Assembly (NCBI RefSeq): GCF_032362555.1
Contig: NC_083505.1
Coordinates: 6,005,501 to 6,069,500 of the forward strand
DNA length: 64,000 nucleotides
Source of the DNA: Amyelois transitella
Taxonomy: Eukaryota > Arthropoda > Insecta > Lepidoptera > Pyralidae
Reading direction: 5' to 3'
The stretch's first letter is position 1; each line of letters opens with the position of its first letter. This document shows, in pieces, positions 1-64,000 of this stretch. The notes below the pieces were generated by a model. The model was not told where the DNA came from. It worked only from the letters and a program-made list of their open reading frames with translations, and made no database searches. The position numbers and the translations under genes are program-made.

Positions 1-132
1 TCACAATAATTTATTAAGAGCATTAACATTAAATTTTCACCAAAATCTTCTTCACTTATTGATGAGTCGTGGACGATGGTATGAGCTACGGCGCTAGTCT
101 TTCTTTTTATTTGCTAAATTCTTTATTTTTAG
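1..132 (+). other. 3' part of an antiporter intron
   Basis: The sequence before the first visible exon is AT-rich and ends in a T-rich run and an AG at 131-132, as an intron acceptor should. No coding signal is visible. The missing upstream exons of the antiporter, which would encode the cytoplasmic N-terminal tail, lie outside the window. Confidence 0.7.
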
Positions 133-3100
133 GTCCTGGTGGTACGCTTGTTGTCAGAAGTGTCATCAAGAAGAATCCGGAATTCCTTCTTGGGAACCGC
201 CTCACTGGCAAAAAATATGCCCATACCCACTATGCCCGTCTTACAGGACTTTTGCCCAAACCGTATCAGTATTGCTCATCGGTAATGTACCTTTTAATTT
301 TGATAAATTGTTTGGGTAAATTCACCCATATTTATAAGATATAGGTTACTTGCCAAGTGACAATAACATTTATATATTCAAGGTGTTCTTGTATGGCTGA
401 CTGTATGGATAATCATGGGAGACACCGCCGCCCCTGGAGGCCAGCTGTTTATGTTTGCTGTCCTGACCATCGCCGCGTACTTTGGAGGCTGGCTACTCGT
501 CAAACTTACCACACTGCCAGCCCTAATAGGAATGCTGATAGTCGGAATAGTCATGAAAAATATTGGTTTTGTTGAGTTTGATCCAACGTATCAAAAAGTC
601 TGTTCATACATAAGGTAAAGTAAATTTTGTAAAAATAACTTAAGTTTAAACTAACAATCCTTCCCGATTACACAAATGAGTATAATTTACTTAATTTATC
701 ATCTAAACAATGTTTATTGGTAACTATAAATATTCTTACTCTTTTTAATTAATATCAAAAATACATCGGCCTTTTTTTAAATCAATACGAAACCTTTTTC
801 ATAAATTATTATATTTATAAATAAGATAATCAATAAGCCCGTAATAAAATGTTAATTTAATTTCAGAAAAATTGCCTTGACAATCATTTTAACGAGAGCA
901 GGAATGGACTTGGATCCTACAGCCATGAAAAAAGTTTTCTTCACTGTAATTAAGTTGGCATTAATTCCATGGACCTTCGAATGTATTTTGTGTGCTGTGA
1001 TGGGTAACCTGCTCCTAGGCTTACCATGGGATTGGGGTAAGTCCAGAATGTTTTGAATTAAATTTAATTATTGTTTTACTTCACTCAACAAATTTCAATC
1101 TATTTTTCTAATATTAATTTTTTGGGTGAAAGAGTAATTACTATACATATACAAATAAAGGTTAAACCATAGGTTTTGCATTTATAATATTAGAAGAGAG
1201 AAGTAAAATAGTAAAAGTAAAGCGACAGAGCCACCAAATAAAAATCTACCTAACTTTTCAGTCGGCGGTTAAAATTGAAACTTATGATAATACATGACAT
1301 GTCTAAATATATTGTATGAGACACGTTTCTAATACATCAATTACTCGCAAGGTCATTGCCTATTAATAATTCAGAAAGTTTAAACTTAATAACGACCCAC
1401 TTTCCTACTTTCAAAAGTTGTACCTATATGGTAGTGAAATCAATAAACACATTTATGTATATGCATCCTTTTATGGGACAAACATACTTATTTTTTGGCT
1501 TAGACCACGTTTTTAATATCTTTATACGGTGATTGGGGCAAACAATTTTTCAAGTTGAGTTTTGCTAAGCTCAACTTGAAAAATTGTTTGCCCTAAGCAG
1601 CGGGGTATATTTAATCGTAAATGGTAAAATTTTATCCTGCAATTTTCTGATTATTTTCCAAGTTAATTTTAGGAGCTACAATTACAGACTATCTTGTCTA
1701 TTGAGTTGAATATTATGAGTTACCACATTAGTAAATTAAAAGAAAATCATTTTTTACTTTGCTGATAGAACTTGTTATTATTTATTTCAGCATTCTTGCT
1801 GGGCTCCATAGTGGCCGCGGTTTCTCCTGCTGTAATTGTTCCCTGCCTATTCCGCCTTCGGGAAAAGGGCTATGGTGTCTCCAAGGGAATCCCCACTCTG
1901 GTATTGGCAGTTTCCGGGATAGACGATGCTGCCAGTGTTGCTGTCTTTGGGATTGTGTCTGGTGTCATGTTTTCGACTTCATCGATGACCATGAATATAG
2001 TGAAGGTAATCAATATTTTATTTTTAAAAAAAGGAGCAAAATCCAATTAAAACTAATTTAATTGGATTTTGCTGTAGAAATTGTAAGGTTTCAAATATGT
2101 AATTAAAGCATTGATAATCACACAAACTATTGAACATACCACAGAAAGGAAGGATTTGAACCTGTGCCTCCATTGTAGATATCTTTGAGGTTTATTGGTG
2201 TGTTAATTTCCAATTACAGGGACCTTTGAGTATTCTGGGCGGTATAATGTTCGGCTTCCTGTGTGGATATTTAGTGAAGTACGTGCCAGAGAGGAATGAT
2301 GCCTTCCTAGTTCCTTTGCGGGTACTATTGTTGCTCGCTGGAGGAGTGGTCTCTGTGTTGGGCTCTGAAGAGGTTGGCTGGGATGGTGCCGGTAAGAAAA
2401 GTTACAATTGGTTAACTAATCATTACCCTCCTGACATTTGTCCAGAAGTCCATGTAGAAGACGGTCAGTAAAGTATTTTTACTTAGAAACTACCGTTTGA
2501 CCTCTATGACCATGGTGACGATTATCGGTATTTAAATTTCTTTTTCATTACCAAGAAAAGTGCTCGATTAATCTATAAATCTATAAGTCGTTTTGCGTAT
2601 ATTCTGTTTCTCCACATTGTGTACAACCATATTTCAATTTTTTCTTCTCGTTTCCTCTCATATATTCCTTTTATGAGTCTGTTTATCAAGTACTAAACCT
2701 GTGATTAAAAAAGTATCAAATATATGTGAAACAGATTTCACAATTTGAAATTATCTATTTGATAGTTTTAAAGTCGCACTCGAGATGTCAGTTTCAAAAT
2801 TTGCCCATTTTGTAAAGTGTAATTTCCAAAATCACAACTTGCACTACAAAAACAAGCGCTACGTTCTTAAATTAGCCATCGAATAAATAATCTAGATGTT
2901 TTAGCAAAGCCAGGGTTTTCACTTCACTTTTATCATAATTTTGTCATAAATTGAATTACCTACTAAAGGAAGAACTTCAGAGTTTCATCAAACACCAAGT
3001 ACCTGTAACAGCTAAGCAGAATTTACAAACTGGATCATTTCCACCTCAAGTCTAGAAGGTTTATACTAACAAGCGTTAAAATGTTTGCGGCTTCGGATAA

Positions 3101-5943
3101 TTGTTTTTCATAGCATAGGCTTTCACCAGAACAATGCCTTGTTATATGGAAATGCATCGGCTGTAATAAAAACTGTGCATACAATGAAAAATTGTAAATA
3201 TTTTCCTCATTACGGCTTGGATGACGATCACAAAAAGGTGTTATTAGATGAACATTTCTGTCCATCATCACTTCACTCACATGTCAACAAATAATATTGT
3301 TCGCTTATTTCTAAACAAATATTTTTTTAGAAATTAGGGAATAATATTAGTTAAATTGGTTATAAGTAATAAACGGCCTGATATAAAATATATAATAAAA
3401 GACAGTAACTACTAACAACAACTTTGCCGTGTGGCTCCCGGCACCAATACAAAAAAGAATAGGACCACTCCATCTCTTTCCCATGGATGTCGTAAAAAGC
3501 GACTAAAGGATCGGTTTATAGATATTTTGATTTGGATAGGCTTACAAACTTGGGATTCTTTTTTAGGCGATGGGCTAGCAACCTGTCACTAGTTGGATCT
3601 CAATTCTATCTTTAAGCCAAGTAGCTGAACGTGGCCATTCAGTCTTTTCAAGACTGTTGGCTCTGTCTACCCCACAAGGGATATAGACGTGACCATATGT
3701 ATGTATGTATGTACTACTAACAACTATTAATAATTCTGTAGGACTATAAACTAGTCATGATGTCGCCTCTTATAATGATAAATCTACTAACAAACTTGTT
3801 GGAATATTTTTTCTAATATTTACAGGGCCACTAGCGGTTATTGCCTTTGCCTTCATGGCTTGCAAGAACTGGAGTGAACAAGGATGGGAAATAGACGACA
3901 ACCCAGTCGCCACTGCCTTCGAAATCTTTTGGATGTTCTTCGAACCAATGCTGTTCGGTGTGACTGGTGCGCAGGTCGTTGTAAGTACCTACATTTGCTG
4001 CTTTTTCATACTTTATATTTTCAGTCAACCCCAAAAATTATAATTAAGAATTTATGTACAAAGTAGTCCAACTTTCACTTTACCTATTCCTCTCGTGATT
4101 CTTCTATTAATCCTATCCTAAGCAAATATTACCTATATTCTTATAGATAGGTACGTTTTTCTCTCCTTAAAAGTGTTTATAAAAGGATACAAATTTAATT
4201 TTACAACTAAATAACCAATCCTTAAAATAATATTTTGCATGAAAAAAAGACTTCCAGGCATTGTTAACCTTAGCGTCAACTTATACTATTACTAACAATA
4301 TCATGTTGTGATATCATGGGAATGGTTAATTTTCGTTTTACAGATAGCAGAACTGCCGTTACAGTTGGTGTTGATTGGGAGTGGGATTCTGGTCGTATGC
4401 GCAATATTGCGCGCCCTCCTCACCAGTGTTTGCGCCGTGCGCAGTAATTTGAACACCAAGGAAAAACTCTTCGTTGGCTTGGCATGGATGGCTAAAGCGA
4501 CAGTACAGGTAAGCACTGAAATACTTACAAAGACATTTTTTTGATTATTCAGATACATACATACATATGATCACGTCTATATCCCTTGCGGGGTAGACAG
4601 AGCCAACAGTCTTGAAAAGACTGAATGGCCACGTTCAGCTATTTGGCTTAATGATAGAACCGAGATTCAAATAGTGACAGGTTGCTAGCCCATCGCCTAA
4701 AAGAGGAATCCTAAGTTTATAAGCCTATCCCTTAGTCGCCTTTTACGACATCCATGGGAAAGAGATGGAGTGGTCCTATTCTTTTTTGTAATAGTGCCGG
4801 GAACCACACGGCATTATTCAGATTGATATAGATTTTTTTTTTTACTTTTTACTTACTAACTTTTTATCTTTCTACATGCCACTGCTGAGCATAAACCTCT
4901 TACTGCCTTTGCTTGTAACCCACTATCAAAATTCTTTGACATATTAATATTATTTAATGTCTCCAAAAATTACTTTAATATTTTCTTTCAAACTTTACAG
5001 GCTGCCTTAGGCCCAGTAGCTTTAGACGAAGTCGGGAAAATTGTGGGCCTAGATGCCGCACAACATGAGAAGCTGGTCGGCTACGCCGAAATTGTGGTCA
5101 CTGTGTGCATTATGTCCATTGTGATCACGGCGCCCATCGGAGCCATTATTATAACTCTCACCGGACCCAGGCTACTGTCCAAGACATCAAAACCACCTGT
5201 ATTAGAAGGTAAATATTTAATATTGTGTCTTTTTTACTGTAAAACATGTTGCTTTTTGAAGTTATCCGAAGGACATAACAGCACTATAAGTCTAATTTAG
5301 CATTTGTACATACTAATGGTGTGATTTGAAAGGTGCGAAAGGATTATTATGATAAAACTTATGGTTTATTCTATTTGATGCTCAATGGCAAGATGAAGGG
5401 TAAGATAAAGACACTGACAATAAAGTTACACGAATTCTGAATTTTATAAAAATATATTTTTGAATTTGAATTTTTTGAATTTTTGAATTTGAATTTTGCC
5501 TTTGATTAAAAAAATAGATATAGCGGCTATGATAAACCATGCGAATAATACTGCCGATACCAATATGATGAAAATTTATGATTAGAATCTCAAAAAAAGA
5601 ATACTTTGATAACAATATTTTAATCTAACCCTTGTCTTTAAGTAAACGTTAATAAGAACTACTCACGATTCACGCTTGGTGTGGCACTCTCTTTTTGCAG
5701 ACCAATGTTACTAACACAAAATTATCAAAGCATTGTTATTAATACGATTCCGTGTCAGGGTGGCGTCGTTCACACCGGCCTTCCATTCGAGACATCTCCA
5801 TCATCGACGAGGAGGAAATGGCAGAACGCGACGCGGAGGCCGACGAGCCCGCGCCGCCGCCCGACAGCCCCGACCAGACCGCTGTCGCGCCGTCCTACAG
5901 CACCCCCAAACCCATCACCGTCCAACCCAACCACCGCACTTGA
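133..5943 (+). CDS. Slc9b: SLC9B/NHA-type Na+/H+ antiporter, 5'-partial, nine exons
   Basis: Exons: 133-281, 383-614, 867-1036, 1791-2005, 2220-2391, 3826-3980, 4344-4508, 5001-5208, 5759-5943. All borders are GT-AG and the phases fit, giving about 550 residues. The product belongs to the CPA2 antiporter family (human NHA1/NHA2), many-helix membrane proteins that exchange Na+ or Li+ for H+. Visible hallmarks are the pre-membrane stretch SWWYACCQKCHQEE, the first-helix motif GDTAAPGGQLF, RAGMDLDP, GAVSPAV-like AAVSPAVIVP, the ion-site aspartate pair in SGIDDAASVAVFG (exon 4), FEPMLFGVTGAQV, WMAKATVQAALGPVALD across exons 7-8, and SIVITAPIGAI. Exon 9 gives a hydrophilic acidic tail starting WRRSHRPSIRDISIIDEEE, like the tails of insect NHA proteins as I recall them. 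No stop or frameshift is seen. Family assignment is firm. Which of the two insect paralogues it is cannot be told from memory. Confidence 0.94.
1536..1593. repeat. Perfect 24-bp hairpin in antiporter intron 3
   Basis: Bases 1536-1559 and 1570-1593 are exact reverse complements with a 10-base loop. The stem starts GGGCAAACAATTTTTC. It lies between exons 3 and 4. The perfect pairing suggests a recent inverted duplication or a small foldback element rather than a mature miRNA precursor, which normally has bulges. Confidence 0.85.
3420..3712 (+). mobile_element. SINE copy (family 1), full length, intron 5
   Basis: The head is GCCGTGTGGCTCCCGGCACC, the body includes GATGTCGTAAAAAGCGAC and GGCGATGGGCTAGCAACCTG, and the tail is a TATG repeat. 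The copy is flanked by a 12-bp direct repeat ACTACTAACAAC at 3408-3419 and 3713-3724. The head resembles a pol III A box (TGCCGTGTGG). A target duplication plus a simple-repeat tail is what LINE-driven retroposition leaves. Confidence 0.85.
4555..4812 (-). mobile_element. SINE copy (family 1), full length, intron 7
   Basis: This is the minus-strand copy of the same element as at 3420-3712, reading from a CATA-repeat end to CACACGGC. Its 11-bp target duplication ATTATTCAGAT (4544-4554 and 4813-4823) is exact, so the insertion is young. It sits just downstream of the exon 7 donor. Confidence 0.88.
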
Positions 5944-7110
5944 TCTCCTAACCCTGTCGCTGCGGGACTCCACTCAGAGTTGGTTTACCATCTATTCTTT
6001 CAATGGTACAATAAAACTAGGTATGTCCTTCCTCTATATGCGAGAGTAACACTCGCTGGTTATGCTGGAAACATCGACTATGACATACTTAGTGAAAATT
6101 AATGCACTATATATTAATTGTTACCTTTCTTGCGTAAGTCTAGTTTTAACTGAAATGCAAGTCTGTCATCATCCATATTTGAATGTTAACTGTAGCCGTC
6201 CATTATAGGTGTACATTCACATTTCTTTTAGTTACTTCTACAGAAATCATCACAGATATTTGGCATACGTAAAGAATCTAACTAAGCCTTTCATTACAAA
6301 TTTGTATCTTTAGAATCAAATACTGGATACTCCAAAATAATAATTTTACTTTCGTATAATTGTAATAAGGTCTAATGCCGAGTTGTTGATTAGTAACTCT
6401 ACTTTCTATTTATTTCCAAAACTACTGCAAAATCATCAACCCCAACCATTAAGTATACTACTAATATCATTTGAATTGTGCTATTTAGTTAGTACTTACA
6501 ATGTTAACTAACTTATTTTTATATAATCGCCATTACTAGATCATTTTAAGGAAATCACAAAAGTAAAATTGTATATAACTAGACCATTAGATAGTAATGA
6601 TAAGATCATGTGATAAAGAGTATACTTAAGTTTCTTAGCAGCGGGAGAATCCTACTTATAAAATGAATCGATGTATAAAGTACTTATATTTCACGATTCA
6701 ACTTAAATATAGGTTACATTGTTATTGACCAATATTTTATTTTATATTTTATTGGCCGTAATTAATATGTTCTCGCTAATATGCATACTTAATTCATCTA
6801 AACCAAGTGTAAAAGCCGTAAACTTAACGTTGGTACAAATTATATAATAAGCAGATTAAAATATTTGTATTCGCACTTTAAAAGTATATTTTTGTATTGC
6901 TACTCGTATACCAGTTCATAATTATATATTCTTGCATGTTTAAAACACTTAAATATTTTTTAAGTAATTAAGTAGGTATAAGTGGCAAATGTAATGTGTT
7001 CAGTATTATGCACGTGTATATAATGATACAGCCAGTTGTTTCCAGTGCCGTGTGCGTTTGGTGATATTGTGTGATTAAATTTAGTTTCAAAATAAACATG
7101 TCTACATAAA
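5944..7110 (+). other. Probable 3' UTR of the antiporter gene
   Basis: The stretch follows the TGA at 5941-5943 and has no supported reading frame. AATAAA hexamers occur at 6010-6015 and 7091-7096, either of which could serve poly(A) addition. The exact end cannot be set from sequence alone. Confidence 0.4.
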
Positions 7111-7234
7111 TTGTTTATATTAGTCTGTACCTAATTATAAAATGAAGTTAGAAATAAAAAGGAAAATTTTATTGCGACAAAAATAAAATTGGATTCGTGC
7201 TCGTAGTATAGTGTATTTAGTATAGTTACTATGG

Positions 7235-7235
<1 letters not shown>

Positions 7236-7306
<71 letters not shown>

Positions 7307-7309
7307 TAT
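7236..7309. repeat. TA dinucleotide microsatellite
   Basis: An almost uninterrupted run of alternating T and A, about 74 bases, with one AA break near 7299-7300. Confidence 0.95.
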
Positions 7310-8850
7310 CTAAAATCAAGTAGGTACTTACTACAATTTGACTAATTTTATGAATGTCTTATAACCATACCTACGTAATACGATTAGCACGGATATTATT
7401 GTACTTAATGCAATATTTTTTTAATTTTTCTACAGAACTCATACAAATTTTCAATATTTATAACCTTTGTATAATTTGTAATAGGTAAACACAAGTAGAC
7501 AGCTGGGTTGTGTATCATTAATACAAATGTTTATCTTCCTAAATTAAAAGTCATTTTGCAAATAGATAATGGTGCTGAAAATATATCTAGGTACTATGTT
7601 CATTGTTGTTCAATACCTATATTAAAATTTTCAAAGTTAAGTCTCCTGCAAAAATACGTTTTTGAAAAAGTAATTTCCTTTCATTTCGAAATTTCTTGTA
7701 CATATAATTTCAATGAAATTTTGCCATAATAAAGAAATATATAGTTAGGTCTTTATTTATTTCAACAGAAAAATCTTATTTTTAAATTGGAAAATTTTCA
7801 TGAATAACCTTCGTTTAAAGCACAACTACGAGTAGGTACGTTGTATAAATATTGAGCATTGCAGGCAACCCTAAGCAAGTAGGTATACGTACCTACTTGT
7901 ATGAGTTAAAATCACTTTTTATGTTTTTCGGCTCTTACCTAATCTAAATGAACATAATGTTACCTCAAGTCATAAGTAATAAATACTTGTATTATAAATA
8001 CTAAAGTACTCATTTTATTCGAACTAAAACCGTATGGACCCTTTTCTCATCCTTGAGATTGGATTTCATCAAGTTCATAACATCACTAACAAGAACGAGA
8101 GAGTAACACAATCCATATTTTCAGATTGGTAGCAAAAAAGCCGCACCTTTTAACAATCGGGGAAGATATTCTACTACATTCGTATTTTCAAATAAATAAA
8201 AGTTCTCCCTTATTACATTTTAACTTGCTACTACATCGATGCAATAAAATTTTTTTAGTCATTTTAAAAGAAGAGAGCTTCAAAAACATGGTAAAATAAA
8301 AATACTGAAATGCTTACGAAATGAATAACAAGAAAGTAAACAAAAATAAGGCGGATAAGGGCAGAAATTCTACGTACTATTAGTAGTATTCATCGGACCG
8401 TAAAAACTTTTTACAATATTTTATTTCATGTTGTGTCACAATGTTGTCCAACGAACACTGGAGCTTGGTAGAGAACAGCTAAGAGTGCCGTTGGCTTTTA
8501 GAAAAGGAGATACTTATTTCATGTTTGTGGATACAGATTCTGCCGCGCCCCAATTTTTTGTCATTGTATATAAATGTTACATCTGCATAGAAATGTGCTC
8601 ATAAAATCAAAAAGGCGTTAAAAGTAAATGTTGTGTTTAACGTTATGTTAAATGAGTTACATTTTGTGCTTACAAAACTAAGCTAAGTTTATCCATAAAA
8701 ACATTTTTTTAACTTAGACGTACAAACGTTAGGTATACCTATTTCACTCTTGGTTCGAGCTCCACTGCGGGCATGTTCCAAGGACACTCTTTATGTGTTA
8801 CGTGCATTTTGAATGCTAAACAATTTTGTGTAATAATTAACTAGTTGATG

Positions 8851-8895
8851 CCTACGACTTCGTTTGTGTGTGAGCCACACAAACGAAGTCGTAGG
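8851..8895. repeat. Perfect 20-bp hairpin
   Basis: Bases 8851-8870 (CCTACGACTTCGTTTGTGTG) and 8876-8895 are exact reverse complements separated by only five bases. It lies between the antiporter and receptor genes, far from any exon. Confidence 0.88.
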
Positions 8896-9664
8896 ATTAG
8901 GTAACGATTGTTGTTAAGGTGTCATTTCTATTTTTCCTTTACCGGGATCATCATGGGGCTTCAGGTATTCCAGATCTCCGATTTTTATACAATATTTTAA
9001 GGGTAAGTATATTCATAAAGGATGCTTTATAATTTTGCCTAATAAAACCATATTATTTTTAAGTTTACTAACTCAAGGAAGACTTTCTTACAATCAATTA
9101 GGATACCCAAATAGAGTAGTGGGCCGTTTCAATAAAGATTGCTGATAATAAATGAGTTTTATGCGCCTATGTGTGTTTAGGGCGTCGGCCAACTTGTCTG
9201 CAAACAAATTAACTGGAATAAGGAAAATAATATTTTAATCGTCATTTATTCTCTAAGTGCTCAAATGTGGTCATCCCTCACATTTTGGAGACAGTGCCAA
9301 ACTTAAAATAAATATAAATTAATGATTAAGAATAAACAAATATGCCTTAATTTGATAGAAAGTAACGAAATGAAGGATATGATCAAAATCGGTCAGCAAT
9401 TTTTCTGAATGTGAAATAAAACATATTTCTCTAGTATTAATTCATTTTTAATGAAATATACAGTTGTGTATGAATGTAGGCATAGACACTAACAAACACG
9501 TCACATTACTACTTAAATATTTTAAAAACCAAATAGTTAAGAAACAATTTAAGTGCCTCTTATAGTACCTATTCTAGTAGTAGTTTAACTTAAAACTCAT
9601 AGGTCAACCGTTTAGGTATTTTTCTTAAGTTAATAGAAAGTACATTTATTTTCTATTTGGATTA

Positions 9665-9782
9665 TGTTGCCGTGTATTTCCCGGCACAGTGCCGTGTTCT
9701 CGGCATAAAAAGAAAATAAGAAAAGGGCCACTCTATCTCTTTTCCATGGATATTGTAAAAGGCGACTAAGGGTTAGGCTTAT
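9665..9782 (+). mobile_element. SINE family 1, truncated head fragment
   Basis: The head GCCGTGTATTTCCCGGCAC is present and part of it is repeated (GTGCCGTGTTCTCGGCA), followed by the TCTCTTTTCCATGGATATTG and AAAGGCGACTAAGGGTTAGG blocks. The 3' half is missing. This is an old, diverged copy. Confidence 0.7.
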
Positions 9783-9855
9783 ATACATATATTATTATGT
9801 TATGGATTCAGTTCAACATTATATTTTGAAATCTAACTCTGCTTTAATGTTCATA

Positions 9856-10128
9856 CATACATACATACATACATATGATCACGTCTATATCCCTTGCGGG
9901 GTAGACAGAGCCAACAGTCTTGAAAAGACTGAATGGCCACGTTCAGCTATTTGGCTTAATGATAGAACCGAGATTCAGATAGTGACAGGTTGCTAGCCCA
10001 TCGCCTAAAAGAGGAATCCTAAGTTTATAAGCCTATCCCTTAGTCGCCTTTTACGACATCCATGGGAAAGAGATGGAGTGGTCCTATTCTTTTTTGTAAT
10101 AGTGCCGGGAACCACACGGCAACTTTAC
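9856..10128 (-). mobile_element. SINE family 1, full-length copy
   Basis: It runs from a CATA-repeat tail to the ACACGGC head and is nearly identical to the copy at 4555-4812. A short direct repeat TGTTCATA flanks it (9848-9855 and 10129-10136). Confidence 0.82.
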
Positions 10129-10136
10129 TGTTCATA

Positions 10137-11109
10137 ACCTCAATAATACATAGAGCGTACAATTCGATAATTTTTTTTATTGTTTTTCCGTCTCTATGAC
10201 ATGACGACATGTCCCAATATCAAAGATAACAATATTGTATGAAAATGTATGTCTAATCTAAATTCTATGACTAGATCTAGTTAAGAAAGTATGTGATTTT
10301 CGACAAAGATAAACTACTGGTATAAAACAACAATACCTAAATATTGATTAAGTAGGTACCTTTGATTTTTTTTTTTTCACCATAAAATCAACAAACTAGT
10401 ACGAACGGCCACATCTGCTTAAAATAGAAAATATCGCAACATAAAAAAGCTTATAGATATAATATGGTCTTACCTATTTCTATAATAAAATAAAGTACCT
10501 ACACGAAAAATCAGTTCGGCCATTTATATTCATACATGCAAATTCAAAAAATCAACATAATAATAAAAAATATTAAATTTAATCTAGGTTTAGAAAAAAA
10601 AAGCGGTTGAAACATTACACAATAATAATAACTTTTACTTTAAAAAATAAATGCATGGAGCTTCTGAAACAAACATACCTACCTTAGAAATTAGAATATG
10701 ATAACGTTAAGACTTTTATGGTGGGATGAGAGTAACGCAAGTGAACTTCTACATAAATTAAGTCAAAAAAATTAAAGCTCTTTACGAAAATTCTATGATA
10801 TCGCGTTTAAACATATAAATTCTTAATTATAGTCAATCATAGCAAGAGCTGTAATCACAATCACAATTATTTATTTTAGAAACAAATGATGAATAATACC
10901 GCCCAACTTTGGTAGGTTAAATAACGAAGTCATGATCCTTCTACGAAAGATATTAAATCAAATCATGCTGCAAATCAACATATTTAGTATGTTACTCGTA
11001 AAATTAAGATTTTATTCAGTATCAATATGAGTTACTCTAGCAGATCCTTTTGCTTCGTGTTTTAAGCCACAGACTTAGAAGCACACTGGTCCAAAAATCG
11101 GTGGTTAAT
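10137..11109. other. Non-coding DNA upstream of the receptor stop codon
   Basis: AT-rich with no supported reading frame. The part nearest 11109 is probably receptor 3' UTR on the minus strand. Confidence 0.5.
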
Positions 11110-14100
11110 TTATTTCTTTTTAGCGTTGTTAGGGACAGACACTCTTGTGGAGATGCGTTCGTCGGCACTGATAGAGCGGGACAGAAGGGTGGATGATGTT
11201 CTTCCAGAAGATGAAGTGCCGTTGTTCTGCGCGTCTGGTCTCTCCAGCCCTGTTTATATTAGTTTGAGTTAATTGAGGTGCGTTCATTCTCATAGTTACT
11301 TTACAATCCTAAACTGACTGAATATAATTAAGATTAAAATTTACTTCATTTTTGGTAGATATTTACATTTTTTACATTCTACAAACACCACACAACGTTA
11401 ATTTTTCAGTCATTTTAAGATTGGAATGCGTCACAAAAACTGTTTTTGCGTGTACTGTACGTTAGCAAATGTGCAATACATATTATAACATTTATGTGCA
11501 ATTACTAGATGTTTATCAATTGTATTAAATAGCAAAGCAAATATATTATCATGAAGTAATATAATAATAATAAACATAGGTAAGTAGAAATACTAATTAA
11601 ACGTATATTAAAATTAGCTAGAGTTAAATAAAGGTCTTTCACCACCACGTTATAATATATAATAAAGGATTCTATTTTATATTCAAATGCTCAGTTAATT
11701 TAAATTAATTTTTAGTTTTGTCTCACTATGTCTGTAATAAAAAAATGTCATTGTTCGTAAACCGACATGAAGCATATTTTGATGAAATACGACCTTTATG
11801 ATTTAAAGAGTACAAGTACAAAATATGAAAAATTAATAAGAAAAAAAAATGAGGGTTAAGAAAGAGAAGCAAAATTCTAATAAGTAGTAAAAAATTCTCA
11901 ATATGTACTTGTATCAAGTGGGATCCTTGAACAACCTGAAAAAGTAACACCAAATCTCATTTTTGGATGAAAAACATTGACATCAGATAATTTCAAAGAA
12001 AATAATTAAGTAGTTGAGTTCCTAGCGATTTCTTGCTTTGCTCTTGTAGGGATTTACAAAAATCTTTTCTCTCTAGTTGCTGACAATTCTTTATTTTATT
12101 TAATTGAGTAACGACGAAATCCCTTTGTCTGTTTTTGACGAGTATTTGTGTTGTGAGATCAATAAAAGGTAAAAGCAAATGAAGGATATGACGTAAATCA
12201 GATTGCACTAGCACTTAGTAATTCAATGATCTTGAAACGTAAACTTAACTTTTATCGATAATATTTATATCTAATAGATATCAAGTCCTCATTGCAAAAG
12301 TACTCGTAGAAATCATATCATCAGATTATATTCTAAAAAGGGTCGGTCGCACTTTTTTCATACTTATTACGTCCTCCAACTCGCATATATTCGATAAATG
12401 TCATTTGAATTCATTCTTTAAAACTAAACAATGAAATTTAATAGACAAGATCTTCAGTTAATCATAAACTTCTTTTTTTTTAATTTCTGCGTGAGCAAAG
12501 CTGTAATTTTATAACTGTACTAAAAAACTTACCCAGTCTTTTCCTAGCCAAATAATACAGCTTAGGCTTGAAAATCAGTATGATAAAGATGAGGACTCCT
12601 TGGAGTTGGTTGTAGAGGTCGACGATATCCCACAGCCACTTAGGCTCGCCAGCGACTGTAGACAGAAGTTCGCAAATCCACCCTGCGCCCATCACGACCC
12701 ACAGCTTCCCAGTTAAAAGGTACCTGCATAATCACGTTACAGAAATTAGTATCGCATTGTCGTTTTAAAGATCAATTGCGTAGAAAAAATAATGAGGAAA
12801 TACCTACAATATGAACATATTTAATTTCGCTACTTTAATTTTAATACTGCTCTAAAAATGTAGTAGTTTTTGGTATATTCAAAATTTTTCCTAATCTAAT
12901 AAATGAGAGTTTCAAATAATGCTTACTACATCTTTAGGTGTTTTCTCCCTCGAAATTTGAGTAGGTTAGGCCTCAATCTGCGTTAAATTATCTTACTTAG
13001 CTCTATCGACCCTGAACCGGCGCTTCATTCGTTCTCCCATGGATCCTGCCTGCAGACGGTGGACTTCAGACTTGACGCGCGCGCAATGGCGCGCCGTCAG
13101 CACCCACAGCACGAAGTTGATGCACGTCACGATGCCCATAGGAATCACAAAGAATATGTAATGTGGCCAGTCGTCTTTGTCATTTTGCACTGAAAAAAAT
13201 ATGTTTTATGTAATTTACAATCACAGCGTAGGTGGTTTGACAAAAGACTTTTAAGTAACTTAGGTAATAACAGAAAAGAGTAAGGACGTTAAAATATATC
13301 TTAGTGTCAAAATTAAGAAAAAAATTTAATATTTAAAATGAAAAAATAAACTCCAATATAAGCCAGGGCTTTTTTGTAAACGTACTTGTTCCAAACCAGC
13401 ACCTGGTGATTCCCATATTAGAATCGAGGTATGGTGAAACTGGATACTTGTCGAATAAGAATGTGATCAGTGTTAGGAGAATAGAAGAGCTCCACGCATA
13501 CACCGAGTACCAGATAAAACGTTTCCTCTCAGCATTTGCCTTACGTAATGGACGCACTGACCGAACATTCCTGCAACAAAAATTTAACCATCAACTCAGT
13601 CTCTTATATCAGTAGAATAAAGTAAACATAAATAAATTATTACAAGTTATCCTATTAGGTTAGATCGCTTTAGTTTAATAATACCTAATAATTTCAGTTA
13701 GGTACCTCAAAGCTGTTCATCATGACACAAGATTTTAATTATAAAGAAGTAGTATATAAAAATGTTAATTGGGTAATTAGATGATCAGAAGTAACATGTG
13801 GTTCCCGGCACCAATAAAAAAATAGGACCACTCCATCTCGTATGGAAGTCGTAAAAGGCAACTAAACTAAGGGAACGGCTTATAAACTTGGAATTCTTAT
13901 TTTAGGCAATGGGCTAGAAACCTGTCACTATTTGAATCTCAATTCTGTCATTAATCCAAACAGCTGATCGTGGGCTTTCAGTCTTTTTAAGACTGTTGGC
14001 TCCGTCTACCCCGCAAGGGATACAGACGAGAATATATGTATGTACAGACACACAGTTGTGCGTGGCTCCTTTTAGCAAACTCTGCGTGTGCCAGGATAAA

Positions 14101-17100
14101 TAACATAATATGGTGCTCACTTGTCTCGTTGTTTCTTAGTTCTGTGATCTGTGAGCACCAATAATAAAGGATACACTGCCAACTCTCACCTATAGGTAAA
14201 GTCTGAGCAATCATGAATCAAATCATGTTAACATTAAAGTTCAACGATGCTTAATATGTCAGTAATGGAGTATACTCATAGTTAGAATTAAGACTATAAA
14301 AAGCACTGATTTCGTGCACCACTCCTACTGAATGATTGTGTAGTGTAATCGCAATATTGTAAACAATCACATGCACGTATAAACAAGCTCTACATGTGCT
14401 AACCTACTTACTAATAAAACAGAAAATAAAAAAAAGAATATGATGTACACCCAAAGAAATCTATACTTCTGTAAACATAACGCATAAGTATACAAAAGCA
14501 GACAATGTTGCTTATTGATTTCTGAAACTTGAGATGCGCATATATTTTTTTAAATGTATATATATATTATTCGGCAAATTTAATATATCAGGGCATTGGT
14601 GTATCCGTACAATACAATCTCCCTAACCAAAAACATAGAATAGAAAAATATAAAAAGGTCAAATTATATGCGAATGAATTCTCGAATTTTATTCCGCCGG
14701 GACATATTGTAGTTTAATTAGTTAGCACCACACCTACTGACACAAAAGTGACTTTATTACTGCCATCTTGTCGGTTTTCATTAGGCGATACGATGACGGC
14801 CATGTCCGACCTTTACACACGAACGTCCATTTGCACCCTAAATTACTTGTATAATTAAAATGATTTCACTTTTTACCATTATTAAGTCTGATAAGCGAGT
14901 AATAAATACTGATTAATGAAAAATGTCACTTGAACATTGAACAAAAATAGTTCTAGATACTTACTTTTTACAGACATACAACAAAAAATTAAGTGAATAA
15001 ATGGAAACGTATATATGTATATGTATACGTATATATATAGAATGAAGTGGAAACCTGTGTAGGTTATTGTTTCGTGTGCTTATTCATATATGTTTTCTAT
15101 GTTCATGAATTTGTAAAGAAAAAGCTAATGTAAAAAATCCGGTACTTATTTATAACCGCTCCATATAGGAGCGGTTATAAATAAGTTATGGGAAATCCCA
15201 TGGACGTCGTAAAAGGCGGCTAAGGGATGGGATTATGAACTTGAGATTTCTCTTGTGGGCGATGTAGCCCATCGCAATCTGTCACAATTCCATCATGAAG
15301 CCATACAGCTGAACGTGGCCTTTCGGTCTTTTCGAAACTCTTGGCTCTGTTTACCCCGCAAAAGATAGAGGCGTGACTATACGTTGTATGTGATAAAAAT
15401 AATCAGTCAGTCAGCCATACGAGAATAACAAAAAATTATCAGTTTTAATAAAATGTTAAGAGAAAATTTTCATTTCTTACTGTAGTAACGAACTTTCAAA
15501 ACTTTTCAAAGACTCAAGCTCCCAATTGGCTTACATAAACAATGTATCACTTAGCCAAGGACACTATTTGGGAAAAAGTTATTTTGTTGTTTGTGCGGGG
15601 GTGACCGAAAATCCTACTTCCCTCAGTACACACCCTCAACCTTGATTAAGCTATACCGTCAACTAACGACAATGTACCTACCCATTATGTGCTTTTAGTA
15701 TGTCAGCATTAGCCGTATTTATAAAAGTCTATTATATAAATGTGTAAGTTTGTCGAATTCAAGTTGATTAGTATGGCTAGTTACTTAATATATGTAGGTA
15801 CATTTAAATACAAAAACCTTAAACAGGCCGCGAGCATTTTCAAATTTGACGAATATTTACAAATAAGGCTTACTTAGTTACTGTATTTAGAAGATCTCTG
15901 AAGCTTTTGGGCTCTCTGTTCTACACGTTACGTGATGGTGAGAGGTAAGATCGCAAAAACACCTGCATATTGCTTAAACTGATTGATCATAATAAAAACA
16001 GACTCTCCCATTTCTGGATCTTGGCTATAAGGCAGACCCAGGCTATTCTCCCATGGGACTCAATTTTATAGAGTCATAAGCTATCTGACATTATACCGTA
16101 TTAACAGCAGAAACTATAAAACGGGACTGCAATTTGGCATGTTATTTTCTTTGACGCGTATATGGGAGCATTAATAGATCGAAAAATTAACGTCAATTTT
16201 CGTTTCGCGCGAGCAGTACTTCAGCGATAAGCTAGTATTAAATATATATAAAGAAAAAGTGATTATAATATCTGAATAGTATGATTAGACATATTTATTG
16301 CAAGTAGGAAAGTATAATTTGAAATAACGCATCTTGTTAAAAAATCAAAGAAAAAATTCTTTATTAATATATAGATACATATTTCTAATTGTTCACGTTA
16401 CTATATGAACAAAATCCATAAATAGCTGACAGTGACTAACACTTACGCTAATATAATACACGCAAACGCCAATAGACAAACATCTGGGGTGCAGTAGAAC
16501 ATGTGCAATAGTAAGGTTTCCACGTATTTTGTAACCTTTCTTGAATAAGAAAATTTCTGCTTTTAGTTTGAAGTATTGGCCTAACGGACACAGAGCCACA
16601 GTCCGCTGAGTCCAGAAGTTGAATGAAATGTGCAGGTTTTCTTATGGCCGTAAAAAGTACTGACATAAAACTTATTGTTCGTCCATTCGCGGTATTAGTT
16701 TAAGCGCAATTAAGTACTTAGACATTTTTGGTACTATTTCAGATATTTTAGCTATAGAAAAACTGAAAGAATATAAGTTCAATATTTCTATCTACTGTTA
16801 AGTTGTAATGTAAAGGCTTTTTAATTAATATAATTCAAATGACATAACATTCACCTATAAGTATAATTACATTATACAATGAAGCATAGAAATGGAAGTC
16901 GCTAGTTTATCTTTTAAATAGATAATGTAAGTATGAAATTAGATGAACATCTGTAATCGTCGTATTTTTTTCTAAAGGCCCGCTGAGTTTGTACTCCGCC
17001 TAATGTAAACAATTGCGTCTAATAAGATCATGAACGAAGCAGACGCGCTGTTATGTTAACAGCAACGTTACTCTGAAATCAAATTTATCTTAATATTCAT

Positions 17101-20100
17101 TATCCCAACACATGTTTTCGATCGTAACTTAAATCAGGAATATATCCAACCATCCTTAATACGTTAAGAGCTTATATATACCAGAAATTTAATAATAAAA
17201 AAAGATATTATAGCTTTCATAGTAAATGATTTTCGTGTGATATTATTACTAGCAATCTTCTGCGAAAATCCCAAAAGGATTTCTGAACAAAATTATCTCA
17301 TTCCTTAATTTAAAGTCACACTATTATATAGTATTTCTTTGAATTTTTTTATATTTTTAGAAATTAATTAGAAAAGAAAGGCCACAGGCAATAAAAGCTA
17401 GAGCTTCAGTAAAAGCTTATGGATTTAGCTTTTTGATACATTTTTTTTCTTTTTTATTTTAATAATCTAATTAAATATTTATCGATGACTAATATCGATG
17501 AAAATTTATGAAAACAAACTCACCCAAATGTCCACCAGATGTCGAAACACATCACATTGAGCCAGGCGAAGGCAGCCACGAAGCCGAAGTAGATTCCGTA
17601 TGCTGTGTAAACAACAAATACTTGATAATTGCTCACAGTTTTACATTATTATAATTTATAAAGCACCATTTGTTCTTCTGGTTTTAGGTATACTTATACC
17701 AAACCTAACATACGTAGGTAATAAAAATGAATACCTAGGTAATTAAGTATTTTCCCGATAAAAGACTTGATAATAATTTGTTGGAAGAATCCTTGATGTT
17801 AGAACAAAGTTGCTCATAGGATGCGAACCTATGAAGTAGGATTTTTAATTAAGCAAATAAATTTCAAAAATTAACTTTACATGCTCTTTACGATTTGAAT
17901 CAGTTATATTTTGTAGGTGCTTTAGCCCCCTACAGCTACATCCACAGGAAGAGATATATCTATGTAACTACTGATAAAGACATGATAATATAAGTAAATG
18001 TGTGTGTGTCCAAATTATACATAATACGTACAATACTTCTACAAATGACCGATTATGGCGGATAAATCAACACGACCGCCGGTTATGGCTTATCCTAACA
18101 GTGCTTAAGTGGACGCGATCAATAAAATATTTTATGGCACATACATATGTATGTACGATATTTGTTTAAGAGCCGAATGTTTTAATGGAATCGGTTAGGA
18201 ACCCAGAACTAAGTCTATTCTTAAATGTAGTACACGATTGGACATATTCTCTTCTGATGCTTGTTTTAAGCTATCCTCTTGGCATTATTCACGTTTGCGT
18301 CACTCACGCACACGCACTCACTTAAGTGCAGCCCGAGGTGTTTCTGTGACCACAATCCTGAATGTCATGTTGTTACGCGATCTATATAGGGGAACCTTCC
18401 CGAGCTTGGATTTTTACACTAAGTGAAAGAGCTTAGTCGGGCCCAACGATATCCATATAAAAGGTTGGTTTTTAAAAGACTAATTTACATCGATTTAGTT
18501 CTTCAGTACTAAAAACCACAAAACACTTACCAAGTAAGGTGCATGTACCGTTGTCAGGAATGTAGGCGTACTGTACTCTCGCGAGACAGCCGAAAGCAAG
18601 CAGCATGGTGCATAAGTGACATATCAGGGTGCGTCCGTGCTGATTCCTCAACTCTGGTAGGGCGCAATACACTACAAGCGTAAGGGCAAGACACACACTC
18701 GATATCGTCATCAACTGCAACATAAAGATTCCAATTAATTACGCTTTCTTGTACCTGCTTGATTGAATTTGCAACGAAACAATTGATAGTTGGTTTCGAG
18801 TAAAAAAAATAATCAAGTAGGTTTTCTTGTTTTAGGCTGCTTGTAGACGTTTACTTGTTAGTTGTTCTATTTGTAAATGAAAAATTGGATTTGACGATTT
18901 TTAGTGTTAAAATCACTACAAATTATATATAATTTCGGTAAAGTTTTGCAGGGATTTGGTTCTTGTTTGAAATGTTGGAAAGTGGGTTTTCTGAGGATAA
19001 TCTATAAATAATAAAAATGTCTGTTTCGCGAATAGGTGACCCTTTATTGTAAGTACATTATGTTATGTGTTGAAATTTTTTTATTGTATTGAGTTGCGTT
19101 TAACCATTTTATGGAACCATTATTACCTATGTGTTTTGCAAACATATTATAAATTGGGAGTAATTAATATTTAGTTACTATGATTGCAAACCAACATCGC
19201 TATTTGTAAGTATACTAAGATTCTACTTATATGTAGCATCTATATGAGGATGACCTCGGATTCCATGGGTAAATAAATTCTACGCTGTTAGCTACATCAT
19301 GTACCGTATATATATATTTGTTAGAAATATTTGATGAAAATGACGAATGGTTGTTGAATGAGTGGCTGATGATGAGTGAAAAATATACATCAAAGTGTTG
19401 CCAGTAAAATGAATGACTATGACGAACTAGCCATTAGTTCCGTGCAAATACAATACAAATATTAAGAAGTTTAAGAGTAGATTCTATTAAGATGATTTTT
19501 ATTTAATTTGTCTTGCCTCCTTGCACTAATTCCGTAAAATTATACGCCAGATTCTTTTAAAATATAAAAATATCTTTCCGCTATTCATTATACCGAACAT
19601 TATATAAATGTTTAAAATAGTTAGGTACCCTTAACTTGTAGTACATTAGTCCTCATAAAATAGATAGATAATATTTAGATTAGGTACCTTTAGGTACCTA
19701 CTCACAAAGTATGCTATGTAACTGATCTATTAATCAAAATTTTGTAGATGAAGATTGTAGTTAGAACAACAAGTCATCGACGAAAATAACACACTGGCTC
19801 ATCCAAATTTTATTTCCGGATACAAGAAGAATTATTATTTGATGAAACAAATAATTTAATTGTTATAAGAGCAAAGAAATTTCCTAAAGTTATTGGTTGT
19901 TAAAAGTTAAAAGAAGTTCTAATTAAATAAAGAATTTATTGGTTAAAAGAAGTCGTTTAGGGTTTTTAAGAGGTTTTGGAAAAGTATTGGTTTTAGAGCC
20001 AAATGGCATAAACGCTGATTAAATGGACAAAAAAACTGATTATGGTTATAAATAACCATAGTTCAGTTAATAAAAAGTATTAAATTCCTGTGCTTATGGC

Positions 20101-23100
20101 GAAATAAGGAAGTAGTAGATATCAACTAATGGATTTTCGAGTCACTTTCTGTGGTAACCACTATTCATTCACTTAGCTACTTTTTGTTTTAAACACGCTG
20201 TTTATTGTTGTGTTGTCTTTAATAAAAGAAGTAATTCATAAGCTTTGAAATCACTTTATGAAAACTGTGAACTACACTGGTGATTGAGGAGAGTTGGATA
20301 GTTATGACAAATATCTCTTATAGGTACTTATATAAAATTTTCGTGCCACAATATTCGTTCCGGTACTCCTCTGAAACAGTTGACCGATTCTCATGAAATG
20401 TAAGCATATTGAGTAGTCTGAGAATCGGCCAACATCTATTTTTAATACCCCTTAGTGATAAGGGTTGTCCACCCTTAACATTTTTTAACTAGAAATTACT
20501 TAAAAATTATTTATAAGGCAAAACAACGTTTGCCAGGACAGCTAGTATTAATATAAATTCAATCGCCGCGATAATGAGCGCGCCTCGATGTTGATTTAAT
20601 TATTAACTACATATATAAATGTTACATAAATTTATTTTCTGATTATAAAATAACTTAAAGTATTGTATAAAAATATCATGAGTTTCCTATTGAGCAATTA
20701 CAGATAGAGTAAGAACTTATCTTTTCCTGTTACATTACGAGTCGAGTTTACACGACTGCTTCACTCACATCACATAGGTAGAATATTATAATTCAATACT
20801 TTTTTAATTAAAGCAAAATACTCACTACAAAAGATAGTTTATAATTCTTGTCTTCAAGCGGTTCGTAACACGTGACCCCACTGACCAAGACATCAGCATT
20901 GCAGTGACGAAAGTCGAAGGTTTCCAAACAGTAGTTCACAGTGACGCCTAGAGCCCATTTCAGATTACCTTCCATGGTCAGCTCGTGGTGATCTGCCCTC
21001 GATGAAATATTGAGAGCCATTCGACTTTGTGGACAATCCAAGGATGAACGGATGCCGTATGTATCTAAAACATTACATTTTTTTTTTAATGTTCATACGC
21101 CAGTACATTTACACGGAATTTGAAGTTCGTAGGTCAAAAAACGTCATCTAACAATGTACTTCCCCAGTTAAATTTTAAAACATTTGCCTTTGAAATACAT
21201 GTTCGCATTATAAGAGGCCAGCACTATTGGACATAAAAAGGTAGGTACACTCAACTGCATATCAAGTTATCCTGCATGTCGCGGTAATAGAGGCGAATTT
21301 GCAATGACTATGGGTAGGTTGAAATCCTACTGTTACGTACGTTTTTGAAATCTTCATTTTGACACAGTTTATCTTATCAAACGACTGAGAAAGGAAATCC
21401 TTATATCCAACCTTCAACTTGGAAATAACAAACTTTAAAAAGTTATGTTCGAACAGAATATTTCTGGGGAAGACTAGAATTAGAATCCAAGTAAATGTAG
21501 ATCAGATATTGATTTCGATTTTATCATGGTTACTTTTACATCCAGTTGGGTGATATACAGGTTTCTTCACTATGTTTTTCCTAACCTAGGTCAAAAAGTG
21601 GTATTACAGTTTTAACAATTACTTTTTAGTGTGACAGTGTGGCATGTCAATGCACAAAAATATATTTTTATATTTATTATTATATCAATTGCGGATATAG
21701 TAACATTTGAACCTTATTTTACCTATTTTAATAACAAAAACATTTATTTTATAGTAATGTTCAAAGAAATAAAACAAATTCAACAATTGTTTTCTACGTA
21801 AGTATAGGTAAATAAATAACAGTTACCCAACTTAAATTTACGGCTAAACACTCAAACATATTTAAAGTAATCTCTTCTTTTACAATTAGTGCGAGTGAAC
21901 TTAGTAAAAAAATGGTACACTATTTCGTGTTTATTTAGCGTTGCAATTTATTATGAATCAGCACTAAATGCTCTTCTGAATCATTATTTGACTAAATAGA
22001 TTAGATATCTCTTTATCTATAAATTGGTTTTGTTTCAAGATTAATGCAAATATAAAAATACATGAACAAATAGTAAAAATGTGAAATTTCTATTTAGATG
22101 ACAAGCTGTTACTCCATTTCTCCTTACGGATTATTATATTTATGGCCTGCCTTATAAATACGCATACCTACTACTACTAAGAATCAGTATCCTACTGTTT
22201 GAAGTAATACTAACTTTTGCTGTTGATATAAACAGAAAGCCAGTATAAAGGTATCAAAAGAATAAACTTACCTAATTTTGAAAGGTTTTTTAATGGTGGT
22301 AAAAATGGTGACAAATCGAACAAAGCAGACTCATCAGTATTTGGGACACATCGACTTCTGAATCCGCACGACCAGGGCTTAAAATGCTGTCCTACGGGAC
22401 AGCATTTTCTTAGACAAAAAGCATCATAATTTGAACAATTCTTTGTACAGACTCGGGCAATCATTTGCTTGTCTGGATCATGTATGTCCCTGTCTATACA
22501 CCATTCATTATGAAAACTGGAACTGTTGCTTGCACCATATCTACTCTCAATATTTAACATACTGCCATCTAATCTAAACATAAACTTTTCATTGGTTAAT
22601 TCTACTGCATATTCCGACAATTTACAGTGTAATCCCAATTCAATCTCATAAATATAATTACTATTTTTACTGTTCTCAATTTGTGTTGCAATCCACTCTT
22701 CGTCATCATTTTCCAAATTTTTTCTACACAAATGGTATTCGATGTCATAGTTTTGGCCCTTGGGACAACATTTTCGAATTTTAACTAAGGATATTTTTGC
22801 GTCTCTTACTTCAGTTTCAGTCTGTTCTTTAATGCACTGCAGGGCAACAATTTTAGGGATTATATGTTTTTGCTCTTCGTTAGAAATGTTTGCCACAAGT
22901 CTATCATAACATATACTATTTTCTTTCATTGTGTCGACATCTTTAATTGTTGGTATAGGTAACAATTGTAAATCGCAATCCTGGGGCATTCCATATTTAA
23001 CCTCAATATCTTCATCCAAAATTAAGGGGAAGTGTCGGTTTGAAATATTATACGTCGCTTCGACATCACTCTCTAAACACTTGAAATTTACTTCCTTGGT

Positions 23101-23226
23101 ATCGTTATTCACAACAACAACTTTAATAAGATTTAACTTTTTCGGGCAACACTTTTGAAAAGTTGTTGTCTCAGCATTCAAAGCTTTTGCGCCAAATAAA
23201 ATAAAACAGGAAATTAACAGCCACAT
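11110..23226 (-). CDS. Methuselah-like G-protein-coupled receptor, eight exons
   Basis: Exons in reading order: 23226-22272, 21064-20826, 18714-18531, 17602-17524, 13570-13386, 13189-12997, 12723-12533, 11249-11110. Phases agree throughout and give 721 residues plus TAA. The chosen ATG at 23226 begins a signal peptide (MWLLISCFILFGAKALNA); an in-frame ATG at 23289 would place 21 residues before it. The ectodomain, about 398 residues, is cysteine-rich with three CCP motifs at residues 26-28, 153-155 and 275-277 and several N-glycosylation sites. The seven helices follow, with family hallmarks such as AAFAWLNVMCFDIWWTF (helix 3), HYIFFVIPMGIVTCINF (helix 5) and LYNQLQGVLIFIILI (helix 7). The C-terminal tail is short and serine-rich. 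The domain plan is that of insect Methuselah/Mth-like receptors. The CCP-type ectodomain recalls Mth-like 1, but that subfamily call is inference. Confidence 0.92.
13796..14044 (+). mobile_element. SINE family 1, diverged copy
   Basis: Begins GTGGTTCCCGGCACCAATA and ends in ATATGTATGTA. It lacks about ten bases around the ATGGATGTCG block and carries many substitutions. It lies in receptor intron 4. Confidence 0.75.
15144..15186. repeat. Perfect 19-bp hairpin abutting a SINE
   Basis: Bases 15144-15162 (ACTTATTTATAACCGCTCC) and 15168-15186 are exact reverse complements with a five-base loop. The right arm ends where the diverged SINE at 15187 begins, so the hairpin may have formed at a SINE border. 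Confidence 0.85.
15187..15395 (+). mobile_element. SINE family 1, old headless copy
   Basis: Recognisable blocks are CCCATGGACGTCGTAAAAGG, GCTGAACGTGGCCTTTCGGT and GGCTCTGTTTACCCCGCAA. The head is absent and the body is strongly diverged. Confidence 0.68.
18715..20825 (-). other. Receptor intron 2 with a Helitron-like end
   Basis: The intron separates the end of the ectodomain from helix 1. Apart from the Helitron-like block at 20341-20545 it is plain AT-rich sequence. Confidence 0.65.
20341..20545 (+). mobile_element. Helitron-like non-autonomous element, 3' part
   Basis: The block ends with a short hairpin, GGCAAA at 20517-20522 and TTTGCC at 20529-20534, then seven bases and CTAG (20542-20545) followed by T. 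A hairpin close to a terminal CTRR, inserted before T, is the standard Helitron 3' end. The preceding text also matches a common lepidopteran repeat as I recall it. The 5' end is not clear and no protein is encoded. Confidence 0.6.
21065..22271 (-). other. Receptor intron 1
   Basis: AT-rich and non-coding. The donor is at 22271-22270 and the acceptor at 21066-21065. I see no repeat or RNA gene in it. Confidence 0.65.
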
Positions 23227-23480
23227 GGTATTTCTAAATCGTTTGGCGTTCCCGCCCACGAATATTGTAATATTATATGGAATACTCATAACAGGTGGGG
23301 GATGTCGATCGCACTGTTCATTGTTTATATTGAGTCTGTTTTGCTGCGTGCGTTACCGCGAGCCGGCGGGCGAGTGAGGCCGGCTGAACACTGCACTGAC
23401 CGAACCGTTTTCGGCCAACTGAATGATCTCTGTTGCGATTTGGAGGCTGTTACGCCCTTGAAATTAACCAGTCAACCCCC
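23227..23480 (-). promoter_or_regulatory. Probable 5' region of the receptor gene
   Basis: A locally GC-rich stretch, most marked at 23340-23420, lies directly upstream of the receptor start codon in otherwise AT-rich DNA. It probably contains 5' UTR and core promoter. No single motif fixes a transcription start. Confidence 0.35.
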
Positions 23481-24026
23481 CGCACCTCAACACGTATACT
23501 TGTATCCGGAAGCTTGTTTCTTCAGATATTCTATCACTTCACATTTAGTATATACCTATATCATTCAAACACCTTTTCTAAAGTAGGTACAATTATCATA
23601 AGATTTTGAATTTTTTTAGTCTGATGAGCAAATCATATATAAATTTAAATAACCACACGTGGTCTACGGCGTCGTAGCGTTTGCGTCAAACTAAATTTTA
23701 TTAACAAAGGCTACGATTCAAGTTTCTTATCAGATAGATACAGATAAATATTGAGGTGACAGATTGATTTCTTACAACTGAACACATTGATATCCAAGTA
23801 AATATTATCAGTAAGAAAAATATGGCAAGCAGTCTATATTTACCCTTTTATACCTACATACAGCAATGGGCCTCAGAGATATATAAATTCATATAGAAAT
23901 TCATTTTCATCGACCAACTAAATGATGAGAATAAAAATACAAAATCACTCAAAAGCTGACTTTTTCAAAAAAATTATACTCAAGTATTTTGATTAGAAAT
24001 CTGAGAAAAGAAAATATTTGGAAATA

Positions 24027-24125
24027 TTTGATTTGAACTTAAATCAAAATTCAGTACACTTTGATTTGAACTTAAATCAAAATTCAGTACACTTTGATTT
24101 GAACTTTAATCAAAATTCAGTACAC
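24027..24125. repeat. Three tandem copies of a 33-bp repeat
   Basis: Copies are 24027-24059, 24060-24092 and 24093-24125. The first two are identical and the third differs by one base. Each unit contains the inverted repeat TTTGATTT ... AAATCAAA around GAACTT, so each can fold. Confidence 0.93.
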
Positions 24126-24270
24126 TCTGTACATAAATCTTTTTAAAATTGGCAATCCATAAAATATATATATATATATTTTTCTTTTTTCAATATTAAA
24201 TCTCATAAATATATAAATCTGAACAATGTATTCTCTCGTCCACCCACATTCTATTCTAAGTTTAATTTAA

Positions 24271-24450
24271 TATTTTGAAGTTGACGTTGTTGAAGAAAAT
24301 GCTGCAGTGCAGTTTGTTACCGCTTCTTCTGCCTTGGAAGCGGCAGTAAACTTAGTTTTTTGTTAAACCATACGTTTTGACAATTATTAAGCGATATATA
24401 GTATCCTATAGTAATGAATAAAATTTTTGATTTTGAATTTGAAATTTAAC
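24271..24450 (+). mobile_element. Probable LINE or SINE 3' tail fragment
   Basis: It includes GCAGTTTGTTACCGCTTCTT and ends in an A/T-rich tail with GAATAAAATTTTTGATTTTG. I recall similar text as a frequent repeat end in moth genomes. No coding part is present, and the family is not certain. Confidence 0.45.
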
Positions 24451-24725
24451 TGATGCTAAGAAAAATCTTAACAAACAGCAACAATCGGAACAAAAATCAG
24501 CTACTCGTAAAAAAATGATATCACTACAAAATGCAATTATGTTTCTGGTCAATTATATTCATTGTCATGAAATCCAAAGCGATTCGACTGGTCTAGGTAT
24601 GATTGGGGAAATGTCGACGGTTAGCCTAAGTTTGACAGCACGAATGCAATAGACCGATCAGTGAAGGCTGCTCTTTACAGTACCTACTCTTCGCCAGTGC
24701 ATTGGAAACATTTGTTCATATACTT

Positions 24726-24806
24726 AGGATTTCTCTTTTAGACGATGTGCTTAGGAACCTGTCACTATTTGAATCTCAATTCTAGTATTAAGCCAAGCGG
24801 CTGAGC
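24726..24806 (+). mobile_element. SINE family 1, internal fragment
   Basis: Matches only the middle of the element (GAACCTGTCACTATTTGAAT and AAGCCAAGCGGCTGAGCG). It lies about 60 bp before a full-length copy in the same orientation. Confidence 0.65.
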
Positions 24807-24865
24807 GTTCATTTTTTATTAGGTAATTACTACATACTGTGACATAATGTCGTAATATAGAGTAA

Positions 24866-25129
24866 GTGCCGTGTGGTTCCCGGCACCAATACAAAAAAGA
24901 ATAGGACCACTCCATCTCTTTCCCATGGATGTCGTAAAAGGCGACTAAGGGATAGGCTTACAAACTTAGGATTCTTTTTTAGGCGATGGGCTAGCAACCT
25001 GTCACTATTTGAATCTCAATTCTATCATTAAGCCAAATAGCTGAACGTGGCCATTCAGTCCTTTCAAGACTGTTGGCTCTGTCTACCCCGCAAGGGATAT
25101 AGACGTGAACATATGTATGTATGTATGTA
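24866..25129 (+). mobile_element. SINE family 1, full-length copy with exact TSD
   Basis: Head GTGCCGTGTGGTTCCCGGC, TATG-repeat tail, and an exact 10-bp target duplication TATAGAGTAA at 24856-24865 and 25130-25139. This is one of the cleanest copies in the window. Confidence 0.9.
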
Positions 25130-26443
25130 TATAGAGTAATTCAACTTGTATAAGGAAGATTCTGTACTTGGTTTAAGGATGGGTACTGGGTAGGTAGCAG
25201 TATTATTTTAAGTTGAATTTGTGTCATTAAGAAGTCCCTTTGATAACTTTGAACTAGTAATAATTATTTTTAAATAAACACAAATAATGAATACATACCA
25301 TACAAAATAATATATTTATTGTCACAGTATATGTACTACATTCATAGAAATTATTAAGTATTACTATATATCTGGCGACTGCAGAATAACCTGCGCCGAA
25401 GTCGGAATATTATAATGGACTAAGGTACTTTTAATAATGTAGCAGGAACATTGGTTAATGCGTAAAAAAAATTTGTACCTTTTTATATTTATTTGGAGTA
25501 TTTATATGTCTGAAATGTGCTGATCTTAATTTATTTGAAATACTAAAATGTTGTGTTAAATCCTATAAAATAATTAAAAATTAAATTTCCCGCTACACTC
25601 TATTTACAGAATTTATAAAAAATACTTAATCTACGTAACGTGTGAAAGTCGCAATAAAATAATTTCGTAGGCATACCTATTTACATATTTTGGCACATAT
25701 TATGGCAAACCTTAGACCATTCAAAGTTTCAAATTAAAATATGCTGAAGTATTAACTTAGGCTGTATACATAATATCTACCTACTTTTATTTACATAGCT
25801 TATCTAAGGAATACTTAACGACTCAATACATACATTTTGTCGGTATCGTAGTTATTAAAATGTACGACTTTGTATTTCACTATTTTGTTTGAAAATTTAA
25901 TTTTAATATTTCTTATCAATATTAAAGTTATTTTTATACACTGTTATATTTTATGCCCTGTTACATAACTTTTGACCAACTAAATTATAATAGTAGACGT
26001 CAAGTCGGTCTATTCTCTATCGTAATTTTAGAAACTTCACAGAATTATTAACTGTAAGCACGTCGCCTAGTTAATTGGGAATTATATACCAAATATCTGA
26101 ATTAATTCAAATCATATAAATAAATTGATATGTATGGGTATATCTAAACATACCTTGATATTATAATTATTTTTTTAACCCATTTCGCGTTCCATAAGCT
26201 TACCATCAAAATATTGTCATGGTCACATTACTTTGATGACCTTAACGCCGAACGCATTATCTGATAATATGGACTGATTTTTATTGAAGTGGCGGTATAA
26301 AAATAATGTTCTGAAATAGTAACTTTAGTACATATATATAAATTCTAAGATTTAAAATTTAAGTTGAACATTTCAAAGTTCACCTAGTATAAACACAAGT
26401 CTTTCCTCTTTCTAATGTAATTATGTAGTAATTACGCAACATC

Positions 26444-29400
26444 TCAATGACAACCACAACTCTTAACAACCATGTTCTTGTATTTCCGAAGGATCACATT
26501 GGAGTCATCTGTGTAGTAGAGGACGGATATTGGAGATAGCTTGATCGGCGCACACGATGGTTTTGGGACCTGAAAAATTATGGACTTTTATAATAAGACA
26601 TGCAAGGCACTCGCATCTTTTCCAAAATTCATAGAGGGGGATATACAAAAGCACTAACTTAATTCCATTAAAATTTTAGACAGGTAGTCGACGTCAACCT
26701 TAAATCTTTCGCAAATCTTCACCAAGTAAGGTATAATTTACTATACATATTTAGCAGATCTAGAGCCATGCTCAGCTGTATGGCTTAATGATGGAATTGA
26801 GATTGAAATAGTAACAGGTTGCTAGCTCATAGGATCGCAACAGGTGGAAGGAAGAGATCAAAGAGAAAGTGATTCGGCGGGGGAGTCACGACCCTCAGCA
26901 ATGAGGTATACGACGCGAGGAGGAGGCTAGCTCATCGCCCACAACAAGAATACCAAGTTTATTCGTCTTTCCCTTATTCGCCTTTAACAACATCCATGCG
27001 GAAATGATATGGAGTGGAACTTTTCTAAAGTACCGGAAACCACACGGCACCGTGGTATAAACTTATTGATAATGTTTTGTGACATCAAAAACATCTTCAT
27101 ACCTGTTGTGGATTTAAAAGATGAACCAACGTCTGTACGATTGCATGATTCGTGGCATTTTTATGTGCATTCAATGGGAAGTTGCATTCACCGCTACAAT
27201 AAAATGCACCGTACCCGTCAGGAGCTATGATCCAATCCTGCAATAAAACGAAAAAAAGACATTAATTCCATATTTGAATAGAACAGAAACACTTCACCTT
27301 TTATAAATATGTAAACTTATAACGTCTCATTACTTCCTCAAATTTCAGCATAATTAAGGTCTTGTTAAGTATGCGTTTATTTATCATTTCGTAGTGTCTC
27401 GTCCTAAATACATTGTTAATCGATCTATGTACTAACCTTAAACCTACGCAATTATAACGATGTCTTACCTGCCATTCTAAATCTTTGAAACTAACATAGA
27501 GGGTTTGTATTTCACAGCTTCTCGTTGTCCAATGTGACGTGTCTGTAAAAGAAATAAATGTTTCGTCATTTTCAAGTCTTAGCCATACTTAGATATAGTT
27601 AGTAAGTTCTAATAATTTGTATTACTTATTTTGGATAAACTTACAACAAATAAAATTTTCTTGATAAAACCAGACTTAAAGCCAAGCCAGACTAGCCAGA
27701 AGGAAGAAGAGTTAATTTAAAATATTCTTATTTTACTCTGCTTGATAGCAACAATGCAAATACTTTAGCCGATAAACACCAGTAAATGACATGAAATTTA
27801 ACTGATGAGTCTTACCTGTCAGTGGATTCCTTAGATGGTTTTCAGAGAAGCCGTGGGAGCGCCAACGCTTCGCTTCCCGCTTGCGGCGCGCCCCGGGATC
27901 CGCGTTGCCTAACTTAGGGCCACCCTTGAAGAAAGCCACTAAGAATGGCTGCTTGCCTTCCACGACCGCACCTCGAGGCTCTTCCAACCCTATTTCCTCA
28001 GGTTTCACGTGCCGCTCTAAATTTATAATATAAAATCAAATCAAATAAGGTTGCAGTTATATACATACATGAGTATATGTATATTTATCCCTTTCCTTTT
28101 ATGGGAATCTATTTATGGTAGTAATTGTATTATTGCTATATATATCGTGGAACCGAGCGGTGCTTAATAGACGTAAGAAAATCCATTAGAAGATGTAAAA
28201 TCAAAAAACCAACAAAAAGCAACAAAAACATCAGGAAAGCATAAAAAAATTTACTTTTGTCAAAAGAGACCCGACTTCAATGGACATACTCCTTTTTTGA
28301 ATTCAGTAAATGTATACTAAAACATTCTCCTAAATGTAACAAACCCTTTTTCTGAAAACCTCATCATAATCGGTTCAGCCAGCCAGACAGATCGATTTTG
28401 TAGCCCCATATGCGACCTATATTCGAAATTTCAACGATGTCGTTAGAGCCGTTTTCGAAAACTTAGTCCGCGTGGAATAGTTATTTAAGGCATCATTGAA
28501 GCCCTCAAGAATTAATTTTCCCCGTATTTTTTCACATATTCCATTATTTCTTTGCTCCTTATAGTTGCACTGTGATGATATATAGCCGATTAATGGTCTA
28601 TTCAACGAAAAAAGATTTTTTAATTTGAACCAGTAGTTTCTGAGATTAGCGCGTTCAAACAAACAAACTCTTCAGCTTGCTCGTTCAATAGTATACGATT
28701 TGTGCCGTATGGTTTCCAGCACTATATCTATAGTGCTGGAATATATAATAGGACCACTCTATATCTTGGAAGTCGTAAAAGGCGACAAAGGGAAATCTAA
28801 CAACCTGGCACTATTTGAATATCAATTCCATCTTAAGCTATACAGCTGAACCAGCTTTTATATTTTTACGAATGTTGGCTCAGTATACCTCGTAGGGGAT
28901 ATAGTAGTGATTTTATGATGTACTTATTTGTTAAATATGCGATGGGCTAGCAACCTGTCAACAATCATCAACATCAAGTCATTAGCCGAACTACTAGTAG
29001 GCAAATTCTTTGGCTGGTAGCTGGCATCCGTTATACACTACACGGATTTCTTCATTCGGCTAATTTTAGAAGCCAAGGTCATGGTAAAGGTACAGCATTA
29101 GGCAGGTAAACCTGATACACAATTAAAGGGATACTTAACATCTGTTTATTTGCAAACTGGTGTTCATATCTATGGGTGCGCTTGTAGAGAAAGCAAACGT
29201 AGAGCAGCACTCAGCCCCCATGATTCGGCTCGTAATAACCGAAGAGTAGAGTCATAGGTGGTAGTGGGATCGTGCCATGACAAAGTTTTATATACATATA
29301 TGTCCATAGGACATTGAACCGGTCGTCAGATATTCTGCCCCCGATTGAATAAGATCGTTTTCACTGTAGCGACTTTGCTCTAACCTGGTTGTGAATGTGG

Positions 29401-32400
29401 GTGTAGAGTGATGAAGAATCCGCGGTTGTCAGCGGGCGATGATAGCCACGCACCCAGGGCGTTGGTCACGTTCAACTCCAGCCAGCCTTCTGCACCCGCA
29501 CTGGTGTTTACTGCAGCCACCTCCTCAAGTTGCATTTTTCTGGAAGTGTATTGTTTTCGTTTTAATTTTTTACCTATTACTGCACGAACGTGCAACAGCA
29601 ACCATTTAAAGTGACTTTTAGCCATTTTGGCATCACACCCTTGCCTGCCAACAGCCATGTAGCTCACATGCAACGAAGACAACTAACATCACAGACCCTC
29701 CTACTATTTTAATGGCTCATATTTTACAAATCACTTCAAATACTTTAGATTGGGTAAGTACTAAATAAATCTATTCTATTCTACTTCACCTACCTACTAA
29801 AGCGATAAAAACTTACCCTAAATTATCAACGTTGATTACACGATGTGCAACCACTCTGTATAAACTTGTGGGGTCTTCTGTATGCGTTGGCGCCTGGTGT
29901 AGCCTCAGCTCGGCGGTCAGCAGCGAGGACGCGTCGCCGGGAGCGCCTGCCACCTCAAACCACACGTGTCTTCCGTGGCCTTGTCGAAGAGCCCCCAAAT
30001 GATGCTCTGAAAATAAATATCATAGACCTTTTGAAACAGATATAAAAGAATATTTAACATCTTCTTCCCCCTGGAATTTGGTCCCAGTTAATCCTCAACT
30101 CTCTGAAGAGTGGGTGGGTCAAGTTTTTACACTAACGACTCCCATCTGACTTTCGCGACCTTTTCCAATAAACCTAACTCTTATTAGATCATGGTAACAA
30201 TAACCAGTTACGTGAATGTGTAATTTCTCCCCATCGAAAGATAATCAGAGGTTTACATGGCAGAGATAGGATTTGGATCTGCACCTTAACGATTTGACCA
30301 ACGACATTCTTCAACGAAGAAAAAAGATTCTGTTTTTTTTATCACATACTATTTTGATAGTTTCAACCTATACTTAATCTATAACAATAGAAAATCATCT
30401 ACAAATTCTGTAAAACACGTTTCAATTAACATCACTGTGTAAACAAGGGTGACGTAACTTATAGTTAATGAGCGCTTTTGCGATGTGTACCTGCTTATTT
30501 AACTTGGTTCAATATGAGTGTGTTCTCCAGACATATTAAACAGGTAGGTAATATCCTTTATTAAATAAAGCCATTCGCATGCAAATTGTGACCAAAGGTT
30601 GCGGAACAGGTGGCTCGCCCGTTATTCACCCGTCAAGTGTAACTTGAAACATTAATTAATAATTTTATTCTAGTTTTCACACAAGTATTAATGCCGCATA
30701 TCATACTTAGAAGCAGTCAGAAAACTGGTCTGCCAATTTCATAATTTTCATTCCTATTTTCTTATTTGTAGATTTTATTTGCCCTATGTCTTCCGGATAA
30801 ACTTTGTAGCTGGGTACTTCTGCGAAATGATTGCGTTCCAGTAATAGAATATGTAAGTAGGTATAACTCGTTATCGAGTTCGTAACAAACATGCACGAGA
30901 GCAAAGAACTGTTTACATTAATTTTATTATAGTTACTTAATATCAAAGATCTCCAACACTACGATCTTTAACGACCTCTACTGGGTAATTAATTAATACG
31001 ATAAATAAATACGATCCCCGTCTGCTACTCTGGAGCTACCCAGTTTCGATTCCCAGCGTGGACAATTTAAATTTATTTATAGCATTTTATCAGATTTTTC
31101 TACAATTTGGGGTGTGCGTTTTCTCCTAAATTAGTAAGGATTTATATTGATAATGATACAGGTAGGTAATTTATTTAGGACGATATGTAATGCCAATTTA
31201 CCCCGGGGCTACGCTCCCTTGGGAATTTCGGAATATAAAGGAACTTATATGTTATTCCATCCTACTAATGTCCTATCCTACTAATATTATAAAAGCGAAA
31301 GTAGGTAGGTATCTTATTAGTAGATTTTGCATGAAAGAGTACTGACATCCTTACAAATTCCGCTTTTATAAGTTTTATTACGAGTAGTATCTAGTATATT
31401 AGCCCCTTACCACTTAATGGGATTTTATATTACTAGGTAAGTAGGTACCTACTTCATTTGCTATGTAATATAACTTCTTTTAATAACAGAAAATATAACT
31501 AGACATTTATGGAATTGTTTCTTGGAACTTAAATTCCATTATATTTTTTGTAACGGCCTTCAATGGTGATTCTCAGACAAAGCTATCATTAAATTTTAAG
31601 ATGTCTTTATCAAAGTGCCGCCAGCCAGACCCACCCGCTCTGGTGGTATGTGAAATGACTCATCATTGTTCTACCTGTGGACCACATTTTTTACAAATTC
31701 TTCTAAAGTAGAAATACCTTTCGATTCGATAGATAATAAAAATTTTGAGAATGCTATTTATTACAAGAAGCATAATAGAAGAAATATTTGACATTACGAA
31801 AATAATATCTCGGAGTTCCCTTCAAACTAAGTGTATTTATTTTTAACGAGCCAAACTGAAATGGTTATCAAAGGGGCACAAATGGTGAGAAGCAGACAAG
31901 CTAAGCAGAAAACAATAAAAAAATTGTAGGAACCTCGTTTGTTGATTAATTTTAAGTTACCTAGTAAAATTATTTAGATAACTGGGAAATTAGTCTTAGT
32001 TAATTTTAGTCCCAGGACGCATAAACCTAGGTACCTCATCCTAAGTAGGGACAAATCAGAATCACACGAATGAACCTACCTACTTGTAAAATAAGTAATA
32101 GGTACTTACTCTACATAAATATCTTAAATAGGTACTAATCGTAGTCCAGAGAACCTGCCAAGTAATTTAAGTAAGAATATTTAATAACAATATTCACATA
32201 GGTACATAGTTTTTATATATTAAGACATAGGTAGTTAATACCTATCTAAAATATAGGTAAGTAAATAAGACCCATTAGAAAATGTATTAGATTTCTACAT
32301 TGAACCGACCAGGAATTTATTGAGCTTGGAAATAGTAAAAAATTAAAGTAATGCTACTTACTTTTGCTTTGAAACGTCATGATGAGATCACTGGCATCAA

Positions 32401-32743
32401 TCGCTATCTGTTCATCGCCACTGAGTGCCATCTCAGAGCTGCGTGTAGGACGCGCCTGCTCATGTTCCTCGGCCAGCTGTTTGTACACGTCCAGGAGAAA
32501 ACTAGGAGCTGAACGGTCCAGGGGTGGAGCCCGAGGGCCCCGCGGACGTTCGCCTAGGCCCAGGAGATCGAGTATTTCATGTTCAACAACCAGCCGTTCG
32601 TGCCGCGTCATAGAGTGATGTATCACTGTTTGATCGACCCCATTATCAATGTATAAACCGGAGAGGGTAGCTTTACAAACGAGAGGAAACAACGCCACGA
32701 GAGTGATGCACGCGCATCGCCACGCCGCTTTTGGGTCGGTCAT
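26444..32743 (-). CDS. gbb: BMP ligand of the Gbb / BMP5-8 type, seven exons
   Basis: Exons in reading order: 32743-32362, 30006-29817, 29539-29385, 28016-27816, 27542-27469, 27237-27103, 26569-26444. Phases fit and give 420 residues. A hydrophobic N-terminus ([11 protein letters not shown]) serves as signal peptide. The prodomain ends at a furin-type site RRKR (residues 286-289), leaving a mature chain of 131 residues. The mature part has [39 protein letters not shown] and ends MVVKSCGCH, closest to Drosophila Gbb and vertebrate BMP5-7. Cysteines 319, 348, 352, 385, 417 and 419 supply the cystine knot. The fourth family cysteine is Ser384 (PKPSCAPIK instead of PKPCCAP). Gbb is a secreted TGF-beta-family signal acting through BMP receptors and Mad. 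The gene is otherwise intact. Confidence 0.95.
26758..27049 (-). mobile_element. SINE family 1, old copy split by a 95-bp insertion
   Basis: The order is a tail-side piece (GCTGTATGGCTTAATGATGG), 95 foreign bases at 26831-26925, then the head-side piece ending AACCACACGGCAC. The foreign piece is flanked by the direct repeat GCTAGCTCAT (26821-26830 and 26926-26935). It lies in the last intron of the BMP gene. Confidence 0.75.
28281..28680. mobile_element. Diverged dispersed repeat, class uncertain
   Basis: Blocks such as CATAATCGGTTCAGCCAGCC and GAGATTAGCGCGTTCAAACA recall non-autonomous repeats that are very common in moths. No ends, target duplication or protein can be defined. Confidence 0.4.
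28700..28915 (+). mobile_element. SINE family 1, old copy with an internal hairpin
   Basis: GTGCCGTATGGTTTCCAGCA replaces the usual head. Bases 28714-28726 and 28729-28741 form an exact 13-bp inverted repeat where other copies have a simple A-rich stretch. The rest is strongly diverged. Confidence 0.65.
30062..30318 (-). mobile_element. SINE family 2 (tRNA-like head), diverged
   Basis: Read on the minus strand it begins with GTCGTTGGTCAAATCGTTAA, reaches a B-box-like GATCCAAATCC, and ends near GAGGATTAACTGGGACCAAA. It matches the repeat in Cwc15 intron 1. It lies in intron 1 of the BMP gene, in the same sense as the gene. Confidence 0.55.
30319..32361 (-). other. Rest of BMP gene intron 1
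   Basis: AT-rich and non-coding apart from the Helitron-like end at 31276. A short block at 31198-31256, with GGGGCTACGCTCCCTTGGGA, resembles another common moth repeat. No gene is supported. Confidence 0.6.
31276..31302 (+). mobile_element. Helitron-like 5' end fragment
   Basis: TCCTACTAATATTATAAAAG preceded by A matches the start of a widespread lepidopteran Helitron-like family as I recall it. Only the terminus remains, and a partial second copy of the same words precedes it at 31257. Confidence 0.4.
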
Positions 32744-32900
32744 AATGGCTGTCCGTGCGGTGAGCGCCCACTCAACTGGCGAGCGGAGACGCGGAGGCGC
32801 GCGACGGGATCAGCCACTGAACCTGCCCACTCAAGGTAGGCCGCCGGCGGCGCCGCGCTCGCCACATTCCTCCCCTCTCTCGCCTCGTTCACTTCACTTT
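32744..32900 (-). promoter_or_regulatory. GC-rich 5' region of the BMP gene
   Basis: The 150 bases upstream of the ATG are markedly GC-rich (for example GAGGCGCGCGACGGGATCAG and GCCGCCGGCGGCGCCGCGC), unlike the surroundings. This is a likely promoter and 5' UTR. No TATA box stands out. Confidence 0.4.
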
Positions 32901-33046
32901 AATGTAAACATTGATCGCCACAAGCCGCACCGCACACGCATTAGCTACTTACATGTAGGTATCTATGTGTTGATTAATGCGCCTTGCAAAACAAACGAAT
33001 CTTTCCTCTACCGTTAACTAATCGATGCATAACACAAATAACAGGT

Positions 33047-33148
33047 ACATACATACATGTAATCACGTCTATATCTCTTGCAGGGTAGACAGAGCCAACA
33101 GTCTCGAAAAACTGATAGGCGACGTTCAGCTCTTAGGCTTAAGATGAT
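33047..33148 (-). mobile_element. SINE family 1, 3'-end fragment
   Basis: CATA-repeat tail followed by ATCACGTCTATATCTCTTGC and GACAGAGCCAACAGTCTCG; the head side is missing. Two further scraps of the family lie at 33805-33842 and 34430-34496. Confidence 0.7.
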
Positions 33149-35546
33149 AACATCAACAAATTGAGACTTCTATATTGCGTCGTGTAGATGATTCACTGCA
33201 TTGATTCTTTTCAAAAAAGGGGGGAAATATGTACTTAAGTACAATTTGACACAATAGAAAAAAATCACAAATGTAGGTCTAAAAATATCTTTCAATGAGT
33301 AGAACTTTGTAAAAATGCCTTTGTAAAAATTGTAAAAATGTTTGAGGTACAAACTTTTTTGATATAGGTACAAACAGGTACAAACTAGGTACTAAGGGCT
33401 GGTTCGACAATATTTGTGTTTTGCGAGGTGGCTCCGTCATCTTGACGTTCATCTTTTTTTGCATTACCTTATGTATCCAAACAATACTAGCGTAATACTG
33501 TTTGATTTTTTGATCAAAAGTATAAAAATCAACATTGAGTATAGGTACCTATCTAGTTACCTACTTACTAGTTTCAAAATACAAGGACAAGGCCTACGCC
33601 CTTAGCCGCTCGGGGTGCTTTCAGGAGAATAAATTAATTTTCATTTCAGTGATTAGGTACCTGTGTGTGAATCTTACACATTTTCTTTCTACTTACGTTA
33701 CTTTCTTTGATGAGCTAGAGAAAAAAACTCATAAAAAAAAGGTTCGCGTAACGTTTATTCACGATTTACTTACCTACCTACTTTGTTACAGGAAAAGATA
33801 AAATTGTGACAGATTGTTGGCCCATCGCCTACAAGAGGAAATAACATAGATACCTACACTTTATTACCAAGTACCTAAGTACCTACTCATATTTTGGCAA
33901 CCTCCTCGAAGGACCTCTGGACGTCCCAGTCCCAGGGCGGAAAAATGAAGTGTAAAACGGACGTGGACACCATAAAAAAAAGGTCATTATGTATTATTTA
34001 AAAAACAAATTACTTGTTTTTTTACTTTTATGTAAGTACCTTACAAATTGGCATTAGTTCGTTACTCATCCATCAGTTAAAACTAATTACATTAATTAGT
34101 TTTAAATTAGCAGGGCAGGTAAATTCAACTCTAATGAAGAGAACTTGGTGTCTCGTCTTTTCTGCTTAGGTTAGTTAAGTACATTTCACAGAAAACATAG
34201 AGCCGCATTAGCTGAAACGTACGGAGGTAAAGAGGAACAAACATTTTCAGCCTGAGCATTTTCTGATGAGATATAAAAACCGAAGATTTGGAACACCTAA
34301 TGCAGCACCATGACGATCAAGCTTAAATTAAAAAAATGCCACCTTAACAAAAACCGTTCAGCCACGGGGACAAAACCGTGGGCTTCAAATAATTTACATT
34401 ATACATCCACCTTATCACGGTTTTAGCCCATACGGGTATACAGAGCCCGCAATCTCGAAAAGACTGGAAGGCCATGCCTAGCTCTATGGCTTAATAAATT
34501 TATAAATATAAGTGTAATAACTATTAGTTAGTTGCGTTCATTAAGAAGCAGTAAGTGTTCCCTCTTTTTCAACAATTCCCGTCATTAGATCTTGTGAATA
34601 TGAAACTACCTAGGGAAAATATAGTTTCAAAAAAACTATCCAAGTCGATTTATAAAATCTTTAATAAATATAGGTACCAAAGAATTATTTTAAGCTACTT
34701 CTGCCCGGGGCTTCGCTCCATTCTTAAATTAAAACAAAGGAGCAATACCAACAATTAGGTATATTTCTTCCACATACCACATCTGTTTCTGTTCACATTT
34801 TAGAAATCTTACCGATACCGATCTTGACCGATACTTGAAAGATATCGGTCAGGATCTAAAACGAACAGAAACCAAAAATGTGATTTTTAGTATTTCATTA
34901 TGTCTGTTTGTACTCGCATCACGTGAAAACTGTTGCTCCGATTAGAATGTGGTTTTCTCCGATGTTAATCCACCCCTTGAAGGAGGCAATACTGAGATTA
35001 TCAGTGAACTATTGGTCACACAGATTTTGTTTAAAGTCGATGGCAACAGCTAATTAAAAATAAAACACCTTACAACCTAGTTAAAAACATAAGTTTTCAG
35101 AAATAAAATATTACCTACACCCTACTACTATTTACACGCAGATAATAATAAATAGTACCTATAAAGTTCATTTATATCACATACTGATATTAACGTTAGT
35201 ACAAAGATGAAGCTAGCCCCAAATTTCGGCAGGCATACTGACAGACTGTGACACAGACTGAAAATTACAAATAAATTTATAACAAAATTAGTTATATTAA
35301 TTTAACTGGGAATTAAACATAATAATGAGACATCCACCTTAGGCATTCTATCCATAGCCCAGGCAATGTATAGAATGCCTATATTATACTGACTTCCGGT
35401 GACATAAATAAAAAAAATATATATATATTGGATATATAATATTTCGAATATTTCAAACCCTGAAAAATATCAAACTGTTAGATAATAAACCAGTTTAATA
35501 AATCTAATCATTTTGTAATCTCACTTTTACAAATCATGTAAAAAAA
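33149..35546. other. Intergenic DNA between BMP gene and Cwc15
   Basis: No gene is supported. From about 34457 onward the sequence is homologous to the array units (34457-34610 matches 40219-40375), so the old duplication included about 1.1 kb of Cwc15 3' flank. The block CGGGGCTTCGCTCC near 34707 also occurs in each unit. Confidence 0.6.
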
Positions 35547-37644
35547 TTATTTAACATATTTTTCCATGAATTTTTTATGAAATTCTGACCTAAGTGAGTC
35601 ATTGATAAATGTGTTGCCTTTCTTTTGTGGCTCAGAACGAGCACAGTTTTTGAACACAACATCATCATCCCATCTTCTTTTAACCTTCATATCATTTTTT
35701 TGTCCTGCTGCAGAGTAATTCAACAAAGGATTCCCAGACAAAATGTTTTCCATTCGTATTCTCTCCTCTTCTTGTTTCCTTTCAGCTTCCTAAAAGAAAA
35801 ATTGCATTATTTGTGACATGTCACGTCTTTATCCCTTGCGGTCAGTTAGATTGATATGCTGTTAACTGTACTATTTCAATAAAAATACTTCAAGCTTATG
35901 TTAAGCTGCTTTGCTTGACAATGGAAACCAAAAGTAAGTATGATTGTATGTCAATTAGCTTTAAAAGACATACATACATACATATAATCACGTCTATATC
36001 CCATGCGGGTTAGACAGAGCCAACAGTCTTGTAAAGACTGATAGGCCACATTCAGCTGTTTGGCTTTAAGACAGAATTGAGATTCAAATAGTGACAGGTT
36101 GCTAGCCCATCGCCTAAAAAAAAATCCCAAGTGTAAGCCTATCCCTTAGTCGCCTTTTACGACATCCATGGTAAAGAGATGGAGTGGTCCCATTCTTTTT
36201 TGTATTGGTGCCGGGAACCACACGGCACTATAAAAGACATTTCAAAATATCAATCTACAACCCTGTAACCTGGCTCCTCTCCAGAAAGGTGAGAATTTAA
36301 CCAGGACTAACGGCATGAAGAAGATATCAAATATAAGGATTCATTATGAGGATCTTAAATATATTTTGTTATTATTATAGTTAGAAATAAATAGTTTTGA
36401 TTTTATTTAAAACATTAGACACTTCAATGTTACATCCCATAATTTTTTTTTAACAATTATGGTACTAATAATGAACTGTTCTAGCAAAAATTTATAAATA
36501 CAAATACTTTATTTGCTATAAATGCTATAAATGCGGTACAATTAAACTAAAAATTACATACCTTCTTTGCCTGTTCTATTGCTCGCTCTTTTTTTATTTT
36601 GTTCAGTTCCGCTAATAATGCCGCAGTGTCATCATCAGAATCGTCAGATTCTGAAGAATCTCCTTCAAGGGGATCATCCGCATCCAAACTTGCAGCGGGT
36701 ACTTGATCTACTTTGGCTCTCTTTGCGGGTGGTTCATTTAGCCTTCTTGTGCTTGGGCCTTTAATTTCCTTTTCTCTATCATCTAGTTCTTTGCGAAAAT
36801 CTCTTGATCTTAACTCTTCAGTGGTGCCTTGTCCTTGTTCTCTAATAAGTGACAAAAATATGATTTGTTAAAATTTATATCAACTTCCTTTAGAACCGAC
36901 AAGAAGAGACAGACAGACAGACCAGTTGCTGCAAAAATCTTCTTCCTCCTAGCTTAAGTCCCTGTTGCATCCTATCCACTCTGGAGAGGAACCCGAGTAA
37001 TGCCTTTGGCCATGGATCCTGGGCTGGGTGAGTCAGGTTTTCACATGAAGCAACTCCTCCGCAACCTTTACAGGTAAACCTATCACGTATTGGATTGATC
37101 GATGTTATCCCTCACCGTAAAAGAATCAGTTAGTAGTCAAACCAACGTAGTTTCATTACATCTAAATAGTCATTGATACATTGCCGAGAGATGGGATTCA
37201 AACCTGTGCCTTTCTGCACATCACGGATTTTGACCGGGCACCTTACCGATTCCACCAACGACACCACAATCTCTGCATAGTTACTTTTTGCTTCATCTAT
37301 ATTCATTAATCTTTTCATGCAAGTTAAGAACGAGTACACTAAACCTAGTGTACTCTTGTTCTAAACTTTCTTACACTTGAATATTCCTGATTACATCAAG
37401 ATACATACGTCTTGGCCTTCCTTCCTGGTTGACCTGCTTTCATCCATACTTACAACATGACCATTATCCAAGCAATCCCTTTCAACTTTAAAGTGTCCAG
37501 ATAAATCACTCACCTGTATTTTAACTTCGTATGTCCAGGCAGATCTCTACTGGAGTACTGTCGAGATATAGCGCTCAAATCCTTTTCACCACGTCCTTGT
37601 CCACCTCTAGCCGGATCAAAAGTGGGCCTTGCTGCGGTGGTCAT
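35547..37644 (-). CDS. Cwc15: Cwc15 spliceosome-associated protein, single (ancestral-type) gene
   Basis: Exons in reading order: 37644-37514, 36841-36562, 35789-35547; 217 residues. The protein is a component of the PRP19-related part of the activated spliceosome and acts in nuclear pre-mRNA splicing. The N-terminus [15 protein letters not shown] and [14 protein letters not shown], the acidic middle [16 protein letters not shown] with [18 protein letters not shown], and the C-terminus [27 protein letters not shown] and [13 protein letters not shown] match human CWC15 as I recall it, which is slightly longer (229 residues). It matches the human protein better than the array copies do at residues 121, 153-154, 179 and 211, so it is taken as the conserved gene. 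All borders are GT-AG and no break is seen. Confidence 0.97.
35972..36230 (-). mobile_element. SINE family 1 in Cwc15 intron 2, with empty sites in the array
   Basis: Full-length copy flanked by an exact 10-bp duplication TAAAAGACAT (35962-35971 and 36231-36240). The matching site in every array unit is empty and reads ATATAAAAGACATTCC with one copy of the target. The insertion therefore followed the duplication that founded the array. Confidence 0.92.
36945..37272 (-). mobile_element. SINE family 2 with tRNA-like head, Cwc15 intron 1
   Basis: Read on the minus strand it starts GTGTCGTTGGTGGAATCGGT, has a B box GGTTTGAATCC about 45 bases on, then a body with GTGAGGGATAACATCGATC and GGATCCATGGCC. 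That order is typical of a tRNA-derived SINE. The array copies keep the body but lack the tRNA-like head. Confidence 0.7.
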
Positions 37645-37810
37645 TTTAAATGATTGAGCTCTATTCAATTGTAATAATTTGTACTTATTTTTCTCTCAAT
37701 ATTCGTTTATGATTAGGCCACGAACAGTTACACCAACAAATACCAAGCACGATTGTTTGCAATTCACTGCACGCTTGCTTGTTTGCTTAGCCTTGCAGTT
37801 TGCGACACAG
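37645..37810 (-). promoter_or_regulatory. Cwc15 5' flank shared with the array copies
   Basis: About 165 bases upstream of the ATG remain alignable to the same place in the array units (CAGCAAATACCACGCACGAT there, CAACAAATACCAAGCACGAT here). Homology stops near 37810. The shared block probably contains the core promoter. Confidence 0.4.
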
Positions 37811-39039
37811 ACTAGGAATGTGAAAAATTAATCATAAGTAAAAATCGATACATGATTTTTTTAAAATTAATTATCGATTTTTTTATAATCATGCAATAAA
37901 TGCACCCCGACATTACGTTTGGTCTTCTGGCTTAGAGCCCAGAACGCGAACTGCCAAAGAATCATAATATAATAATCAAAGCTCCATAATATTACATTAA
38001 CACCAACTGTGCATTCTTTCTGTGCTTTTAAAACAGTTTAGATGATTCATTTAATCAAACATTAACTAGATGGATAGTCGATGAATTGTATTTTACCGAC
38101 ATTCGGTTGATTTGTAATTCATTTTTCGTTGTTGAAATTTTTTTAAAACTTTAATTTGTGTTGATTATATAAGGACTTACTTACTGTTTCTGATTATAAT
38201 TTTAAAATAATAAATTTATTGATATAATTTATACGGCGTTTATTATGACATTAATTGAAAAATTAGGAAAAAAATTATCAATATAATAAAATCAATTATT
38301 TTCTTAAGAAAAATCGATTTATCATTCTAAAGAAATAGACCGATTAAATAAAAATCGATGTTTTATCAACAAGTCACATCCCTCACACAGATAATAAATA
38401 TGAATGTCTAAAGACTAAGTATGTAGGTATGTAGGTAGTCATTAGTTCACCGTTTAGTTCCTTTTTATGCGGATAGCACTAGTGTCGCATCTGTCCTTAG
38501 AGATGTGCAAGCAAAGCTGATATCGACAAGCTAGTTATGTACCTACTCGAAATCGAAATTTGCTGCTCGGATTGCCCATGTTTTGTTCTATTATTATTTA
38601 TTAACATAAATCTTAATTTAAAAATATATTTATTTTCAAAATAGGATATAAGTTAAACCTTTAAAAGTCAACGCAAAATTTTCGGTTTTGTTTGGTTCGC
38701 AGTGACATGGGCACATATATAATCGTTTGCAACGTCACACTAGAATCCTTTTACTTGAACCTGGCGGAGATGGCATACCGAGACTTTTCTTTCCCAGATA
38801 GTGAGCAAGCTCCCGCAACCCGTTGCCGTAATACCATAGCCGTTTCTGTTACATTTACTAGGTACTTCTGCTTCAGAAGTCGTGCAATATGAAAGACATA
38901 ATTGTGGCCAAAGACAAAAAAACATGGCCGAAAATATGGCGGCACAAGCAGCCAATAGGGGCGTGCGATACTAAAGCTATACATTGGAACTACAGACAGT
39001 GCCCAGGCCTGGTTTTCACCTCGCAACGCGCGAACGAAA
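37811..39039. other. Unique spacer between Cwc15 and the array
   Basis: Non-coding as far as I can see. 37830-38380 is very AT-rich; 38690-39030 is more mixed and has short reading frames on both strands without recognisable content. The array begins at its right end. Confidence 0.5.
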
Positions 39040-39408
39040 CGTCACAACGAAGCGAAGCGATAGGTACCTACGTGTGTATCTCTGTACTGTACACGTAACC
39101 TAGGTACTTACCGAACACTGACATTGACACTGACACTGACAGCCGACTTTGATTGAATGTGGATTGAATGCTGTCAACTCTCACCGACGAGAAGGCGCTA
39201 GATCGTATCAAAAAAGCGCTAGATTGCAAATATTTACTATTTCGTGTGTATATATTATGTAGGTACTGCAGTATTGTTATTTCCGAAAGGATGAATCGAT
39301 GTTGTTCTTTTGACATTCTCAGTACCTATAGTATCATATCAAATAACAGGGCTTCATAGTAACTATATACCTACACTATACTATAATACACATCATGACT
39401 AAATTGTG

Positions 39409-39643
39409 ACTAAAGAATAGGACCACTCCATCTCTTTCCTATGGATGTCGTAAAAGGCGACTAAGGGATAGGCTTACAAACTTGGGATTCTATTTTAAGG
39501 CGATGGGCTAGCAACCTGTCGCTATTTTTGAATCTCAATTCTATCATTAAGCCAAATAGCTGAGCGTGGCCTATCAGTATTTTCAAGACAATTGGCTCTG
39601 TCTACCCCACAAGGGATATAGACGTGACCATATGTATGTATGT
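39409..39643 (+). mobile_element. SINE family 1 copy amplified with the array
   Basis: A 5'-truncated copy with an 11-bp duplication ACTAAATTGTG (39398-39408 and 39644-39654). The same insertion with the same borders is in every unit: 43090-43324, 46772-47006, 53668-53902, 57349-57583 and 63120-63354. It was therefore in the founder unit before amplification. Confidence 0.9.
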
Positions 39644-40885
39644 ACTAAATTGTGTCGTGCCTGTTCACAATGCAATATCGCACGGCAAAACACAACGGTC
39701 GGTGCGGTGTAGGTAGGTGGTACCTATGTTTGTTTGCGACGCGAACTCCTATGAACGTTGAACGGAGATCTAAACGTCTAATCACTACTATATTGATATT
39801 ATAAAGGAAAGTCTCCATGTGTTAAATGTTCATACCAAATTTCAAGTAAATCGGTCCAGTGGATTATGCGTGTTGCGTCTCCAGACAGACAGACAGAAAA
39901 CTTTATTCCACTGAGAATATAAAAAGAAAAATATCCAATGTACAATGTACAATTTTTTTGTTCTTCAGATTGAATATAATACATATGTATATTATGTACC
40001 TACTCCTACCTATATCACGTTTTCATCTCTTAAGGTGTAGACGCAGCCAACGGTCATAATAGAGCCATCTCTTCAATGTGTCGTAAGGCGATTTTTATTA
40101 AGTATAATTTTTTTTGTACATTGTTAATGTAGTAGAGTAGATTTTGCTTTTCGAAATCCTATTGGATTGTCATCAAGAATTTTAATTTTTTGCTAAAACG
40201 CTATATAAATATACTTTCGAAAAGACTGGAAGGCCATGCCTTCCTCCATGACTTAATAATTTATAAATACATACATATACCTATACCTAAGCGTATAAGT
40301 TGCGTTCAGTAAGTTGCAGTAAGTGTTGCCTCTTTTTCAACAAGTTCCCGTCATCAGATCTTGTGACAAATATGAAAACACCTTAGTAGGGTGTAGATGT
40401 AGTTTAAAAATAAAACCATACAAGTAGGTTCATAAAAAAAATTTATACAAATAATTACATAAACGATAATTAATACTATTATTATTTTAAACAAAATTCT
40501 GCACGGGGCTTCGCTCCCTTCTAATCTAAGATGTTATAAAACAAAGGGGTAATATGAAGACATAATTACATATATAAAAATAAAAAAATACAAAGCGTTC
40601 ATTAAAATTGATATTTATACATAACACCTAACCTAATGAGACATCGGCCTTAGGGCCCTTTAATACATAGCCATACATAGGCATTGTATAGAATGCTTGT
40701 TTAATACTGATTTCGTACAGTTTTTGTTGGCTCACTATAACAAATCATGGAAAAATATTATACTGTGCTGATAAGAAAACAACATTTTTTTTTTTTGTTT
40801 TAAAATGTAACAAATAGATTATCGTCTGCTAAAAGTAGCAGACTAATCACAGATTAAGAGCTCAAAAAAATCAATAACACTATCA

Positions 40886-42444
40886 TTATTTAACATATTT
40901 TTCCATGGTTTTTTTATGAAATTCTGACCTAAGTGAGTCATTGATAAATGTGTTGCCTTTCTTTTGTGGCTCAGAACGAGCACAGTTTTTGAAAACGACA
41001 TCACCATCCCATCTTCTTTTCACCTTCATATAATTTTTTTGTTCTGCTCCCGAGTAATTCAACAGAGGATTCCCAGAAAAAACGTTTTCCATTCGTATTC
41101 TCTCCTCTTCTCGTTTCTTTTCAGCTTCCTAAAACAAAAATTACATTATTTGTGACATGTCACGTCTTTATCCCTTGCAGTAGCTTGGGTAGAAAATACA
41201 GTCTGCACTGTTGCCTGTACTATTAATAAAAAAACTCCTCAAGGCTATGTTTGGCTGCTTAGCTTGACGATTGAAATTAACAGCAGGTATGTATGATTGT
41301 GTGATGATTAGATATAAAAGACATTCCAAAAAACTGGAAAGGTATAAAACATATGTATGTACTTGGTATTGAGGTATTATTTTAAAAATTGGATTTTTAG
41401 AGTTTTCTAGTTGAAAATAGGCATCATTTGCAGGTATCAAATGAAATAAAATAAAAATTAAACCCTGCCTACTCTCCAGAGAGGTGAGGACGTAACAAAA
41501 TTTCATTTAACAATGATGGTGCTAACAACGAACTGTTCTCGCAAAAAATGTAAATAATCAAACTAAAAATTACATACCTTCTTTGCCTGTTCTGTTGCTC
41601 GCTCTTTTTTTATTTTGTTCAATTCCTCTAATAATGCCGCAGTGTCATCATCGGAATCATCCGATTCTGAAGTATCTCCTTCAAGGGGATCATCCGCATC
41701 CAAAATTGCAGCGGGTACTTGATCCACTTTGGCTCTCTTTGCGGATGGTTCATTTAGCCTTCTTGTGCTCGGGCCTTTAATTTCTTTTTCTCTATCGTCT
41801 AGTTCTTTGCGAAAATCCCTTGATCGTAACTCTTCAGTGGTGCCTTGTCCTCGGTGTCTAAAAAGTAAGAATAACATCATTTGTTAAAATTTAAATCAAC
41901 TTCCTTTAGAACATTCAACACGCAGTTAAGATATTCGGACCAGTTGCTGCATAAATCTTCTTCCTCCTGGCATTAGAACCGGTTGCATCCTCAACACTCT
42001 GGAGAGGAGCCCGGGGTATGCCTTTGACCATGGATCCTGGATTGGGTGAGTCAGGATTTCACACGAAACGACTCCCATCTGACCTCCGCAACCTTTGCAC
42101 GTAAACCTAACCCATGTTGGATCGGTCGATGTTTTCCCTCGCCGTAAGAGCAGTTCGGTTAGTATTCAAACTAGTGTAAATTAAAATCTAAAATAGTCAT
42201 TGGTCTCAATTGGCCTTCCGTCCTGGTTGACCTGCTTTCATCCATACTTACAACATGACCAAACCATCCAAGCAATCCTTTTGAACTTTAAAGTGTCCAG
42301 ATAAATCACTCACCTGTATTTTAATTTCGTATGTCCAGGCAGATCTCTACTGGAGTACTGTCGAGATATAGCGCTCAAATCCTTTTCGCCGCGTCCTTGT
42401 CCACCTCTAGCCGGATCAAAAGTGGGCCTTGCTGCCGTGGTCAT
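40886..42444 (-). CDS. Cwc15 paralogue, array copy 1
   Basis: Exons in reading order: 42444-42314, 41857-41578, 41128-40886; 217 residues with the same exon lengths (131, 280, 243) and phases as the single gene. Sixteen residues differ from it: E45H, Q46R, P82S, S95I, S106T, A121E, I132T, R141K, Q143R, I153V, L154F, A164G, G166E, D170Y, D179G and F211T. Exon 1 has only synonymous differences, at least four. D179G alters the conserved WDDDVVF core and F211T the conserved HKKFMEKY end. Introns are shorter (456 and 449 bp against 672 and 772), largely because the parent intron 2 holds an extra SINE. The intact frame and splice sites suggest a usable gene. Whether it is expressed cannot be seen. 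Confidence 0.9.
41945..42180 (-). mobile_element. SINE family 2 body in paralogue intron 1
   Basis: Contains TGGATCCTGGATTGGGTGAG and CACTCTGGAGAGGAGCCCG, matching the repeat in the single Cwc15 gene, but ends before the tRNA-like head. It is repeated in each unit at the same place. Confidence 0.6.
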
Positions 42445-42720
42445 TTTCAATAATTGAGCTTTATTCAATTGTAGATACCTAATAATATATAATTATTTTT
42501 CCTTCAATATTCGTATGAGATTAGGTGTCTATGTAAGTACCTACTTATTATTCAGAATAGGTCTCAAATTATTAAACAAGCTCTAACAACGATACCGCCA
42601 CGCGGCCACGGACACGTACACCAGCAAATACCACGCACGATAAATTATTTGCAATTCGCTGCACCCTTGTTTGTTTTGTGTTGCAGTTTGCTTGCACTCT
42701 GCACCACGCAACGCACGACA

Positions 42721-45700
42721 CGTCACAACGAAGCGAAGCGATAGGTACCTACGTGTGTATCTCTGTACTGTACACGTAACCTAGGTACTTACCGAACACT
42801 GACATTGACACTGACACTGACAGCCGACTTTGATTGAATGTGGATTGAATGCTGTCAACTCTCACCGACGAGAAGGCGCTAGATCGTATCAAAAAAGCGC
42901 TAGATTGCAAATATTTACTATTTCGTGTGTATATATTATGTAGGTACTGCAGTATTGTTATTTCCGAAAGGATGAATCGATGTTGTTCTTTTGACATTCT
43001 CAGTACCTATAGTATCATATCAAATAACAGGGCTTCATAGTAACTATATACCTACACTATACTATAATACACATCATGACTAAATTGTGACTAAAGAATA
43101 GGACCACTCCATCTCTTTCCTATGGATGTCGTAAAAGGCGACTAAGGGATAGGCTTACAAACTTGGGATTCTATTTTAAGGCGATGGGCTAGCAACCTGT
43201 CGCTATTTTTGAATCTCAATTCTATCATTAAGCCAAATAGCTGAGCGTGGCCTATCAGTATTTTCAAGACAATTGGCTCTGTCTACCCCACAAGGGATAT
43301 AGACGTGACCATATGTATGTATGTACTAAATTGTGTCGTGCCTGTTCACAATGCAATATCGCACGGCAAAACACAACGGTCGGTGCGGTGTAGGTAGGTG
43401 GTACCTATGTTTGTTTGCGACGCGAACTCCTATGAACGTTGAACGGAGATCTAAACGTCTAATCACTACTATATTGATATTATAAAGGAAAGTCTCCATG
43501 TGTTAAATGTTCATACCAAATTTCAAGTAAATCGGTCCAGTGGATTATGCGTGTTGCGTCTCCAGACAGACAGACAGAAAACTTTATTCCACTGAGAATA
43601 TAAAAAGAAAAATATCCAATGTACAATGTACAATTTTTTTGTTCTTCAGATTGAATATAATACATATGTATATTATGTACCTACTCCTACCTATATCACG
43701 TTTTCATCTCTTAAGGTGTAGACGCAGCCAACGGTCATAATAGAGCCATCTCTTCAATGTGTCGTAAGGCGATTTTTATTAAGTATAATTTTTTTTGTAC
43801 ATTGTTAATGTAGTAGAGTAGATTTTGCTTTTCGAAATCCTATTGGATTGTCATCAAGAATTTTAATTTTTTGCTAAAACGCTATATAAATATACTTTCG
43901 AAAAGACTGGAAGGCCATGCCTTCCTCCATGACTTAATAATTTATAAATACATACATATACCTATACCTAAGCGTATAAGTTGCGTTCAGTAAGTTGCAG
44001 TAAGTGTTGCCTCTTTTTCAACAAGTTCCCGTCATCAGATCTTGTGACAAATATGAAAACACCTTAGTAGGGTGTAGATGTAGTTTAAAAATAAAACCAT
44101 ACAAGTAGGTTCATAAAAAAAATTTATACAAATAATTACATAAACGATAATTAATACTATTATTATATTAAACAAAATTCTGCACGGGGCTTCGCTCCCT
44201 TCTAATCTAAGATGTTATAAAACAAAGGGGTAATATGAAGACATAATTACATATATAAAAATAAAAAAATACAAAGCGTTCATTAAAATTGATATTTATA
44301 CATAACACCTAACCTAATGAGACATCGGCCTTAGGGCCCTTTAATACATAGCCATACATAGGCATTGTATAGAATGCTTGTTTAATACTGATTTCGTACA
44401 GTTTTTGTTGGCTCACTATAACAAATCATGGAAAAATATTATACTGTGCTGATAAGAAAACAACATTTTTTTTTTTTTGTTTTAAAATGTAACAAATAGA
44501 TTATCGTCTGCTAAAAGTAGCAGACTAATCACAGATTAAGAGCTCAAAAAAATCAATAACACTATCATTATTTAACATATTTTTCCATGGTTTTTTTATG
44601 AAATTCTGACCTAAGTGAGTCATTGATAAATGTGTTGCCTTTCTTTTGTGGCTCAGAACGAGCACAGTTTTTGAAAACGACATCACCATCCCATCTTCTT
44701 TTCACCTTCATATAATTTTTTTGTTCTGCTCCCGAGTAATTCAACAGAGGATTCCCAGAAAAAACGTTTTCCATTCGTATTCTCTCCTCTTCTCGTTTCT
44801 TTTCAGCTTCCTAAAACAAAAATTACATTATTTGTGACATGTCACGTCTTTATCCCTTGCAGTAGCTTGGGTAGAAAATACAGTCTGCACTGTTGCCTGT
44901 ACTATTAATAAAAAAACTCCTCAAGGCTATGTTTGGCTGCTTAGCTTGACGATTGAAATTAACAGCAGGTATGTATGATTGTGTGATGATTAGATATAAA
45001 AGACATTCCAAAAAACTGGAAAGGTATAAAACATATGTATGTACTTGGTATTGAGGTATTATTTTAAAAATTGGATTTTTAGAGTTTTCTAGTTGAAAAT
45101 AGGCATCATTTGCAGGTATCAAATGAAATAAAATAAAAATTAAACCCTGCCTACTCTCCAGAGAGGTGAGGACGTAACAAAATTTCATTTAACAATGATG
45201 GTACTAACAACGAACTGTTCTCGCAAAAAATGTAAATAATCAAACTAAAAATTACATACCTTCTTTGCCTGTTCTGTTGCTCGCTCTTTTTTTATTTTGT
45301 TCAATTCCTCTAATAATGCCGCAGTGTCATCATCGGAATCATCAGATTCTGAAGTATCTCCTTCAAGGGGATCATCCGCATCCAAAATTGCAGCGGGTAC
45401 TTGATCCACTTTGGCTCTCTTTGCGGATGGTTCATTTAGCCTTCTTGTGCTCGGGCCTTTAATTTCTTTTTCTCTATCGTCTAGTTCTTTGCGAAAATCC
45501 CTTGATCGTAACTCTTCAGTGGTGCCTTGTCCTCGGTGTCTAAAAAGTAAGAATAACATCATTTGTTAAAATTTAAATCAACTTCCTTTAGAACATTCAA
45601 CACGCAGTTAAGATATTCGGACCAGTTGCTGCATAAATCTTCTTCCTCCTGGCATTAGAACCGGTTGCATCCTCAACACTCTGGAGAGGAGCCCGGGGTA

Positions 45701-46402
45701 TGCCTTTGACCATGGATCCTGGATTGGGTGAGTCAGGATTTCACACGAAACGACTCCCATCTGACCTCCGCAACCTTTGCACGTAAACCTAACCCATGTT
45801 GGATCGGTCGATGTTTTCCCTCGCCGTAAGAGCAGTTCGGTTAGTATTCAAACTAGTGTAAATTAAAATCTAAAATAGTCATTGGTCTCAATTGGCCTTC
45901 CGTCCTGGTTGACCTGCTTTCATCCATACTTACAACATGACCAAACCATCCAAGCAATCCTTTTGAACTTTAAAGTGTCCAGATAAATCACTCACCTGTA
46001 TTTTAATTTCGTATGTCCAGGCAGATCTCTACTGGAGTACTGTCGAGATATAGCGCTCAAATCCTTTTCGCCGCGTCCTTGTCCACCTCTAGCCGGATCA
46101 AAAGTGGGCCTTGCTGCCGTGGTCATTTTCAATAATTGAGCTTTATTCAATTGTAGATACCTAATAATATATAATTATTTTTCCTTCAATATTCGTATGA
46201 GATTAGGTGTCTATGTAAGTACCTACTTATTATTCAGAATAGGTCTCAAATTATTAAACAAGCTCTAACAACGATACCGCCACGCGGCCACGGACACGTA
46301 CACCAGCAAATACCACGCACGATAAATTATTTGCAATTCGCTGCACCCTTGTTTGTTTTGTGTTGCAGTTTGCTTGCACTCTGCACCACGCAACGCACGA
46401 CA
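42721..46402. repeat. Array unit 2 (3682 bp)
   Basis: No insertion. It groups with units 3 and 4 by ATTATATTAAAC near 44162 and the ATCAGATTC variant in exon 2. Confidence 0.95.
44568..46126 (-). CDS. Cwc15 paralogue, array copy 2
   Basis: Exons 46126-45996, 45539-45260 and 44810-44568. The predicted protein is the same as copy 1. The exon 2 codon difference (TCG to TCT sense) is silent. Confidence 0.9.
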
Positions 46403-47245
46403 CGTCACAACGAAGCGAAGCGATAGGTACCTACGTGTGTATCTCTGTACTGTACACGTAACCTAGGTACTTACCGAACACTGACATTGACACTGACACT
46501 GACAGCCGACTTTGATTGAATGTGGATTGAATGCTGTCAACTCTCACCGACGAGAAGGCGCTAGATCGTATCAAAAAAGCGCTAGATTGCAAATATTTAC
46601 TATTTCGTGTGTATATATTATGTAGGTACTGCAGTATTGTTATTTCCGAAAGGATGAATCGATGTTGTTCTTTTGACATTCTCAGTACCTATAGTATCAT
46701 ATCAAATAACAGGGCTTCATAGTAACTATATACCTACACTATACTATAATACACATCATGACTAAATTGTGACTAAAGAATAGGACCACTCCATCTCTTT
46801 CCTATGGATGTCGTAAAAGGCGACTAAGGGATAGGCTTACAAACTTGGGATTCTATTTTAAGGCGATGGGCTAGCAACCTGTCGCTATTTTTGAATCTCA
46901 ATTCTATCATTAAGCCAAATAGCTGAGCGTGGCCTATCAGTATTTTCAAGACAATTGGCTCTGTCTACCCCACAAGGGATATAGACGTGACCATATGTAT
47001 GTATGTACTAAATTGTGTCGTGCCTGTTCACAATGCAATATCGCACGGCAAAACACAACGGTCGGTGCGGTGTAGGTAGGTGGTACCTATGTTTGTTTGC
47101 GACGCGAACTCCTATGAACGTTGAACGGAGATCTAAACGTCTAATCACTACTATATTGATATTATAAAGGAAAGTCTCCATGTGTTAAATGTTCATACCA
47201 AATTTCAAGTAAATCGGTCCAGTGGATTATGCGTGTTGCGTCTCC

Positions 47246-47253
47246 AGACAGAC
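47246..47253. repeat. 8-bp target duplication, left copy
   Basis: AGACAGAC, repeated at 50460-50467. The empty site CTCCAGACAGACAGACAG is seen in units 1, 2, 4, 5 and 6. Eight bases is the hAT standard. Confidence 0.95.
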
Positions 47254-50200
47254 CAGTGGCGTAGCGTGCATTGGCGGGACCCCGTATAAAAAATTGTTTG
47301 GGGGCCCTTGTATTGTTTGGGGGTAAAGATTTTTCACAAAAGAAAAAAAATATTGTGAAAAGAAATATTTATTTATCATAACATAATTTAACCTTAATTT
47401 AAAAATTTAATTTTACAAATAAAAATCAAATTTTAAATATTCATTCGCCTTGCCTTTTTTTCGGCAAACTGATTTATTAAATCATTTATGGCTGATGATG
47501 ATTTTAGTTTTTCTAAAGTTTCTACCTCTATGGACAATAGTGAGAGGTCTGACAGCCGTTCTTGTCCCATCGAAGTTCTTAAGTAATTTTTTATCAGTTT
47601 TAATTTTGAAAAACTTCTTTCTGCAGTTGCGGTTGTAACTGGAAGGGTCAAGAATAAAAAGCATGCTGTGATTACCTCGGGAAAACTAGATGCAAGACTA
47701 TTGAATTTTAGTAGCAATAATTCAATGAGTTCTTTAATGGAATAAATTTTTTGAATTTCAGATTTTAAGCATGTTTTTAGAGCCTTTAATTGGTCACAAA
47801 GATTAACTGAGATGTCTTTACTGTATTTAACCGACAGTTTTTCGGAAGCGATTAATATCTCTTCGTTCGTTCTCCGGTTGTAATATTTCGAACATACTAC
47901 TCAGGTCGCAAAGGCTCTGAAATCTTTCTTTAGTTTGAGAAATTAATATATCTAAACAGCAATAGTATACATTGACTTTGAAATAGGATTCCGGGTCGGA
48001 AATTCTCTCATCTTGTGATAACTCATCAAAAAAACGCTTCGTTATCTTTCGCCTACTGTTTTTAAAAACAGTTGTTACCCCCCACTCTTTTGCTAAATCT
48101 TTGGACTCATTTAGCAAACTATTAAATGAAATCTGATTTCTTAATTGGCACAGTCTATTTAAAAGATTACTTAATAAAATACTAGATTTCTGTAAGTCAT
48201 TATTTTCATGCTGTAGAGCTTTAGAAATAGGATTAATAATTTCAAATAGTGAAGAAAAAAATGTAACGAGCACTAAGAAATTATAACTCTCTAAAATATT
48301 AATTATATTTTTACATTCTTCACGTTCATCTTTTTTATTTGAAATTAAATTTAGTTGGTACAAAGTTTTCATGATAAGTAAAAAATTTTTCTTTACCGAT
48401 AATAAAGCATCGTTCCTAGAAGACCATCTGGTTGGACATACCTTTTTAAGGGTAATCAAATATTTTTCAGATGGATCGTCACTTAGCATAGCCCAGCGTT
48501 TTATACTATTGCCAAAAAAAGTATATATTTTTTCTAAATTATCGAAAAAAGTCGATACTTCACGAACGTGTCTCGCAACTAAGTTTAAAGCGTGCGCAGC
48601 ACAATGAACATAATCGGCATTTGGAGCATGCTCTTTTATTAGGGTTTGTAATCCTCCATAAACACCCGACATAACATTTGCTCCATCGTAACCCTGTCCT
48701 CTACATTTAGTCAAATCAATTCCATATTCTTTAGTCAAATTTAAAATGTCAGTTTTCAGACCTGCAGCACTGCAATCGGTTACTGCTATAAATCCTAAAA
48801 AGGACTCACAGATTTTTATTTCTTTAGGCAAATTATCATCATTTTCTGTAACCGAGATATATCGAAAAACTACAGAAAGTTGGTCAATTTTTGACAAGTC
48901 TTGTGTTGTATCCAGAATTATTGTCAGAAATGGAGCTTTTTTAATTTCTGAGATAATATTGTTCCTAACGGTGGTACCAAGCAAACTAATAATTTCGTTT
49001 TGAATCGTAGGGCTTAAATAATTTATTTCGCCTTTCGGTTTTAGAAGAAGTTCTTTTAAAGTTGCATCATAGTTAGATAGCAAACGTAAAATTGCCATAA
49101 AATTTCCAGAATCAGAATCATGCCCTCTCAAAGATAGATTACAAGATGCTAAAGTAATTATAACATTAATAATACGATTCAGTACATCTCTCCAGAATGT
49201 AATTTTACTATTGATTTCACTTTGCAATAGAGTATCGATGGTATTTCCTTGCAACCAATTATTATAAGAGAGTGAGGCATTCATATGCTGCTGTGACTTT
49301 TCATGGTCAAGTATAGTTTGCGTAAAATTGCTTCTAACCGAAACACCGTTAACCCAAGCAGAGGAGTTCGATTTGTTTTGACGATCTGCTAATAACCAAC
49401 AGAAGTGACAGTACGGTTTGTTTAAAACGTTAGAATAACATAACCATGGTCATTGGTCTTACAAGTTTTATGCCTGCCTGATTGAAATATGAATAATAAT
49501 AGGCCGAAAAAGGTCGGTTACTTTCTGGATCTTTTGGAATTGGTCCTTGTGGTTTAAATGGACCCAATTTAAAAATTATTTTTCGTTCGCATTCAGATAA
49601 ATTGTCACCGAAATTTCCTCTATCTGATGAAATTATATTACAATCCTCAAATATATCAGAATCGTTGACTTGGTGTTCTTCAATTTCTGGATGGACATCC
49701 GATGAAGTATGTGCTTGACTTTCTTCTATTTCCGAATGGATATTCGACGCAGAACGTGCTTCAGAAGAATCTAAAAATAAACTTTTTGTGACGGACAGAT
49801 TGACAGACCGAAATTAAAAGATTTCCTTGTTAATCACTACGAACCCCGAATAAATGGGTTGGGTAGTACTTACCTTTCCAATCTAAATCACTCACAGTAT
49901 CTTGTCTCTGAAAAAATGAAGAAATTTTGGGCACTTTTTTTATAACCTCTTCCCTTTTCCGTTTACTTTTTCTTTTCTCACCACCGCTGGGATAATCTCT
50001 TTTCCTTTCACTCATTTCTTTTACAAATCGCTTCTAATATTGTTAAACCAGAAGAACAATATTGTTTGTACTGAATTACAATGTAGGTAATGCACAATTA
50101 CATAAAACGCGTAAATAAACACTGCACTGCACTCCGTGGTTTAACATCAAATGTAGAGTATGGACGTACACGTACATCGTGATATCGATTTTATTATTGA

Positions 50201-50459
50201 GGGATTCCCCGCTGAGTTGCAGATGAAGTAAGTAAAACGGGGAAGTCCCGCAGCCCGCCATAACGATGTAGAGTGTTGCCAACTTTTGAACGCACGCTTA
50301 AGGCGGGATGAAAAGTTATTGCTTTATAGAATTTTGTCATTTGTAAAATAAAATAAATTAGGAAGTTTTTATTTCTTTTTCCTTACACACTTTGGGGCCC
50401 CCGTGGCTCGGGGGCCCCGTATAATTGATACGGCAGATACGGCGGTAGCTACGCCCCTG
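47254..50459 (-). mobile_element. hAT-family DNA transposon, 3206 bp
   Basis: Termini are CAGTGGCGTAGCGTGC on the left and, reverse complemented, CAGGGGCGTAGCTACC on the right. This is an imperfect inverted repeat of the CAGNGGCGTAGC type well known in hAT elements. The element is placed exactly by the 8-bp duplication and by the empty sites in the other units. It encodes a transposase on the minus strand. GC-rich GGGGCCCC words stand near both ends. Confidence 0.95.
47433..50015 (-). pseudogene. hAT transposase, ZMYM1-like, with two frame disruptions
   Basis: Reading order: a short first exon 50015-49874 (basic, MSERKRDYPSGGEKRKSKRK), an intron to 49771, then a continuous region to the stop at 47433. 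A zinc-finger part (YCHFCWLLADRQN) leads into the RNase H-like core with ILDTTQD (first catalytic Asp), GQGYDGANVMSG (second) and a C-terminal dimerisation domain TATAERSFSKLKLIKNYLR. The reading frame changes near 49450, just before the zinc finger, and near 47860, before the C-terminal domain. Each fits a small indel. The product is therefore probably not functional unless these are sequencing errors. Confidence 0.9.
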
Positions 50460-51463
50460 AGACAGACAGACAGAAAACTTTATTCCACTGAGAATATAAA
50501 AAGAAAAATATCCAATGTACAATGTACAATTTTTTTGTTCTTCAGATTGAATATAATACATATGTATATTATGTACCTACTCCTACCTATATCACGTTTT
50601 CATCTCTTAAGGTGTAGACGCAGCCAACGGTCATAATAGAGCCATCTCTTCAATGTGTCGTAAGGCGATTTTTATTAAGTATAATTTTTTTTGTACATTG
50701 TTAATGTAGTAGAGTAGATTTTGCTTTTCGAAATCCTATTGGATTGTCATCAAGAATTTTAATTTTTTGCTAAAACGCTATATAAATATACTTTCGAAAA
50801 GACTGGAAGGCCATGCCTTCCTCCATGACTTAATAATTTATAAATACATACATATACCTATACCTAAGCGTATAAGTTGCGTTCAGTAAGTTGCAGTAAG
50901 TGTTGCCTCTTTTTCAACAAGTTCCCGTCATCAGATCTTGTGACAAATATGAAAACACCTTAGTAGGGTGTAGATGTAGTTTAAAAATAAAACCATACAA
51001 GTAGGTTCATAAAAAAAATTTATACAAATAATTACATAAACGATAATTAATACTATTATTATATTAAACAAAATTCTGCACGGGGCTTCGCTCCCTTCTA
51101 ATCTAAGATGTTATAAAACAAAGGGGTAATATGAAGACATAATTACATATATAAAAATAAAAAAATACAAAGCGTTCATTAAAATTGATATTTATACATA
51201 ACACCTAACCTAATGAGACATCGGCCTTAGGGCCCTTTAATACATAGCCATACATAGGCATTGTATAGAATGCTTGTTTAATACTGATTTCGTACAGTTT
51301 TTGTTGGCTCACTATAACAAATCATGGAAAAATATTATACTGTGCTGATAAGAAAACAACATTTTTTTTTTTTTGTTTTAAAATGTAACAAATAGATTAT
51401 CGTCTGCTAAAAGTAGCAGACTAATCACAGATTAAGAGCTCAAAAAAATCAATAACACTATCA

Positions 51464-53022
51464 TTATTTAACATATTTTTCCATGGTTTTTTTATGAAAT
51501 TCTGACCTAAGTGAGTCATTGATAAATGTGTTGCCTTTCTTTTGTGGCTCAGAACGAGCACAGTTTTTGAAAACGACATCACCATCCCATCTTCTTTTCA
51601 CCTTCATATAATTTTTTTGTTCTGCTCCCGAGTAATTCAACAGAGGATTCCCAGAAAAAACGTTTTCCATTCGTATTCTCTCCTCTTCTCGTTTCTTTTC
51701 AGCTTCCTAAAACAAAAATTACATTATTTGTGACATGTCACGTCTTTATCCCTTGCAGTAGCTTGGGTAGAAAATACAGTCTGCACTGTTGCCTGTACTA
51801 TTAATAAAAAAACTCCTCAAGGCTATGTTTGGCTGCTTAGCTTGACGATTGAAATTAACAGCAGGTATGTATGATTGTGTGATGATTAGATATAAAAGAC
51901 ATTCCAAAAAACTGGAAAGGTATAAAACATATGTATGTACTTGGTATTGAGGTATTATTTTAAAAATTGGATTTTTAGAGTTTTCTAGTTGAAAATAGGC
52001 ATCATTTGCAGGTATCAAATGAAATAAAATAAAAATTAAACCCTGCCTACTCTCCAGAGAGGTGAGGACGTAACAAAATTTCATTTAACAATGATGGTAC
52101 TAACAACGAACTGTTCTCGCAAAAAATGTAAATAATCAAACTAAAAATTACATACCTTCTTTGCCTGTTCTGTTGCTCGCTCTTTTTTTATTTTGTTCAA
52201 TTCCTCTAATAATGCCGCAGTGTCATCATCGGAATCATCAGATTCTGAAGTATCTCCTTCAAGGGGATCATCCGCATCCAAAATTGCAGCGGGTACTTGA
52301 TCCACTTTGGCTCTCTTTGCGGATGGTTCATTTAGCCTTCTTGTGCTCGGGCCTTTAATTTCTTTTTCTCTATCGTCTAGTTCTTTGCGAAAATCCCTTG
52401 ATCGTAACTCTTCAGTGGTGCCTTGTCCTCGGTGTCTAAAAAGTAAGAATAACATCATTTGTTAAAATTTAAATCAACTTCCTTTAGAACATTCAACACG
52501 CAGTTAAGATATTCGGACCAGTTGCTGCATAAATCTTCTTCCTCCTGGCATTAGAACCGGTTGCATCCTCAACACTCTGGAGAGGAGCCCGGGGTATGCC
52601 TTTGACCATGGATCCTGGATTGGGTGAGTCAGGATTTCACACGAAACGACTCCCATCTGACCTCCGCAACCTTTGCACGTAAACCTAACCCATGTTGGAT
52701 CGGTCGATGTTTTCCCTCGCCGTAAGAGCAGTTCGGTTAGTATTCAAACTAGTGTAAATTAAAATCTAAAATAGTCATTGGTCTCAATTGGCCTTCCGTC
52801 CTGGTTGACCTGCTTTCATCCATACTTACAACATGACCAAACCATCCAAGCAATCCTTTTGAACTTTAAAGTGTCCAGATAAATCACTCACCTGTATTTT
52901 AATTTCGTATGTCCAGGCAGATCTCTACTGGAGTACTGTCGAGATATAGCGCTCAAATCCTTTTCGCCGCGTCCTTGTCCACCTCTAGCCGGATCAAAAG
53001 TGGGCCTTGCTGCCGTGGTCAT
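51464..53022 (-). CDS. Cwc15 paralogue, array copy 3
   Basis: Exons 53022-52892, 52435-52156 and 51706-51464. The protein is the same as copies 1 and 2. The nearby hAT element is in the spacer, about 1.0 kb beyond its 3' end, and does not interrupt it. Confidence 0.9.
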
Positions 53023-53298
53023 TTTCAATAATTGAGCTTTATTCAATTGTAGATACCTAATAATATATAATTATTTTTCCTTCAATATTCGTATGAGATT
53101 AGGTGTCTATGTAAGTACCTACTTATTATTCAGAATAGGTCTCAAATTATTAAACAAGCTCTAACAACGATACCGCCACGCGGCCACGGACACGTACACC
53201 AGCAAATACCACGCACGATAAATTATTTGCAATTCGCTGCACCCTTGTTTGTTTTGTGTTGCAGTTTGCTTGCACTCTGCACCACGCAACGCACGACA

Positions 53299-56200
53299 CG
53301 TCACAACGAAGCGAAGCGATAGGTACCTACGTGTGTATCTCTGTACTGTACACGTAACCTAGGTACTTACCGAACACTGACATTGACACTGACACTGACA
53401 GCCGACTTTGATTGAATGTGGATTGAATGCTGTCAACTCTCACCGACGAGAAGGCGCTAGATCGTATCAAAAAAGCGCTAGATTGCAAATATTTACTATT
53501 TCGTGTGTATATATTATGTAGGTACTGCAGTATTGTTATTTCCGAAAGGATGAATCGATGTTGTTCTTTTGACATTCTCAGTACCTATAGTATCATATCA
53601 AATAACAGGGCTTCATAGTAACTATATACCTACACTATACTATAATACACATCATGACTAAATTGTGACTAAAGAATAGGACCACTCCATCTCTTTCCTA
53701 TGGATGTCGTAAAAGGCGACTAAGGGATAGGCTTACAAACTTGGGATTCTATTTTAAGGCGATGGGCTAGCAACCTGTCGCTATTTTTGAATCTCAATTC
53801 TATCATTAAGCCAAATAGCTGAGCGTGGCCTATCAGTATTTTCAAGACAATTGGCTCTGTCTACCCCACAAGGGATATAGACGTGACCATATGTATGTAT
53901 GTACTAAATTGTGTCGTGCCTGTTCACAATGCAATATCGCACGGCAAAACACAACGGTCGGTGCGGTGTAGGTAGGTGGTACCTATGTTTGTTTGCGACG
54001 CGAACTCCTATGAACGTTGAACGGAGATCTAAACGTCTAATCACTACTATATTGATATTATAAAGGAAAGTCTCCATGTGTTAAATGTTCATACCAAATT
54101 TCAAGTAAATCGGTCCAGTGGATTATGCGTGTTGCGTCTCCAGACAGACAGACAGAAAACTTTATTCCACTGAGAATATAAAAAGAAAAATATCCAATGT
54201 ACAATGTACAATTTTTTTGTTCTTCAGATTGAATATAATACATATGTATATTATGTACCTACTCCTACCTATATCACGTTTTCATCTCTTAAGGTGTAGA
54301 CGCAGCCAACGGTCATAATAGAGCCATCTCTTCAATGTGTCGTAAGGCGATTTTTATTAAGTATAATTTTTTTTGTACATTGTTAATGTAGTAGAGTAGA
54401 TTTTGCTTTTCGAAATCCTATTGGATTGTCATCAAGAATTTTAATTTTTTGCTAAAACGCTATATAAATATACTTTCGAAAAGACTGGAAGGCCATGCCT
54501 TCCTCCATGACTTAATAATTTATAAATACATACATATACCTATACCTAAGCGTATAAGTTGCGTTCAGTAAGTTGCAGTAAGTGTTGCCTCTTTTTCAAC
54601 AAGTTCCCGTCATCAGATCTTGTGACAAATATGAAAACACCTTAGTAGGGTGTAGATGTAGTTTAAAAATAAAACCATACAAGTAGGTTCATAAAAAAAA
54701 TTTATACAAATAATTACATAAACGATAATTAATACTATTATTATATTAAACAAAATTCTGCACGGGGCTTCGCTCCCTTCTAATCTAAGATGTTATAAAA
54801 CAAAGGGGTAATATGAAGACATAATTACATATATAAAAATAAAAAAATACAAAGCGTTCATTAAAATTGATATTTATACATAACACCTAACCTAATGAGA
54901 CATCGGCCTTAGGGCCCTTTAATACATAGCCATACATAGGCATTGTATAGAATGCTTGTTTAATACTGATTTCGTACAGTTTTTGTTGGCTCACTATAAC
55001 AAATCATGGAAAAATATTATACTGTGCTGATAAGAAAACAACATTTTTTTTTTTTGTTTTAAAATGTAACAAATAGATTATCGTCTGCTAAAAGTAGCAG
55101 ACTAATCACAGATTAAGAGCTCAAAAAAATCAATAACACTATCATTATTTAACATATTTTTCCATGTTTTTTTTATGAAATTCTGACCTAAGTGAGTCAT
55201 TGATAAATGTGTTGCCTTTCTTTTGTGGCTCAGAACGAGCACAGTTTTTGAAAACGACATCACCATCCCATCTTCTTTTCACCTTCATATAATTTTTTTG
55301 TTCTGCTCCCGAGTAATTCAACAGAGGATTCCCAGAAAAAACGTTTTCCATTCGTATTCTCTCCTCTTCTCGTTTCTTTTCAGCTTCCTAAAACAAAAAT
55401 TACATTATTTGTGACATGTCACGTCTTTATCCCTTGCAGTAGCTTGGGTAGAAAATACAGTCTGCACTGTTGCCTGTACTATTAATAAAAAAACTCCTCA
55501 AGGCTATGTTTGGCTGCTTAGCTTGACGATTGAAATTAACAGCAGGTATGTATGATTGTGTGATGATTAGATATAAAAGACATTCCAAAAAACTGGAAAG
55601 GTATAAAACATATGTATGTACTTGGTATTGAGGTATTATTTTAAAAATTGGATTTTTAGAGTTTTCTAGTTGAAAATAGGCATCATTTGCAGGTATCAAA
55701 TGAAATAAAATAAAAATTAAACCCTGCCTACTCTCCAGAGAGGTGAGGACGTAACAAAATTTCATTTAACAATGATGGTACTAACAACGAACTGTTCTCG
55801 CAAAAAATGTAAATAATCAAACTAAAAATTACATACCTTCTTTGCCTGTTCTGTTGCTCGCTCTTTTTTTATTTTGTTCAATTCCTCTAATAATGCCGCA
55901 GTGTCATCATCGGAATCATCAGATTCTGAAGTATCTCCTTCAAGGGGATCATCCGCATCCAAAATTGCAGCGGGTACTTGATCCACTTTGGCTCTCTTTG
56001 CGGATGGTTCATTTAGCCTTCTTGTGCTCGGGCCTTTAATTTCTTTTTCTCTATCGTCTAGTTCTTTGCGAAAATCCCTTGATCGTAACTCTTCAGTGGT
56101 GCCTTGTCCTCGGTGTCTAAAAAGTAAGAATAACATCATTTGTTAAAATTTAAATCAACTTCCTTTAGAACATTCAACACGCAGTTAAGATATTCGGACC

Positions 56201-56979
56201 AGTTGCTGCATAAATCTTCTTCCTCCTGGCATTAGAACCGGTTGCATCCTCAACACTCTGGAGAGGAGCCCGGGGTATGCCTTTGACCATGGATCCTGGA
56301 TTGGGTGAGTCAGGATTTCACACGAAACGACTCCCATCTGACCTCCGCAACCTTTGCACGTAAACCTAACCCATGTTGGATCGGTCGATGTTTTCCCTCG
56401 CCGTAAGAGCAGTTCGGTTAGTATTCAAACTAGTGTAAATTAAAATCTAAAATAGTCATTGGTCTCAATTGGCCTTCCGTCCTGGTTGACCTGCTTTCAT
56501 CCATACTTACAACATGACCAAACCATCCAAGCAATCCTTTTGAACTTTAAAGTGTCCAGATAAATCACTCACCTGTATTTTAATTTCGTATGTCCAGGCA
56601 GATCTCTACTGGAGTACTGTCGAGATATAGCGCTCAAATCCTTTTCGCCGCGTCCTTGTCCACCTCTAGCCGGATCAAAAGTGGGCCTTGCTGCCGTGGT
56701 CATTTTCAATAATTGAGCTTTATTCAATTGTAGATACCTAATAATATATAATTATTTTTCCTTCAATATTCGTATGAGATTAGGTGTCTATGTAAGTACC
56801 TACTTATTATTCAGAATAGGTCTCAAATTATTAAACAAGCTCTAACAACGATACCGCCACGCGGCCACGGACACGTACACCAGCAAATACCACGCACGAT
56901 AAATTATTTGCAATTCGCTGCACCCTTGTTTGTTTTGTGTTGCAGTTTGCTTGCACTCTGCACCACGCAACGCACGACA
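53299..56979. repeat. Array unit 4 (3681 bp)
   Basis: No insertion. It groups with units 2 and 3 by shared variants and has a private change in exon 3 at about 55167. Confidence 0.95.
55145..56703 (-). CDS. Cwc15 paralogue, array copy 4 (Asn211 variant)
   Basis: Exons 56703-56573, 56116-55837 and 55387-55145. Residue 211 is Asn (AAC) where the other array copies have Thr (ACC) and the single gene has Phe (TTC). Otherwise the same as copy 1. Confidence 0.9.
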
Positions 56980-58346
56980 CGTCACAACGAAGCGAAGCGA
57001 TAGGTACCTACGTGTGTATCTCTGTACTGTACACGTAACCTAGGTACTTACCGAACACTGACATTGACACTGACACTGACAGCCGACTTTGATTGAATGT
57101 GGATTGAATGCTGTCAACTCTCACCGACGAGAAGGCGCTAGATCGTATCAAAAAAGCGCTAGATTGCAAATATTTACTATTTCGTGTGTATATATTATGT
57201 AGGTACTGCAGTATTGTTATTTCCGAAAGGATGAATCGATGTTGTTCTTTTGACATTCTCAGTACCTATAGTATCATATCAAATAACAGGGCTTCATAGT
57301 AACTATATACCTACACTATACTATAATACACATCATGACTAAATTGTGACTAAAGAATAGGACCACTCCATCTCTTTCCTATGGATGTCGTAAAAGGCGA
57401 CTAAGGGATAGGCTTACAAACTTGGGATTCTATTTTAAGGCGATGGGCTAGCAACCTGTCGCTATTTTTGAATCTCAATTCTATCATTAAGCCAAATAGC
57501 TGAGCGTGGCCTATCAGTATTTTCAAGACAATTGGCTCTGTCTACCCCACAAGGGATATAGACGTGACCATATGTATGTATGTACTAAATTGTGTCGTGC
57601 CTGTTCACAATGCAATATCGCACGGCAAAACACAACGGTCGGTGCGGTGTAGGTAGGTGGTACCTATGTTTGTTTGCGACGCGAACTCCTATGAACGTTG
57701 AACGGAGATCTAAACGTCTAATCACTACTATATTGATATTATAAAGGAAAGTCTCCATGTGTTAAATGTTCATACCAAATTTCAAGTAAATCGGTCCAGT
57801 GGATTATGCGTGTTGCGTCTCCAGACAGACAGACAGAAAACTTTATTCCACTGAGAATATAAAAAGAAAAATATCCAATGTACAATGTACAATTTTTTTG
57901 TTCTTCAGATTGAATATAATACATATGTATATTATGTACCTACTCCTACCTATATCACGTTTTCATCTCTTAAGGTGTAGACGCAGCCAACGGTCATAAT
58001 AGAGCCATCTCTTCAATGTGTCGTAAGGCGATTTTTATTAAGTATAATTTTTTTTGTACATTGTTAATGTAGTAGAGTAGATTTTGCTTTTCGAAATCCT
58101 ATTGGATTGTCATCAAGAATTTTAATTTTTTGCTAAAACGCTATATAAATATACTTTCGAAAAGACTGGAAGGCCATGCCTTCCTCCATGACTTAATAAT
58201 TTATAAATACATACATATACCTATACCTAAGCGTATAAGTTGCGTTCAGTAAGTTGCAGTAAGTGTTGCCTCTTTTTCAACAAGTTCCCGTCATCAGATC
58301 TTGTGACAAATATGAAAACACCTTAGTAGGGTGTAGATGTAGTTTA

Positions 58347-58856
58347 AAAATAAATAATAGTTTAAAAAAAACTAAAAAACTACGCTTTTATTGCTAATCA
58401 AACTAAAAAATAGAAAATAAAAATTAATGACAAAGGAATTCAGTAGTAGCAAGTCGAACAATCAGTTATAGTCAGTTGTAGTAGTAATTACCTCGGATTA
58501 AAATTATAACAAATTTAAATTTATAAACAAAACAATTTAAATCAGAGTAAAAAGCGTGGGGTGCCTGATGGAGTAAATATTAAAATCATTCTATAAGCAT
58601 ATATTTATGACAAGAGAGTTATGAAAATGAAGTAAAATGCACCCCACGCTTTTTACTCTGATTTAAATTGTTTTGTTTATAAATTTAAATTTGTTATAAT
58701 TTTAATCCGAGGTAATTACTACTACAACTGACTATAACTGATTGTTCGACTTGCTACTACTGAATTCCTTTGTCATTAATTTTTATTTTCTATTTTTTAG
58801 TTTGATTAGCAATAAAAGCGTAGTTTTTTAGTTTTTTTTAAACTATTATTTATTTT
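58347..58856. repeat. Perfect 214-bp inverted repeat (long hairpin)
   Basis: Arms 58351-58564 and 58639-58852 are exact reverse complements without mismatch or gap, and four further A/T bases pair outside. The loop is 74 bases. The arm begins TAAATAATAG and ends GCGTGGGGTGC. Directly outside the right arm, 58853-58915 holds a diverged copy of the arm's outer 60 bases. A transcript across it would fold into long double-stranded RNA. No protein is encoded. Confidence 0.95.
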
Positions 58857-59064
58857 CTATTTTTTAGTTCGATTTGCAATAAAACGGGTTGTTTTCTAGT
58901 TTTTTTATACAATTATTTTTTGGAAGTTAACACTTCTGGTATAACTATCTTACTAGAAAAGACTTTTGCAACCATGCGCCCATCGCCGGAGGTTTTCACA
59001 ACTAACTTTCTTAAAGTTATATGTGGCCTGATTGGATTAAATCTCATAATATTCTCATCATCAT

Positions 59065-59214
59065 GATTCTTTTTAAGGCGATGGGCTTGCAACCTGTCAC
59101 TATTTGAATCTCAATTCTATCTTAAAGCCAAATAGCTGAACGTGGCCTATCAGTCTTTACAAGACTGTTGGCTCTGTCTACCCCGCAAGGGATATAGACG
59201 TGATTATATGTATG
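59065..59214 (+). mobile_element. SINE family 1, 5'-truncated copy
   Basis: Starts at the AAGGCGATGGGCTTGCAACC block and keeps the 3' half with GTATGTATG tail. It lies inside the unit 5 insertion, between the palindrome and the THAP exon. Confidence 0.8.
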
Positions 59215-59384
59215 TATGATGATTGTTAAACCCAGTTGAAAAGAATTTTATAGTGATAAATCACTGTTAATAATATTTTTGACTATCCAGCAAACGTAAT
59301 AATTTTCGATTGTGGCCTTGCCAGGAATCAAACCACAAGATTAAGAGGCAGATTGATACAGGAACAAAAATATTTCAAACATAC

Positions 59385-59433
59385 CTCCACTGCCTTTACA
59401 ACCAGGAACGCAACAAAGTTTATCTGAAGACAT
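59385..59433 (-). pseudogene. THAP-type first exon, stranded
   Basis: An ATG at 59433 opens MSSDKLCCVPGCKGSG and is followed by a good donor (G|GTATGT) at 59384. CCVPGC is the start of the THAP zinc finger (C-x4-C, with a later C and H expected), found in host DNA-binding proteins and in P-type transposases. No following exon is seen between here and the palindrome, so the gene is cut off. The call rests on 16 residues and is tentative. Confidence 0.5.
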
Positions 59434-60366
59434 CGTGGCACTTTTGTTGTTAAATCTGTCTTTCACAAAAACAAACACAAACTTGGGACTCCTATCTCAA
59501 ATAATAAGGTACTTTTTACAGGAGTCCTATCTCAAAATATCTGCACAACACAGTAAACACAGTCAGAGTCCAATCTCAGATGATAAAATCACACGAATAT
59601 CCGGAAGAACAAAGCTCGACTCAACGGAAGATTCCAAACTCCAAATAACGACAAGTTATCACCACAAAACAAAGTGCAAATAGGTAAATACACAGGCACC
59701 GGTAAAAAACAACAGAAAGAAAGTTTACAGGTGTTCGAATCGAATTCAATCAAAACTTACTGCAAAACTTATTTGACATAAAAAACTGTCACTCATTTTC
59801 CAAACGAGTATTACAGTGTTGCTATTATAAATAGGCAAAAGATACCTAATGTTAATTCAAGAATTGCATTAATATGTTAAATACGTATTAAATATCGCAA
59901 AGTTCTGTAGGTAGTAACTTTATTCTTGTATTTTTGTAAATTTAGTTGTTCAATTTTCATTTATTACTTTTGTTTTATTACTTATATATTTTTTATTGTT
60001 TTAAAATATTCTACTAATTCTACTATGGTTTCTAATGGTAATTCTAAATGGAGCAATGCGATGAAATAAAGAAGCCTCAGGTTAATAGTAACATTATATG
60101 GAAATATATTACATCTCTTTTTGACTCATTATACGTCAGAACTTCTTGGTTTCTTGTATGGAGATTACTGGCACTGGTGCTATCTCTGTCTCTCTTACTC
60201 TCATACGAAGGATCTAAAAATGAATTTATTAATCCTGGCAGTTTTAATAAGGATAATGAGAAACTCTTATCAAAATATTGCATTGTCATCGGTCCTTGAT
60301 ACGTGTGCAAAGTTCCAAGTTGATCAGACGTTTAGAAATCAGTGAAAATTAAGCTCAAAGATTCCG

Positions 60367-60368
<2 letters not shown>
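59434..60368. other. Non-coding part of the unit 5 insertion
   Basis: AT-rich upstream flank of the stranded THAP exon. An 83-codon reading frame at 60048-60299 on the plus strand has one hydrophobic stretch but no recognisable family. Confidence 0.45.
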
Positions 60369-60397
<29 letters not shown>

Positions 60398-60411
60398 CAT
60401 ACATACATACA
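60369..60411. repeat. CATA tetranucleotide microsatellite
   Basis: About ten uninterrupted copies. It is near the right end of the unit 5 insertion and, unlike the other CATA runs here, has no SINE body next to it. Confidence 0.93.
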
Positions 60412-60915
60412 ACCCAAGCTAATATAAAAGCGTAGTAAAAATAAAACCATACAAGTAGGTTCATAAAAAAAATTTATACAAATAATTACATAAACGATAA
60501 TTAATACTATTATTATTTTAAACAAAATTCTGCACGGGGCTTCGCTCCCTTCTAATCTAAGATGTTATAAAACAAAGGGGTAATATGAAGACATAATTAC
60601 ATATATAAAAATAAAAAAATACAAAGCGTTCATTAAAATTGATATTTATACATAACACCTAACCTAATGAGACATCGGCCTTAGGGCCCTTTAATACATA
60701 GCCATACATAGGCATTGTATAGAATGCTTGTTTAATACTGATTTCGTACAGTTTTTGTTGGCTCACTATAACAAATCATGGAAAAATATTATACTGTGCT
60801 GATAAGAAAACAACATTTTTTTTTTTGTTTTAAAATGTAACAAATAGATTATCGTCTGCTAAAAGTAGCAGACTAATCACAGATTAAGAGCTCAAAAAAA
60901 TCAATAACACTATCA

Positions 60916-62474
60916 TTATTTAACATATTTTTCCATGGTTTTTTTATGAAATTCTGACCTAAGTGAGTCATTGATAAATGTGTTGCCTTTCTTTTGTGGC
61001 TCAGAACGAGCACAGTTTTTGAAAACGACATCACCATCCCATCTTCTTTTCACCTTCATATAATTTTTTTGTTCTGCTCCCGAGTAATTCAACAGAGGAT
61101 TCCCAGAAAAAACGTTTTCCATTCGTATTCTCTCCTCTTCTCGTTTCTTTTCAGCTTCCTAAAACAAAAATTACATTATTTGTGACATGTCACGTCTTTA
61201 TCCCTTGCAGTAGCTTGGGTAGAAAATACAGTCTGCACTGTTGCCTGTACTATTAATAAAAAAACTCCTCAAGGCTATGTTTGGCTGCTTAGCTTGACGA
61301 TTGAAATTAACAGCAGGTATGTATGATTGTGTGATGATTAGATATAAAAGACATTCCAAAAAACTGGAAAGGTATAAAACATATGTATGTACTTGGTATT
61401 GAGGTATTATTTTAAAAATTGGATTTTTAGAGTTTTCTAGTTGAAAATAGGCATCATTTGCAGGTATCAAATGAAATAAAATAAAAATTAAACCCTGCCT
61501 ACTCTCCAGAGAGGTGAGGACGTAACAAAATTTCATTTAACAATGATGGTACTAACAACGAACTGTTCTCGCAAAAAATGTAAATAATCAAACTAAAAAT
61601 TACATACCTTCTTTGCCTGTTCTGTTGCTCGCTCTTTTTTTATTTTGTTCAATTCCTCTAATAATGCCGCAGTGTCATCATCGGAATCATCCGATTCTGA
61701 AGTATCTCCTTCAAGGGGATCATCCGCATCCAAAATTGCAGCGGGTACTTGATCCACTTTGGCTCTCTTTGCGGATGGTTCATTTAGCCTTCTTGTGCTC
61801 GGGCCTTTAATTTCTTTTTCTCTATCGTCTAGTTCTTTGCGAAAATCCCTTGATCGTAACTCTTCAGTGGTGCCTTGTCCTCGGTGTCTAAAAAGTAAGA
61901 ATAACATCATTTGTTAAAATTTAAATCAACTTCCTTTAGAACATTCAACACGCAGTTAAGATATTCGGACCAGTTGCTGCATAAATCTTCTTCCTCCTGG
62001 CATTAGAACCGGTTGCATCCTCAACACTCTGGAGAGGAGCCCGGGGTATGCCTTTGACCATGGATCCTGGATTGGGTGAGTCAGGATTTCACACGAAACG
62101 ACTCCCATCTGACCTCCGCAACCTTTGCACGTAAACCTAACCCATGTTGGATCGGTCGATGTTTTCCCTCGCCGTAAGAGCAGTTCGGTTAGTATTCAAA
62201 CTAGTGTAAATTAAAATCTAAAATAGTCATTGGTCTCAATTGGCCTTCCGTCCTGGTTGACCTGCTTTCATCCATACTTACAACATGACCAAACCATCCA
62301 AGCAATCCTTTTGAACTTTAAAGTGTCCAGATAAATCACTCACCTGTATTTTAATTTCGTATGTCCAGGCAGATCTCTACTGGAGTACTGTCGAGATATA
62401 GCGCTCAAATCCTTTTCGCCGCGTCCTTGTCCACCTCTAGCCGGATCAAAAGTGGGCCTTGCTGCCGTGGTCAT
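60916..62474 (-). CDS. Cwc15 paralogue, array copy 5
   Basis: Exons 62474-62344, 61887-61608 and 61158-60916. The protein is the same as copy 1, and the silent exon 2 variant is also that of copy 1. The composite insertion begins about 0.5 kb beyond its 3' end. Confidence 0.9.
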
Positions 62475-62750
62475 TTTCAATAATTGAGCTTTATTCAATT
62501 GTAGATACCTAATAATATATAATTATTTTTCCTTCAATATTCGTATGAGATTAGGTGTCTATGTAAGTACCTACTTATTATTCAGAATAGGTCTCAAATT
62601 ATTAAACAAGCTCTAACAACGATACCGCCACGCGGCCACGGACACGTACACCAGCAAATACCACGCACGATAAATTATTTGCAATTCGCTGCACCCTTGT
62701 TTGTTTTGTGTTGCAGTTTGCTTGCACTCTGCACCACGCAACGCACGACA

Positions 62751-64000
62751 CGTCACAACGAAGCGAAGCGATAGGTACCTACGTGTGTATCTCTGTACTG
62801 TACACGTAACCTAGGTACTTACCGAACACTGACATTGACACTGACACTGACAGCCGACTTTGATTGAATGTGGATTGAATGCTGTCAACTCTCACCGACG
62901 AGAAGGCGCTAGATCGTATCAAAAAAGCGCTAGATTGCAAATATTTACTATTTCGTGTGTATATATTATGTAGGTACTGCAGTATTGTTATTTCCGAAAG
63001 GATGAATCGATGTTGTTCTTTTGACATTCTCAGTACCTATAGTATCATATCAAATAACAGGGCTTCATAGTAACTATATACCTACACTATACTATAATAC
63101 ACATCATGACTAAATTGTGACTAAAGAATAGGACCACTCCATCTCTTTCCTATGGATGTCGTAAAAGGCGACTAAGGGATAGGCTTACAAACTTGGGATT
63201 CTATTTTAAGGCGATGGGCTAGCAACCTGTCGCTATTTTTGAATCTCAATTCTATCATTAAGCCAAATAGCTGAGCGTGGCCTATCAGTATTTTCAAGAC
63301 AATTGGCTCTGTCTACCCCACAAGGGATATAGACGTGACCATATGTATGTATGTACTAAATTGTGTCGTGCCTGTTCACAATGCAATATCGCACGGCAAA
63401 ACACAACGGTCGGTGCGGTGTAGGTAGGTGGTACCTATGTTTGTTTGCGACGCGAACTCCTATGAACGTTGAACGGAGATCTAAACGTCTAATCACTACT
63501 ATATTGATATTATAAAGGAAAGTCTCCATGTGTTAAATGTTCATACCAAATTTCAAGTAAATCGGTCCAGTGGATTATGCGTGTTGCGTCTCCAGACAGA
63601 CAGACAGAAAACTTTATTCCACTGAGAATATAAAAAGAAAAATATCCAATGTACAATGTACAATTTTTTTGTTCTTCAGATTGAATATAATACATATGTA
63701 TATTATGTACCTACTCCTACCTATATCACGTTTTCATCTCTTAAGGTGTAGACGCAGCCAACGGTCATAATAGAGCCATCTCTTCAATGTGTCGTAAGGC
63801 GATTTTTATTAAGTATAATTTTTTTTGTACATTGTTAATGTAGTAGAGTAGATTTTGCTTTTCGAAATCCTATTGGATTGTCATCAAGAATTTTAATTTT
63901 TTGCTAAAACGCTATATAAATATACTTTCGAAAAGACTGGAAGGCCATGCCTTCCTCCATGACTTAATAATTTATAAATACATACATATACCTATACCTA
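62751..64000. repeat. Array unit 6, cut by the window end
   Basis: Contains the spacer with its SINE and the start of the Cwc15 3' flank. Its gene copy, if present, lies beyond the window. Confidence 0.93.

What the first reader, a model, noticed from the sequence alone, without database searches (positions are those of the whole stretch)
39040..64000. Recent tandem amplification of a spliceosome gene paralogue
At least five intact three-exon Cwc15 paralogues stand head to tail in 3.68-kb units, beside a conserved single Cwc15 gene. Units are nearly identical in introns and spacers, so the spread is recent or kept uniform by exchange. Cwc15 is normally a single-copy core splicing factor, and I know of no described amplification in insects. 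Such arrays often arise through dosage selection or genetic conflict, for example drive or germline expression, but that is inference.
Basis: partly seen in the sequence, partly recalled or inferred. Interest (0 to 1): 0.9.

Follow-up and report, generated by a model that had tools for sequence, protein, structure and literature searches.

The report
Fifteen-copy moth array of splicing-gene paralogue
In a moth chromosome, an altered copy of a normally single splicing gene stands in a row of nearly identical intact copies beside the original; this looks like a real, recent gene array, but what the extra protein does is not known.

Summary
The window lies on a 13,852,929-base contig, the same length as the contig of the matching record named Amyelois transitella, the navel orangeworm. 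Past the window edge the array covers about 64.4 kb: 15 intact three-exon Cwc15 paralogues beside one canonical gene. Searches of the 33 contigs found no other copy. Fourteen full units differ by 0.054% on average; paralogue and parent differ by dS 0.14-0.15. So an older duplication was followed by recent or ongoing homogenised expansion, probably by unequal crossing over. The paralogue was a constrained protein gene (pairwise omega about 0.25). It departs, where the parent does not, from 11 of 180 positions invariant in 14 lepidopteran-type proteins, including D179 and F211. F211 aligns with human F223, inside the segment protected by CTNNBL1. The array is probably autosomal, which weakens a sex-chromosome drive reading. 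Most likely function: high-dosage supply of a variant CWC15. Expression, read depth and copy-number variation could not be tested here.

The parts
35547..37644 (-). Canonical (parental) Cwc15 gene, exons 37514-37644, 36562-36841, 35547-35789, 217 aa
   Evidence: gene model; PF04889, E 3.3e-73; 94% identical to the best clusters
39040..64000 (.). Part of the tandem array inside the window; it continues to about C1:6108891 outside it
40886..42444 (-). Paralogue g1, exons 42314-42444, 41578-41857, 40886-41128
44568..46126 (-). Paralogue g2, exons 45996-46126, 45260-45539, 44568-44810
51464..53022 (-). Paralogue g3, exons 52892-53022, 52156-52435, 51464-51706
55145..56703 (-). Paralogue g4 (residue 211 = N, as in database record P0001), exons 56573-56703, 55837-56116, 55145-55387
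60916..62474 (-). Paralogue g5, exons 62344-62474, 61608-61887, 60916-61158
47254..50459 (-). hAT-type element, in one unit only of those read, flanked by the 8-bp repeat AGACAGAC; ORFs with DUF4371 and Dimer_Tnp_hAT in different frames
58355..60435 (.). 2,081-bp insertion with a 218-nt inverted repeat, flanked by the 10-bp repeat TAAAAATAAA; an identical copy sits in unit U10 outside the window
43093..43325 (.). Dispersed short repeat (SINE-like, about 233 bp) in the unit spacer, here that of the second spacer; also found on many other contigs
34455..37803 (.). Parental block homologous in pieces to unit positions 2343-3682 and 1-1136, the source of the first duplication

Best explanation
A block holding Cwc15 and its flank was duplicated in tandem in the lineage of this moth (shown by homology of parental 34455-37803 to the unit). 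The duplicate came to differ at 16 amino acids while still under coding constraint (supported). A 3.68-kb unit carrying it was multiplied to about 15 copies by unequal crossing over and is kept uniform by exchange (inferred from the variant pattern). The likely function is high-dosage supply of a variant CWC15, probably in a restricted tissue or stage such as the germline. That variant keeps the N-terminal 44 residues unchanged but has altered C-terminal residues, one of them in the segment that in human CWC15 contacts CTNNBL1. It would enter the Prp19-related complex in competition with, or in place of, the canonical protein (inferred; no expression or binding data).
For: Fifteen of 15 paralogue CDS are open at 654 nt; 13 of 15 encode the same protein, and g04 and g06 differ only by T211N. 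Parent versus paralogue: dS 0.144-0.153, dN 0.036, omega 0.24-0.25; Fisher p 7e-5 for g2. Exons are 3-6% diverged, intron 1 16.6% with seven gap openings. Had the paralogue drifted freely for half of the intron-1 divergence, about 5 coding indels would be expected (chance of none 0.006), and no stop codon would remain with probability 0.059. Codons 1-44: 0 nonsynonymous and 4 synonymous changes. Of 180 columns invariant in 14 lepidopteran-type proteins the paralogue departs at 12 and the parent at 1, D108E, which both share. Relative rates: 12-15 paralogue-unique against 0-2 parent-unique changes for 14 of 14 outgroups. Array dynamics: neighbouring units share private variants (U07-U09; a 4-bp insertion in U13 and U14), the 2,081-bp insertion occurs identically in U04 and U10, and the right-edge unit is only 98.5% identical. 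PMC4538830, passages: human CWC15 aa 214-229 are protected by CTNNBL1 and binding is likely hydrophobic; F211 equals human F223 by the end-to-end alignments.
Against: No transcript evidence: the P0001 cluster lists only ncbi, uniref and nr as sources. N-terminal conservation has modest weight (P 0.02). The pairwise omega mixes the conserved parent branch with the paralogue branch; without outgroup DNA the synonymous changes cannot be assigned. If the paralogue took only 40% or 30% of the neutral divergence, P for its total substitutions rises to 0.03 or 0.50 (8e-5 and 0.005 if parental synonymous changes are added). Loss of widely conserved residues could also mean a failing protein. Open frames in 15 copies are one recent event, not 15. 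Similarity between units does not decay simply with distance: mean differences 1.31 for neighbours, 2.75 at six units apart, 1.0 at thirteen. Whether CTNNBL1 exists in this genome did not complete.
Confidence: 0.5

Rival explanations
1. Assembly inflation: fewer units exist, and the assembler repeated or joined two haplotypes.
For: Units are nearly identical; 11 of 91 pairs of full units show no substitution. The 2,081-bp insertion with flanks is identical in U04 and U10 over 2,301 bases, as a false duplication would also give. No reads were available.
Against: One contig of 13.85 Mb carries the array with different sequence on each side. The hAT element marks one unit, a 4-bp insertion two, and six SNV columns differ between units. 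A single-copy paralogue could hardly give this pattern, though the exact number 15 could be wrong.
Confidence: 0.12
2. Neutral passenger: the tandem duplicate happened to expand by unequal crossing over; the paralogue is redundant and its number has no selective meaning.
For: Tandem arrays grow and shrink by chance (established knowledge). Expansion or homogenisation is recent, so too few changes exist inside the array to show selection on the copies (6 SNV columns among 14 full units).
Against: Coding constraint before the expansion. The 15 of 15 open frames add little, since they were copied recently.
Confidence: 0.25
3. Genetic conflict: the array is a selfish or suppressor locus acting in meiosis or gametogenesis, comparable in logic to Stellate, an amplified relative of a housekeeping regulatory subunit.
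For: Accelerated protein change, high uniform copy number and two altered widely conserved residues. PMC9741089, passages, describes Stellate as a CK2-beta-like tandem array with variable copy number.
Against: The TIM (Tpi) exons lie on C31, not C1, so the array is probably autosomal. No second Cwc15 array was found in the 33 contigs. No germline data. A W chromosome may be missing from the assembly. The Stellate paper itself reports that deletion of most Stellate copies did not remove drive.
Confidence: 0.12
4. The unit spread because of its spacer (promoter, repeat or unseen non-coding RNA), not the gene.
For: The spacer, about 1.2 kb at unit 1147-2343, is as uniform as the gene and includes a dispersed repeat.
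Against: No Rfam family reached its gathering score in the window. The coding part shows constraint.
Confidence: 0.06

Closest known systems
CWC15/Cwf15 (Pfam PF04889), Prp19-associated spliceosome protein
   Same: Full-length similarity to human and worm proteins of solved spliceosomes and to three more distant ones; N-terminal 44 residues identical to the parent
   Different: About 15 extra copies. At position 179 the five solved-structure relatives have D (three) or E (two), the paralogue G; at position 211 all five have F, the paralogue T or N
Stellate / Su(Ste) arrays of Drosophila melanogaster
   Same: A tandem array of a relative of a conserved housekeeping regulator (passages of PMC9741089)
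   Different: Stellate is X-linked with a Y-linked silencing partner and shares 53% identity with CK2-beta-tes. This array is probably autosomal, keeps the parent's three-exon structure, is 93% identical to its parent, and no partner array was found
Tandem gene arrays under concerted evolution (rDNA, histone and amplified resistance genes; recalled)
   Same: Homogeneous interior, diverged right edge, neighbours sharing private variants
   Different: The amplified gene is a paralogue of a spliceosome factor

Membership tests
CWC15 family (PF04889) | Full-length profile match above the curated cut-off | tested here: met
   parent 247 bits, paralogue 228.8 bits, cut-off 30.4 (the paralogue matches in two stretches, the best being residues 98-217)
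CWC15 family (PF04889) | Residues conserved from insects to human and fission yeast: acidic residue at 179 and F at 211 | tested here: not met
   D179G and F211T or N in all 15 paralogues; the parent keeps both. I take these as conserved residues, not as a published definition of the family
CWC15 family (PF04889) | Association with the Prp19 complex and spliceosome | not testable with these tools
   Needs pull-down or mass spectrometry
Tandem array under concerted evolution | Interior units more alike than edge units; shared private variants among neighbours | tested here: met
   (right edge 98.5% identical; the left edge differs only at its junction). Distance decay is not simple
Tandem array under concerted evolution | Copy number varies between individuals | not testable with these tools
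   Only one assembly is held
Stellate-like sex-chromosome conflict array | Linkage to a sex chromosome | tested here: not met
   TIM (Tpi) exons on C31, array on C1. Indirect, since the Z-linkage of Tpi is recalled
Stellate-like sex-chromosome conflict array | Germline expression and an antagonistic partner array | tested here: inconclusive
   No partner array found in 33 contigs; expression not tested; the W chromosome may be absent

The most novel reading that the evidence does not exclude
A moth lineage has evolved a germline- or stage-specific alternative spliceosome subunit delivered at high dose from a 15-copy array: a CWC15 variant that docks normally but is freed from CTNNBL1, so that the composition of the Prp19 complex, and hence splicing, is set by gene copy number.
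Probability: 0.15. Interest if true: 0.85.

Novelty: new member of a known kind. Interest (0 to 1): 0.52.

Why it matters
Core spliceosome proteins are usually encoded by single genes (general knowledge). A young, intact and homogenised array of a paralogue of one, in a rearable pest moth with the canonical gene next door, would allow a direct test of whether splicing can evolve through dosage of a variant core subunit. The 16 residues that separate the two proteins can be counted in existing RNA-seq and proteomics.

Tried and rejected
Literature: searches for Cwc15 with Lepidoptera, with insect copies, with Amyelois, with paralogue and duplication, and for spliceosome tandem arrays listed no paper whose title or abstract start speaks of amplification of this gene in an insect; only listings were seen. 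PMC7850051 (A. transitella selective sweeps) was searched for six terms; CWC15 and 'splic' do not occur in its main text. PMC8869861 and PMC8022279 were seen as passages. Rfam found nothing in the window at its gathering scores. A pseudogene array was rejected because of open frames and coding constraint. A sex-linked ampliconic reading is disfavoured. Recent gene conversion between parent and paralogue exons was considered because exon 1 is 97% identical, but exon 1 dS (0.14) equals the gene-wide value. Structure prediction was not run: human CWC15 is described as highly disordered (PMC4538830, passage). Presence of CTNNBL1, and other genomic copies of the hAT element and of the spacer without its dispersed repeat, could not be answered.

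Full report
Identity and place. The window is bases 6,005,501-6,069,500 of contig C1 of a 327-Mb, 33-contig assembly; C1 is 13,852,929 bases long. The paralogue's best database match, P0001, is named 'protein CWC15 homolog A-like [Amyelois transitella]' and its longest contig has exactly 13,852,929 bases. The organism is therefore very probably the navel orangeworm moth.

The array. Self-comparison shows a unit of 3,681-3,682 bases repeated from about 39040 to the window end. Outside the window it continues to about C1:6108891, so the array is roughly 64.4 kb, with 14 full units of 3,681-3,685 bases (insertions left out) and partial units at both edges. A protein search of the whole assembly gave 48 matches, which are 15 copies of each paralogue exon and one set for the parent, all on C1. 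A DNA search with exon 3 gave 16 matches, all on C1. The three-exon model gives a 654-nt open CDS in 15 of 15 paralogues. Only two coding sites vary inside the array: a synonymous change in codon 109, and T211N in g04 and g06.

How the array formed. The unit matches the parental locus in pieces covering 34455-37803 at 73-91% identity, so an older tandem duplication came first. The stretch 37804-39016 upstream of the parent has no listed counterpart in the unit, and parental intron 2 holds a dispersed repeat (35971-36198) at a place where homology to the unit stops. Among the 14 full units there are 12 variable columns: six substitutions, two poly-T length columns and four columns of one 4-bp insertion. 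Mean pairwise divergence is 0.054%, and 11 of 91 pairs show no substitution. Private variants are shared by neighbours (U07 and U08, U08 and U09, U13 and U14). A 2,081-bp insertion stands in U04 and, identical over 2,301 bases with flanks, in U10; a hAT element with an 8-bp flanking repeat marks U02 alone. The right-edge unit is 98.5% identical over 2,701 unit positions and keeps a 111-bp piece of parental 3' flank (77% identical) that was not found in an inside unit. This fits unequal crossing over with a homogenised interior. Against a simple picture, mean differences do not rise steadily with distance: 1.31 for neighbours, 2.75 at six units apart, 1.0 at thirteen, so exchange over longer distances must also have occurred. 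With a recalled lepidopteran mutation rate of about 3e-9 per generation, the first duplication would be some 25 million generations old and the spread among units about 90 thousand generations; both are rough.

The protein. Parent and paralogue differ by 18 nonsynonymous and 18-19 synonymous changes: dS 0.144-0.153, dN 0.036, omega 0.24-0.25. Exons 1, 2 and 3 are 3.1, 6.1 and 6.2% diverged; intron 1 is 16.6% diverged with seven gap openings and the upstream stretch 22.3%. Intron 2 (29%) and the downstream stretch (50%) align poorly and I do not use them. The one gap that the alignment placed in exon 3 falls at the stop codon, an alignment effect, since both CDS are 654 nt. Codons 1-44 carry no amino-acid change and four synonymous ones. 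At 180 columns invariant in 14 lepidopteran-type proteins (12 from named species and 2 unnamed clusters) the paralogue departs at 12 and the parent at one, which both share. Position 211 is F in five of five solved-structure relatives, position 179 is D in three and E in two of them. Of the 120 clusters listed out of 3,585 I aligned 20 with P0001 and the parent; all 20 have D179 and F211. The rest I did not align, so the paralogue may exist elsewhere, for example inside clusters whose members are not shown.

What it may do. Passages of PMC4538830 report that the C-terminal fragment of human CWC15 (80-229) binds CTNNBL1 and CDC5L, that residues 214-229 are protected by CTNNBL1, and that the contact is likely hydrophobic. 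The end-to-end alignment puts F211 at human F223. Replacement by T or N should weaken this contact, while the first 44 residues stay as in the parent (inference). The best-supported reading is a variant subunit made in quantity; tissue, timing and benefit are inferred. My estimates: array real and multi-copy about 0.9; evolving by unequal exchange about 0.85; supplying a functional variant subunit about 0.5. The rival odds are not exclusive of one another.

Alternatives. Assembly inflation may affect the exact number but hardly the existence of several distinct units. Neutral expansion cannot be excluded, because too few changes have accumulated since the expansion. A sex-chromosome conflict of the Stellate kind (passages of PMC9741089; abstract and outline of PMC10618873) is disfavoured because the TIM (Tpi) exons lie on C31 and no second array was found, although a W chromosome may be missing.

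Surroundings. Left of the parent lies an exon with a TGF-beta propeptide domain. To the right of the array lie RRM exons and a CIA30-domain exon, so the array sits among ordinary genes.

Noticed in passing
window 32357-32809 (-): Exon with a TGF-beta propeptide domain (E 1e-20); resembles a BMP-type (glass bottom boat) gene, a name from recall.
   Followed up: partly
window 47254-50459: hAT element whose transposase matches (DUF4371 and Dimer_Tnp_hAT) lie in different frames, so it is broken or spliced; present in one unit only.
   Followed up: partly
window 58355-60435: Insertion with a perfect 218-nt inverted repeat near one end whose arms reach into the flanking 10-bp repeat; I could not classify the element.
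   Followed up: partly
window 3425-3713, 4553-4813, 9858-10122, 24865-25128 and others: Dispersed SINE-like repeat of about 230-265 bp, with eight places in the window outside the unit spacer and matches on many other contigs.
   Followed up: no
L013:4188-5317: RS-rich stretch with two RRM exons just right of the array, probably another splicing factor (RBM39-like, recalled).
   Followed up: no
L014:3098-3778: Reverse-transcriptase ORF fragment (RVT_1), a retroelement remnant beyond the array.
   Followed up: no
P0026 and P0097 (protein database): Two different Cwc15 clusters named for Zootermopsis nevadensis share a contig length (1,369,474), perhaps a second gene or gene model in a termite.
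   Followed up: no
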